DNA from: Branchiostoma floridae
Lineage: Eukaryota; Chordata; Leptocardii; Amphioxiformes; Branchiostomatidae
Assembly (NCBI RefSeq): GCF_000003815.2
Contig: NC_049986.1
Coordinates: 2,794,992 to 2,858,991 of the forward strand
Reading direction: 5' to 3'
Length of the DNA stretch: 64,000 nucleotides
A program made the translations under genes and the position numbers. Shown here one piece after another: positions 1-64,000 of the stretch. Under the pieces are notes generated by a model. It ran no database searches. It was not told where the DNA came from and saw only the letters and a program-made list of their open reading frames with translations. Each line of letters starts with the position of its first letter. Position 1 is the first letter of the stretch.

Positions 1-3000
1 AGAAATTATAGTTTTGAGCGTGTCTATTCTGTCTGTCTATCTGTATGTTAACAGCTTAACTCGAGAAGCCTTCAATGACCCTGATGATACCTGGTAGGTT
101 GGCACGGATCAGGAAAACGAAGGTCAAATTCGATATTGAGACCCTAGTGGCTTCCTAAGGTATTGCAGCAAAACTAATTTTCAATGCACATATTTACCTT
201 TGTTTTTGCAGATATCGATGGATGTACTGGCGACCCGTGCGATGCCAATGCTGCCTGTGCAGACGTCGCAGCTCCTGGGACCGGTCAGGACTGTACGTGT
301 AACACTGGGTATGAGGGAGATGGATACACATGTACAGGTAATATCATACTTACCTTCGCCAGAAATTATGTTTTGAGCGTGTCTGTCTGTCTGTCTGTCT
401 GTCTGTTAACAGCTTAACTCGAGAAGCCTTGAATGATCCTGATGATACCTGGTATGTTGGTAGGGATCAGGAAAACGAAGGTCAAATTCGATATTGAGAC
501 CCTAGTGGCTTCCTAAGGTATTGCAGCAAAACTAATTTTCAATGCACATATTTACCTTTGTTTTTGCAGATATCGATGGATGTACTGGCGACCCGTGCGA
601 TGCCAATGCTGCCTGTGCAGACGTCGCAGCTCCTGGGACCGGTCAGGACTGTACGTGTAACACTGGGTATGAGGGAGATGGATACACATGTACAGGTAAT
701 ATCATACTTACCTTCGCCAGAACTTATGTTTTGAGCGTGTCTCTCTATCTGTCTGTTAACAGCTTAACTCGAGAAGCCTTGAATGACCCTGATGATACCT
801 GGTATGTTGGCATGGATTAGGAAAACGAAGGTCAAATTCGATATTGAGACCCTAGTGGCTTCCTAAGGTATTGCAGCAAAACTAATTTTCAATGCACATA
901 TTTACCTTTGTTTTTGCAGATATCGATGGATGTACTGGCGACCCGTGCGATGCCAATGCTGCCTGTGCAGACGTCGCAGCTCCTGGGACCGGTCAGGACT
1001 GTACGTGTAACACTGGGTATGAGGGAGATGGATACACATGTACAGGTAATATCATACTTACCTTCGCCAGAACTTATGTTTTGAGCGTGTCTCTCTATCT
1101 GTCTGTTAACAGCTTAACTCGAGAAGCCTTGAATGACCCTGATGATACCTGGTATGTTGGCATGGATTAGGAAAACGAAGGTCAAATTCGATATTGAGAC
1201 CCTAGTGGCTTCCTAAGGTATTGCAGCAAAACTAATTTTCAATGCACATATTTACCTTTGTTTTTGCAGATATCGATGGATGTACTGGCGACCCGTGCGA
1301 TGCCAATGCTGCCTGTGCAGACGTCGCAGCTCCTGGGACCGGTCAGGACTGTACGTGTAACACTGGGTATGAAGGAAATGGATACACATGTACAGGTAAT
1401 ATCATACTTACCTTCGCCAGAACTTATGTTTTGAGCGTGTCTGTCTGTCGGTCTGTCTGTTAACAGCTTAACTGGAGAAGCCTTGAATGATCCTGATGAT
1501 CCATGGTATGTTGGCAGGGATCAGGAAAACGAAGGTCAAATTCGATATTGAGACCCTAGTGGCTTCCTAAGGTATTGCAGCAAAACTAATTTTCAATGCA
1601 CATATTTACCTTTGTTTTTGCAGATATCGATGGATGTACTGGCGACCCGTGCGATGCCAATGCTGCCTGTGCAGACGTCGCAGCTCCTGGGACCGGTCAG
1701 GACTGTACGTGTAACACTGGGTATGAGGGAGATGGATACACATGTACAGGTAATATCATACTTACCATCGCCAGAAGTTAAATATGTTTTGAGCGTGTCT
1801 GTCTGTCTGTCTGTTAACAGCTTAACTCGAGAAGCCTTGAATGACCCTGATGATACCTGGTATGTTGGCACGGATCAGGAAAACGAAGGTCAAATTCGAT
1901 ATTGAGACCCTAGTGGCTTCCTAAGGTATTGCAGCAAAACTAATTTTCAATGCACATATTTACCTTTGTTTTTGCAGATATCGATGGATGTACTGGCGAC
2001 CCGTGCGATGCCAATGCTGCCTGTGCAGACGTCGCAGCTCCTGGGACCGGTCAGGACTGTACGTGTAACACTGGGTATGAGGGAGATGGATACACATGTA
2101 CAGGTAATATCATACTTACCTTCGCCAGAAGTTATGTTTTGAGCGTGTCTGTCTGTCTGTCTGTCTGTCTGTTAACAGCTTAACTCGAGAAGCCTTGAAT
2201 GATCCTGATGATACCTGGTAGGTGGGTAGGGATCAGGAAAACGAAGGTCAAATTCGATATTGAGACCCTAGTGGCTTCCTAAGGTATTGCAGCAAAACTA
2301 ATTTTCAATGCACATATTTACCTTTGTTTTTGCAGATATCGATGGATGTCTGGCGACCCGTGCGATGCCATGCTGCCTGTGCAGACGTCGCAGCTCCTGG
2401 TACCGGTCAGGACTGTACGTGTAACACCGGGTATGAGGGAGATGGATACACATGTACAGGTAATATCATACTTACCTTCGCCAGAACTTATGTTTTGAGC
2501 GTGTCTCTCTATCTGTCTGTTAACAGCTTAACTCGAGAAGCCTTGAATGACCCTGATGATACCTGGTATGTTGGCATGGATTAGGAAAACGAAGGTCAAA
2601 TTCGATATTGAGACCCTAGTGGCTTCCTAAGGTATTGCAGCAAAACTAATTTTCAATGCACATATTTACCTTTGTTTTTGCAGATATCGATGGATGTACT
2701 GGCGACCCGTGCGATGCCAATGCTGCCTGTGCAGACGTCGCAGCTCCTGGGACCGGTCAGGACTGTACGTGTAACACTGGGTATGAGGGAGATGGATACA
2801 CATGTACAGGTAATATCATACTTACCTTCGCCAAAACTTATGTTTTAAGCGTGTCTGTCTGTCTGTCTGTCTGTTAACAGCTTAACTCGAGAAGCCTTCA
2901 ATGATCCGGATGATACCTGGTATGTTGGTAGGGATCAGGAAAACGAAGGTCAAATTCGATATTGAGACTCTAGTGGCTTCCTAAGGTATTGCAGCAAAAC

Positions 3001-3530
3001 TAATTTTCAATGCACATATTTACCTTTGTTTTTGCAGATATCGATGGATGTGCTGGCGACCCGTGCGATGCCAATGCTGCCTGTGCAGACGTCGCAGCTC
3101 CTGGGACCGGTCAGGACTGTACGTGTAACACTGGGTATGAGGGAGATGGATACACATGTACAGGTAATATCGATCATACTTACCTTCGCCAGAAGTTATG
3201 TTTTGAGCGTGTCTGTCTGTCTGTTAACAGTTTAACTCGAGAAGCCTTGAATGATCCTGATGATACCTGGTATGTTGGTAGGGATCAGGAAAACGAAGGT
3301 CAAATTCGATATTGAGACCCTAGCAGCTTCCTAAGGTATTGCAGCAAAACTAATTTTCCATGCACATATTTACCTTTGTTTTTGCAGATATCGATGGATG
3401 TACTGGCGACCCGTGCGATGCCAATGCTGCCTGTGCAGACGTCGCAGCTCCTGGGACCGGTCAGGACTGTACGTGTAACACTGGGTATGAGGGAGATGGA
3501 TACACATGTACAGGTAATATCATTTCTTGT
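1..3530 (+). repeat. Tandem exon-intron array, ~350 bp unit, ten EGF exons
   Basis: Ten consecutive units start at exon positions 212, 570, 920, 1270, 1624, 1978, 2336, 2684, 3038 and 3388, giving spacings of 348-358 bp. Exons and introns are nearly identical. Units starting at 570 and 920 look identical over 350 bp. Length differences come mostly from a GTCT-type microsatellite after the donor. Shared intron landmarks include a segment around 'gagaccctagtggcttcc' and the acceptor tract 'tttgtttttgcag'. The array continues out of the window on the left. The homogeneity implies recent duplication or ongoing unequal exchange. Confidence 0.95.
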
Positions 3531-3540
3531 TATGTGTAAT

Positions 3541-3604
<64 letters not shown>

Positions 3605-6600
3605 TGAACAAATGTTGACGCAGTTTCAAGTTTATGTGGCGACCTATTTTTATCTTGCCTACATTTTCTTTCTGCAGATATCGATGGATGCAATCCCAAC
3701 CCGTGCGATGCCAATGCTGCCTGTGCAGACGTCGCAGCTCCTGGGACCGGTCAGGACTGTACGTGTAACACTGGGTATGAGGGAGATGGCTACTTTATTT
3801 GTACAGGTAATGTTTCGCTTTATTATGTGTGATCGTCATGTTTGTGTTTTATCTAATACTAGTTGATGCATCAAATTATTCCTATCGTGGCCACATTTAG
3901 GCTTACAAAAAGAAAAAAAGGTAGCGCGCGTGGTCCAGTGGTTAGCGGCCCTGCCTCTGGAACAAGAAGCCGTGAGTTCGATCGATTCCGATTGTGTCGC
4001 TCACCCGACATGCACGCTACCGGAAAGGGCTGCAGTCCTTAGGACAGGACGTTAATCCGTGGTCCACTGTTCATTGTGCTTGTCGAGAAGAGCTAGGGGA
4101 ATTTACCCGGTACAATGAACCTGTAAATACTGTAGATAGCGTCTGTCCTCTCTGTCACGACCAGTGGAAGACTAGCCCTTCAGTGAGCTAAAACTGGATC
4201 GAGATCACTTTCCTTTCCTTTTTTTGACTTTTTTCTGCAGATATCGATGGATGTGCTGAAGACCCATGCGATGCCAATGCTGCCTGTGCAGACGTCGCAG
4301 CTCCTGGGACCGGTCATGTCTGTACGTGTAACGCCTGGTATACGGGAGACGGATACACATGTACAGGTAATATCTGTTTTCTTATATCTATTTATCACAT
4401 TTTATTAGAAGTTTTTTTAAGGAAGTATTTCCTCCATGAATTGACCACTCCATAAGGTCTACATTCAGTATGAAAATAGCCTAAATTCTCCAAATAAACC
4501 ACTCTGAAGTATCACATATTAAAGATGTGAATAACTTCCCTTGGGCATATGACCTTTGCATCCCTGTACACGTACATCTGTAATTTCAAATAGTTTACTC
4601 GGACTACCAGGGTTGAGGAGCCAAAAATTTACTTTGGGGGTTTCATCATGACCGAAACTGATCTGATTAATCTCTATGTTCCGTTTGCCGCATTTGTATG
4701 TGGCTTGGCATGTCGTCTGTCCTAGGTTGCGCGATGATGCACGTTCCTATTTTTGGATACGGGGGTGCTATTACATTTTTCCGACCAAAATTGAACTTAC
4801 TTGCTTACGTTTCGGTGTCTATCAGACACCTTTCTCGGAGCTTCTGACTGGAGTTCTGCTTCTCGCCGCTATATGTAACCGATGTAGGCGGCACTTTTGC
4901 GACGAGAAAATTATCCCAAACGTGTCGTCTCGACACAAAAGCGCAGCCTACGTCGCTTACCTATTGCGACGAGAAGCAGAACTCCAGTCAGAAGCTCTGA
5001 GGAAGGTGTCTGATAGACACCGAAACGTAAGCAAGTAAGTTTAATTTTGGTTGTGTACAAGAATTCTCATATATCCATAATTTATACTTCTTTTTTTACA
5101 GCTCTCGGATGTGACCCAAACCCTTGTCTGTACGGAGGCACCTGCCAAGAGCTGTCCCCAGCTGGCTACAGCTGTCAGTGCCAAAGCGGCTACATCGGAA
5201 ACAACTGTCAAATCGGTTTGACTCGACATTTGTCTTACATAATGTCTTCCCTTTTACAATGTTGATTCTATCGTGGTGCTATAAATCGTATTAGAGTTTC
5301 TAACTCTAACTTCTCTCAGAATTCTGGCACAGACGTTTTGGTCAAACAAACATTTGTGTCAGTTTTGAAGTTAGAAGAATATGAAACCATTCATGCGTGA
5401 ACTGAGCAAATAATATTTACACGGCCATTCCTGATGTTCAAGTAGATGACGGGATCCTCTAACTCTCAGTGTTTTACGCCTACATTTAGCACTTTTCTTA
5501 GCCTCCTTCTCAGAATTGTATATCTCGTTTAAATGGCTTTTATTTTATGGGGGAATGAGGCGCTGGTTCGCGATTTACAACGTTGTCTAAGATCCCTAAT
5601 GCCGGGATAGGGAGCGTCACCCCTTCCACGGAAAACTCCCTTCGGCCTTCCCGGCATTACGGAACCTTGAAAATCGTGACCACCCCCCACCCCCCGGCCA
5701 TAGAATAAAAGCTTGCTAGAAGTCAGCTTAAGAGAGTTAAACGTTATCTTTTTTCAGGTGTTCTCTAATATCATCTCACCTCACCGGTCCCATAGCCTCA
5801 CCGGCCGTAGGGGCAGCAATGCATGTTCTACTGGTTCGCCTCTCCCTAGGTCATAATGTAACTTAACAATGCTTGTATATTCTAAGTAGGGGTTGCAATA
5901 GTTTGCAAAATACAATTTGTATTACTTTTTCTAACACTTCCAGGTTGCAACATTGAGTACCCCAACTTCCCTGCTGACCGTTTTGCCATCGACAGCGAGA
6001 ATCGTTGTTACTGGTTCTCCAGGTACAGCGATAAAAAGAAACACACAAATGCCGAGACATCTTGCATCGATGGCGGAGGGAAACTCGTCAGAGTGAAGAC
6101 CGCTGCCAAACAACAGTTTCTTGTCGACAACATCGCAAAGTTTGGGCTGAGGTGCGTTCGTTCTTTGTACCATACCATTTTCACGAGTGGTGGTAAAGCT
6201 CGAATCTCGATGTCATGACAGAGGATGTCTCGTGTCTAGAAATTCGGCGTGAATGATGAAATTTTCGCGGGGTTTTTATGCTCGCGTCTTTCGCCGTGAG
6301 CGTTTCACTGCAAACCTAAAACCACTGGTAATTCCATTACTATACACTGTCAAGTATATGACTACATGTATAGCACTATCGCGAACTCAACCCGCCGAGC
6401 GAAAACAGTGCATTTTCTCTCTACTGCATTTTCTCTCTAGCCGCACATTCAACATTTTAGCTGCTGTAAGCTACTTGTGACCACACATTGTGCATGTGAA
6501 AACTAACTTATCGGTTTAAACCGATCTGTTTCAAGAGAGCATTTATTGTTGGTTTCAAGAATACAAATCTTATCATTAGTCCGTTTAAATGTAAAGCTGT

Positions 6601-7897
6601 AATATGGCAATGATTTTAAGTGTGAAAGTATACAATTCAGCCTGTGGCTGCTATATACTTTTTGTCTGATTACTAGTATATTGATCAAATAAACCATTCA
6701 TTCATCGATTTATTAAACCACCGCGAACTTAAAAATGCATTTCAATAATTCATAGTTTACGAACTATACTTGTCTTGGAATTCAACCCAAGGTGCTTGGA
6801 ATGGTGGACCACTTGTGCCAATACTGAATCATCTTCCTATTTCTGTCCTATAGAACCTATTGGATTGGTTTGGATGACAAAGGCCAGGGAAGGGAAAACA
6901 AGTTTAGATGGAGTGACGGGACGGATTTCGATACCAACTCCGGCTACCACAACTGGCGCTTTGGGTCCTTCCCACGGAAGCATAAGCTCCGAGACTGCGT
7001 CGCCATTTCTAGAGTTCGCTTTGAATGGGTGGTGCTCAATTGCAACAAGAAAGGGCAGTCTTATATCTGTGAAATGGGTGAGTAAAGTTTGGCCGTGATC
7101 AGTAGAATGTCAATGTTGAACTGTACATTATGTCTAAGATGACTAAAGGATCCAAGTGGAAGTCCATGGCCAGATATGTATATTGCAGCTGTGAAATTCA
7201 CAGGCTTGTGGAATTCACACAAATCACACTGGCGTTCATGTCTACTCAAGTGGCCATGGGTATGTCATAGTTTCCGTCGACATGGATCTTGATTTTATAT
7301 TATCGTTTACTGTGCCCACAAAGAGGACTCATCTACAAGCATTTTTATTAGAAGCTCCTAGAAAGTAAAATGTAAAACTTCGACACTTGCCATCATACTA
7401 AACCGTCGCTGTAACTTTTTTCAGAAGTGTTACATGAACCTTTTGGATTAATTGGTCTTCTCTCTAAGCGTTTCAAGTATTTCATGAATCGAACCGATTC
7501 TGTTGTATCACTTTACGTACTGACGTCATCTGCCTACTCTCCAAGCAGAAGTTCGGCTCCGGCTGTTTTTGACGTGTTTTTATAGGGCTTTCCATTTTGT
7601 ACCGTTTCCTTTGTTGGCCTGACATACATGTACAGAAATGGTGCAAATAGAAAGTCTGATAAAAACACCTAAAACAACTTAGAAAACAGCCGAAGCCGAA
7701 CATCTGGTTGAAGAGTATGATCTGCCATCGTGTCTTCAATTTTGCTGCTATCGTATGAGGCTGGTTAGGAGGTTGAAGTGCTCACAGAGTTTTAGACCAC
7801 TCACTGCTATTGTATGGGACTGGTTAGGGTTTTTTAACCGGTCATGGTTTGACACGAATGTCGTTTGTTTGCAGATACGACCCTCCCTAGCCCCTGA
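1..7897 (+). CDS. Multi-EGF plus C-type lectin-like protein (5' end outside window)
   Basis: Probable extracellular adhesion or recognition protein. Coding exons read: EGF-like at 212-337, 570-695, 920-1045, 1270-1395, 1624-1749, 1978-2103, 2336-2459 (frameshifted), 2684-2809, 3038-3163, 3388-3513, 3678-3806, 4241-4366 and 5102-5215; lectin-like exons 5944-6151 and 6854-7077; possible last exon 7875-7897 ending in TGA. Nearly every EGF exon is 126 nt, starts and ends in phase 1, and encodes six cysteines with a DIDGC start and a GYxGDGYTC end. The exon at 5102 is a different EGF type (114 nt). The intron sequence at position 1 matches the later introns, so more EGF exons lie upstream. No signal peptide or membrane segment is visible because the 5' end is missing. 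The terminal exon is the least certain; without the donor at 7078 the frame stops at 7083-7085. Confidence 0.8.
2336..2459 (+). pseudogene. Frameshifted EGF exon copy in the array
   Basis: This copy keeps acceptor and donor but is 124 nt instead of 126. It lacks one A in the 'tgtactgg' motif (reads tgtctgg) and one A in 'gccaatgc' (reads gccatgc). The first deletion shifts the frame within the first few codons, and the second does not restore it, so an mRNA including it would be out of frame downstream. As the exon is flanked by phase-1 introns, skipping it keeps the frame. It also has two substitutions not seen in neighbours. Real decay and assembly error in a collapsed repeat are both possible. 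Confidence 0.8.
3540..3605. repeat. (TG)n microsatellite
   Basis: Almost pure TG repeat of about 60 bp in the intron after the last homogeneous EGF unit. Here the intron type changes from the ~225 bp array intron to unrelated sequence, so this marks the 3' edge of the homogenised array. Confidence 0.95.
3921..4190 (+). mobile_element. tRNA-derived SINE, copy 1
   Basis: The head resembles a tRNA gene, with an A-box-like 'tggtccagtggttagcgg' and a degenerate B box near 'gagttcgatcgattccga'. About 200 bp of non-tRNA body follows. A related copy lies at 29661-30025, sharing head and body ('gttcattgtgcttgtc', 'acaatgaacctgtaaa'). It sits in an intron between two EGF exons. It is not a functional tRNA, since no clean acceptor stem pairs. 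Confidence 0.75.
4784..5051. mobile_element. Fold-back element with ~75 bp inverted arms
   Basis: The left arm from 4784 and the right arm ending at about 5051 are almost perfectly inverse complementary; the block 'ttacgtttcggtgtctatca' recurs inverted. The centre is ~120 bp with further weak pairing. The right end is 'ttttggttgtgt', also found at the right end of the fold-back at 54083-54352. No coding capacity. It ends only about 50 bp before the acceptor of the EGF exon at 5102. Confidence 0.85.
5944..7077 (+). CDS. C-type lectin-like domain (two exons of the EGF gene)
   Basis: Exon 5944-6151 starts CNIEYPNFPADRFA and contains ENRCYWFS and a conserved Cys after NAETS. Exon 6854-7077 has the WIGL motif (TYWIGLDD), FRWSDGTDF, NWRFG, then DCVAI, VVLNC and YICE, the usual cysteine ladder of the fold. 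The exons join in phase 2 within the domain. The EPN/QPD-type calcium-sugar motif is absent, and the WND position reads VVLNC, so calcium-dependent sugar binding looks unlikely. Intron 6152-6853 holds a fragment of a dispersed repeat at about 6250-6360 and nothing coding. Confidence 0.85.
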
Positions 7898-8657
7898 ATG
7901 ACTACAGATGAAGCTGGCCATTGCTGTTGAAGAGTTTAGACATGTACAGCGCCAACGGGTAGCGCCCAAACAACTACGGCATCCTGGATATCCCGATATT
8001 TCTCTGACACAAGAAACTAATGTATTACTACTTTTCTCTGTTAACGCACAAATTCTAATATTCCAAGATAATCTTAAGTACTTGTTTCAAAATATGCAAA
8101 CTTGCTTCGAAGCCTGAGTATATTCTATAGTGCGTTGTAGCAATCATACTTTGTTGTCTTATACAAAGAAACAAAGAAACAAACAAACAAACACTTCTTT
8201 TGGTAGTGATTCAAACACCTGGTATCAAGCATTATGCCACTTACTTTCAAATGTAGACCATCGCCAGTACATATACTTCACGAGTATCTCAGCTTATACT
8301 ATACCTGATCATAGTGGTGCTATTGCGCAGTAACAACGCTTTTTTATGTTATAATGTATACTATAATCTCCTACGGTATTCTATCGTATTTATATACATT
8401 TATGCATTGATCATAGATTTTAGTTAGGAAACTCTATGAATTTCTTTCAATTAGCCTTAAATTTCGATATATAGATAAATATTAATCTTATGTATCTCCA
8501 TTACATTACATTTAACGTTCCCAAGGAACATGGTCAATTAGAACAATTACAGTGGAAACAGTAGTTTCAAACTTACACAGAGATTGTCTCTATTTGTATG
8601 GCATTCCGTGGACCCCTTCCTGTATTATATTTAATATTACACACTTTGTATAATGCA

Positions 8658-8660
<3 letters not shown>

Positions 8661-8697
<37 letters not shown>
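8661..8697. repeat. (AT)n microsatellite
   Basis: Pure AT dinucleotide repeat of about 37 bp. Confidence 0.95.
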
Positions 8698-8699
<2 letters not shown>

Positions 8700-8733
8700 A
8701 TCGTTATAGTAGTTAACATCTATCACGAACTAT

Positions 8734-8781
8734 GAATACGCACAATGTAACCATATAGAATACGCACAATGTAACCATATA
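8734..8781. repeat. Two-copy 24 bp direct repeat
   Basis: Two adjacent copies of a 24 bp unit containing 'gaatacgcacaatgtaacca'. Confidence 0.85.
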
Positions 8782-9714
8782 GAATACTATGTTTGTTTTA
8801 TTTTATTCCTGCCAAACTAAGACACTGGTACTTCAGGGAAAACTTCAAAGTCTTAAGCTTTCCTTGAGATATCAGGGGAACATATTATTTCAGATATTAA
8901 TTAAATAATAACGTGCAGATATATCAGAAAATTATACATATACCTGTCATAACAATTGGGAACGAATAATCTTCTCTGTTGATGAACTTATAATTAGTGT
9001 ATATGATTATTCTATAGAAAAACAGATTTTAAATTGCATATAGACCAAGTCAAATAAAACATTTGATAATTCCAACGTTTAATTTTCAAATCATAATAAA
9101 GAGGTGAGAGGTACTTGCTGTTCTTTGATGTGTTTTTTGGGTGTGTTTCTTATGACGACAAATAGTCTATCCAGATGTTTGTAACATTAGTGTGAACGGT
9201 CAAGCTGAAAGTTGCCCTTGGAAGTCGGATCAAGTCTACTAGTAGATGTGTGTGTGTGTGTCGGGGGGGGGGGGGCGCATCGGAATAATTTATGAGTGAC
9301 GGTCGGGCTTCTCTGACAGATTGGTGTGATGATCTTTATTTGCTTTACTTTCTGCCACACATGGACCATAGCAATGTACACATAGACATACGCTCATACA
9401 AAACAATGAATCATAAGTGTATTGACAGAAATTACAAATGAAATCAATAAACCAAAACGACCAATTTTACATAAGTTAAAATATAAACAATATAAGGGCA
9501 TAACCAAAATTATAGTAACATTAATATTCAACTCAGCCACATGACAAAAGTGAAATTATAAAGCATGAACAAGGATATGAACATATGTGGAAACATGCAA
9601 CAATTATTCATAACAAATACATAAATCAGATGAAATCAAAACAATGCAAAGGAATTTTCCTTGCATTTAGTTAAGTCAAATAAAAGTAATCAACACACCG
9701 CAAATCATCAGTAA

Positions 9715-10965
9715 ACTGCTTTCCTGCCTGCTTGCAACGGCGTTTACTTTGATATTCAAGTGACAAAAGTAACGCACACTTTGTTTAAGATTCTGGAAGT
9801 TCCATCGTTTGGGGTCGCCTTGCGGTTACCGAAGGGTTCGCTTAGCGGTTACCCCAAAGGGAACCTTTCTTAGCTTTCGAGCCTTGTAGAAAAGTTACGA
9901 AGTGATTTTCACTACTCAAATTGCTTTCTGCCTGCTCGCCACGGCTTTTACTTTGAAATGTGACAAAGTAACGCACACTTAGTTTAAGATTCTGGTAAGT
10001 CCATCGTATGGGGTCGCCTTGCGGTAACGGTTGGTTTTGCTTAGCGGTTACCCCAATGCGAACCTTCCTTCGCTTTCGAGCTTTGTAGAAAAGTTACGAA
10101 GTAATTTTTACTACTCAAAATGCTTTCTGCCTATTGGCCACGGGTTGTGCTATGATATTCAAGTGATGAAAGTAACGCACACTTTATTTAAGATTCTGGA
10201 AGTTCGATCGTATGGGGTCCCTTTACGGTTACCGAAGGGTTCGCTTAGCGGTTACCCCAAGGGGAAACTTCCTTCGCTTTCGAGACTTGTAGAAAAGTTA
10301 GGAAGTAATTTTTACTACTAAAACTGCTTTCTTCTATCTTGCCACGGGTTGTGCTATGAAATTCAAGTGATGAAAGCAACGCACACTTTATTTAAGATTC
10401 TGGAAGTTCGATCGTATGGGGTCGCTTTGCGGTTACCGAAGGGTTCGCTTAGCGGTTACCCCAAGGCGAACCTTCCTTCGCTTTCGAGCCTTGTAGAAAA
10501 GTAAGGAAGTAATTTTTACTACTCAAACTGCTTTCTGCCTATTGGCCACGGGTTGTACTATGATATTCAAGTGATGAAAGTAACGCACATTTTGTTAAAG
10601 ATTCTGGAGGTTCGTTCGTATGGGGTCCCTTTGCGGTTACCCCAAGGCGGACCTTTCTTCGCTTTCTATAGCTAGCCTTGCAGAAAAGTAAGGAAGCAGT
10701 TTTCACTACTCAAATTGCTTTCTGTCTGCTCGCCAAGGCTTTTACTTAGAATTCTAAGTGAAAAAAGTAGCGCACACTTTGTTTAAGATTCTGGAAGTTC
10801 GATCGTATGGGGTCGCTTTGCGGTTACCGAAGGGTTCGCTTAGCGGTTACCCCAATGCGAACCTTCCTTCGCTTTCGAGCCTTGTAGAAAAGTAAGTAAG
10901 TAATTATACTACTCAAATTGCTTTCTGCCTATTGGCCACGGGTTGTACTATGATATTCAACACTG
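9715..10965. repeat. ~200 bp satellite, about 6.5 tandem units
   Basis: Units begin at the 'tgctttctgcctg' motif near 9715, 9921, 10120, 10323, 10528, 10718 and 10918 (period ~190-206 bp). Each carries 'gtaacgcacactt', 'agattctggaagtt', 'gcggttaccgaagggttcgc' and 'tcgctttcgagccttgtag'. The unit near 10528 lacks the segment around 'gaagggttcgcttagc'. Copies differ by several percent, so this array is older than the EGF array. ORFs within it have no coding character. Confidence 0.9.
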
Positions 10966-12607
10966 CACAAAAACTCTAATTTCCAGGTGTTTCAAGGGAC
11001 TTACACACCTGTAAAATGTTCTGTGTCCTGGCTGTGTACATGACTTTCCTGGTTCAGCGTGTAAGGTCCTTGTTTTTTTCTTACATGCCTGGACTCGCGC
11101 TTGTACAGGAATTTCTAGGACCCTTACACCAGACGTGTAGGGGAAATAGGCAGACAAAAGCCTGGCGGCGCCTACTTCAAAGCAAAGCTTGGGTCGCGGG
11201 TTATTACTGTTTACGGCAACTACTACCCCTGCAACACAGCCTAGACTATGCTTGGACAATTAACAAGCAATGAGGTTTACATTTTAAACACAAAATAAGG
11301 GGGGGTGTAGGGGGTATTGAATGGTTGGTATGTCTACCCGTGACATCGTCTGACAGAACAAAGTGGAGCAAAATACAACTATGAAAAGAAACGGCATCCC
11401 CATTTTTAGAAAGGTCTACAAAATACTAAAAAAACAATCATAATTAATGAAGCTGTGATTTGCTTGGCCCGATTTTTCCAACTTATTTGGAAATCCTACG
11501 GTCGGCACGTATTGAACGCCGAAGGCAGTAACACCTGGACCAGTACTTTCGCTTGCTAACTCCATGGTTAGTGAAAGTATTGAGCCAGCGGTCACTACGG
11601 AGGATGGTACTCAGGCTAAAAATAACAAAAAATGAATATGATTACTTCCTTAATAATGAATGCAAGATTTTCAATAAATATTTTACATCTGGATTAGATA
11701 TGTTTCTTCCTTGTCATGTTTATTTCTTTGTTTAGCAAAACTGTTAACGTTTTGATATACTTATGCCCCCCTCTATCTATGTAGTTCTACAAAAACCCCT
11801 TAAAGGTTTTTTAAGACTTAGTTGTTTTCCGCAACAACTAACCATACTAGTATGAAATGAATGTACACACTTGAAAAAAGCTTTCTTCAACAGCAACTTG
11901 TTAATCACAGATTGATCATGATTACATCAACATGTGAAGAAACTTCCATAAGTAGTGCTGTTTGTCAAAAATACAGAGTAACAATAAGTGACTCAATTCT
12001 ATCTCTACATTTTCCCCTTTTTATGTTATTTACATACAAAGGTTCTGGAAAATAGAGGCCTTACTTTCTGAGGAGCATATACCCAACATATATAAAAGAT
12101 AACTAAGAGTCTTAAGTCTAATAAAGTAGATACAATGTATAAACAAAAAGTATGCAAATAAAAGCAAACAAAAACTTTAAATTATGTTTATATGCTTCTT
12201 CAGTGCCCCTTACAAGATGTGCTAACTTCTGATCATCAACATGAAGTTTAACAAGTTCACTCTGAAGGTTATAACTCAAAACATAATTCATTCAGACTTA
12301 TCAAATTTGAGACTGATCATACATGGGAAAAACACTGCAGTATTCATTATTTACAGTGGGAGGATGTGTCAGAACTTTGTCTGTCACTCTGCCAGGAAAA
12401 CCTTCTACAACATTGGAGACGTCCCGCTAAGAATGTCCCACTAATAAAGAATACATATACATGTAGCCACATCCTGATGTATTGTTTGACTACAAAGCAC
12501 TTATCATCATCAACATTGAAAAGGGTGCCTTCAGTTTGACAGCTGCTCTTTGACACATAGTAACAGTTACATGGTACCAGTTGAAATATACACTTTGGTC
12601 ATGGTAG
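10966..12607. other. Intergenic, no gene seen
   Basis: Downstream (3') side of the minus-strand Kelch gene. It contains an undetermined ~250 bp repeat-like stretch at about 10975-11170 and a short piece at about 11590-11615 resembling the right terminal repeat of the elements at 41388 and 47823 ('ggatggtactcaggcta'). TTTATT at 11719-11724 could be the Kelch gene's polyadenylation signal on the minus strand, but this is weak. Confidence 0.45.
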
Positions 12608-14305
12608 TTAATTACGAGAGTACTTCAGTATGGTGACACAAGCATGAGAAAACAGACCGTGGTTCATGCGTCCTCCAAGTTTGAGTGACTGGGTTTCTGG
12701 GTCAAGGCACATGATATCCGGACTTCCTTTTCCGTTGTCATAGCCTCCGTAAATACGAATCTCTCCCTCAAAGACTGTCATTTCACAGAACTTTCCAACT
12801 CCCTGGTTGGCTGCAATACTCCAGGCACCGCCACATTCAGTTGGCTTGAAACACAGCACTTTGGAACGTAGTCCAGCGACATAAATGTTACCATTGAGAG
12901 TTGCAGCTGTGATACATGCACCTCTAAAAGGCATGTCCTTCTGTGGGTGCCACTCGGAGTCACCTGGCTTGAAGCGATATACAGTTGATGTTTGTTTCAT
13001 CTCGGCATCATATCCACCCATCACGTATATGTTGCCATCCAACACTGCAGCGGCAAAACTGTGCCTTCCCTGTGGGAGTGAAACACCTTCCTTCCAACAA
13101 TTTCCTCTTCGGTCGTAGACCTCAACAGAAGTTAGGGCAGACATAACATCATTTTTGCCTCCAATGGCATACACTTTACCATATAAGACTGCAAGGTTGT
13201 GATCATGGCGCTCTGTTGTCATCTCCTCAAGTCTAGAAAAGTCTGCAGACCTAAGTTCTGGCTGGTACAGTAAGACCTCCTTACCAGAAGACAAAATGAT
13301 GTCACTTGTGCCCAAAGTAGCAGCAGCAAATACTGGTACACTGTCAGCGCGAAATCTAGCCACGGTAACATACCCATGGTATACTGCGATGGTTTTATTG
13401 TAAACTGTTTGATTGTTTCCTTCAGTTTCTTCTTTCTTTATCCCTCCAATGATGACTACTTCCTCACTCCAACCACTGGCACGGCGGGGAATGGTGCGGG
13501 GTGACTGGACCTCTCCTGGAAACAGCTGATGCCTACGAGTTTCCATGACAATGTCCAGGCAAGACTTCTGTACAGCCTTGTTACTCTCCACATTCTCCAT
13601 GAAATACAGCTTGTCCATGAAGGGGAACCTGACCAGTTCCATCAGCTCTTTCATGTCCTTATTCCTCCTCCTGGTGTCATGGTTGATCCATGTCATCCCT
13701 GCCGTGTAGACGACTTCTTCTGAAGCATTAAGGTAATCAGATGAGATAAGTGTGATGAGCTGTTCCTTTGTCAAAGAAATAAACTCTGGCGTTTTACTGA
13801 CTGCTGCGAACCCCTCCATGGCACACCATCTGGCTTTCTTCTCTAGTTTTGGGCAGGACAGCATGTTGCCTATGTTCAGCATCTGCAGACAGTTTTCTTC
13901 ACGAAGGTTGTCTGATAGAAAAGTCACACATGCATCACGCACAGGTTTGATCTGGAAGAAGTTGGCCCCTTCTAGCAATTTCACAGCGTTGTCTTCTGTG
14001 ATGGTGACTTTTGATGTGTACGCGTAGTCAACAAGAAGCTGCATGGCATTACCGTTGACTTCATGTATGGTTACTTTGTGCTCCTTACTCTCGCGATGTC
14101 CATTGCAAAACATAGCACGGAAGTATTCGCTGCAAGCAGCCAGAACGTTTCGGTGGCAGGGTATCTCTTTTCCAGAGACGCACAGGGTAACATCAACCAG
14201 TTGGTTGTCAGATCGCAGTTCCTGCAAGCCTTGCAAGAGGGAGCCTGCATGCGGATTGTGGCAGAAGTCAAATGATGCTTGGGATCTCTGTCGACCTGCC
14301 ATCAT
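12608..14305 (-). CDS. Kelch-like protein (BTB-BACK-Kelch), 565 aa
   Basis: Probable substrate adaptor of a Cullin-3 ubiquitin ligase. Residues ~30-130 form a BTB domain (LVDVTLCVSGKEIPCHRNVL, then SEYFRAMF), ~140-245 a BACK domain, and ~275-560 a Kelch propeller with blades visible as VYAIGGKNDV, IYVMGGYDAE, IYVAGLRS and IRIYGGYDN. The length is normal for the KLHL family. The whole coding region is one exon. An acceptor ends at 14314, 8 nt before the first ATG (two ATGs in tandem), so at least one 5' UTR exon lies upstream. I cannot assign a specific KLHL orthologue; the family is expanded in many invertebrates. Divergent from ABCF1, about 1.9 kb apart. Confidence 0.93.
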   Translation of the reverse strand: MMAGRQRSQASFDFCHNPHAGSLLQGLQELRSDNQLVDVTLCVSGKEIPCHRNVLAACSEYFRAMFCNGHRESKEHKVTIHEVNGNAMQLLVDYAYTSKVTITEDNAVKLLEGANFFQIKPVRDACVTFLSDNLREENCLQMLNIGNMLSCPKLEKKARWCAMEGFAAVSKTPEFISLTKEQLITLISSDYLNASEEVVYTAGMTWINHDTRRRNKDMKELMELVRFPFMDKLYFMENVESNKAVQKSCLDIVMETRRHQLFPGEVQSPRTIPRRASGWSEEVVIIGGIKKEETEGNNQTVYNKTIAVYHGYVTVARFRADSVPVFAAATLGTSDIILSSGKEVLLYQPELRSADFSRLEEMTTERHDHNLAVLYGKVYAIGGKNDVMSALTSVEVYDRRGNCWKEGVSLPQGRHSFAAAVLDGNIYVMGGYDAEMKQTSTVYRFKPGDSEWHPQKDMPFRGACITAATLNGNIYVAGLRSKVLCFKPTECGGAWSIAANQGVGKFCEMTVFEGEIRIYGGYDNGKGSPDIMCLDPETQSLKLGGRMNHGLFSHACVTILKYSRN

Positions 14306-14415
14306 ATCTTATCCTGCAAACAACAAGACATATTGTCAGTTATACTTCTCAACACAAGATGAGTTCACCTAGATAGAATTACAATGGTAACTTGATCGCA
14401 TTTGTCATACCTGTA

Positions 14416-14778
14416 CAGGGTTGTAGCCAGCCTGAAATCATTTTCAGTCCCCTCGATTTTGAATCCGAAAGAATGAGACGTCGAGCCGAAGGCATAACTT
14501 TCCTAAGGGGATCCGGGGGCATACTCCCCTGAAAAATTTTGAAATCTAGACCCTCTGAAACCCAATTTCCTGCATTTGAGGTGTAGATTTTGCTGGTAGA
14601 CTAAGCTGTTCATCTGCTTTGGTGAAAAATTACACAAGAAGACAGTTTTTAATATCTTTACTGACTTTACATATAGTTTTTGTCCATTACAGAGGACGGA
14701 ATGGGCAAACTTTTTTTTCAGTCCCCAGCTGCAAAATTCCTTCAAAGGATGGAAGGACGGGTGCTGGCTACAACCCTG
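14416..14778. mobile_element. hAT-like MITE, family A copy 1
   Basis: Terminal inverted repeats read 'cagggttgtagccagc' at the left and its complement at the right. A perfect 8 bp target duplication, TACCTGTA, lies at 14408-14415 and 14779-14786. CAGGG-type ends with 8 bp duplications are typical of hAT elements. Related copies are at 35358-35650 and 44284-44616. Non-autonomous; no transposase ORF. Confidence 0.88.
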
Positions 14779-14871
14779 TACCTGTACATTGAATTAACAA
14801 TACATGTATCAGGCTTGTGTGTGTCTTGTGTGCATATGTAAGTCTGAATGAGAACCGTTATGTGTTTACCA

Positions 14872-15344
14872 TAAGGTTTTCGGAAAAAAATGGTCCAATC
14901 CGGACTGCGGAAAACCCCGTCAAGTCCGGTTTGTGGGCAGATAAACTGGTCCTCTTGTAGCTACGCCCCCTGGCAGGAAATAACAGAATTGCAATTGGTA
15001 TGGTGTGTTCCTGTATATCACAGCAAAGAGCGCACTGATTGGATGTATGGGGGTCTGCATGATCACTGTTCACATCAGATCAATTGGCAACGGTTAACAT
15101 AAACATTGCACTGGTGAAAAGTTTACCATGACTGATACGCTGAACGGAGCCTACTGCCAACAACACGCAATGCAGTAAAACAGACACTTTTGAAGACTAA
15201 CGTTACTGAAGTTTTATTATGCTTTATTCATTTCCTGCCAGGGTAGCTAAACGCAGAACAGGTCGGAAAAATTTTTCCGCCCCCAAACCGGATTAGACGG
15301 GATTTTCCGCGGTCGGACCGGACCGGATTTTCCGAAAACCCTTA
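14872..15344. mobile_element. MITE with ~65 bp terminal inverted repeats
   Basis: The left end 'taaggttttcggaaaa' pairs with the right end 'ttttccgaaaaccctta', and the similarity extends about 65 bp inward through CGG-rich blocks. The middle is unrelated and non-coding. No clear target duplication could be read. It lies between the divergent Kelch and ABCF1 genes. Confidence 0.8.
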
Positions 15345-16039
15345 ACGTTAAAGGGTTTATTTTACAATCTGGACGGGGCTTTCTTGCAATTTGGCATTCC
15401 TGCAATTTGGGGTTGGGCGGAGTCTCTTCGGCCTCGCTCCGTAATTTCCAACTCCAAACAAAGACAAATTAGAAGTGCAGTTTCCACGGAAATATGGCGA
15501 CATTTGATGCGGAAACAGTACGACATGTGGTCTGTCACTCTGTGCCCAGCGCTTGAAATCTTTCTCAGTTCGGACAAACAACGTTACAACGTTAACGTTA
15601 ATATGGGTTAGTTTGCTTGGTATCATAACGATAACTATGCCTTATAACCAGTTGACTAAACCTGCGACAATTTAGACAATCCTGACTTACTTGGATCAAT
15701 ATATTAAAGCTCCTTGCTTGGATCGAGAAAAACACTGCTCTTCTCAGAATCTCCGTCTGACTGAAGAAATGCCAGATCCACGAAAGACGCGGGAAACTTC
15801 CATAAAGAAGTTCAAAGGTCATGTCAAGGAATACGACAGTATCAGAAAAGATAGTAAAATGTAAACCTCGTATACCTGCATTCATTCATCCATCCAATGA
15901 TTAATCATATGAGGCAATCATATTAAATGATTTCCTCCAAAATCTAACGTCCAAAATGTTCATAAATTTTGCTGTATGGTCTAAAAGCGCCGACTAGCAG
16001 GTCAAAATATTATTGCAGCTATTCACGAAGCCCGCCAGG
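15345..16039. other. Upstream region of ABCF1, no gene seen
   Basis: Non-coding. Overlapping short ORFs on both strands have no recognisable domain or splice structure. A 5' UTR exon of the Kelch gene could lie here but is not identifiable by sequence alone. Confidence 0.4.
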
Positions 16040-16056
16040 TGACGTCACTTCCGGAA
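16040..16056 (+). promoter_or_regulatory. CRE plus ETS-like promoter motif of ABCF1
   Basis: A perfect palindromic TGACGTCA (CRE/ATF) at 16040-16047 overlaps ACTTCCGGAA (ETS) at 16047-16056, about 135 bp upstream of the ABCF1 ATG. This tandem arrangement is common in housekeeping promoters. No TATA box is evident. Function is inferred from motif and position. Confidence 0.65.
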
Positions 16057-16189
16057 ATTGTGCAATCCCGCACAGTTTTGCCGGGCTACCGCCGATCACG
16101 TTGTTTTCCAGACGCCGCCACAATCTGGTGCAATTTGGCCCAAAATAGACCACATTTTGAACTGGTTAGAATCTCACGGGTGAAGAACA

Positions 16190-19100
16190 ATGCCGAGAAA
16201 AAAGCAGAACCTCGATATAGTTGAAGACAGGCTGAACAACGACCAAAAAGACGATGATATTTCGGAGAAGAAGAAAGGTGGGAGGGCGAAACAGAAAGGC
16301 AAGGCTAAAATGAACGAAGAGGATTCCGTTCCGGATCGCGCTGATGTAGATTCCGGAAAGGGGAAAGGGAACAAAGGCAAGAAGGGACGAGATAGACGGT
16401 CAAGTCCATCAGGTATTGCCATTTTAAACAAATTTATGTGCTTATCGAGTAAAATTATACGTGAAATTTAATCCTTACGAAAATATAATTTTGTGGACTG
16501 TTCTAGAAAAATTCATGATGATGATAATAATTATTAAGCACATCATAATTTTTTCTAGAATTTATGAATTACTGTATTTTCATATTAATACAGTTATGTT
16601 TATATAGTTATGGCTATTAAACTAATAAAATTGGGTCTTTTTAATACAAAATAAAGATGGGGAGGGGGTCAAAAGATGTTACACTGGACAATTAGAAAAT
16701 ATTCTGGTAACGTTACGTTACCTCTAATTTTGACAAAACAAGGAAGAAGGGACAAGCATCAAGAAACCGTGTCTTTGCCCAGACCTTGTACCTACATGTA
16801 TTGTAACAATTGTGAAACAATGGTCCATCCTGGGCCATCCTATTTGTGATTGGATACGGTAGGCCCCCGCTCGCTTGGTGGGATCACTCGGTTCTAACTT
16901 CTAAGCGTCACCCGAGTCAGACAGAGCGTGGACAGAGCACACTTCTCTCTCCTCGGTCCATTCAAGTCATTTTTTTTCAAATTTTAATTCTGTTTGTGAG
17001 CCCATTAGAATGATAGAATGGGACATTTTTGTTTTGTGAATTTGATTAAAAAAAGTAATGTAACTTGTTACGTGATGAATTTTGCAGACTCAGTTGCCAC
17101 CCAGGAGTCGGAGTCGTCTGGCAAGGGTGGAAAAAAGGGGAGAGGGAAGAAGGGGCGGAACCGCAGCCCCAGCCCTGGACTGGAGGAGGACCTAAACCAG
17201 CTGAGGATAGAACAGGGCATGGACCAGGGGGAGGAACAGACTGGACAGCTGAGGATAGAACAGGGGCAGGAACAGACTGGGCAGGTGAGGATAGAACAGG
17301 GCATGGACCAGGGGGAGGAACAGACTGGGCAGGTGAGGATAGAACAGGGCATGGACCAGGGGGAGGAACAGACTGGGCAGGTGAGGATAGAATAGGGCAT
17401 GGACCAGGGGGAGGAACAGACTGGACAGGTGAGGATAGAACAGGGCATGGACCAGGGGGAGGAACAGACTGGACAGGTGAGGATAGAACAGGGCATGGGC
17501 CAGGGGGAGGAACAGATTGGGCAGGTGAGGATAGAACAGAACAGGGCATGGACCAGGGGGAGAAACAGATTGGGCAGGTGAGGATAGAATAGGGTATGGA
17601 CCAGGGGGAGGAACAGACTGGACAGGTGAGAATAGAACAGGGCATGGACCAGGGGGAGGAACAGACTGGACAGGTGAGGATAGAATAGGGTATGGACCAG
17701 GGGGAGGAACAGACTGGACAGGTGAGGATAGAATAGGGTATGGACCAGGGGGAGGAACAGACTGGACAGGTGAGGATAGAACAGGGTATGGACCAGGGGG
17801 AGGAACAGACTGGACAGGTGAGGATAGAGCAGGGCATGGACCAGGGGGAGGAACAGACTGGACAGGTGAGGATAGAACAGGGCATGGAGCAGGGGGAGGA
17901 ACAGACTGGACAGGTGAGGATAGAGCAGGGCATGGACCAGGGGGAGGAACAGACTGGACAGGTGAGGATAGAACAGGGCATGGACCAGGGCCAGGGGGAG
18001 GAACAGACTGGACAGGTGAGGATAGAACAGGGCATGGACCAGGGGGAGGAACAGACTGGACAGGTGAGGATAGAACAGGGCATGGACCAGGGGGAGGAAC
18101 AGACTGGACAGGTGAGGATAGAACAGGGCATGGACCAGGGGGAGGAACAGACTGGACAGGTGATTAAGTTATATATGCATGTTGTATCATAGATAACATA
18201 GAATGATAGCTCCAATCTTCAAGCATCTGAGTGCTTTGCACATGTTCTTGTGGCATTTTCTACGTTTTTCTAATGGTCCTTATTTTTACCACTTTACCCC
18301 AAAAAAGTGGTGTGGACCATTGCAAAAGACATGCATATGTAAAATATGGAGGCCAATCCTACATCTGCTTGGAGAGGAACATAGACTACTTTTTCCATTC
18401 ATTTTGAAATGTTGCATATGAAACTTTAAAAAATGTGATAATTGGTCATGCCACTGCCTTTGCTGCCTTGTGTTTGTTGTTTTGGATTCTGTCTTAATGG
18501 AATGTTTCATTGTTTCAGCCTACAAAAAAGAAAGAGAAGAAGAACAGAGGAAAGAAAAAAGGCAGAGGGAAGGACAATGACAGTGATGATGATGATGATG
18601 ACATGCCCCTGAACAAGTTCTCCTCCCTGGGTGTCAGTGATGAAGAGGAGGAGGATGAAGATGATCAACCATCAGCAACATCAGGTAGCTTCCAAATTGT
18701 TTGCTTAAATTACATCATGATAATCATCATTATCGGTCGACATGCTTACACATGACAGGTTTACATGTATACCGCCCCTTACGAGGTAAGATACTCTTTC
18801 GCTGGCTAATTACAAGACGGGGGTGCACCAGGTCTCCCTTCCTGGTGAATGATGTAAATCGCTGTATGGCTGATGCGAGACGGAGGTTTTCCAGACCAAA
18901 TCACCAACTCCAGACCGACGGATTTTGCACCATCACACCCCGGGGCATGCCCGTACTCTTTTTCGAAAGGTGTGATGGTTTCTTTAATGTGCATGGGGTG
19001 TGTCACAGGACCTCCATTTAACGTCCTATCCGTTGGCCGATCCTAGCCGAAGCTAGGTCCAAATTTTCACCTGAGTAAAGTGAGGAAAGTCCTGTTAAGT

Positions 19101-22100
19101 GCCTTTCCCAAGGGCACAAGATCGGTGACACGGCAGGTTTCGAACCCAGGATCTCTTGGGCCTGAGCCCAAAGCGCTGCCGATTGCGCCACATGATCTTA
19201 CATCTTCTTCACCTGTGAATTGATGTTGGCATTTGTATATGTTTTCTGATATTTTTTTTGCAATCCATGGCATGAATTTGCTCATTTTGCAACTGCTTTG
19301 TACAATTTACAATATAGCTGAAATCCTTTTTTATTAAATTTTTGGAAACAACAGAAAATTGATACGCGCGCAAATGTCATCCGTAATAAAATCAACATGG
19401 CCTAAAGTAAAAAAAGAGTTTGGTTGTTGAAGGAAACAAGACAGTTTGGCATACTTTATTTAAATGTACAGTTGTGTGGTAAAGAAATCAAAGACAAAAG
19501 TTGAAAGTTGAAATCAGCTCTATGGACTTTTTTTGCAGGTTCTGCTTTCTCTGCTCTCATGGTAGAAGACTCACCAGATGAGGAAGAGGAAGGGGAAGAG
19601 GAAAAAGAAGAGGAAACTGTTAAAGAAGAACCCAAGAAGAAGGAGGAAAAGAAGGAGGATGAGTCAAAGTCTCCTGAAGAGGAGGAACCTGAGACTACAG
19701 AGACCACAGGTGTAACTTCACTTCTCTATTCCAGCTTGAAATACCGTAAATGCAGAAACTTTCGCAGTGGTTTAATATTCACGGTTTTCACGGTGACTGC
19801 TTCACCGCGAATTTAAAACCACCGCGAACATTTTCCATGGTAGTAAGAGACTACAGTGCGTGGTGCTACCGCAAACTGAAAACCACTGTGAAAAGTCTTT
19901 TTTCCCCGCTTTCCAGTATGTTGGCAAATTTACCAACATTGCATATGCAGGGCTTGAAATACGTTTTTCTGCATACCTGCAGTGGTGCAGGTAACACTGA
20001 AAATTACCTGCACCAGACAAGTTTTACCTGCACAACGTGCACTCTGAACTTACGAATTATAAATCTACTGAACATTGTTCAGGAACCATGCATTGCAATT
20101 TTTTTTTCCTACTTTATCAATGCAGCTAAAAAACAATACATACACACCTACATCATAGGATATTTATGTATAAAACTCAGTACATGAACCATGGACCAGT
20201 GCAGGTTAGGTGCAGGTAGACACCAGAAATACCTGCACAGCTTCAATTTTACCTGCACTAACCTGCATAATTATGCAGGTGGTATTTCGAGCCCTGATAT
20301 GGCAATATTAATCATTCGGTAGATTTGACTTTGGCAGGGTCAGTTGAATTTTGAGATGAATGAGACAATGTTACTTGGTGAGAAAGATTTAGTGGGTTCT
20401 GAAATCATGTGTAACTTATTGCTCATGGTCAATTTATCAGCATTTTCTCTATAGTGGCCACCTGTCTGTAGTTGCCACATTTCTTCAGTCCCTTGAGTGG
20501 CCGCTATGGACAGGTTTGACTGTAGTGTCAATCACAGAAACAAAGACACTGGCAGACAAGCCAAAAATTAGATCTTCTCTGATGCTTTCCTTTTGAATTC
20601 TAACTTTGGAACTAAAGACAAAACTCTCTTTTTTTTCCAGGAGGAGGTGACACAACACAGGGCACACAAAACAACCCTGAACCAACTGAACCAGAGGCAG
20701 AGAAAAAAGCAGGGAAAAAAGAGAAAAAAGAAAAGAAGAAGAAGAAAAAAGACAAGTTCTCTTGGTTGGACGAGGAAGGTGGAACAGATTTTCTAGACAA
20801 GGTACATTGTAGTCTTAATTTGTTTCTATTCTGTAACTTCAATTTGATGCCATGTCTACAGCATGACAAATAATAAATATTATAACCAGTGTTATGCATT
20901 GAAAGATGTAGCAATTTAGAGTAGTGTAAACTGATCCCATAGTCCCTTAAGAGATGCAAAATAAAAATATGATAATGCAAATATTTGACGGACATGCAGC
21001 CATTCTCTAATTGGTTGCTTTCCTAATTGGCAGGCTATCATTGGTTGAACTGCTAATTATGATTGACAGTCTTTAAAGTTTTGTTTGCCTCGTTGAACTC
21101 GTTTTCGATCTATCAGCCATCGCGTGAGAAAGGTGTATTGATTGTCAAAGTTGATGTACCTCCTCAGCCTTCTGAAGAAGAGAAAACAGAAGAAAAGAAA
21201 GACACCAAGAAGAAAGGAAAGACAGACAGTCCTCCACCTGAAGAAGAAGAAGAAGAAGAGGTATATGACATGTTAGGGGAGGAGGGTCACCAGGAGCCTG
21301 AAGGTACGTCTGGGAATGTTAGTCTACTTAGTCCTCTGTTGCAGTCTTCAAACGGGGCTGGTTTTTATGGGGGGTTCGTGATTTTCAATATCTCGGTTGG
21401 TTTAAGGCAGCCCAGGCTTGAAGTATTCTATACAGAATGTAACTTTTTATTGCTCAGTCGCACTACAATGAAATTTCACACAGTTTTAGTACTACTTGAG
21501 CGTAGAGGCCCCTATGCTGTGATTTGTATCCCCTATGGCTATGCTGTGATTTGGGCCTTTATGCTGTGTTTTCACTGGTGTAGGGGATTTTCTGATGTCT
21601 AAGGATACATGTAGTATCATACTGCTTTATTCTTCTGCTACTACTACTACTACTACATGTCAGGCTTTTAGCCAGGCATGCGTCAACGCGTCATCTGGAC
21701 GCACTTTTCTTAGAATAACAAGAAATTTGATGCCCCTGGACGCCCTTACACTACAGAGAAAATCGTCTGACAAGCATGAAATTCTGATTGACCAGGGATG
21801 CTACCAGGTCATCTGTGGTCACAGTCTTCTACTGTGACCTCTGGAACAGTATTTCTGCCTCTTGCGATACGTAAGAATGCACTTTTTTAACTTGAAATCA
21901 TCAAAAACTCTGCACCATGGAAGGTGGATGCCCCCAGACCCCCCTACAATAGTCACTTACCGCTACTCACCAATAGATTTGGACTCCCTATTAGTATTAT
22001 AAGATCCTAGCTAAAAGCCTGCTACATGTACTACTACTACTGCTGCTACTAAAAATTATGATTTGGTAGATTTGCAATATGTCAAGTTTGTGATGATAAC

Positions 22101-25100
22101 TTTTATCAATTTGTTTTCTAGAAGAGAAACAGGAAGACCTACAGAAGCTGAGCAGAAAAGATCGAAAAAAAATGATGAAAAAAGTGAGTGAAAGTTTTTT
22201 GATTAGTTCTCACACTGTATTTTCACTTACACTTACATGAACCTATATAAGATAAGCAAAATTACTTGTTCTACTTTAGTATTGTCTGTATGCACCTTAC
22301 AGAATGCTTGTATTGTAAATACAGAATTGTTTGCGGTAGCCAAATGTTAGCAGTTTTGCAGTGGCCACTTCACTTCACAAACTTTTTTCCATTATAGTAT
22401 GAGACTACAGTTTTTGGCGCTACCACAAACTTAAAACCACCGAAAACACTCAATTTTCCCACTACCGCGAAAGTAAATTTCCCCAAACTTAAATGCATTT
22501 ACAGTATCATGTGGAAATGTTTGTATTTGTATTCTTTGTTTTTGTTTACTTACTTTTTGTTTACATAGCAACAATTTGAGAAGAAATACGAGGAGATGTT
22601 AGAGCGAGAGTCCGCCGACCTGGGTCAGTTCACTCTGTCACAACAGCAGACTACTGCCAAGGGAGCCATTCTGGAGAATGTACAAGATATCAAGGTAAAC
22701 AAACATGTACACTTATTTGTATGTAGGTTGTATGTACAATCAACTCCTCTTGATTCTGTGTACAGAGTATTTGCAGGGCTCGAAATACTGGGTGCACCTA
22801 AAATTGGAGCTGTGCGCCCAATTATTTTCTGTGGGTGCACAGGGTGCACCCAATATATTTTCATATAGGCTTATGTAGTCAAGTCAAGTCAAGTCAAAGT
22901 TTATTGCACAACATTTGTAAACAGGTACAATGTATGGCAAACTTAGGTAGGGTTACATTGTACAGACAACTAGCAATATGCTAGTAGTGGAATCAATCTA
23001 ACAAAGTAACAATAGATAAAGGTTATGCAATGTTCTATTGCTAATAACATGAAAACATATCACATTCAGGCTGTATTTTTTACAAACAATATGATTGAGA
23101 GGATACACATCGAGGATCTTATCATCTAGTATGTACATTACAATGACAATGTATACATAATCAAGTTGATATCATGAGGTTCCTTTTCTGCATTGATGTG
23201 TATATGTATTGGCCTACGTAAACGGAAACAGTGTCGGGACATGACATAAGTACATGAAATAGCTCTCTGTTTGTCTTAGGTAATGATTTGTGCCTTATCG
23301 TCTGCATTAATTTAGCTCTTTCTTCTATGTAAGTTGGACATTCTATCATGAAATGGTATTCATCTTCTACGCCTTCTTTGCATGTTGGACATAGTCTCTG
23401 GCTCGCTGGGACTTTATTGTGACGGCCCTTTTCAATTTCTAGCCGGTGTGCAGCAATTCTTAGTTTTGTTGTATTGGCTACGAAGGATTTGTTATGGACC
23501 GAAAGCAAGTATTTCTCAATATGGAATTCAGATTTTATTTTTGAATATGTTTCGAGTTTACTGAAACTTTTGATTTTTTGTCGCCAGCTGGATAGAAACT
23601 CGTCTTTAAGGCGCTCCTTGAACATGTTTCCAAAGTGGTTGGCGCTTACGTTGGGGTTCAGCCAAATATTTTGGAACCCATGTCTACAGAGTGTATCTCG
23701 TACATGTATAACCCAGTCTTGTTCTAGTCTTACAGCTTCATTATATGCTTTTTTCACGATTCTGTCATTCGAAAGACTGTTCAATCTTATCCAATATTTA
23801 ACCAGTTGAGTCTGTGTATCTATGTATAGCGGGAACATACCTAATTCTCCCCTTACGGCAGCGTTAACTGAACTTTTGGGGACGCGGAGAAGTATCTTGC
23901 AGAAGTTTAGAAGAACATATTCTAGGTCGGAAACCTCGTAAGAAATCGGAGGTTGAGTTACCGTAATGTTTTGTTTAACTAATGTATTGGAATGGTATAT
24001 TATCTGTAACTTATCGTTGTACTTGCTGAATCGAATCAAAACCGGGCGGTTACATGGTGGGTCGGATTTTTTTCCGACACGAGTAGCTTTACGGATATTA
24101 ACATCCGATCCTAGTATCGGAGATATAATGTTGGATGTTATTTGTCTTATGTTTTCATTTGGATATTCCGTTATTCCATTAAGGATGAGATCCCGTGATT
24201 GAACTGTTGTTCCCAGTATCTCACTACAATAAAGCAGAATTGGTTTGACTAGACTATTAAATAAATCAAGGGCTAGAGGAATGGATGGGTTGTAGTTTGA
24301 CAGAAGGAGGGATCTAAGTTTGAAAGAAGCCCGGAGGGCTTTTATTCTCAGTTGTTTTGTTGCACGCTGAAATGATCCGGAGGGTGTTATATCTACCCCC
24401 AGATATGTATAGAAGTTTGTAACGTTTAAGGGCTGTCCTTGTGACTGGAAATTTGAGTTTTTGTAACCTGTTCGTCCAGTTTTTGAAAATATCATCACTT
24501 TAGTTTTGTCTCTATTGATTGCTAGCTTCCACAGTGAGCAAAATCTGTCCAGTCTTTTTAGGCACTCTTGGAGACCACTTTCTGACTTTGAGAAGAGGAC
24601 TAGGTCATCTGCCCATAGGAGACTGTTAATTGGGGTGTTCTCGAGCGTGACAGGGTCACATAATGATGAAGACAACTCGGATGGGAGGTCATTTATAAAA
24701 AGGTTAAATAGAAGGGGGCTTAGATTACACCCTTGGCGTACGCCGCATGTTGATTTAAAGTAGTCTGACAGGCCACCAGGAGTTTTAACACAATATTTAA
24801 CGTTGGAATATATGGATTGTATGATTTTGAAGAACTGTCCACCTATGCCTGATGATAACAGTTTGTAGCACAAGCCATCTCTCCAGACAGAATCGAACGC
24901 TTTCTTGAAATCAACAAAGCATGCGTATAACTTGCCACCAGGTTGAGACAACTGTTTATCGATGATGGTTTTAAGCACGAAGATGTTGTCACTTGTCCGG
25001 AAATTTTGTCTAAATCCGGATTGAAAAGGAGTCAATATATTGTTATCTTCCAGAAAGTGCTGCAGACGGTTACTTAATATGAGAGTGAACAGTTTCCCAA

Positions 25101-28100
25101 CGCAACTAGAAATTGCGATCCCTCTATAGTTTGACGGGTTGGATGTATTGCCACTTTTGTGTATGGGGACGAGAATGTTTTGACTCCATTGATTGGGAAA
25201 TGTACCGGACTGGATGGCGAGATTGAACAGTTTCTTCAGTGGCATGACAAGTTGGTTTGTGCCACATTTTAGCATTTCGTTGGTGATGGAGTCTGTGCCA
25301 CATGCTTTACGGCCCTTTAGTTTATGTAGTCCGGCTATGATTTCGTTTTCTAAAATGTCGTAGTCCAAGGGATTTCCCGTTTTATTTGCAAGGATCTTGA
25401 TAATAGTTTTGGTATGTTCCTTATTTTCTATGTCAACTTCGCTATCACTTCCCGTTGTCTGAAGCAGATCTGGTTCTTTCTGACCGATATGTTGATGGAA
25501 ATCTGTGTCGGCTTCATTACTTTTTACAAGATCGTTCAGATTTTTGAAGTGAGTTTTCCACTCTTCAGGACTTATGTTATTATTTACATCTTGTTTATCA
25601 TTTCCATCCTGGTTTTGAATTTTCATTTCTCTCCAGAATTTTTGTGGGTCTGATTTACTAAGTTTATAAAGATTGTTCCATTGCCTTTCTTTGAAGAGCT
25701 GTCTTTCTTTTTTAATCTTTTTCTTGTAAATTTTAAGGTTGTTAAAATAAGCATGGCGAAGATCAAGTTTCCAGGGACATTTAGAAAATTCTGTAGCTAA
25801 ACGATTGACTTTCCGTTTGAGAGCAGCACATGACTGGTTGAACCATGGTTTGTTTTTGTTTTTCCTTTTCTTTTTCTTTTTGTAGACAATCTTCCGTAAT
25901 GACTTGTCGGCAACATGTATGATAATGTCTTCGAATTCTTTCACGGCGCCTTCTACAGTCGGGAAGGATTTATCCATGAATTTCTGTAAATCTGTTAGAG
26001 TTGAGGGAGCTTGTAATGCCTCTGTAAATTTGTCTTTAGAATTGTCGTCCCAAACATATTTTGTTGGCAGTGGATGCGAAAAAGGTTTTGTTTCTTTTGT
26101 ATAGGGTGAATAATTCGTAGAGATTGAGCATGTTATTAAACAGTGATCGGAGAATATGGAGGGATCGTCCACTTTGAAGTATCTAACTTTTGGAAAGAAT
26201 TCCGAGCTAACAATACAATAGTCCACCAGACTAGAGCCGTTATATTTATGGCAGGTAAGCTTTCCGGACAGGTCTCCTGCGACTCTACCGTTTAGGATTG
26301 TTAGATTAGCAGATGAACAGAGCTCAATTAATTGCTTGCCGTATTTGTTTACACCTTTGTCGCAGCTTGATCTATACCGTAGGTCATCTTTGAAATCTAT
26401 AAAATCGTGATTTAGGCAGTCATCTTGAATTGTAGTCTCCTGTAGAGATGCTGTTCTTGCGTTAAGATCACCTAATAACATTATGTTCCCCTGATTAGAG
26501 AATTTTGATATATCATCTTGTATCATTTCAAAGGGCAAGTTGCTGTTTGTATCAATAGATGATGAATTTTCGGGGGAAAAGTATAGGCACCCTACAAACA
26601 GATCACGTTCTAGGCCGAAAAAGGTTTTATCTAATCTACACCATAAGATATCAGGATGTTTTGTTGGAAGTTTTGAAAGGCCTTTTGCAAGATGGTTTCG
26701 GAACATTATCATTACCCCGCCTGAGCTCCTTTTCACTACATTCCTATCGCTTCTAAAATAACTAAAAGAATCTAATCTAAAGTTTTCCTTGGGCTTAAGC
26801 CAAGTTTCTTGCATACACACGAAATCATAATCTTCTAAACAGCTAACAAAATCGTCGTCCTGGCTTTTCCGCTTAAGCCCACCCTGAACATTCCATGAAC
26901 AAAACTTCAGGGCTACCTTTTGCGCTGACATATTGAGTTTGACAATTGGACGATAATAACAGATATTCTAACACTGAGAGCTTGGCTACTTTGTGTGCAG
27001 AGTTAATCAATACAAGCTAAGGTAAATATGTACTTAAAACTTACATTACATGCGGGTTTCCCCTTTCATGGTAGATTGTACAGAAATATTTGTATGTGTA
27101 ATTATAAGGTAATTTTGTCACCTGGGTAGTCACTTGGACAAAACTGGTCGTTATCCTTCTAGCGAACCGGCATGTCTTCAGTTTAGTGTCTCAGGAAGTC
27201 TGTCAACATGTTCATAAGAGTCTCCACAGTTTGACGCTTGTCTCCAGTCTCAGCAAACGACGGTCCAGTCTTGTGGTTCCACTGTGGAGGTGATGGGGGT
27301 ACCTGGTTCCAGGGAAACAGCAGTGGCGGGTTCCTCTGAGGCATCCGCAGGGGCCCTGGCGAAGGTCGTCTGTCAGGCTGCACGGGCTTCCTTGGAGGTT
27401 CCTGCCGGGGTCCCAATGGCTGGTGTCGGTCGGATTGTGTGCGGTACGACACTGATGCACCGTTTCTTCCTGGATTCCTGTGTTGTGATGTCGGGTTTCT
27501 GTCTTGTCTGTCTGTCCGTTTTGCAGCTGGAGCTTCCCGTTGGTGCCGAAGTGTACGTTTGACATCAGCTACCAAAAGCCTGACGCCTGTGTCGGGTTTG
27601 ATATGGATCCCGTCAGGCTTGTATAGCGATCGATCTTCTGACAGCAGTCTATGTCGGATATAAATGAGATCGTTTTCCGCCAGACAGGACCTTTCAATGG
27701 CGTCGTTGTATGAAGCTATGTTCCTATTGAGCTTGGAGTTCATATTCGTTCCTCGCGGTAGGACCTGCGACATCCCGATCTTTGCGTTTGGAAAACACTT
27801 TCTGGTAGACTCGATAACTTTGTGTGTTTGTTCTACACATGTGGCAACGCTGTCTGGTCTGCTTTTAGTATTGTCCAAATCATTAGATGCGACATGGATG
27901 ATGACAAGCTCGGTGTTGGGATCTGGGGACGCGATAATCCTTTCGGCGGCTCTTGGTAGTGTAGTGGTTTTTGAGATGCTTGCTCTTTTGTGTTTGTACA
28001 TTTTCTCGGGATCGACATCATTCCACAGGGAATCCGCAAAGATTCTTACTTGCGTCGTTGCACCTTGATCGTTTTCGGTTGGAGTTGACGCTGTTGTGTT

Positions 28101-31100
28101 TCCATTAGTTTGAGCGGGGGCGGGAGCCGATGTCTGGGTGTTTGGGACAGCATCGGTGATTGGGTTTTGTGGTCGACCTTCCGTAACGATTTCAGAGTAC
28201 AGACGATTTATTCTGGACTCATCCTTCTGAGCTGTCTTCTCTGCTGGTCTTGTCGGGTTGTCGGATGGTTGAGCTTTGTTCGTCATTCTGGAGTCATCCG
28301 TCTGAGCTGTCTTCTCTGCTGGTATTGTCGGAGAGTTGGATGTTTGAGCTTTGTTCGTCAGGATGAGAACTTGAGCTTGCAAAGCGTCATGGTCGGCTTT
28401 CTGAGAAGCTAGCGTGTCAGTGAGGTTCTTCGTGATTTCACGTTGATGTTGAAGTTCAGAGCCAAGGTTCTCAATTTGTCGCGACTTTCCTATTCTGAAG
28501 ATTGGCTTGTAGACTAGCGATTAGTTTTCCTTGTTTGTCCATAGTAACCTTGTTGCTGAAAACCAGGGTCTTCAGCTCGTTCAGATCGTCCACCAGCGTT
28601 GTGTACATGTTCTCGTAGTCAGTACTGGGGAGATTTGCACTTGTTTCTGGCTCTTTTGGAAGGTCCATTTTTAGAGCTTGGCGCGAACTTGGGTTTGAGA
28701 GTTGTGGGTTACTCCCCTTCTTGTTTTTACCTGCAGACTCCCGTACTTTTGTGAATGGCGTAAGGAAAATGTTCTCAAGACCTCCCAGTACTTTGTATGA
28801 AAAGATGTCAAAGTATACTAGTATACAACATGTTCTTGACATCTAAGTGTTAGAAAGATAATAAAAATGTCTGTCATGGTACTTGTTTAAGAATTTGAGA
28901 GCTTGTAACTAAGTTTTATTTTTAGGATAGAAGCATGTTTGAACCGATGAAATATGTTTGATTGTGGTAGACACCTGATGCAACCAGGAACCAGTGATGT
29001 TGTCTATAATTTGCTCCATATCAAGGCGTAAAGTCAGGCGACAGCATTTCGACATTTAAATGAGAACGAGCCAAAAGTTGATCTTCAGTAAGGATTGATT
29101 TGAACCAATTGTGGTAGACACATGATGCAACAAAAATTTGACCCTTACAATTTTTTTCCCTCACTGGGGCTCAGAGACTGCTATCATGGTAATTTCACAG
29201 TAATTTTATCTTTTATAAGTGGCCATCCTTTGACCTGTTATCCTGCTTGGCTTGCATAGATTATTACAGGTCCAGTACCGGTACACCAGGGTTCCAGTAT
29301 TTTGGACCTGTACCTAATTGATTGTACAGTGTACTGGTACACAGCTCTAATTGTGATATCTGTATATAAGCAAAAGTTTCTATTGACCCTTCCCTTGTTT
29401 TTTCAATACCTAAGTTTTTTTACATGGTTTTCCTTATGCATGTATTCACATGAATTGACATGTATCCTTTGCCTTCCTGTTTTTCTTAGATTGACAACTT
29501 CTCCATCTCAGCCAAGGGTAAGGTCCTGTTTGAGAATGCACAGCTGCACATCACTGCAGGGAGAAGATATGGGCTGGTCGGGCCCAACGGGTGGGTGGCA
29601 CTGAACAAACTTTTCAAAATGTTTTTTATGTACCAACGTTTATGAACTAAAATTTACCAGGTAGCGTACACGTAGTCCAGTGGTTAGCGGCCCTGCCTCT
29701 GGAACTAGAAGCTGTGAGTGTGATTCCGGCTGTATCGCTCACCCGACATGCATGCTACTGGAAAGGGTTGTAGTCCTTCGGACGGGACGTTAAGCCGTGG
29801 TCCACTGTTCATTGTGCTTGTCAAAGAGAGCTAGGGGAATTTCTCCAGTACAATGAACCTGTAAAAAATTATGTCCGGGGCTGTGTGGCAAACAAGTCAA
29901 ATTGGTGTGGCCTTATGTGTTAACCTCTAGCCCCCTGCTGTAGTGATTGCGTTGTGTGTGGCCCAGGGCTAATGAAACAGAGATGGGCACCACCTATGCG
30001 CCATCTTGGCGCGGGAAGGGTTTAACTTAACTTTTATGTGTTAACAATACTGATATAAATGTACATGTACATGACATTGTATTTCACCCAGCCATGGTAA
30101 GACCACTGTACTGAGACACATCTCCACGCGAGCGCTGGCCATCCCGCCAAACATCGACGTGCTGTACTGCGAACAGGAGGTGGTCGCTGACGACACGTCC
30201 GCAGTCGACGCTGTTCTCAAGTCCGACACAAAGAGACTGGAACTGTTGGAACTGGTATGCTGTGTATTTTCAGTTATTCAACATATTGAAAACTTCTGAG
30301 ATGATGATTACATCTACGCCAAAAATCAGTTACTCAAGCAACTGGATATGATTTTGGACACTACAGTCAGACGGTTCAGACAACATAAGGCCAGACCAAT
30401 TTTATTTGTTGTTTCTCGGATTTCCCGACCCTAATTTTTCCGATTTGGAAAAAAACAAAACTTTTCAAACTGATGGCCACACCTCGTGTTGACAAAATTT
30501 TTAATGCCTCCCTTTTCTCAAATTAACTATGGGTCTCAAATTCCAGTAGCTGTACACGGCTTATTTGGACAGTAAGTTTATCATTTTTCTTCAAACTTTG
30601 GACTTTGCTACCAGGGACCCCCTAAATGTTGAAAGTTTAGGCTTCCCTGTCCAATCTCTCCTACCCCCGACTTTTTGAAAAGTTTTTTAAAAAATTTTTT
30701 TGTCCGACCGACCCAATTTTTTTCTGAAAAAATCCGAGAAAAAACAAATAAAATTGGTGTGGCCTAAGTTGTTTTCATCAGTGATACTGGAGAAATCTTG
30801 TTAGAGAATTTTTTTTATATCCTAGCTGTGAATTGATGTATAAAAGAATGTAGTTAAAGAACAGGTTTATCCTTACTATGAATTAATATGCAAAAAGGGG
30901 AGGTTGCCTGAGTAACTTCTTTTTGGCATATTTTATTACTGGACCAACAGATAATTACATCTAGTATACAATGTCATATTTTCGATTCACTTTGTAAAAG
31001 GGAAGGTGTTATTGTATGGTATTATAGTAACAACTTACTAGATTTCTGGCATAACCAATATGATAAGAGTCAAAGCTTGCATCAGTTCAGCTTATATTAA

Positions 31101-34100
31101 AAGAACCTTTCAGCTTTTAAACTTTGTGATTAAATTTGTCTTATTTTACCCCACAGGAAAAGACATTACTAGCCCAGAATGAAGCAGGAAAGGAAGTTAG
31201 CGAACAATTAAAAAAGGTACAGTTGTTCAGATTATCTTTTCCTCTATGAAAATTTGATAAAACAATTAGTTAGCACCAATATGGCACAATTGTCCTAATC
31301 TGTTTTCTCTCTCATGTTTAGCTATATGATGACATGAAAGCTATAGGAGCAGACTCAGCTGAAGCTAGAGCAAGAAGGATCCTCGCTGTAAGTATTTGTG
31401 TTTCACCTTCAATGTACTACATCAACTAGTATACTAGTATGTCCTTCATGTAATGCTAGTTCTCCTTTATCCATGGGGTAGCCTTTATCTGTTGTATAAG
31501 AAATAGGAATATTTAGGGATATCAAGTCGACAGATGAGTGTTTCAAACTGGATTGCTATGAAAATATTGCAATTTGAAACCAATATCCATCGACTAGATA
31601 TCCGTAAGTATCTCGTTTTTAAAAACAATGGATATTGGTTACCATGTGAATAAAGGTGAACTACTACACGTGTGCTCAATGTAATATTGTTTTTTGTAAA
31701 ACTGAATGTGGTTAAAGAGGTTTGCAGTTAAGGCACAGATAACTGTAAAATCTATTTTTGCGGGACCTTTTTTAATAGTAAAACTGGTTATAGTAGAAAC
31801 AATTAGTCATACAGTGTAAATGCATATTCCTAACCATTGCAATATCTATTTATCTCAAGAGGCCCGGAGGTTTGGACAAGTTTTTCCGAAGTTCACTTGT
31901 CCTATTGGGCAAGTACATAAAAAGTAAGGTTGCCCATACTGGTACCCGCCCCTAATCAGTACTGTACCATCCCTTGTTGTACAGGGTCTTGGCTTTACTA
32001 AGGAGATGCAGGGGAGGGCCACTAGGAACTTTTCTGGAGGATGGAGAATGCGCGTGTCGTTGGCCAGGGCCCTGTTCCTGGAGCCAACCCTCCTGCTATT
32101 GGACGAACCTACAAACCATCTGGATCTCAATGCTGTCATCTGGTTGGACAAGTAAGGACATCTTCTCTTAGGGGCATTTTCTCTTAGGGGCATCCTCTCT
32201 GGATAGTTTCGAAGAACGCTTGCAGATAGATGTGCAAAAGTTAGGTGTGACGGTACCGGTAGTTCAGTGCTGCCGCGCTTCGTGTCTGCAAAGCTGGTGT
32301 GTTACGCTGAAAGGCGGTTATACCGGCTATATAGATACAGAATGTTACTCTATTGTCTCACCTTTAAAAGTATAAGGCTGCTTTTTTCTGGCTTTGTTTT
32401 ACTTTTGTATGAGTGAATAGGATATTTTCAATCATTGTAAATAGACTTCATTACTTTTTGTGTGTGTAATCTTTGGCCTTGGAAACTTCTAATTAAAGAT
32501 GTCAATCAGGATTTGGATCCAAAAATCTTATAAGGAACCATCTAACATGGGCAGATACTGGTCATTCAATATACTATACAGCTTCTTAACAATGGTTTCC
32601 TATACAAAGGTTTCCCCTTGTCACATTTAGCTCAAAACTACCAGGAATTTACCCATTTGACCATGAAAAAAATTCTGAAGTTTTATACCCGGAACTACCT
32701 TCGACCACCATCAATTTGCATGGCGGATTGGCTGGCGTATCCCCACATGTGACCATCATCCAATGTACAACAACCCCCTCTAGGAGATTCTTCCTAAACT
32801 ACAGGAGTAGAGATGATACTGTCTTGCTTTCTTTTCTCTGATCACCAGCTACCTACAGCGATGGAAGAAGACCCTCTTGGTGGTTTCTCACGACCAAAGT
32901 TTCCTGGACAATGTGTGTACTGACATCATCCATCTGGGTATGTAATGCAGTGTCACATAGAAAACTGCAGTTCTCTCTTACATTGCTAGGTGGTACTTTT
33001 TCAGTGGGACTAGTGTTACCGTATATAATTTTGATAATTATTATACTTAAAAGTTACAATTTCTGCAAACCTGCACTGCAACTGATCTGTCAAGTCTGAC
33101 AGATTCTCTAGTTTAATATATACATGTAGTTGGTAGAGCATTTTATAAATGTTGTTAAAGGTATGTTCAATATTGAAAATTCCTGTAAGATCTGTAATAA
33201 TGTTATAAACTTTAGATAGAAAATATTAAGTATAATTTCTGTTGATTTCTCATACAGATATGTGCAAGCTGTTTTACTATAAAGGGAACTACAGTAAGTG
33301 CAAGTCATATTTACTATTTTTCAATATTGTCGATTATGAATAAAAGGCTAAACATTTTTTGATTGAAAAGTATATGTGCATTTGTAACACAGATAGACAC
33401 GTTTTCCTGTTAAACTCTACTATGTTAATATTCAATTATGATTTTTTCCTCATAGCCCAATTCAAGAAAATGTACAAGCAGAAGGCAAAGGAACTGATGA
33501 AAGAGTATGAAAAACAGGTAAAGCTTCATTGCTTACTCTTGTCATCTCTTGATGTTTAATGTATGTGTTGACCTTTCCTGTGATGAAACTGTTGAGTCAG
33601 ACTACTCTAGCTGACACCTGGGTGATGCCACTGTCTCTTCACACCTGAGGGCACAAGGTCATGCTTGCACAGCAGTGTTGAAAAGCATGCTAGCTTGCTC
33701 GCAATAGCCTAGCCCCCCCTCCCCTATAGCACCAGTCTTAGGCCCAATCTACACACAGTTTTTACCGATATCTGTGGAAATGTCGGGAGGGATCTAGAAT
33801 GTAGGGGGCCGGACACCCATGACACTTGCAGTCATACATTTTGTAAACATATAGCTCGATTTTCCAAATGGCGTTATATGCTAATGAGCCTTCCCGAAGT
33901 CTGGAAGCATCTATACGCGCGCGAAGCTGTCGGGGACCCCTGCTAAGTTATCGGTAAGGTATCGTACGAATGGTCCGGACCTTTCGGGAGAAATTTTCCC
34001 GATATCGTAATGGCGATATAGCTGTTCCATCTAAATGATGAAAAAAAGCTGTCGGCGAGAGGTTGTAGGCTCGCTGATATCGGGAAAAACTGTGTCTAGA

Positions 34101-37100
34101 TCGTGCCTTATTCCTTTATCTTACCACGTGCACCTTTGCAATTATTGTGTTGACTAAGGGTGGGTACTGGTATCCTGGTGCAAAATTGTTTTTTCTTGTT
34201 TTTGACTTAAAAAAATCAGTGGATCGGATGTTGGACCGAGTCGCAAATTAACAGATTATATCGACAGGCGTTCCCCTGTTTTGGGGTTTACGGGACAAGA
34301 AAAGAACATGAGCAAAGTAGAGGAGAGTTGATAGTCGTTTTAACCAAGCTTCTACGGTCAAACTTGGTATAAAACAGAGGCATTTAGTGTAACAGTTGTT
34401 TTTACATGAAGAATAAAATAATGATTTTTAAACGCCAATGGACGTCGGATATTCCACCAAACAGAATCCTTTGTAGCAACAATGACCATTGTTTTGAGTA
34501 TCGCCCATTCATAAGTTTCCACAGATAATTAAGTCCAGGTTCAGGTCTGGGCCTGCACCTGATCCTCTGGACCTGGACCGTTCCTGTACCTGAATTTTCT
34601 GTACCGGTACCCACCCCTATTGTTTATCCTCAGCTTGCTTGTCTATTTACATGTATTGTCATACTATTTCTTGCTTGTCATCAGGTACACTCACTTTTTT
34701 TCTGACTAGCACTTGGCATGTTTACCATTATACAGTTTTGGTTTTAAACCAGATGTTATCTTTACCATTAACTAATGGATTTGTATGTGTGCCAATGTTT
34801 TGTACTGCAGGAAAAGAAAATCCGTGAGCTGAAAGCCTCAGGGAAGAGCAAAGTACAAGCTGTAAGTGAGCTTTGATATTTTCCATTTTCTACAATGTGT
34901 GTTTCTAGATTTGACCGAATGAAGCCATATACATATAGTTTCTCGATATGCCATTCATTGTACAACGTGATGAAAATGACACAGAGCGTGCGCAGAGTAT
35001 GTTCGACTTATTCAAGCCTGTGTGATAAAATGACATGTATGAAGCCTGTGTGATACTGCTTTTTATCACCCGGTCTGGAACACCTGTATTGAGCGTTATC
35101 ACGGCCCAGGTATGACACAAAGATACTTCTTACAGGAAAAGAAACAGAAGGAGATCCTGACCCGTAAGCAGGCTAAGGGGAAGCGGCGCACAGATGAGAT
35201 GGAGGACTCAGCCTCCAGTCAGACAGAACTCCTGAGGAGACCCAAGGAGTACAAAGTCAAGTTCACCTTCCCCAGTCCTCCAGAGCTCAACCCTCCCATC
35301 CTGGGACTCCACTGTAAGTCACATGTCTGATCTACCTCTCTTAACAATAAGATGCTACAGTGTTCTAGCCAGCCTGAAATTTTTCCGTCCTCAGGATTTT
35401 GATTAGAAATCCTGTAGAAGGTGCAATGAACTTAGGGGGGGTCCGGGGCATGCTTTCCCAGGAACATTTTGAGATCTAGACCCTCTGAAACTCAATTTCT
35501 ATTTTGAGAAGCAAATTTTGCTGGTAGACCCAGCTTGGTTCAATTAATATCTTTACTTGCCGATTTTTGTCCGTCACAGAAACGGAATGGGCAAAATTTC
35601 TGTCCGTCCCCAGCATCAAAATGGAAGAATGCATGCTGACTAGAACCCTGTGCTATGATGTTGATAAGTCTTCATTACTTTTTATGGTAAAAGATAAGAG
35701 CACTTCAGTATGCTATCGACAGGCTGATGAAATGTTGCAACTTGCAAATTTGACACTATAGTTTAAAAAAAGTTTTGTTGATGATGTTTGTCTCAACCCA
35801 TCTCAAATAATGCAATGCAAATACAACAATTAGTTTTCAACATTGGAAGTGAATTTACATGGATATCTGATTTTGTTCTGATGTGTATATTGATATACAA
35901 ATGCAGTAACTCATCATAACTGTTTTGCAATTTTATGTCTTATAGCGGTCACTTTTGGCTATGATAACCAGCCCTTGTTGTTCAAGGATGTGGACTTTGG
36001 TATAGACATGCACTCCAGAGGTAAGATTTATGCATGGATTCCTACATGTTAACTTGTCTTTCTGTGATTTCAGTGTTTTGCATAAAAGAGTGGCTACTTC
36101 ATTGTAGTTATCATATATAAGTTTATCAAAAAACTGCTTTGCTATTAGAAAATCTGAAGGAAAACCGAAACTAATGATTAGCCTACTCCATTATAACACT
36201 ATATCAAGGAATTATGTTAGCCCTTATTGTCCTTCATGAAGGATTTATTCTAATACTATTTTGTATAATAGCTGTTGCCAGACATTGTACCGTGTATAAT
36301 TGTTGTGCATAAAAGGTATTATAAGTTTATCTCTCTCTCTCTCATAGCAGGGCGTTGTAAGGCTAAAATAGAAAGAAAAACAGTTAAGTATTGTTACAGT
36401 TGTTTATCAGAGTATTTGTCTTTTGTGATGTGCTATAATAATGTTTTCTTACTCATTTGCTTGTAGTGTCTATAGTTGGCCCAAACGGAGTGGGAAAAAG
36501 TACCTTCCTCAAACTGCTGGCAGGGCAGATACCACCACTGCAGGGGGAACAAAGGAAGAATCACAGACTGGTATGTATAAACATGACATTGTATCCCGGG
36601 GCAAGTTCATAGACAATAGTCATAATTGTCAGATTTTATAGATGACTTTAGAACAAAAGTATGAATCCTGATCTGACTTACATCATACAGAGGTTTCCCT
36701 GCTCTCGTCAGCTGTATATTGCTCGGAGTGAATGGCAATGTGATAAAGGGGACTTGTGATTGGTCATGCTTTGACCAATCACAGGGTTGGACAAGTCAAG
36801 TAGCTATAGTCTGATTGTCTCAGGCAAGTGAAGGTGCCGATTGGACAAGTGAATAATGTCCTACACACATGTACCTCACTTACCCGATTGGGAAACTTAA
36901 GTAAGATTTTTTCATGAGTGAGAGTTTGATATTAGTTACTTTGCACAGTCATGGTATCAAGCTCTGGTCAACACAGAAAAACAGAGACAATATTAGCTGT
37001 AGAAGAATTCCATTGCTGGAAGTGAAATACATGTACATACTAACAAAAATGTCATTTAGATTTTGTGAAAAGTGAAAAGTTGGTTTGGGCAAGTAATTTT

Positions 37101-40100
37101 TGTATGTACATGTACTTGCCGGATAGGACAAGTGAATTGTAGAAAACTTGTCCAACCTGAATCAGATGGCTTAAAGCCAATTGTCTTTCTTGTACAAGGT
37201 TTGAAGCTGTTATCAAACCTTACCAGGAGTGGAACAGCAAATACTTTAACTCCTCAACCCTTTGTATTTTCTGGTACTATAGAAAGTAGGGTTCTACAAC
37301 CAGCACTCGGCAGACCAGCTGGAGGTTGACATCAGTCCCACGGACTACCTCGGGACCTCTCAGGTAACTGTTAGATAAAGTATCAGGAAAACCCTGGGCA
37401 GGTTCGGACTGGTCAGCTATGCCCACATCATCCCCATACGGGATCTCTCAGGTAACTGTTAGATAAAGTATCAGGGTTCAGACTGGTCAGCTATGCCCAC
37501 ACCATCCCCATTAGAGATCTCTCAGGTAACTGTGAGTGTTAGATAAAGTATCAGGGTTCGGACTGGTCAGCTATGCCCACACCATCCCCATACGGGACCT
37601 CTCAGGTAACTGTTAGATAAAGTATCAGGGTTCGGACTGGTCAGCTATGCCCACACCATCCCCATACGGGATCTCTCAGGTAACTGTTAGATCAAGGTCG
37701 AAATGTTCACAAAAAGCTCTGTAAATATGTTTACGCAAGTTTTTAAAAGAGAGAAGAGACAGTCACTGTAAATTTTAGATGTTATAAAATGTAACCTCTT
37801 TACCCCTTTACTAACTTATCTAACTCAATGGATTTAGGCATGTTGGGCAAGAATTAAGGGTTAATGACCCGCCCCGAGGTGTATATGGTGTCATAACGCC
37901 TGGTCCTTTGCTACAACCATCGAATAAAACCACCGATGTGAGCGATGCGAACGAGGTGGTTTTATGAGGAACAGGCGGGTCATTAACGTTATTATCATAT
38001 AGCCTACCCAAACTTGCAAACTCCTGTATGACGCATAGATCTCTTGGTACTATACTGTGAATTCCTTTGTCGAATTTTTGAAAATTTACATTTGTTCTTC
38101 GGTGCATTCTTTGGTAAGGAGATTACACATTGCACTTTGAAACCAAAAATTTCCACAGAAAATATTCGATTCGATTCATTCTGACCAATCAGAGAAGCGA
38201 TACCCACCTGCCTGGCCTGAATCTTTGTGTTATGGCGTCATAACCAACGTGGAACGGATACTTCTGATTCGTCAGCGGTGCCTGGCTATATGATAATATG
38301 CAATAAAGATCATAATAATAATAATGAATGGTTTATTTCCGCATCGAGCGACAAACAATAACATACAGTGGCAGCCTTCATTTCTTCGGCTGAATTGCAG
38401 TATGCTTTACACATGTTACATTTAAAATGAAAAGCAATAGAGGTACACAAGTCAAAACATTATAAAACATAACAATAATCATCTTTAAAATAACTGTGTA
38501 TACATCCAACTGAGCTTAGTTATACTTCTAGCACTATGAACTGTTTAGCAAGTCGACAAGGTACGGCAGTGTAGTCTTTCTGTACCTAGCCATTCTACAG
38601 TGGAATTGTGTTATCTGGTGTTTAGACCTGAGGTTTCTGCCATGCAGGCTCACACGGTTTGGCGGTAGCCATTTTGAGAAAGACGAGGAGCTCAGCAAAG
38701 AGGTACCAAACTTTGTACAGAGTTCGTGCCGTCTGTTGCACAGAGACGGAAGGGACAACTGGTCTAGAGCCATGTCGTAACTAACATAGGTGGAACCTAG
38801 AATCATGCGGCAAGCTCTTTTTTGTACGTTCTCTATGGCCCTAGACTAGGCACTAGTGATTCCAGGGTGCCATACCGGACACGCGTATTCTAAGATTGGT
38901 CTTATAAATCCACAGAACACTAATGTCAAGTCACTAGACTAGAGTCCAGACCATGTCTCTTCAATACCCGTAACAGGTACAGCCTGCGGCTGCCTTTGCT
39001 GACCATCATGTTGACGTGGATGTCCCACTTAAGGTTAGCTTGAAAGATCACCCCTAGGATCTTCGCGAATTCAACGACTTCAAGTGTTGTTGACTTAACA
39101 GTCACTACAGGTGGGGGAGGACGGTTTCGCATGAAGCATATGAGCAGTACTATGCACTTGGAGGGGTTCAGTTGCATGTAGTTGGCTTCTGTCCAATGAA
39201 CGAGATTATCCACGTCAGTTTGCACCGTGGAGTCATGTGTAACATGCCTTGCCTCCGACAACGACATGTCATCAACATACTTCCAAGTCTCGGCTGAATC
39301 TTCACTCACCGGTGATGCGTCATTTATGAGCGCGAGAAACACCAGGGGACCCAACTTGGTTCCTTGCGGTACGCCACAAGTAAGCGTTTCCCAGTCGGAC
39401 ACAACTTGTCGGTACTTCACGCGCTGTTGACGATTCGATAGAAAGGCGCATACCCAGGGAATGATGGAACGTCTGACGCCTAGGTCCAGGAGTTTGGAGA
39501 CTGCAGTCAGGTGGTGCACACGATCAAAAGCGCGTGTGAAGTCAGTCAGGACGAGGGTGTTACAGAAGCCAGGCTTGTCTGTTGTACTTGCCAAGTGATG
39601 CATTAAGCTGGTTAGATAATGCGTGGTGGATTTGCCCTTGAGCGATCCATACTGATGGGGGTCTATAGCTGGTAGTATGTCGCTTAAACACCAATCCGTG
39701 ACAAAACCCTCGCAGACCTTGGCGAAGATGGGTGTCAGGGATATCGGGCGGAGCTTTTCAAGACGTGCTGGTTTCTCCTTCGGAACAGGTACGACATCAG
39801 CCATCTTCCACACTGAGGGCACATACCCTTCCTGGAGAGACGAGTTGAAGATGTCGCTGACGGGTAGACTGAGTTCAAAGGCGAATTCTCGCACCAACCG
39901 CGCAGAAATGCCGTCCACCCCAGACGCCTTGCCCAGCTTTACTCTGTGGAGCCGGTGGTACATGTCCCACACCGTGACTTGAGGGGGAGGACCAGAGGCA
40001 GGCAGGAACGATGGTAAATCCTCCAGGGATAACGGCGGGAACAACTGGGACGCAGAAGCCAGGTGTTGGTTGATGGCGTTGGCAACAGTCAGGGTTGAGG

Positions 40101-43059
40101 CGGGATCCAGGCCAGGAACTTCAATGGCGGAGGTGTCACTGCGTATATTTGCCATTTGTTTGATGTTTTGATACCATTTCTTTGGGTCTGCAGACTTAAG
40201 ATGTTTTATCTTGTCATGGTAGTGCTTCTTCTTAGTCAGGGAGATCTCTCGCACTATCTTGTTCCTGTAGCGTTTCCATAGGCATGTGTTCCCCTTGATG
40301 AAAGCCTGCTGTCGTTTGAAAATCAACAACTTTATGACTGGCGTTACCCAAGGTTTGTCCCTACAGTGAAGGCGCACAGTTTTGGTTGGAAGAAACTTTT
40401 CAATGGCCCGGTTCAAAGTTTCGTAGAAGGTAGTGCACTTATTCTCAGTGCTGGTTGCCTGAAAGACTTCATCCCAGGTGTGTGACGTTATCCAGGATCC
40501 AAAGGCGATGAGATCGGAGTCACGCATAGGCCGCACCACTTTCTTTCGCTTGTTGTTTGGCAGCTGTCTACGTTCTCCGGATAGTAAAACACAGTTGTGG
40601 TCACTATTACCGACAGGAGGTGCTGTGGTTGATGGTCTATAAAATTCGCCCAAGTTTGTCAGTATCTGGTCTAAGACTGCGTTGCCACGCGTGGGGATGT
40701 CTACAACCTGTTGCAATGAATGGTTTCGGCAAAGGTGGCTGGAATCTAGGCGATTCAGGTCACCTAACACTAGGAAACCAATGTCTGGGTGGGAGTTTCT
40801 TGTTGCGTCCATCGATTGCGACAGGTGGTCGAGTAACGTCATCGTCATTGTTAAGTGAAGTTTGATTATGAACTTGTTGGCTGCTTCCATGGCCAATATT
40901 CCTGTATCTTTTCCCCTTACATGTGCATGTTAGCACTACTCCAACATTTACTAGTAATGTACATGATAGCTGTATTGCTTTCTCAGTGGACTACGGATTA
41001 CTCTTATTTTGTAGTAAATTGCATCTGTCAAGTGCATACAAAAATGTTTTTCTAAGGATTTGTGATGCTTTGCACCTGTGGTTTATAAATTATCTGATTT
41101 GAGAGATACATGAATCAGGGCTGATATCAATTGGGAATATAACCGTGGTTAATATTGACCGGAGGAGGCCATAATGTAATATGAGAGATATTTTGGTTGT
41201 TAGGACATATCATGTTTTTTTATACCTGTTGCTAGTGAGGAGAATTCTTTCTCTTTTGACCCAGCCTGTTTTTCCTGTCCCTCCAGGTGGCCAGAAGTCC
41301 AGAGTAGTGTTTGCTGAACTTTCCTGTCGGGCACCAGATGTCATCATCCTGGTAGGGCAGAATTTCAACATTCATGCTAATTACAACTAGCCTGGGTACC
41401 ATCCGGAAAGTAGTTTGCTCCGGCGTTCATTATGTACTATATACCGTCGCTTCTAGCTCTGACATTCACTATACACTATATACAGTCGCTTCACTGTGCT
41501 TCCGTCTGGGAACGCGGACCATTTCAACGTCTGGAATCGTACAAAAAGTGGAAGCACGCGCTGATTGGTCCCCACATATGAGCGAATTATGGAATGGATT
41601 CAAGCGCTCCTTCGAACCGGTGTTCCAACACCGGAAACGCCCTCCGTCACTTGCGAGAGGGCCGGTTGTCATCGAACCAGCGCTCTAGAACCCATTCCTT
41701 CATTCGCTCATTAACTGATTTTACCACCAAACGGTTTGAATGTGCTGGTCTCCAGACGGATAGCAGAAGCAAACATAGGAGCGAACTACTATCCGGATGG
41801 TACCCAGGCTAAATTACAACAATGTACCTCTGGGAAAGTGTTCACCTTCGGTTGGGCGTATTGCGTTTGTAGGTGTTTGTGTATTCACAGCGATATCTCA
41901 AGATCCTTTGGATGAATTGTTTGGCATGTAGGTACTTGCTGAGTGATGGACAGCGATATTGGGTTTTGTAGCAGTATTTTCATGCAATGAAAAATGATTG
42001 AACACCCTCATCTTGATGGTAGTGTGGTCCAGCCAGTTGGTTGTCTTGTCTAATCTCCAAGCAGAGGTTAGGCTCCAGCTGGCTACACTGCCTTTGTTAC
42101 TGCTAAGTGTTATAATGAACAAGAACCTGGACATACATGTAAATGGTGTCAATTTTCAGGTTTCAAAGTTATCTCTTGTAGATGGGGTATCAAACACTTT
42201 ATCCCACATGACAAAATGCATATGTGCATGATTACTTTGCAAAGGTTCTGTGTCCTATGGACTCTTGTTTTATTATGAGGTTTCTCTTTGTCTGGATTTG
42301 GAATTAACAATGTTTGTTTATTTCTGTTTCAGGATGAACCTACCAACAACCTGGACATTGAGTCCATCGATGCTCTGGCTGATGCTATCAATGAATATGA
42401 AGGAGGTAAGAAACTGCTGAAGAAAAATCTAACCACAATAATCTTTTGGGAGACAAAACTCTTTACACCATTCAAATATATGCAACTTGCTATGGTAACA
42501 GGGCTCGAAATTTGTTTTGGGGATTAGGTGCACTGGTTCTCTCGACCTAAAATGTTGGGTGCACCAAAACACCACAGTTTTGGAGCATCGAAAATTTCTT
42601 TCCAACATTTCAATGTCAAGAATATGGTGTATATTAGTATAATTTGATGTTACTTTGATGTCTTTACAATTCGTAAACCTAAAAATTTTTAAGTATTCAG
42701 GTGCACCGGTGCACCCACAGAAAAAAAATTGGGAGCACAGAACCAATTTTTGGGTGCCCCAGGGTGCACATTACACCCAGCATTTTGAGCCTTGGGTAAG
42801 ATAGATTGTACATAACCTTATGTAACCTCCTTGGTACATGTAAGTCATCTATTATGCCAGCACTGTAAGTTTCTGTATCTTGTCCACCCTAGGTGTGATC
42901 ATTGTGAGCCACGACGAGCGACTGATCAGAGAAACAGACTGCACCCTGTGGGTGGTGGAGGACAAAACCATTAACCAGATCGAGGGAGACTTTGACGACT
43001 ACAGAACCGAGATTCTAGAGACTCTAGGAGAGGAGATCGCACATGCTGAACAGATGTAG
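16190..43059 (+). CDS. ABCF1: ABCF1 (ABC50), ATP-binding cassette F1, translation factor
   Basis: Soluble twin-ABC ATPase; vertebrate ABCF1 associates with ribosomes and eIF2. Exons: 16190-16412, 17088-17284 (donor ambiguous), 18519-18684, 19539-19709, 20641-20801, 21117-21303 (start uncertain), 22122-22183, 22569-22694, 29490-29590, 30092-30254, 31157-31216, 31322-31387, 31985-32151, 32849-32937, 33258-33293, 33456-33517, 34811-34861, 35136-35313, 35946-36020, 36467-36570, 37283-37451 (contains a stop), 41287-41351, 42333-42405, 42893-43059. These sum to 973 codons with consistent phases. The N-terminal ~400 residues are Lys/Glu-rich. ABC1 has Walker A GPNGHGKTT, signature FSGGW, Walker [14 protein letters not shown] and H-loop VSHDQ. 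ABC2 has [28 protein letters not shown] and VSHDER. No membrane segment, as usual for ABCF. Orthology to human ABCF1 is near certain from [15 protein letters not shown] and FGIDMHSR-type matches. Confidence 0.95.
17205..18165. repeat. 48 bp minisatellite containing a splice donor in each unit
   Basis: About 20 units of 48 bp at the 3' end of ABCF1 exon 2, each encoding roughly [16 protein letters not shown] in the ABCF1 frame. Each unit contains 'ctggacag|gtgagg', a strong 5' splice site, so about 18 potential donors follow one another, all in phase 0 and compatible with the next exon at 18519. Some units have TAG after GATAGAA; the first in-frame stop is 17393-17395, which leaves the donors after 17284, ~17332 and ~17380 usable before it. 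The unit length is a multiple of three, so donor choice changes protein length but not frame. Confidence 0.93.
18800..19195 (-). mobile_element. tRNA-derived SINE, second family
   Basis: On the minus strand the head at ~19195-19130 reads 'tgtggcgcaatcggcagcgc' (A box) and 'gggttcgaaacctgcc' (B box), then 'cttgtgcccttgggaaaggc' and ~300 bp of body. A shorter related copy at 56150-56285 shares the head and the 'cccttgggaaaggc' block. It lies in ABCF1 intron 3 in antisense orientation. Confidence 0.75.
19740..19900. repeat. Dispersed repeat fragment ('cgcggtgg' type)
   Basis: Shares blocks such as 'gtaaatgcagaaactttcgc' and 'accgcgaatttaaaaccacc' with sequences at 6245-6360, 22314-22508 and about 59610-59770. 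Only the copy at 22314-22508 shows both ends. Starts 30 bp after the ABCF1 exon 4 donor. Confidence 0.6.
19948..20296. mobile_element. CAGGG-ended MITE with 5 bp target duplication
   Basis: Left end 'cagggcttgaaatac', right end 'gtatttcgagccctg'. The flanks are ATATG at 19943-19947 and 20297-20301, a perfect 5 bp duplication. The interior repeats 'acctgcac' and 'tgcaggt' words on both strands. Non-coding, in ABCF1 intron 4. Confidence 0.85.
21630..22045. mobile_element. Fold-back element with CTA-repeat ends
   Basis: The left segment (CTA)n followed by 'catgtcaggcttttagc' pairs with the right segment 'gctaaaagcctgctacatgt' followed by (CTA)n. Arms are about 40 bp. The interior of ~340 bp is non-coding. 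Located in ABCF1 intron 6. Confidence 0.7.
22314..22508. mobile_element. Short MITE, 'tactgtaaatgca' ends
   Basis: The left end 'gtaaatacagaattgtttgcgg' and the right end 'aaatgcatttacagta' are imperfect inverted repeats. The interior contains 'gcgctaccacaaacttaaaacc', shared with the fragment at 19740. Ends ~60 bp before ABCF1 exon 8. Confidence 0.65.
22779..22867. mobile_element. Truncated CAGGGCTCGAAAT element next to the LINE
   Basis: Starts 'cagggctcgaaatactgggtg' like the complete element at 42499-42794 and shares its 'gggtgcac' words, but the right terminal repeat is missing where the LINE 3' tail begins. This suggests the LINE inserted into, or deleted part of, an older element. Confidence 0.6.
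23161..26931 (-). CDS. LINE ORF2, endonuclease-reverse transcriptase, 1256 aa
   Basis: Intact polyprotein for target-primed reverse transcription. The N-terminal AP-endonuclease-like domain (~1-275) shows [22 protein letters not shown] and SDHCLI. The reverse transcriptase (~540-820) shows [48 protein letters not shown] (WADD instead of the usual FADD/YADD) and YLGVDI. The C-terminal extension carries [18 protein letters not shown], a C-x2-C-x8-H-x4-C zinc-binding pattern. No internal stop over 1256 codons points to recent insertion. Confidence 0.93.
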   Translation of the reverse strand: MSAQKVALKFCSWNVQGGLKRKSQDDDFVSCLEDYDFVCMQETWLKPKENFRLDSFSYFRSDRNVVKRSSGGVMIMFRNHLAKGLSKLPTKHPDILWCRLDKTFFGLERDLFVGCLYFSPENSSSIDTNSNLPFEMIQDDISKFSNQGNIMLLGDLNARTASLQETTIQDDCLNHDFIDFKDDLRYRSSCDKGVNKYGKQLIELCSSANLTILNGRVAGDLSGKLTCHKYNGSSLVDYCIVSSEFFPKVRYFKVDDPSIFSDHCLITCSISTNYSPYTKETKPFSHPLPTKYVWDDNSKDKFTEALQAPSTLTDLQKFMDKSFPTVEGAVKEFEDIIIHVADKSLRKIVYKKKKKRKNKNKPWFNQSCAALKRKVNRLATEFSKCPWKLDLRHAYFNNLKIYKKKIKKERQLFKERQWNNLYKLSKSDPQKFWREMKIQNQDGNDKQDVNNNISPEEWKTHFKNLNDLVKSNEADTDFHQHIGQKEPDLLQTTGSDSEVDIENKEHTKTIIKILANKTGNPLDYDILENEIIAGLHKLKGRKACGTDSITNEMLKCGTNQLVMPLKKLFNLAIQSGTFPNQWSQNILVPIHKSGNTSNPSNYRGIAISSCVGKLFTLILSNRLQHFLEDNNILTPFQSGFRQNFRTSDNIFVLKTIIDKQLSQPGGKLYACFVDFKKAFDSVWRDGLCYKLLSSGIGGQFFKIIQSIYSNVKYCVKTPGGLSDYFKSTCGVRQGCNLSPLLFNLFINDLPSELSSSLCDPVTLENTPINSLLWADDLVLFSKSESGLQECLKRLDRFCSLWKLAINRDKTKVMIFSKTGRTGYKNSNFQSQGQPLNVTNFYTYLGVDITPSGSFQRATKQLRIKALRASFKLRSLLLSNYNPSIPLALDLFNSLVKPILLYCSEILGTTVQSRDLILNGITEYPNENIRQITSNIISPILGSDVNIRKATRVGKKSDPPCNRPVLIRFSKYNDKLQIIYHSNTLVKQNITVTQPPISYEVSDLEYVLLNFCKILLRVPKSSVNAAVRGELGMFPLYIDTQTQLVKYWIRLNSLSNDRIVKKAYNEAVRLEQDWVIHVRDTLCRHGFQNIWLNPNVSANHFGNMFKERLKDEFLSSWRQKIKSFSKLETYSKIKSEFHIEKYLLSVHNKSFVANTTKLRIAAHRLEIEKGRHNKVPASQRLCPTCKEGVEDEYHFMIECPTYIEERAKLMQTIRHKSLPKTNRELFHVLMSCPDTVSVYVGQYIYTSMQKRNLMIST
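27183..28842 (-). pseudogene. LINE ORF1 with SGNH-hydrolase-like domain, frameshifted
   Basis: The N-terminal part (28842-28471) has a coiled-coil-like stretch ([19 protein letters not shown]). A single-base shift near 28490 moves the continuing coiled coil ([19 protein letters not shown]) into the frame of the longer piece starting at 28382. That 399-residue piece has Pro/Thr-rich sequence, then an SGNH-like domain: VRIFADSLW (block I, GDS replaced by ADS), [10 protein letters not shown] (block III) and [11 protein letters not shown] (block V, DxxH). The tail is basic and Pro-rich. The remaining serine and histidine suggest the fold is kept; activity is uncertain. Confidence 0.75.
28925..29345. 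repeat. Dispersed repeat, pair member with 55300-55640
   Basis: Shares blocks 'gtagacacctgatgcaac', 'actggggctcagagactgct', 'ctgttatcctgc' and 'ggtattttggacctgtacct'-type sequence with 55300-55640, in the same orientation. Probably a non-autonomous element; ends not determined. Just upstream of ABCF1 exon 9. Confidence 0.65.
29661..30025 (+). mobile_element. tRNA-derived SINE, copy 2
   Basis: Same family as 3921-4190: 'gtagtccagtggttagcggc' as A box, 'gtgtgattccggc' as degenerate B box, shared body, then an additional 3' part ending near 'gccatcttggcgcggg'. Located in ABCF1 intron 9, in sense. Confidence 0.75.
30380..30773. mobile_element. MITE, family 'aggccacaccaattttattt', copy 1
   Basis: The left end 'ataaggccagaccaatttta' and right end 'taaaattggtgtggcctaag' form terminal inverted repeats of about 45 bp that extend into 'tttctcggatt'. 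A second copy is at 62581-62921. Non-coding, T-rich interior, in ABCF1 intron 10. Confidence 0.8.
31855..31955. repeat. Fragment of a 'ggacaagt' element
   Basis: Contains 'ggtttggacaagttt', 'acttgtcctattgggcaagt' and 'acataaaa', resembling pieces of the elements at 36782 and 51655. Lies ~30 bp upstream of ABCF1 exon 13. Confidence 0.5.
33738..34110. mobile_element. MITE with ~33 bp terminal inverted repeats
   Basis: Left 'ttaggcccaatctacacaca' pairs with right 'tgtgtctagatcgtgcctta', extending through 'gtttttaccgatatc'. The interior has repeated 'cgatatcg'-like words and no coding potential. In ABCF1 intron 16. Confidence 0.78.
34155..34619. mobile_element. MITE-like element with 'gggtgggtac' ends
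   Basis: The left end near 34158 'agggtgggtactggta' pairs with the right end 'taccggtacccacccct'. Non-coding interior of ~430 bp in ABCF1 intron 16, 40 bp after the previous element. Confidence 0.6.
35358..35650. mobile_element. hAT-like MITE, family A copy 2
   Basis: Ends 'cagtgttctagccagcc' and 'gctgactagaaccctg'; interior similar to copies at 14416 and 44284 ('atctagaccctctgaaac', 'aattttgctggtagac'). The immediate flanks share TGCTA on both sides, only 5 bp, unlike the 8 bp duplications of the other two copies. In ABCF1 intron 18. Confidence 0.85.
36782..37159. mobile_element. CAGGG-ended MITE, 'ggttggacaagt' family, copy 1
   Basis: The left end 'cagggttggacaagt' and right end 'acttgtccaacctg' are inverted repeats. 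AATCA flanks both sides (36777-36781 and 37160-37164). A second copy is at 51655-51969 and a fragment at 31855. In ABCF1 intron 20. Confidence 0.82.
37283..37451 (+). pseudogene. ABCF1: ABCF1 exon 21 with in-frame stop
   Basis: This exon should encode the segment between the ABC2 Walker A exon and the LSGGQ exon. It starts correctly ([16 protein letters not shown], then PTDYL) and ends correctly ([14 protein letters not shown], then IPIRDLSG in phase 1). Between Leu and Arg the human protein has 11 residues. Here there are also 11 codons, but they match the repeat unit that follows rather than ABCF1, including TAA at 37376-37378. Without the replaced stretch the exon is 169 nt with correct phases on both sides. 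Either repeat sequence was copied into the exon or the assembly misjoined the repeat. Confidence 0.75.
37364..37685. repeat. 74-88 bp minisatellite made of ABCF1 exon end plus donor
   Basis: Units start with 'gtaactgttagataaagtat' at 37364, 37452, 37526 and 37606, with a partial one at 37680. Each later unit holds 'ggactggtcagctatgccca' (coding GLVSYAH in ABCF1) and ends 'ctctcag|gtaactg'. The 3' half of exon 21 together with its splice donor was therefore tandemly duplicated into the intron. The first unit keeps 'aaaaccctgggca', absent from the later ones. Confidence 0.92.
37850..38300. repeat. Dispersed palindromic repeat ('gggttaatgacccgcc')
   Basis: The left 'gggttaatgacccgcc' recurs inverted at about 37970 as 'ggcgggtcattaac', and 'atatagcc' pairs with 'ggctatatgataa' near 38285. 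A related fragment occurs at about 59795-59885. Exact ends not determined. Adjacent to the 3' tail of the LINE at 38310. Confidence 0.55.
38310..40905 (-). mobile_element. 5'-truncated second LINE in ABCF1 intron 21
   Basis: On the minus strand the sequence begins inside the endonuclease domain, runs through the reverse transcriptase and ends with 'gcggaaataaaccattcatt' followed by an ATT microsatellite tail at about 38310-38330. No ORF1 or complete endonuclease is found beyond 40905, so it is 5' truncated. It differs from the first LINE in tail and RT sequence and belongs to another family. Confidence 0.85.
38534..40896 (-). pseudogene. Broken LINE ORF2 (reverse transcriptase)
   Basis: The main reading frame covers 656 codons: C-terminal half of the endonuclease ([22 protein letters not shown]), then RT with [34 protein letters not shown] (YVDD catalytic motif) and ILGVIF. 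A frameshift at about 38930 moves the continuation ([16 protein letters not shown]) to another frame. A stop near 38850 precedes the last piece (38806-38534, starting [14 protein letters not shown]). The catalytic aspartates are kept, but the protein is interrupted and lacks its N terminus. Confidence 0.85.
41388..41811. mobile_element. MITE with 9 bp target duplication, copy 1
   Basis: Ends 'tagcctgggtaccatccgg' and its complement. A perfect 9 bp direct repeat AATTACAAC lies at 41379-41387 and 41812-41820. The 424 bp interior has no coding capacity. Second copy at 47823-48237. It starts 36 bp after the ABCF1 exon 22 donor. Confidence 0.92.
42499..42794. mobile_element. CAGGG-ended MITE, 'ggctcgaaat' family, complete copy
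   Basis: Left 'cagggctcgaaat', right 'attttgagccttg', flanked by GGTAA on both sides (42494-42498 and 42795-42799). The interior is rich in 'gggtgcac' and 'ggtgcacc'. A truncated relative is at 22779-22867. In ABCF1 intron 23. Confidence 0.83.
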
Positions 43060-43385
43060 ATCGCACGGATTTCAAAATGGCCACAGTTTAACTGACATTT
43101 GCACCTCCAGCAACCTGAAGATGGACAGAAACACAATTGACTGTTTCTTCACTAAATGTAATGGCTTCATTGAAAGATACTTCCCTGAAAACATTAGCAG
43201 CTGCTACTGTTTCCAATTGCAGCTCATTTAAGTTAACTTGTATGTGGAGTCTTGCATGGAGGTTTTAAGCATTGGTATCATGGGGGCTGATATGTCAGTA
43301 CCTTATACCAGAAACCCCCATGTCAACCTTTAACAGATGCTACAAGATTTGGTCCTTAGAACGTGTCAAAAAAACATTTCAACTC

Positions 43386-43879
43386 AATAAAAGTTCCTCT
43401 CTTGTAACATGTTTCTTGCACCCACAGTCTTTTGTTCATACAGAGCTTAAGTTATATACTGCCATGTGTTTTCCAATACCTTTGGTAGAAGCCTGAGTTA
43501 AGCTGAGTTGCCATGTGGGACTAGTACTGTTGGATTGGGAAGTCAGCCTTTCACAGCCAGTAAGAGATGTACATTTGTTTGCATTCTTCCTTGATCTTTC
43601 AGACAAACCAAATACTAAGTATAGAAACCTTCATACATCTAGTAAGCAATAGCCTCTATTATTAGTAGAAGAATCTAGTAGTTTTAGTTGTCTCCAGTAG
43701 ACAGTCAACTGAAAGCAAAATTATTGTATTTATACTTTAAGATAAATAAGATTTAGATATTTGTCTTACTCCTAGTAAAACCATTACAGCAGCACTGCTA
43801 TAAGCTTGTTGCTTTGTAGTTATGGAGGTGTGTAAAAAAACATGCAAGAAAGAATAAAGTCCAAAAATAAAGCTTTATT
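43386..43879. terminator. Opposed polyadenylation signals of ABCF1 and CCHCR1
   Basis: Plus-strand AATAAA occurs at 43386-43391, 43853-43858 and 43866-43871; minus-strand AATAAA (TTTATT on the plus strand) is at 43874-43879. The convergent 3' UTRs of ABCF1 (stop 43057-43059) and CCHCR1 (stop 44056-44058) therefore end within tens of bases of each other or overlap. Confidence 0.6.
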
Positions 43880-44055
43880 GACAAGGAATTGTGGAATGTG
43901 GTAAATTTTTTGTACAAAGGAAACACAACAAGAATCTGATAAACTACTAGAATTTTGACATACATGTAGCTAATTTTGACTAAGCCCTGTATTTGAATAC
44001 TCTGAATATTTCAGACAAATGATCCTTATTAACTTTGTAGTACAGTCCTGTAGGT

Positions 44056-47000
44056 TTAGTCCTCACTGCTGTCTGTGTCCCCCTCATCACCCAGGACTGT
44101 TGCAGTCAGCGAGCGGAGATCCTCCACAACAGAGCTCAACGGTTCTGCAACTGGAAATCAAATAGATGTTTTTAATGCTAATACTCTTAAAGACATGTTT
44201 AGGTAGACAGTGTGTATAGAAATTCAAATTGGTTAACAAGAATATTAAAAACCGTATTTCTTAAACATGCAGAGATATCAACCCAGTGTTCTAGCCAGCC
44301 AGAAAGTTTTTTTCGTCGCCTGGATTTGGAACGGAAATCCTGTCAAGCGCCAGAGGCTTCCATGCTATGGTCCTAGGGTGGTCCAGGAAAATTTTGAAAT
44401 CTAGACCCGCCAAAATGCTACATTTTGAGTGAAAATTTTTCTGTTAGAAAGGACTCATTTGGTTCAATGTGCTGAATTTTTGAAGATATTTGCAAAATTT
44501 TAACATGCCAATTTTTGTCTGTCACAGAGGACCAAATGGGCAAAATATTTTTCTGTCCCCAGCTGCAAAATTCCGTCAAAGGATGGATGGAAGGACGGAT
44601 GCTGGCTAGAACCCTTTATCAACCCTTACCAATAGGCTGCTGTTTGTCGGCAGTACCAGACCCAGTGGTGAGTTCACTTCCCTGTGGTTGTGTGTTGGAC
44701 ACAGCCTTGGCTGCGGCTGCCCTGTGCTGCTTGTACTGACCAATCAGGCCCTCCTGTCGTAGAGTAGCCTGAGGATCGATTACAGACATACACTAATTTA
44801 GAAAAATTTAATTTGGTATTCATGCAGTCTACATTTACTACATGCGACCTGATAATAAAAATATACTCATTTTTTTCAAAACACAAAAATTACATCTGAT
44901 GTCTCTTACAATCATATACTTTTAGTATGGGATTGTACAAAAAGTGACTGCATAATTCCCTCTTTATCATTTGTTACTGCTACTGAAAAATTGTATAGTA
45001 TCTCCCTCATCTAATATTCTGAAATCCCACATCTAACATTTTGAGCTGTGAACACCAGTGGTGAGACAAAACAGGACAGTACATATAAAAAAACTGACAC
45101 ATGCTGTATCCACAAATTCCAGGAAATTTAAACCTGACTAAAGTCTCATTCGTGTATTACTCCGAGTGGGTACCCTAACATAGATCTGACCCAAAAAAGT
45201 AACGGCTGTACGGACATGTGTTTTAAGCAGCAAGAAATTCCCTTTTAGCCATCGTAACTGATCTCAAATGTCAGATTGGTAAAAGTTTGTTTGTAACTGA
45301 AGAAAACAGTAGTTAATGTTTGGCAACCAAGCGGAAATGTCGGAGGTACACAGTCCTAGATTCTGAATGGTGTAGTTGCATAGTGTAGTTTGCAACTGCT
45401 ATAAACAACATATAGGCAATTTTTTCTCATGATCTATGGAAAATGTACTCAACAAAAAATGGATAAGGGGACCAGGTTTCCTGTAGCTTCATATGAATGC
45501 GCCCATGTAAAAAACATATTTTTGTATTACTTTCAATAGAGTGAAAAAACTCATGAATGAGACCCTAAGCCAGCCTGACCATGACCATGTTCCTGTCCCT
45601 GTCCACCTCCCTCAGCTGTTCCTGCAGCTTGTGCAGCTGTCTCTGGTAGTGCTGTTCCTGCAGCTGCAGCTGCTGCTGTCCCCGCTCCTTCTCCCTGCTA
45701 GTCTGGCGCTCAGCCTGTCGCAGCTGCACAACTGTTACAACAGGTGTCATGAATAAAACATTCTTCTGCACTGAGTCTGTGGCCTATGCAATATGCCTTT
45801 GGAAGGCTTTGCTAAGCTGGGCTTAGGTTTCGCATTATCAGCAGCTCTTAGCCAATAAGAGATATTTAGGCAATTCTCTGGATGACAGCTGGTTAGAGCC
45901 AATGCCCATGAAAGTGGAAACCTTAGCCTTCTTCAGACCCTTGTGGTACTTAGTGGCACAATGAGTAGCAAGTTTCCTTGCTGTTTCAGTAGCTGGGTAT
46001 AGCTTTATAGGGAGGGTTGCTAACCCCACCCTTTAACGTACGGGATGCACCTCCCTGTACAAGGAACCCCCATTTTACATCCCTTTAGCTTCCCTATATC
46101 TTATAAATCGTAGGACAAAAAGGGGAAATATTCTGATGTTGGGGTCATACTGCTGAAGGGGTATAGCCCAAGTGCTACACTTTGTATACTTTAATAAGTC
46201 CATCAGCTAACATGAAAGGGGAAGCATTCTAACAGGCCTTGGCAGCTTAGTTCCAATGAGGTTAACTTCAAAGAAAGCAGTTCTTGCCTGCTTTTGTGTG
46301 CTCTCTTCTGGCATCATTCATTCTCTTCTCCATCTCTGCTAACTGGTCCACCATCCCAGTCTGTACTTCCCTACCCCTGTCTTCAACAGCTGAGAGGATA
46401 GAAACAGTTTTATCAGTAAGACCTTTAGCTATCTTACCTATACTCAATCACTTCAAGTCTATAAACCAAACTGTAACCCAACATACATTGTAGAAATCAA
46501 CAGTTAAACCAAAAGGTAAGCATGTACTGTCATCATGATAGAATGACATCACATTCAAAAACCCTTCATTGTTATAAACATGAACATTCAGCACCAAGGA
46601 CAGGGAAGTGTGCATGTGGGTTGGTGTCCTTCAGCACCAAGGACAGGGAAGTGTGCATGTGGGTTGGTGTCCTTCAGCACCAAGGACAGGGAAGTGTGTA
46701 TGTGGGTGGGTGTCCTTCAGCACCAAGGACAGGGAAGTGTGTATGTGGGTTGGTGTCCTTCAGCACCAAGGACAGGGAAGTGTGTATATGGGTTGGTGTC
46801 CTTCAGCACCAAGGACAGGGAAGTGTGTATGTGGGTTGGTGTCCTTCAGCACCAAGGACAGGGAAGTGTGTATATGGGTTGGTGTCCTTCAGCACGAAGG
46901 ACAGGGAAGTGTGTATGTGGGCGGGTGTCTTTCAGCACCAAGGACAGGGAAGTGTGTATGTGGGTGGGTGTCCTTCAGCACCAAGGACAGAGAAGTGTGC

Positions 47001-50000
47001 ATGTGGGTGGGTGTCCTTCAGCACCAAGGATAGGGTAGTGTGTATGTGGGTGGGTGTCCTTCAGCACCAAGGACAGGGAAGTGTGTATGTAGGTGGGTGT
47101 CCTTCAGCACCAAGGACAGGGAAGTGTGTATGTGGGCGGGTGTCTTTCAGCACCAAGGACAGGGAGGTGTGTATGTGGGTGGGTGTCCTTCAGCACCAAG
47201 GACAGGGAAGTGTGTATGTGGGCGGGTGTCTTTCAGCACCAAGGACAGGGAGGTGTGTATGTGGGTGGGTGTCTTTCAGCACCAAGGACAGGGAAGTGTG
47301 TATATGGCTGGGTGTCCTTCAGCACCAAGGACAGAGAAGTGTGCATGTGGGTGGGTGTCCTTCAGCACCAAGGACAGGGAGGTGTGTATGTGGGTGGGTG
47401 TCCTTCAGCACCAAGGACAGGGAGGTGTGCATGTGGGTGGGTGTCCTTCAGACAGGGATGTTTAACAGTAACAAACACATGATGATTCATTCAGTAACAA
47501 ATGAAATGTACTAGATCTATTGAGCATATCCCACCTTTTTCAGCTTCTATCTGTTGTTTAGCTAGTTCAGTTTTCAGACCATCAATAGTGTGGTTAGCCT
47601 CCTGGATGTTGTCCTCCAGTTGTGATAGCTGAGCACCCAAGGACTGGCATTTCTGCACAAAGAATTGCAATTATTATATTGTTAACCATGCCTTACTCAT
47701 CTCTCTACATAGCTTCTAACAAATCACATATTCTATGCATGATGAAAATTCAGCAAGAAGACTTTGCGTTATCTATACCTTCTACTGTCTTAAATTTCCT
47801 TAAGTTATAGGGTAGTAAATACTAGCCTGGGTACCATCCAGAAAGTAGCTCACTCCGGCGCTAGTTCTACACTTTATACAGTCGCTTCTAGCTCTGACAT
47901 TCGTTATAGTTTATACACTATATACTGTCGCTTCTCTGCTGTTCTGTCTGGGATCCTTGACCATGTTAACATCTGGAATCCTCCAAATTTTGGACGAAGG
48001 CGCTGATTGGTCCCTACATATAAGTGGAGGTAAGTAATGGGTTCAAGAGCACATTCCAACACGCAAAACGGCCTTTGTCCACTTATGGAAGGCCTGTTGT
48101 CATCGAATGAGCGCTCTAGAACTCTAAGCTCTAATCTTAATTCGCCCAATAACTGACATCACCACCAAAAGTTTTGAATGTGCAGATCTCCAGAAGGGTA
48201 GCAGAAGCGAACTACTACCCGGATGGTATCCAGGCTAAGAAAATACTCCTTGAAAGCAAATATAAATGCTACTTCCTCCGCATTGCCGACTGTGTTATCT
48301 TTTATAAGTAAGGAAGTATGTGATAAGATTATCACCTGTGACTTCTCTTCCATCAGTTTGTGTAGCTGTACAATTGTCTCCTGTTGGTCCTTCAGCTGAC
48401 CTTCAACTGAAGAAAAACATGGCAGGTTAGTTACAAAGTTGCACACTAATGTCTTACATGTATGTTTTACCAGCTCCTGTTATCTACACAGTCTTTAATA
48501 AGTACTTTAATGTCCAGAATGTACTGTTTCTGTGCTGATTTACTGTACAAAAAAGGTAACTGCAATGTGAATACTACCGTTAAGTTTATATAAAGCTAAA
48601 GATACAACCTGCTGTACATGTAACTGCATGCTGTCTAAGTGCAAAAACTTTGGTAATCTTTTGGGATTCGTAAGTGGTAAGTACTGACTCCATACAAAAT
48701 TCTATGGAATCCAATGGATTTGGGAGCACACAGACAAGTCGTAGCACGTTAAGTGCATTGAGAACTGCGGATTAACCCCTCCTACGAGACAGTACTGGCG
48801 ATTCCCGTACAGCAAGCAGAGTAAGTAAGGAAACTGTATCTACACAACATGTGTAAGTATGACCTGCATGTGGTAACGTGGCAATCACAAAGAGATTGTA
48901 CATTGTAGGCATGTACAATTTACCACTTGAGCAACGAACGATGCACGCAAGCGTAATACGGCCAGGCGTGGCGTGCAGACCACATACTTACACATTGCAC
49001 AACCATGAGTGACATGCGTTGAGATGCACTCCCTCCCTGCTCTTGCCATTCCTTCCACACGTTTTCAGAGAAATGTGGTGGACATGGCCTCACAAAAAAA
49101 AATGTATGCCAGATAAAAACATGCATGGTTTTGCTCTTAGCTTAAGTGCACCAGCGGGCTTTATTACTGCCTTACATTTGTGCTTGTTTGCAGCCATCCT
49201 CTGGTCCAGTAGCTGAGAGTCTTCTCTCATCTGAGCAGCCAGCTGATCTCTCTCCCTCCTCACTCTGTCCAGCTCCTCATGTAGCTGGGAAGGAAGCATC
49301 CTGACAAAACACAGACTTCCTGTTAAAGCATTCTCATGTGGAGAGACATCCAAAGGCACCGGCAAACCGCCTCTTGTCTGTACTCTGCTATCTCACCTGT
49401 CTCCATCAGTTCCTGACCGCCCTGCTTATACTAAGCTATTAATGAGCTTACCCTTCAAAGTCCTCCCCAGAGGATGGAATAATGTAGGCCCTCCACTATA
49501 CTCCTAGCCCAGCTCCACTATACTACTTTTGAAATTTAGTGTGTTTCTTCCCTATTATCTTTATTTTGCTAGAATTAATGAAAATTCACAGATTTTTGTG
49601 CCGAATGGCATCACTTTTGCAGTGGGCATTGTCTGCAAAACTTGTGAATGGGTGATGATCAAAACAATAGACATTTTGCCACTTCACAACAAAGGAATCA
49701 CTATACAATATATTATACTTGTAGTATTTGACACCCTGTTGGTTCGGGTTATTTTTGCCAGCCCCTCCACTATACTAAAAAATGCTGGGGAGAACCCTGC
49801 CCTTATATATGCGAGATCTCTTTTGAAAACTGAAAGGCCTATTCTCTGATTGGCTGACAGCTGGTTTGTGTTGACACCCAGAGGAACTGATGTTGACGGG
49901 TGTGATAGCTGAGTACAGACAAGATTCGGTTTGCTGGCTACTGCATCTTTTGAGTCCAGGCTAATCTTTGATTGGATTTTCTACATACTTTTTGAAAACA

Positions 50001-53000
50001 TAAGTTCATTAATTTAACAAAGTGCAGTGCATATCGAACATTGTAATAAGAGGAGATATGAAGGCCTTATCGGGCTGCTAATATGGGATAACTTTACCCA
50101 TCATGCTCTTTTTCAGGCTGATCCTCCTCTTCTTTGATCTGATTGGTTGATTCCTCTAATTTCATCCTCCACATAGCCTCTCTGCGGGCAAACAACCCTG
50201 GCAACAAAAAACATCAACCATCATGATCAGTTTGGTAACGTTTTGTAATAATTGGGATTATTGTTGTGATCATGATGACCTGAATATTTCAGGATGTGAT
50301 TGTAAAAATATTAGAAGAGATAATAAAACTGAATTTTTAATTTTTTAGGGCATCATAACTTAACATTAGGAGTCTCATCAAGTATGCAAAAATGACAGAT
50401 ATGAAAATTCTACCAAAGCCATTTTGCCAGTTTTGATAAAATAAGCTAAAATGACAGATACAAAAATCCTAATATTGGTAAAACCATTTTGCCATTTATG
50501 ATAACCTTCCAAATCATGATGAACCTTCCAAATTATGTGTTTGCAGCACAGTGGTGTGTACCATTTGAAAAAAGGTTAAGCTTCTTTGGCACAATCCTGG
50601 ATAATGTCTACAATACTACAAAACCTATGATTCAGAAGTAACAATGCAACAATGCATTAATTCCTTCTATTGTACCTTGTAGCATATCTAGTCTTCCCAC
50701 AGCAAAGTTCAGCCTCTGAGAAAAACTGGTCAGTTTGGATCCTCCAGCCTGTAACTTATCCTCCTGGGCTGCAAATGCTTCAAATGTCCTACCAGGGATG
50801 GAATAGATCCTAATCAGTCACATAAACTGCTTTCATCATAGGGGGCTTTTACTCACAAACTGAAACGTCATTGTGCTCGTCCGTTAACAAAGAAAGCGTT
50901 TCATAAAGTGTTTGCCAAACCCGGAAGAAGCAGGTGTTCGATTACAATCTTTGCCCTTACTGATTAATGACAGGTAAGTAAAAAAGGCCATCTTTATTGG
51001 TATTTTTCACATTTGGGAAGGGGAATAGTAATGTACATTGTATAGCGATACTCGGAAACGTTTGACCGCTTGTGTGCGGGTACCGGGTTGCCCAGCGGAA
51101 GTGAAAGCTTGCGATACGCCAGGCCCCTTTCGTTATACCAGTGGCTGTCAGGGCAGAGACTGTAGTCGAACACTTTTTCCAAACGTGTCCTTTGTTGTTG
51201 ACGTTGTGGTTTGTGAGTAAACTCCCCCTCCCTTATGACAAGAGCAGTTTGTGTGGTTCAAAGGGGTCTATTGCAGGTTAACATTCAGAAATTAAAGAAA
51301 ATGTTTTCTTATCAACTCAATGGCAGCCTTTTTCAATTACAATTGAAGGACAATTCAATGGGCTTCACCCCTGAGGTGTCACCAAAAAAGATTTAAAATC
51401 ACCTTTTTGTGAGGTCACACAGCTGACCATTAGCAGCTAATTGTGCATCCATTTTGTCCTGAAGGCTGACCGCTGTGTCCTGGGCGGAGGTGACCTCTGC
51501 CTGGAGGGTCTTTACTCGTGTTTTCTCCATCTCCAGCTCTGCTGTCCTGTCTGCCAGCATGTGGGACAGCACCTCGCTGTGACTGGTACTGCTGTTCAGC
51601 TGGTCCTCTAGATCTGCAATCTGACATTGAATGATAAAGACCAGGGAAATTTTTCAGGGCTGGACAAGTCCACTAGTCCTCTTGCCCAGGAAAGTGAAAG
51701 TGCTGATAGGGCAAGTGCATGACCTACCCCACCTGCCTGATCGGGCAAGTAAGATTTTTCATTGCGAATTTGATTACTTGTCACTTTCAAATGGTCAACA
51801 CAGAAATATAGAGGCAATAATAAGAATTCCATTGCTAGAAGTGAAAATGTACATAAAAATGACATTTGAATTTTGGGCAAGTGAAAAATTGGTTCGGGCA
51901 AGTGAATTTTTTTATGTACTTGCCCGATAGGACTAGACTAAGTGAATTTCAGAGAACTTGTCCAACCCTTTTCCTTACTCTCATTTCATATTAGAGGCTC
52001 AATGAAATAAAGTAGTAAACTAAGTGATGGAGCAAGTGAAAAGAATCAATTGCCGCTGCATCTGCAACTTTTAAAAATGATGTACAAATGTATCATTGGT
52101 GGCTGAGCTTTTAACTGTAAAAAGTCATTTGATGACACTCCAAACCAAATGGTTTACCAGTCTTCATCACATGTATAACACAAACAAAGATTACCCTATA
52201 TGTACCTTTTGTTTGTAGTTAGCTATGTCCTTTTTGTGCACTATTTCCTGTGACATAAGCTGTACCATCAGGGCATACACCTTCTCTCTCCATCTAGTCA
52301 GCAGGCTGTTCATCCTCTTGTTCATGTCACTACCATCTGACTTGCTCTGGAAGGGGAAAAGTATTTTTATTTTATATCATTCACATACATTTTGTGAGTA
52401 TCAGACAAAAAGCACAATTTGCTTAATAAATACAAAGCCTTCTACCCAAAAACATGAGCATGAAACAAGAGTACTAAACAATGTCAACATATATGCATAA
52501 ACACAAAATGGATAACAGGAAGGTAGATTTAGACAAGACAAGTTGGTGCTGAATCAATTAGGAGAATCTACCTGTGCAATGGATATAAGTCACTGTGGAC
52601 AATATCAAAGATATTACAGTTTTGAAAGTGTGAAAGCGATTCTAATCCTTCTAAGGTCTCATTACACAATAAGATCGCCCCATTGAATTCAATGCTTTAA
52701 CACACAACTTCTATGTCCGCAAATTCAATTAAAACACAGTCTATTTGTAAGCACACACGTTTGTTAGACAATAAAAAAATTTTCACCCAAATCTAGCCGA
52801 CGCAACAATTTCTATCACATTTCAAAATGCACCTAGCCGCTATCCGCTAGAGGTCGTCTTCAATACCCGGAGCCTGACCGGAGCACTCAGTACAAATAAA
52901 CGTAAACGTCCGAGGATCGATCGGGTCACGAAACTTTCGTGCATGATCATGCCAGTAATATACGTCAAGCTTTCATCTAAATTCCTTTTCATATCAGTTA

Positions 53001-56000
53001 TGGTTTATTAATGGGAATTTATGGTCCACCTAAAACAACGCTTTGCGGGCCAGATAATTTTTTCGTCCGGATTCCTTTACACTCTACACTCGGAGTAATA
53101 CAGGAATGAGACCCTAACAGTAAAGAACATAATGTACTGTCAATGAGTTGCTGTAGGTCTACTATATTGGATACAGATGGTAACAGAGAACTTCTTTGGC
53201 TGGTATAAAGTAAAAGTATTGTTACTGTACAGCCCATTTGAGACTTTTAAATCTAAGACATGTGCATGTATATCCTCCCATGCACTGGCAAATAGCAGCG
53301 ATGACAATACATTTATATTGTTGTCCTACATGTAACTGATATAAAATTTCAAGAATACTCTATTGAACAAATATCTCCTTAGAGGAATCATTAACTATTT
53401 GAGGCATTAGAAATAACGCCAGTTGAGTGTAAGTGTGAAATGTACCTTTGTGATGTCAGCTTCTTGTATACTGAGGATGTCCGTGAAGGAAGTTAGCCTC
53501 ATATTCAGCAACTGTTCAGTTGATTGTAAGTTCTCAACTTGTTGTTCCAGATCCTGCACCATATAGAGATGACAAAATTAAACTTTCCTTTGTTACGACA
53601 TACTCAGTATTCTTGTGACCATAACTACTACTGTAACAAAAAAGTTTGTTTTGCAAATACTTTTTGTTGCAAATTTACCATAATGATGGTAGAATCATGT
53701 GTGTCTTCAATGCCATGCCTCCAATGTTTTCGAATTTTGTGGACAATTGGGCTAACTTGTCTGACGACAACTCTTTTGTAGCACATTGCAGTGCTTTTCT
53801 ACAGTGCATTATTTTTAATATTTATATATCATCTAAACCCTAAACAAGCTATTATCATATAATCTATCAATCATTACCTTTATCCTCTTGAGTCTCTCCC
53901 CCCTCTCCAGTTTCCACTGCTCTGCTGCCTGTCTGTCTGTCTCCATCTGTTTGAGATGAGCCTTCAGCTGAGACACCAGGCTTCTGGAGGACTGCAACTC
54001 ATCTGATGTCGTCCTGTTATGATAAGATATCAACCTCCGTGACAAGTTTCATCAGGTTGGTACTGTACGTCACTGAATAAAGAGACTTTTCGATGACCGT
54101 CTGTCATCTTCTTCAGGGCAATTCTTACTGGTTTACATTGTACTGCAGGACAGGTGTCGCGTTAAGCTGCCTTTACATATGTACTAAAATACTTTACTTT
54201 TGTGAAACCATCTGAATTTACTTTTGTGAAAACATCTGAACTGTTAGCAGTGACACCTGTCCTGCAGTACAATGTGAACCAGTCAGAATTGCCCTGAAGA
54301 GTGTGACAGACGGTCACCGAAACGTTAGTGAGAATAAAGTTTTGGTTGTGTAAAAAAAGAGTCAATTTGATATCAAGTTATGTTGAAGCCTGCTTTCTGG
54401 AACATGCTACCTTGATATGTCAGCTATTGACAGACATATCCAAGACAAATGACACAAAATTAATGTATATGAACATGTACAATAAAGGTAAATATATTCT
54501 GATATATTCAATTATAAAAATCATCATTTCCATTTATAAAAATCATCATTTTCTGAGGCACCATTAATAATGCTCAAGAAAGAACCTACAATGTGTGTGT
54601 CAGGGTAGCAATTGAAATTTGATAGAATCGCTGATTCTACCTGTAGAAATCCCGATCGGAGTCTCTGTTTTAAAGAGACTCTGATCGAGATGATAGGGAC
54701 ATGCTACAGTGGTCTCCTATTTACACATGTATAAATCCTAGGGTTCAAGTCAATCCATTGATCGGCGCGGCAGCAGCTGGTTATATTACACTGAACGACC
54801 TGTCACGCCGAACTTCTGTACATCTTTACATGTGCAGAGAGTCTGATAGGGATCTTTACAGTGATTCTTCCAGAATGTCATCTTTACCCTATTTTTACCA
54901 TATATTTGCATGAATATACAAATATACCTGACTTTCTCCTGGAGTTCTTCCTTCTCCAGAGCAGACCTGTATATCTGGTCTTCTAACTCAGCCAGCCTCT
55001 GCTCATAGTCAGTCCTGCTCTCTTCCAGCTGTTTCTGAAGACCTGACAGTGATGACATGGCTCCTCTCAGTTCCTCTTCATGGGCTACTTTGATCTTGTG
55101 CAACTGTGGAAATAGAATACTGCTACCTTTTCTGTCTAGTACCACATTACTTGTGTCTCTTGAACCTCATTTTTCAAGGCGCCATACCCTTCCATCAAAA
55201 TATAATGTGAACTGTATACCTAAACAAATTTTAGGTACAGGTCGGGTACAGGTGTACAGGTTTAGGTACCTGTACCTGATCTACTTGTTCAAGTAAAAGT
55301 CAATCTTCAATAAGGATAGAACCATCTTTGAACCAATAAAGATGTGTTTCATTGTACATGTAGTAGACACCTGATGCAACAAAAATTTGACAAAATTGTT
55401 GTTTTTTTCTCTTACTGGGGCTCAGAGACTGCTATGGTAATTTAATTTGTCAAAGCAGCCATCCTCTGCCCTGTTATCCTGCCTGGCTTGTATCAATTAG
55501 ATACCTGGTCCAGTACAATATATTAGGAAGAGGTCCAAAATACCAGAACCCTGGTGTACTGGTATTTTGGACCTGTACCTGATATATTGTACCGGTACTG
55601 TATTGGTACAGTGTACTGGTACATAGCTCTAGTACATACCTCATCTTGGTGTTTCCTGTGTGCATCCTCCAGCCTCCTCCTGGCCTGTACAGCTGCATCC
55701 TCCACCTGTCTGTCCTGAGCTGACACCTGCAGCTGTAGCACCTGCACCTCTCTACTGTGTTCTGCCTTCAGGGCGGTCAGCTCAGCCTTCAGGTGGACTA
55801 GAAATTGAAAAAAATAAACCAACAACTTAGGTCAGAATGTGGTTTCATTCAACAGGATTTGTATGTATTTTGGTCAATATTGACCATGGTAAAATCCTAA
55901 TTGATATCAGCCCTACAGCGTCGACTGTGGCTAAACAGTCCTATGGGAGAATGACAGTCTCTGCCACATATGACACAACCATCTTTATGTAATCATATTC

Positions 56001-58789
56001 ATAATGATTATATTGAGTATTTATGATCTCAATACAAAAGATAAAAATTGATGGCTCTTGGTGGCAAATGTGCAGATGTTGGCACACTGGCGTACCAAAT
56101 CCGTGTTTTTGGCACACTTTTTGACAGACATGCCGACGAGGCTAGATGGCGTCACTCCACCATCACCGTCATTGGTGGGTATATATTGTGCCTTTCCCAA
56201 GGGCACAAGGTCGGGCAAGGGGGGTATTGAACCCAGAACCTATTGGTTCAGATTCGAACGCTCTAGCCGTTGCGCCACACAGACTTCACTGATGATTTCA
56301 ATTATTTACTTGATTTTTGTTGCCAATTTCCAGCAAGAATTCTACAGTAGCAAAATAGCTAGACAGTCACGATAGCAGTTTAAATTTAAGCATAAAAGAT
56401 AAGAGTTCCCCTACCAATGTCATTAATCTGTTTGTCTATGATCCCTTGTAGGTGCCTGGTGGTTTCTCCATTCCCAGATTTGTGTAGGTCAACCCTGGCT
56501 CTGATTTCCTGTGGACAAACAGCACATATGTGGCAGATTAACATACATTTTGTATGCATGTCAGTAGAGGTATAGTACAGAGTGAAATTGGGTCAAAGAT
56601 ACATACAGACATGTTAGAGAGAGAGAGAGAGAGGCAGAGAGAGAGAGAGAGACAGAGTCTTAGAGATGGAGATTCAGACAATGCCAAATCAATTTTTTAA
56701 AAAGCTGTCAAAACCAAGATTTCCTTGTTCTTCTGCGTTACTTGAAATGTATATGGAACATATACTTACATTTCTTAATCATAAAGAGATAAGACAAGAG
56801 TAGCGAGATAGATTAATCTCCAAGCAGATGCTACGGTGACGTAAGTTAGCAGCAAAGCTGGCCAAATGGGTGTAGGATATGCGGCAAAAGTTACCTAATC
56901 AGCCTGTAATAAAAGGCGTGAATTATACCTAAGCTAACAGTCCCGGGCGGATTCTAACGCAGGCGAATTTAACTCCATTCCACATCGTTTCGGCGTTATG
57001 GAATGCCACATATGACCACATATGAAGGTCTAGGTTGAATCGCTCTATCAGTATCTAGTAACAGGACTGATGATGTTTATATACATACCTCTCCAGCTGG
57101 TATCACAGCACTTCTGGCTTGTCTGTGTAAAAAATCGACTCAGTATAAATTATACTTTTAGTATTACACAATAGCATATTAAAACATCTTTAGAAAAGAA
57201 ATTTTTAAAGCAAATCCACATAATGATCCCCATGCTTTAACCATTACTTGGGTCACCAATGATTGAGCACAAGGGAGTTTTGGCCAGCCCTGGAAGGATA
57301 GGGCCAGCCATTTACCTCAGGCTCAACTTCTCAGTTTAATCGGTGGCCATAATGCGTTGGGCCACCAAAGAACCTGGCTGGCGACCTACGTCATTGGCAC
57401 CCAGGGTAAGACCGATACTGTACTTAAAGAAAAAAAAAAGAAATTAAAAAGACCAGACCTGAGCTGTTGGTTTTCCGTTCGGAGGTCCAGCACATCCCTG
57501 GTTAACTTCCTGACCTGAGTCCAGGCGTCCTCCACTGGGGGGGACTCAAAGTGAGATGGTGGGACAAGTTGGGGAACATCTCTGGTTCCTGGGGCAAACA
57601 TATAATATTTTTGCAATATGTATGTAATACGTCAACTGATGATGATGATGTAACTTGTTGGTCCTTTCACTGAGATCAGAACGCATGTGAGATGACATGA
57701 ATTCCAGGTAATAAGGATAAGGCCCACAAAAAGAAAACAAAACCTGTCTGGACATTGTTATGGACACTGTTTTCTTTTTCGAGGCATATTGTCTAGAATT
57801 CCTGTCACCGCACATGTGTTCTGATCTCTGTTTATGTTGAAACTTGAAAGTACAGTGTAAGTTCTGCTACTAGTACTAGTAACACAGTGAAGAAGAAGCA
57901 TCTTTGGTATGACCAAATAGCAGCAGGAAACGTTACATGAAACGAAAAGAATTTTTAAGGTACGTGTCACGCGTAGGTAAAGAATATATAGCAACATGCA
58001 CGTAACGTTACTTCTCAATACCACGATCGTCAGGAGGGTGACTACACAGGCGCAGCCTACTTCTGGCTAGACATCATCAAGGTATCATCAAGGTATATAA
58101 AACTAAAAGGACACAAACTCTACCGCCCCCCTCCCCAAACACATTAATTCAGCATCTAAATATCCTTTGTAGGAAACCACTCAGTCACTTCAACATGACC
58201 TTGGTGTAATTCTTAAGGCACTTAAGTGTTATAATAAAGCTTGGAGCCTCAACATACTAGTAAAGTTACTGTAGAAATTCAGAGGGGTGAGTAAGAACAG
58301 AAAGAAACAACACCCCGGCTCCCGGGATTCGAACCCGCGCCGAACCCGGGCAGCCGGATCACAAATCGAACGTGCAAACCGTTCGGCCAAAAGGCTTAAG
58401 CCGTTAGGCGTCTTCGGTTTAGCAGTCCTTGAACACCACTGTTACACTACTCCCCCTTTTCTTTTCAAGATTCGTCCTCGAATCTCCAAGATCGACATCC
58501 CTGTGTGGCACATACTAGCCTGTTACTCACAGGGCCGGTGTGGGAACCATTGTAGAAATTCAGAGGGGTGAGTAAGAACAGAAAGAAACAACACCCCGGC
58601 TCCCGGGATTCGAACCCGCGCCGAACCCGGGCAGCCGGATCACAAATCGAACGTGCAAACCGTTCGGCCAAAAGGCTTAAGCCGTTAGGCGTCTTCGGTT
58701 TAGCAGTCCTTGAACACCACTGTTACATTACCGTTTGTAGGTTGTTTTGGCAGAGAGAACGCCTCCGGAGGATTCAAATCAGCCGCCAT
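44056..58789 (-). CDS. CCHCR1: CCHCR1, coiled-coil alpha-helical rod protein 1
   Basis: Long coiled-coil protein; the human protein localises to centrosomes and P-bodies. Exons, 5' to 3': 58789-58732, 57588-57459, 57122-57089, 56508-56415, 55797-55640, 55103-54928, 54013-53878, 53553-53446, 52346-52206, 51620-51403, 50788-50676, 50197-50098, 49300-49176, 48406-48336, 47652-47535, 46389-46288, 45731-45580, 44768-44630, 44150-44056. They sum to 756 codons including the stop, phases consistent throughout (human ~780). Diagnostic matches to human: VPPSHF near the N terminus, SLLTRWREKVYALMVQL, NDARREHTKAVVQLRQ, DRDRNMVM then ATLRQEGLIGQYKQ. The acidic C terminus ends DTDSSED. Intron 16 uses a GC donor and intron 17 a weak GTCAGG donor. 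No globular domain is visible. Confidence 0.92.
44284..44616. mobile_element. hAT-like MITE, family A copy 3, at a CCHCR1 splice donor
   Basis: Ends 'cagtgttctagccagcc' and 'ggctggctagaaccctt', with a perfect 8 bp duplication TATCAACC at 44276-44283 and 44617-44624. On the minus strand the element begins right after GTAAG of the CCHCR1 exon 18 donor plus the duplicated target, so it is inserted about 5 nt into the last intron. Confidence 0.9.
46580..47452. repeat. 43 bp minisatellite, about 20 copies
   Basis: Unit approximately 'ttcagcaccaaggacaggga' followed by 'agtgtgtatgtgggtgggtgtcc'. Substitutions among units are few (c/t, g/a). As 43 is not divisible by three and the unit lacks stops, all three plus-strand frames stay open for long stretches; these ORFs are not genes. 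It lies in CCHCR1 intron 15, transcribed from the opposite strand. Confidence 0.95.
47823..48237. mobile_element. MITE with 9 bp target duplication, copy 2
   Basis: Ends 'tagcctgggtaccatccag' and 'cggatggtatccaggcta'. The flanks AGTAAATAC (47814-47822) and AGAAAATAC (48238-48246) match at 8 of 9 positions. The interior is similar to 41388-41811 ('gtcgcttctagctctgacatt'). In CCHCR1 intron 14, ending about 100 bp from exon 14. Confidence 0.9.
49336..49955. mobile_element. MITE, 'gagacat...ctcttgtctgtactctg' family, copy 1
   Basis: The left part 'cggcaaaccgcctcttgtct' and its continuation 'gtactctgctatctcacc' recur inverted at the right as 'tagctgagtacagacaagat'. Related to 63554-63832, which also shares 'gaaaggcctattctctgatt'-like sequence. 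The ~300 bp middle here may be a further insertion. In CCHCR1 intron 12. Confidence 0.65.
51655..51969. mobile_element. 'ggctggacaagt' MITE, copy 2
   Basis: The left end 'cagggctggacaagtcc' and right end 'acttgtccaaccctt' are inverted repeats. The interior parallels 36782-37159 ('gaattccattgctagaagtg', 'gtacttgcccgatagg'). The target duplication is obscured by a T run. It sits ~35 bp from the CCHCR1 exon 10 acceptor. Confidence 0.8.
54083..54352. mobile_element. Fold-back element, 'gtcaccgaaacgtt' family
   Basis: The left arm from 54093 ('tgaccgtctgtcatc', 'ttcagggcaattcttactgg', 'tactgcaggacaggtgtc') pairs with the right arm up to ~54325. Arms are ~75 bp, the loop ~100 bp. The right end 'agttttggttgtgt' matches the right end of 4784-5051. 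The loop contains a direct repeat of 'tttacttttgtgaaa'. In CCHCR1 intron 6. Confidence 0.8.
55300..55640. repeat. Dispersed repeat, pair member with 28925-29345
   Basis: Shares ordered blocks with 28925-29345, including the terminal segment 'tacagtgtactggtacatagctc'. A local inverted repeat ('ggtccaaaataccag' against 'ctggtattttggacc') is present. Ends at the CCHCR1 exon 5 donor. Confidence 0.65.
56150..56285 (-). mobile_element. tRNA-derived SINE fragment, second family
   Basis: The minus-strand head 'tgtgtggcgcaacggctaga' (A box) and 'gggttcaatacc' (B box) are followed by 'ccttgtgcccttgggaaagg', as in the copy at 18800-19195. The body is short, so this is a truncated copy. In CCHCR1 intron 4. 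Confidence 0.7.
56615..56657. repeat. (GA)n microsatellite
   Basis: Imperfect GA repeat with interspersed 'ggca' and 'gaca'. Confidence 0.9.
58269..58731 (-). repeat. Two copies of a tRNA-like SINE beside CCHCR1 exon 1
   Basis: The blocks 58269-58449 and 58551-58727 are nearly identical direct copies (282 bp apart). On the minus strand each contains a tRNA-like head with 'ttggccgaacggtttgc' (A box) and 'cgcgggttcgaatcccgg' (B box). The second copy ends within the first bases of CCHCR1 intron 1, right beside the exon 1 donor. The ~100 bp between the copies is unique. Tandem duplication or two insertions are both possible. Confidence 0.75.
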
Positions 58790-59296
58790 CTTGGGATGGA
58801 CTGTACCACTTAGAATGGGGTTGAACTTTTTACTCAGAGATAGATATAAAAGAACGTAAATCTCATATTCATCTAAAGCATGAACGTTAGAACTCTCTAG
58901 TTAGTATGTTAATTGTGTGAAACTAAGTAGAAATGTTTCTGCTTCTTGAATTTTCCATCTATGATTCAATGTTAACCTTACACCCCTTCAAACAATGTGA
59001 TAGTCCATGGGTAATGTAAACGTCTCGAAAGAGAGATATGTTGCTCGAGTGGCCTCAGAGAAAACTGGACTTTGATCCCCAGATAAAGGTGTATTTTACT
59101 GGTCCTAATCCTCAAGCAGATAATAATTATCCTTAGGACACACATGGGGTCAATTGGGGTCACCAAAAGTACATGTTCTGTACTCTGAAACCCACCCTCC
59201 CGAGCTCCCTCGTGTGGTACATTTTTCCATTGCCCATGATATTTCAATGAAATTGAATGCTGTCCCATCTTTGCAAATACCTGGGGATCAGTGAAA
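58775..59296. promoter_or_regulatory. Putative bidirectional promoter of CCHCR1 and AFMID
   Basis: The two ATGs are 507 bp apart on opposite strands. On the minus strand, CCAAGATGGCGGC at the CCHCR1 start matches the YY1 consensus and includes the ATG itself, a known arrangement in broad vertebrate promoters. No TATA box is placed convincingly for either gene. The rest of the interval has no ORF of note. Confidence 0.5.
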
Positions 59297-62200
59297 ATGA
59301 CAGCCGTTGAAAAAGAGGTAACAGTTAAAGATTATTTTATTTACTACATGCATTCTGTTTTTGATTTGGAACTGTTTAATCTCCTAGTAGATCCTAACAT
59401 AGCATATCATATCATGTGAACTAGTTGTTGTTTAAAAACTTCATGTAACGTTATATGTTGTGTTTTTCTTTAGGACCTGGATTACCAGTACTCCCCGAGT
59501 CGCTGGTCCCACCGGTTTGAACCAGAGGCCGCTGTACAGGACCATGTCTGTGTGACGCAAAGTGGTAGGTTTGGTCATTAAGTACTGCAATTCACTTTGT
59601 CTTCTCGGTACCAAACTTTCACGGTCTGAGAAAATTTAACTTGTTGTCGGAACTAAATGTTCACGGTGGTGGCAGGTGCACATAAAAAAGTATCTTGTAT
59701 TATTTGTTATCAGTAATGATAAGTTCACGTTACAGTCGTCACCGTGAAAACCGTGAACATAACAGTACATTGAAAAAATCAGGAATTACAGTAATTAAAG
59801 GTTAATGACCCGCTCCATGGTCTATATGGTTTTATAATGCTTGGCCCTTTGAAACCACCGAGTGAGCAAAGCAAAGTCGGTCATTGAGTATGCTGCTTAT
59901 GTTGATACAACACTTGCTCTGCCTTTCTCTGAGATGTAATGCCTTGTTGTTGTTCACACAGAAACAGACAAAGCCAGGTCCCAGCTACAGTGTGAGCTGG
60001 ATGTACCCTATGGAGACAGGGAAGGGGACAGGCTGGATATTTACAAACCTCAGGACTGCAGGAGTGGTAAGAATATTAGTAAATGAATGAATGAATGAGT
60101 GATATTTTATTAAAGGTGTTATGCGTTTTAAGACGCCCAGCCCACGTGGGCTTTTAATTTCTATCAAGTTACAGAAGTCTAGGAAGATTGCATTGCTATG
60201 GTTGACACAACAATGTAATTGTATCAAAAGAATTTGGTAATGATAATAAACTTTCATTTCTTCAGATGCTCCCATATTTGTGTACATCCATGGAGGATAC
60301 TGGCAGTTCTTAAGGTAAGTATGTATCTTATGATTGACCTATTACCCCCCCCCCCCAAGGTCCAATATAAAATAATAATAGTATTGCACCTATAAATGTA
60401 GGAATGTATAAGAAAAATAGGTTACATCAAATTAGGCTGAATGGAGCTCTAGAAACTCATATTCAAGCAACAGTTGATCATTATGTGTTCTGAGTGACTT
60501 ATTATAATAATTCTTAGTTCGTATGTCAACATGTGTAAACGTTATATCACGGACAGAATGTCTTTAATGATAGTATATAAACTGGAGATTGTATGACCCA
60601 TTTTCTTTTGCTATCTATAGTAAGGATCAATCAGCATTCATGGCCACCACACTGACAGCAGTAGGAGTTATGGTAGTGGCTGTGGACTATGACATCGCAC
60701 CAAAAGGTTTGGACAATGTTGTTACAATTTATGTCCTCAAGCCTTTAAACAGCAAATATGGAACATTCAAAACAGAGTACATTTGTACTAGTACATGAAT
60801 ATAGTAAGGTTCTTTAGGCACAACCAGGGAGTACTTACTTCCAATGGTTTGGTGTCTGTCAGTCCATCATCAGGGTTAGAATGACAGGATACGATTCTCA
60901 CTGCAACTTATACAAGTTATAGCCAAATGAATGTAGGTGGCGCTGCAGCAGTGAGAATGCCGTCCCAAACATGGCTCAGTTTGTATCCCCCTCATCTCTG
61001 TTCATGACTGGAGTCTGACAGACACTGAAACGTTTCCAACATTTCGTAAGTACTCCCTGGTTGGGCCTAAATAACCGTACTATACAAATAATTGCCAACC
61101 TGATGAAGTTATTTATGGATGTTAGAGTACATGAATGTATAGACAGTCTATCCTGATTGTCATGCATATCAAATTTTCTGATTCTAGTAGCTGTAGCAAT
61201 GTGCTGCATTCCCATTATCATTAAGAAAATAGGCACAGAACACTTGAAGTGATATACTTATTAGTGACAGCTGTTCCTTATTATGTAACCCTCAGGAACC
61301 TTGGATGTGATGGTGGACCAAGTCAGAAGGGCCGTCTCCTTCCTGAGTGAAAAATTCCCCTCATCAAGGTATAGACCAGTGCCATACATGTAGTACCATC
61401 TTTTGTGTACAGAAATATTCCAACTTAGAGAGAGAGAAGTACCTGACTGTGCTCCTAACCATCATCCAAATTTTCTTCAAGCAATCACTGTTTTTAAACA
61501 TAAGGTACATACCTTCAAATTTTCAATGGCTGACAGTCCATCTTGTTCACGGAGAGTGACCTTAGTAGTCTTGATCAGAGCTGAACCGCAATGAGGGTTG
61601 GGAGCTGCCCAAGTCCTCCCTACCCATACTCCGCAAAGGAGGGGGGGGGGCAGATGATCTACTCAAGCCAGACCTAGTCTCGTGTTCTCTCGCGAGATCG
61701 AGACTAGGTCCCTCTCCATGAACAAGCTGGACTGTCAGTTGTCGAAAATTTGGAGGTATGTACCACATTATAATTACCTTTAAAAACAGTCATTGCTTGA
61801 AGAAAATCTTGAGTAACTGTACTCCTACGTGACTGATAAACCTCTTCATCAAGCTCCTAACCATGTTGTATTACAGGGGTCTGTACATATGTGGCCACTC
61901 TGCTGGGGGTCAGCTGTGTGCCATGGTCCTGTCTAGTAACTGGTCAAAGGTCAGTGATGGCAGGGTGCCAGAAATCAAAGGTAACATCAATACACCTTTT
62001 TTCAGATTGCTGACATGATAGCCCAAATCGAGTTAAACCAATGGTTGGTAGCATGGCAATAAGCAAATCAACCAATTAGAGAATGGTTGCATGCCTGTCA
62101 AATAATTTGCATTGTTATGTCTTTATTTTGCATCTCTATGCTACTCTAAATTGCTACATATTTTCTGTGCATAGCAATTATACTTATATTGAATTTGATC

Positions 62201-63211
62201 TTATATTGAAAATATAAGAGCCTCAGGGTATATGTAGTTTGGGATATGGGATATGATTATCTAAATCATTATTGTTAGTTTGCCTCATTGCCCTCGTTTT
62301 GTTCTGTCATGTCCGCCGCGTAAAATAGGAGTATTCAATTTCATATTCTACTTTCTTATGTTATTAAAGGCTTTAAGCTTCTGTGCTACATTAGATAAAA
62401 GTAATTTCAGTATCAGATTGTGTGTAAGTCCCATTCTGTTTACATTATAGCTGCTGTTCCTCCTTTTTTGTGCAGGTGCCTTTCTTGTGTCTGGAGTATA
62501 TGACGTGACACCACTTGTCAAGACGTATGTTAATGAACCCCTGAAGATGACAGAGTAAGTGAAGAGTCAGTATGTACAGTTTAGGCCACACCAAATTTGT
62601 TGCTTCTTGTATTCGTTCAGAAAAAAATTGGACTGACAAGTTGAAAAAATTTTTTGTAAAGGTTTGGCTTAAATAACAAATAACAATAATAACAACAGCC
62701 TGATGAGGAGTTTATTGGCACATTTGATGCGTTGAACCCTTTCCTTTGTTTTGTTACTGATGTTCTGAATAAAAGGCATTGTTCTTAGACTGAAATCATG
62801 TGTACGTGGCTCTGAATGGTAATATTTACAGGTTTGTCTTGGGATTTGTTTTTTTTTCTTTGAATGGGAAAAAATGGACAGGCAAATCCGAGAAGCAACA
62901 AATAAAATTTTGGTGGCCTTAGCCTCTAAGCCTGTCAACTTTCATGATTCAACTAACATGAACTAGGGTACATTCGTAATGTCATTCACAGTTGCTTTCA
63001 GTATATATTAACACAGTAGTAACAAATTGATAGATTGATTGTGCTATTGATAATTGCTTGTTTGTGTGTTGTTAGGGAGGATGCTCGGAGAAACTCACCC
63101 TGCCTATTTACTGATGCTGTTCTGAAAAACCATCCCAGCTGTAAGATTCTAGTTGTTTTTGCAGAGCACGACCCTCCTACGTTTCACAGGCAGTCAAAGG
63201 AGTATACCGAG
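59297..63211 (+). CDS. AFMID: Kynurenine (aryl) formamidase, 3' end outside window
   Basis: Hydrolyses N-formylkynurenine to kynurenine and formate in tryptophan breakdown; cytosolic alpha/beta hydrolase. Exons: 59297-59317, 59474-59564, 59962-60066, 60266-60314, 60621-60706, 61296-61368, 61877-61980, 62476-62554, 63076-63211, giving 248 codons with consistent phases. Visible: YSPSRW near the N terminus, HGGYW (residues ~81-85, oxyanion side), APKGTLDVMVDQV, the nucleophile motif CGHSAGG (Ser ~150) and FAEHDPPTFHRQS (catalytic Asp ~235). The catalytic His and C-terminal exons (human ~300 aa in total) lie beyond 64000. Introns 5 and 9 have GTTTGG/GTTTGT donors. Very similar to human AFMID; high confidence. 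Confidence 0.95.
60802..61082. mobile_element. Fold-back element, 'gacagacactgaaacg' family
   Basis: The left arm 'aaccagggagtacttac' with 'tttggtgtctgtcag' pairs with the right arm 'ctgacagacactgaaacg' and 'gtaagtactccctggtt'. Arms ~65 bp. The inner motif resembles 'gatagacaccgaaacg' of 4784-5051 and 'gacggtcaccgaaacg' of 54083-54352. In AFMID intron 5. Confidence 0.75.
62581..62921. mobile_element. MITE, family 'aggccacacca', copy 2
   Basis: Left 'ttaggccacaccaaatttgt' and right 'aataaaattttggtggcctt' are inverted repeats that continue into 'tgcttct' and 'agaagca'. Same family as 30380-30773. In AFMID intron 8, ~25 bp after the exon 8 donor. Confidence 0.78.
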
Positions 63212-63553
63212 GTTTGTATTGTTATGTCTTGTCATTACAGTTTCATTACATATTTGTAGAGGAATATCTTTTCTTCGCATTTTCATCAAAGTATTTGCCT
63301 CATCATTAATGGTTATTCTCAACACAATAACTCTAAAGGCATGGGAATATGGTAAAGAAGCTTTTAGATGTGTCAGAATTTAAGTATTTATTTATGCTTC
63401 AAAAGGTTTTATAGGAGTCCTTGCAGCAGATGAGTTATGAAACCTTTTTTTCCTTTTGGAAACAGACAAAAATCAGATGTTCATGCTGATATCATCCATA
63501 AATCAAGTCAATGTGGCCTGTTATGCAGACAATAAGCATATTTCTGGCATTCT

Positions 63554-63832
63554 CCTACGCAGAGACATCTAACGGCGCCAGCAAACCATCTTTTATTTGA
63601 CAGTGTACTCTGCTATCTCAACCGACACCATCAGTTTCTGTGTGCGTCACCACAAACCAGCTATAAACCAATCAAAGAATAGGCCTTTCAGTTTTCAAAA
63701 GGGATCTCGCACATATAAGGTAAGCTCATTGATATCTATAAGCAAGGCTGTAAGGAACTGATGGTGACGATTGAGATCGCAGAGTACAGACAAGAGGCGG
63801 TTTTCTGGCGCAGTTGAATGTCTCCGCGTAGG
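63554..63832. mobile_element. MITE, 'cctacgcagagacat' family, copy 2
   Basis: The left end 'cctacgcagagacatc' pairs with the right end 'atgtctccgcgtagg'. The inverted similarity runs about 70 bp through 'gtactctgctatctcaac' and 'gagatcgcagagtac'. Related to 49336-49955. The rest of 63212-64000 shows no convincing further AFMID exon. Confidence 0.8.
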
Positions 63833-64000
63833 AAAATAAGTTCTGGTTCAATTGTAGATAAACTTTCAGTCTCGTATGATATTAGTAATCCAGAGACAAT
63901 CATTTGTGCAACTGTAAGTGTGATATTCGAATTCTTAGATATAGCAGTATTTGAATCATTACATCTGCCCTGATTGTACAAACAGCAGTTAAAGGGACTG

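Follow-up and report, generated by a model that had tools for sequence, protein, structure and literature searches.

A convergent ABCF1 and CCHCR1 pair in amphioxus

The window analysed here is a stretch of 64,000 nucleotides from Branchiostoma floridae (C8:2794992-2858991), taken from an assembly of 513,431,437 bases in 431 contigs, of which C8, with 25,575,982 bases, makes up 5.0%. Coding segments were chosen by a codon score trained on exons of the window itself, and the flanks were examined leftward for 100 kb, of which a quarter is N, and rightward for 140 kb. The window holds orthologues of ABCF1 and CCHCR1 that run toward each other from the ABCF1 ATG at position 16190 and the CCHCR1 ATG at position 58789 (Table 1). 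A first-pass annotation made from the sequence alone had described the two genes as convergent direct neighbours with about 1 kb between their stop codons, and its coordinates and geometry are right, the measured distance being 996 bp.

Table 1 Features of the window and its right edge (window positions unless marked C8).
Feature	Position	Strand	Description
BTB-BACK-Kelch open frame left of ABCF1	12608..14308	-	BTB 8.8e-30, Kelch_1 4e-28, BACK 1.9e-24
ABCF1 orthologue	16190..43059	+	21 exons chained as three blocks, and a further exon that is disrupted; stop codon 43057-43059
LINE-type retrotransposon	23161..28842	-	Inside an ABCF1 intron; endonuclease-RT ORF and GDSL-type ORF
Gap between ABCF1 and CCHCR1 stop codons	43060..44055		996 bp
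CCHCR1 (HCR) orthologue	44056..58789	-	16 recognised exon cores; stop codon 44056-44058
AFMID-like (arylformamidase) exons	59961..64000, on to ~C8:2859087	+	By eye; sub-threshold Pfam Abhydrolase_3, 22.5 bits vs 25

Among ABCF proteins, ABCF1 is the one to which the twin ABC domains of the first gene are closest. Against human ABCF1 (PDB 5zxd) its joined exons, a 414-aa query ending at the disrupted ABC2 exon, reach 598 bits, and against the best other chain, the ABCF2-type ARB1, 294 bits; the Pfam ABC_tran profile matches in both pieces of the gene. The 21 exons chain with GT/AG sites as separate blocks of 6, 12 and 3; no join between blocks one and two was obtained near 22.1 kb, and one small exon after 32937, where the alignment to human ABCF1 has a gap, was not found. 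In this assembly one ABC2 exon (37278-37700, + strand) carries an in-frame stop and 3.9 copies of a 74-bp tandem repeat, the unit of which consists of the exon end plus intron-like sequence, while the exons downstream of it remain open. This disruption may be an assembly error, an allele, or a change that is dealt with by splicing. A genome-wide ABC_tran profile search, in which only the best candidates were scored, gave no place on C8 among the 21 places listed, so that the ABCF1 gene of this window was itself missed by that search.

Repeats and mobile elements occupy parts of the same gene. A 48-bp minisatellite of 20 copies (17198-18163, + strand) extends from an N-terminal exon of ABCF1; the unit length is divisible by three, and in one frame it reads as a 16-residue repeat interrupted by stops. 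The intronic LINE has, beside its endonuclease-RT ORF, a second ORF (27183-28520, - strand) with a GDSL-type esterase domain.

The CCHCR1 model (458 aa) matches the Pfam HCR family at 1.8e-20 (73.1 bits, cut-off 25.9), and a search of the 513-Mb genome found HCR once, at C8:2847194-2847319, corresponding to 52203-52328 of the window. Compared with solved structures, the model gave no match at E 0.001. The first 11 of its 16 exon cores chain pairwise; the last five do not under simple splice scoring. The HCR match and the ABCF1 score together uphold the identities originally assigned to both genes. Two exon cores of CCHCR1 are separated by a 43-bp minisatellite of 20 copies (46587-47451), whose unit is not a multiple of three and which has long open stretches in several frames. 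The first intron of CCHCR1 contains, at 58275-58730, an element of at least ~165 bases in two direct copies 281 bases apart, in which ARAGORN found no tRNA. Across the window as a whole, ARAGORN (bacterial code) reported no tRNA and Rfam gave no match at gathering score.

FLOT1 lies beside the pair

To the left of ABCF1 are a BTB-Kelch gene, genes of the C-type lectin/EGF kind and, with an Ion_trans match at 1.9e-6, an HVCN1-like piece. At the left end of the window itself (28-3523), a 350-bp unit that holds one EGF-like exon is repeated in tandem almost ten times, with ~95% matches, and copies resembling this unit recur about 82-92 kb to the left.

The first-pass annotation had named the flanking scaffold as a place to look for more class I framework genes, and the right flank does contain one: FLOT1 lies on the - strand at C8:2869945-2897470, its near end 11 kb past the window. 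The gene model reaches 543 bits against FLOT1 and 337 against FLOT2, and a Band_7 domain (3e-22) is present in it. The last exons reach C8:2869945, and for the first exon there are two alternative matches, at C8:2897470 or 2884443. With FLOT1 next door, a further 6p21 homologue exists within a few hundred kb of the pair. A Pfam Flot profile search of the genome gave no match; we reject this as a sign of FLOT1 absence and regard it as a false negative, as the gene is identified by its 543 bits and the Flot model was silent on a direct scan as well. Within FLOT1, at C8:2876518-2877160 and C8:2878799-2880982, one exon is present in two copies and another in up to three; the extra copies are 60-78% identical to the model and resemble mutually exclusive exons.

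ABCF1, CCHCR1 and FLOT1 thus span C8:2811181 to ~2897470, or ~86 kb (73 kb with the nearer FLOT1 first exon). Between CCHCR1 and FLOT1 lie the AFMID-like exons and a gene at C8:2861384-2863042 (- strand) with no Pfam family match. Beyond FLOT1 are NUBPL (ParA 9e-30) and an otopetrin (4.6e-24), along with TMC-like and ZZZ3-like exons recognised by eye only; the TMC-like piece has no Pfam family match. The AFMID, NUBPL, OTOP, C-type lectin, HVCN1-like and TMC-like neighbours are not known to be 6p21 genes, and the human positions of AFMID and OTOP, beside the cluster, would point to a possible link with 17q25. Class I framework genes make up three of the roughly a dozen recognised genes around the window, genes missed by the codon score being uncounted.

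MHC-linked families on the same chromosome

Genome-wide profile searches were made for eight MHC-linked families outside the window. Those for Flot and for ATAT1 found no match anywhere in the genome, and both are therefore counted as uninformative, leaving six families. We take CSNK2B, BRD2, PBX2, VPS52 and WDR46 to be MHC-linked by human position, with VPS52 and WDR46 in the extended class II region. Homologues of four of the six informative families are on C8, namely CSNK2B at 4.53 Mb, PBX at 6.63 Mb, BET/BRD at 10.32 Mb and GTF2H4 at 19.86 Mb, the last 17 Mb from the cluster; VPS52 is on C17 and WDR46 on C1. About 5% per family would be expected on this 25.6-Mb chromosome, and the probability of at least four in six is ~9e-5 when the expectation is set to the share of sequence and the families are treated as independent.

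The position of VPS52 on C17 prompted the idea that the class I framework and the classical proto-MHC anchors derive from two amphioxus chromosomes. We set it aside, since BRD, PBX and CSNK2B are on C8.

The two families found elsewhere agree with the caution of Nakatani et al. (PMC8302630), who, in the text available to us, regard the proposed proto-MHC chromosome as an artefact, split over several proto-vertebrate chromosomes. They are also what could be said for pure coincidence, in which the cluster would owe nothing to conserved chromosome ancestry. We give that account very little credence: four of six families share C8, and two more class I families would come to lie beside ABCF1 in a random genome with a probability of only ~3e-5 to 1.5e-4. 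This estimate assumes 26,000 genes, 12-25 class I framework families and 18 neighbouring genes.

Origin of the linkage

Animal genes seldom move between chromosomes, and it is for this reason that we ascribe the linkage on C8 to common descent. ABCF1, CCHCR1 and FLOT1 form an ~86-kb class I framework cluster, and the chromosome that carries it, in our judgement, probably shares a pre-vertebrate ancestor with much of the vertebrate MHC region. The framework genes would have been kept on one chromosome by descent, and if so their linkage is older than both the genome duplications and the class I genes themselves. Neither selection nor an immune role would be required for such linkage. All three are non-immune framework genes, and an immune function is not implied.

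Selection could nonetheless have kept the cluster together, for example if a convergent pair of housekeeping genes shares chromatin or is co-expressed, and the short distance between the ABCF1 and CCHCR1 stop codons speaks for such an account. We regard it as improbable, however, as the large introns with their LINEs and minisatellites suggest little constraint on compactness.

How old the close adjacency is constitutes a separate step, and a less certain one than linkage at the level of the chromosome. The available text of PMC7269912 lists BFL8, which we assume to be C8, among the B. floridae chromosomes that match ancestral linkage groups one to one with scrambled gene order, and reports extensive internal rearrangement of amphioxus chromosomes. 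With the chromosome conserved and its order scrambled, chance may have reunited ABCF1, CCHCR1 and FLOT1 within the amphioxus lineage, in which case their adjacency would be uninformative on the ancestor. Under the same assumed numbers, two or more class I families would lie beside ABCF1 with a probability of 0.012-0.048 if all were on a scrambled C8, and the order of the three genes is unlike that of mammals. Against such a re-meeting stand the density of class I framework genes, of which there are three among about a dozen genes recognised, and the strands, which for all three genes are as in mammals, although the strands by themselves would agree by chance one time in four. We consider the re-meeting a serious contender, if a somewhat doubtful one; it is compatible with the chromosome-level part of our preferred explanation.

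Because the chance of such a neighbourhood is low in a random genome but reaches 0.012-0.048 on a scrambled C8, the adjacency of ABCF1, CCHCR1 and FLOT1 suggests a retained block, short of proof. That the block, with its mammalian strands, already existed as a cluster in the chordate ancestor, earlier than the genome duplications and than class I genes, is a reading that we hold tentatively, at close to but below an even chance; the MHC class I region would then have been built later inside an older neighbourhood. The first-pass proposal that the ABCF1 and CCHCR1 linkage may predate the MHC is supported as far as linkage goes, through the adjoining FLOT1 and the presence of GTF2H4, CSNK2B, PBX and BRD on C8. 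Direct adjacency as the ancestral state fares less well, given a gene order unlike that of mammals and the location of VPS52 and WDR46 on other chromosomes.

The cluster does not bear directly on how amphioxus immunity works. Its interest lies in the framework hypothesis, according to which class I genes came into an older scaffold: with class I framework genes added to the picture, three of them within 86 kb, this hypothesis becomes directly testable in invertebrate chromosome assemblies.

Comparison with mammals and other known systems

A literature search, covering mostly titles and the starts of abstracts and few subscription journals, found no report of ABCF1-CCHCR1 linkage in amphioxus. 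In mammals, a bat MHC scaffold has, in the part of PMC4753418 available, the order ABCF1 (+), FLOT1 (-), GTF2H4 (+), CCHCR1 (-), and a table in PMC1309616, likewise available in part, lists the human class I genes. Bat and amphioxus agree in relative strands, with ABCF1 on + and both FLOT1 and CCHCR1 on - (PMC4753418, as available). They differ in order, which is ABCF1-CCHCR1-FLOT1 in amphioxus and, to the extent that these two sources cover it, ABCF1-FLOT1-CCHCR1 in mammals (PMC4753418, PMC1309616). Unlike the mammalian class I framework as it appears there, the amphioxus arrangement has GTF2H4 17 Mb off and other genes interspersed.

Caecilians offer a second vertebrate comparison. The accessible text of PMC12619710 describes a framework cluster of GNL1, ABCF1, DHX16 and FLOT1 beside class III, so that ABCF1 and FLOT1 are together, as in amphioxus. 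That cluster is a vertebrate one, however, and CCHCR1 is absent from the text of the paper as far as it is accessible.

A further close counterpart is the amphioxus proto-MHC, or primordial immune complex, of PMC10751288. In the part of that source available, the pre-duplication complex comprises rxr, notch, pbx, brd, psmb5/6/7-like and c3-like genes, with amphioxus work (Abi-Rached 2002, Castro 2004) cited; this account of the pre-vertebrate MHC is built on few anchors, namely BRD, PBX, NOTCH, RXR, C3 and PSMB. Two of its families, BRD and PBX, are here also found on the chromosome of the window. Whereas the complex as given in that part of PMC10751288 names no class I framework genes, the present analysis adds ABCF1, CCHCR1, FLOT1 and GTF2H4, the first three of them tightly clustered.
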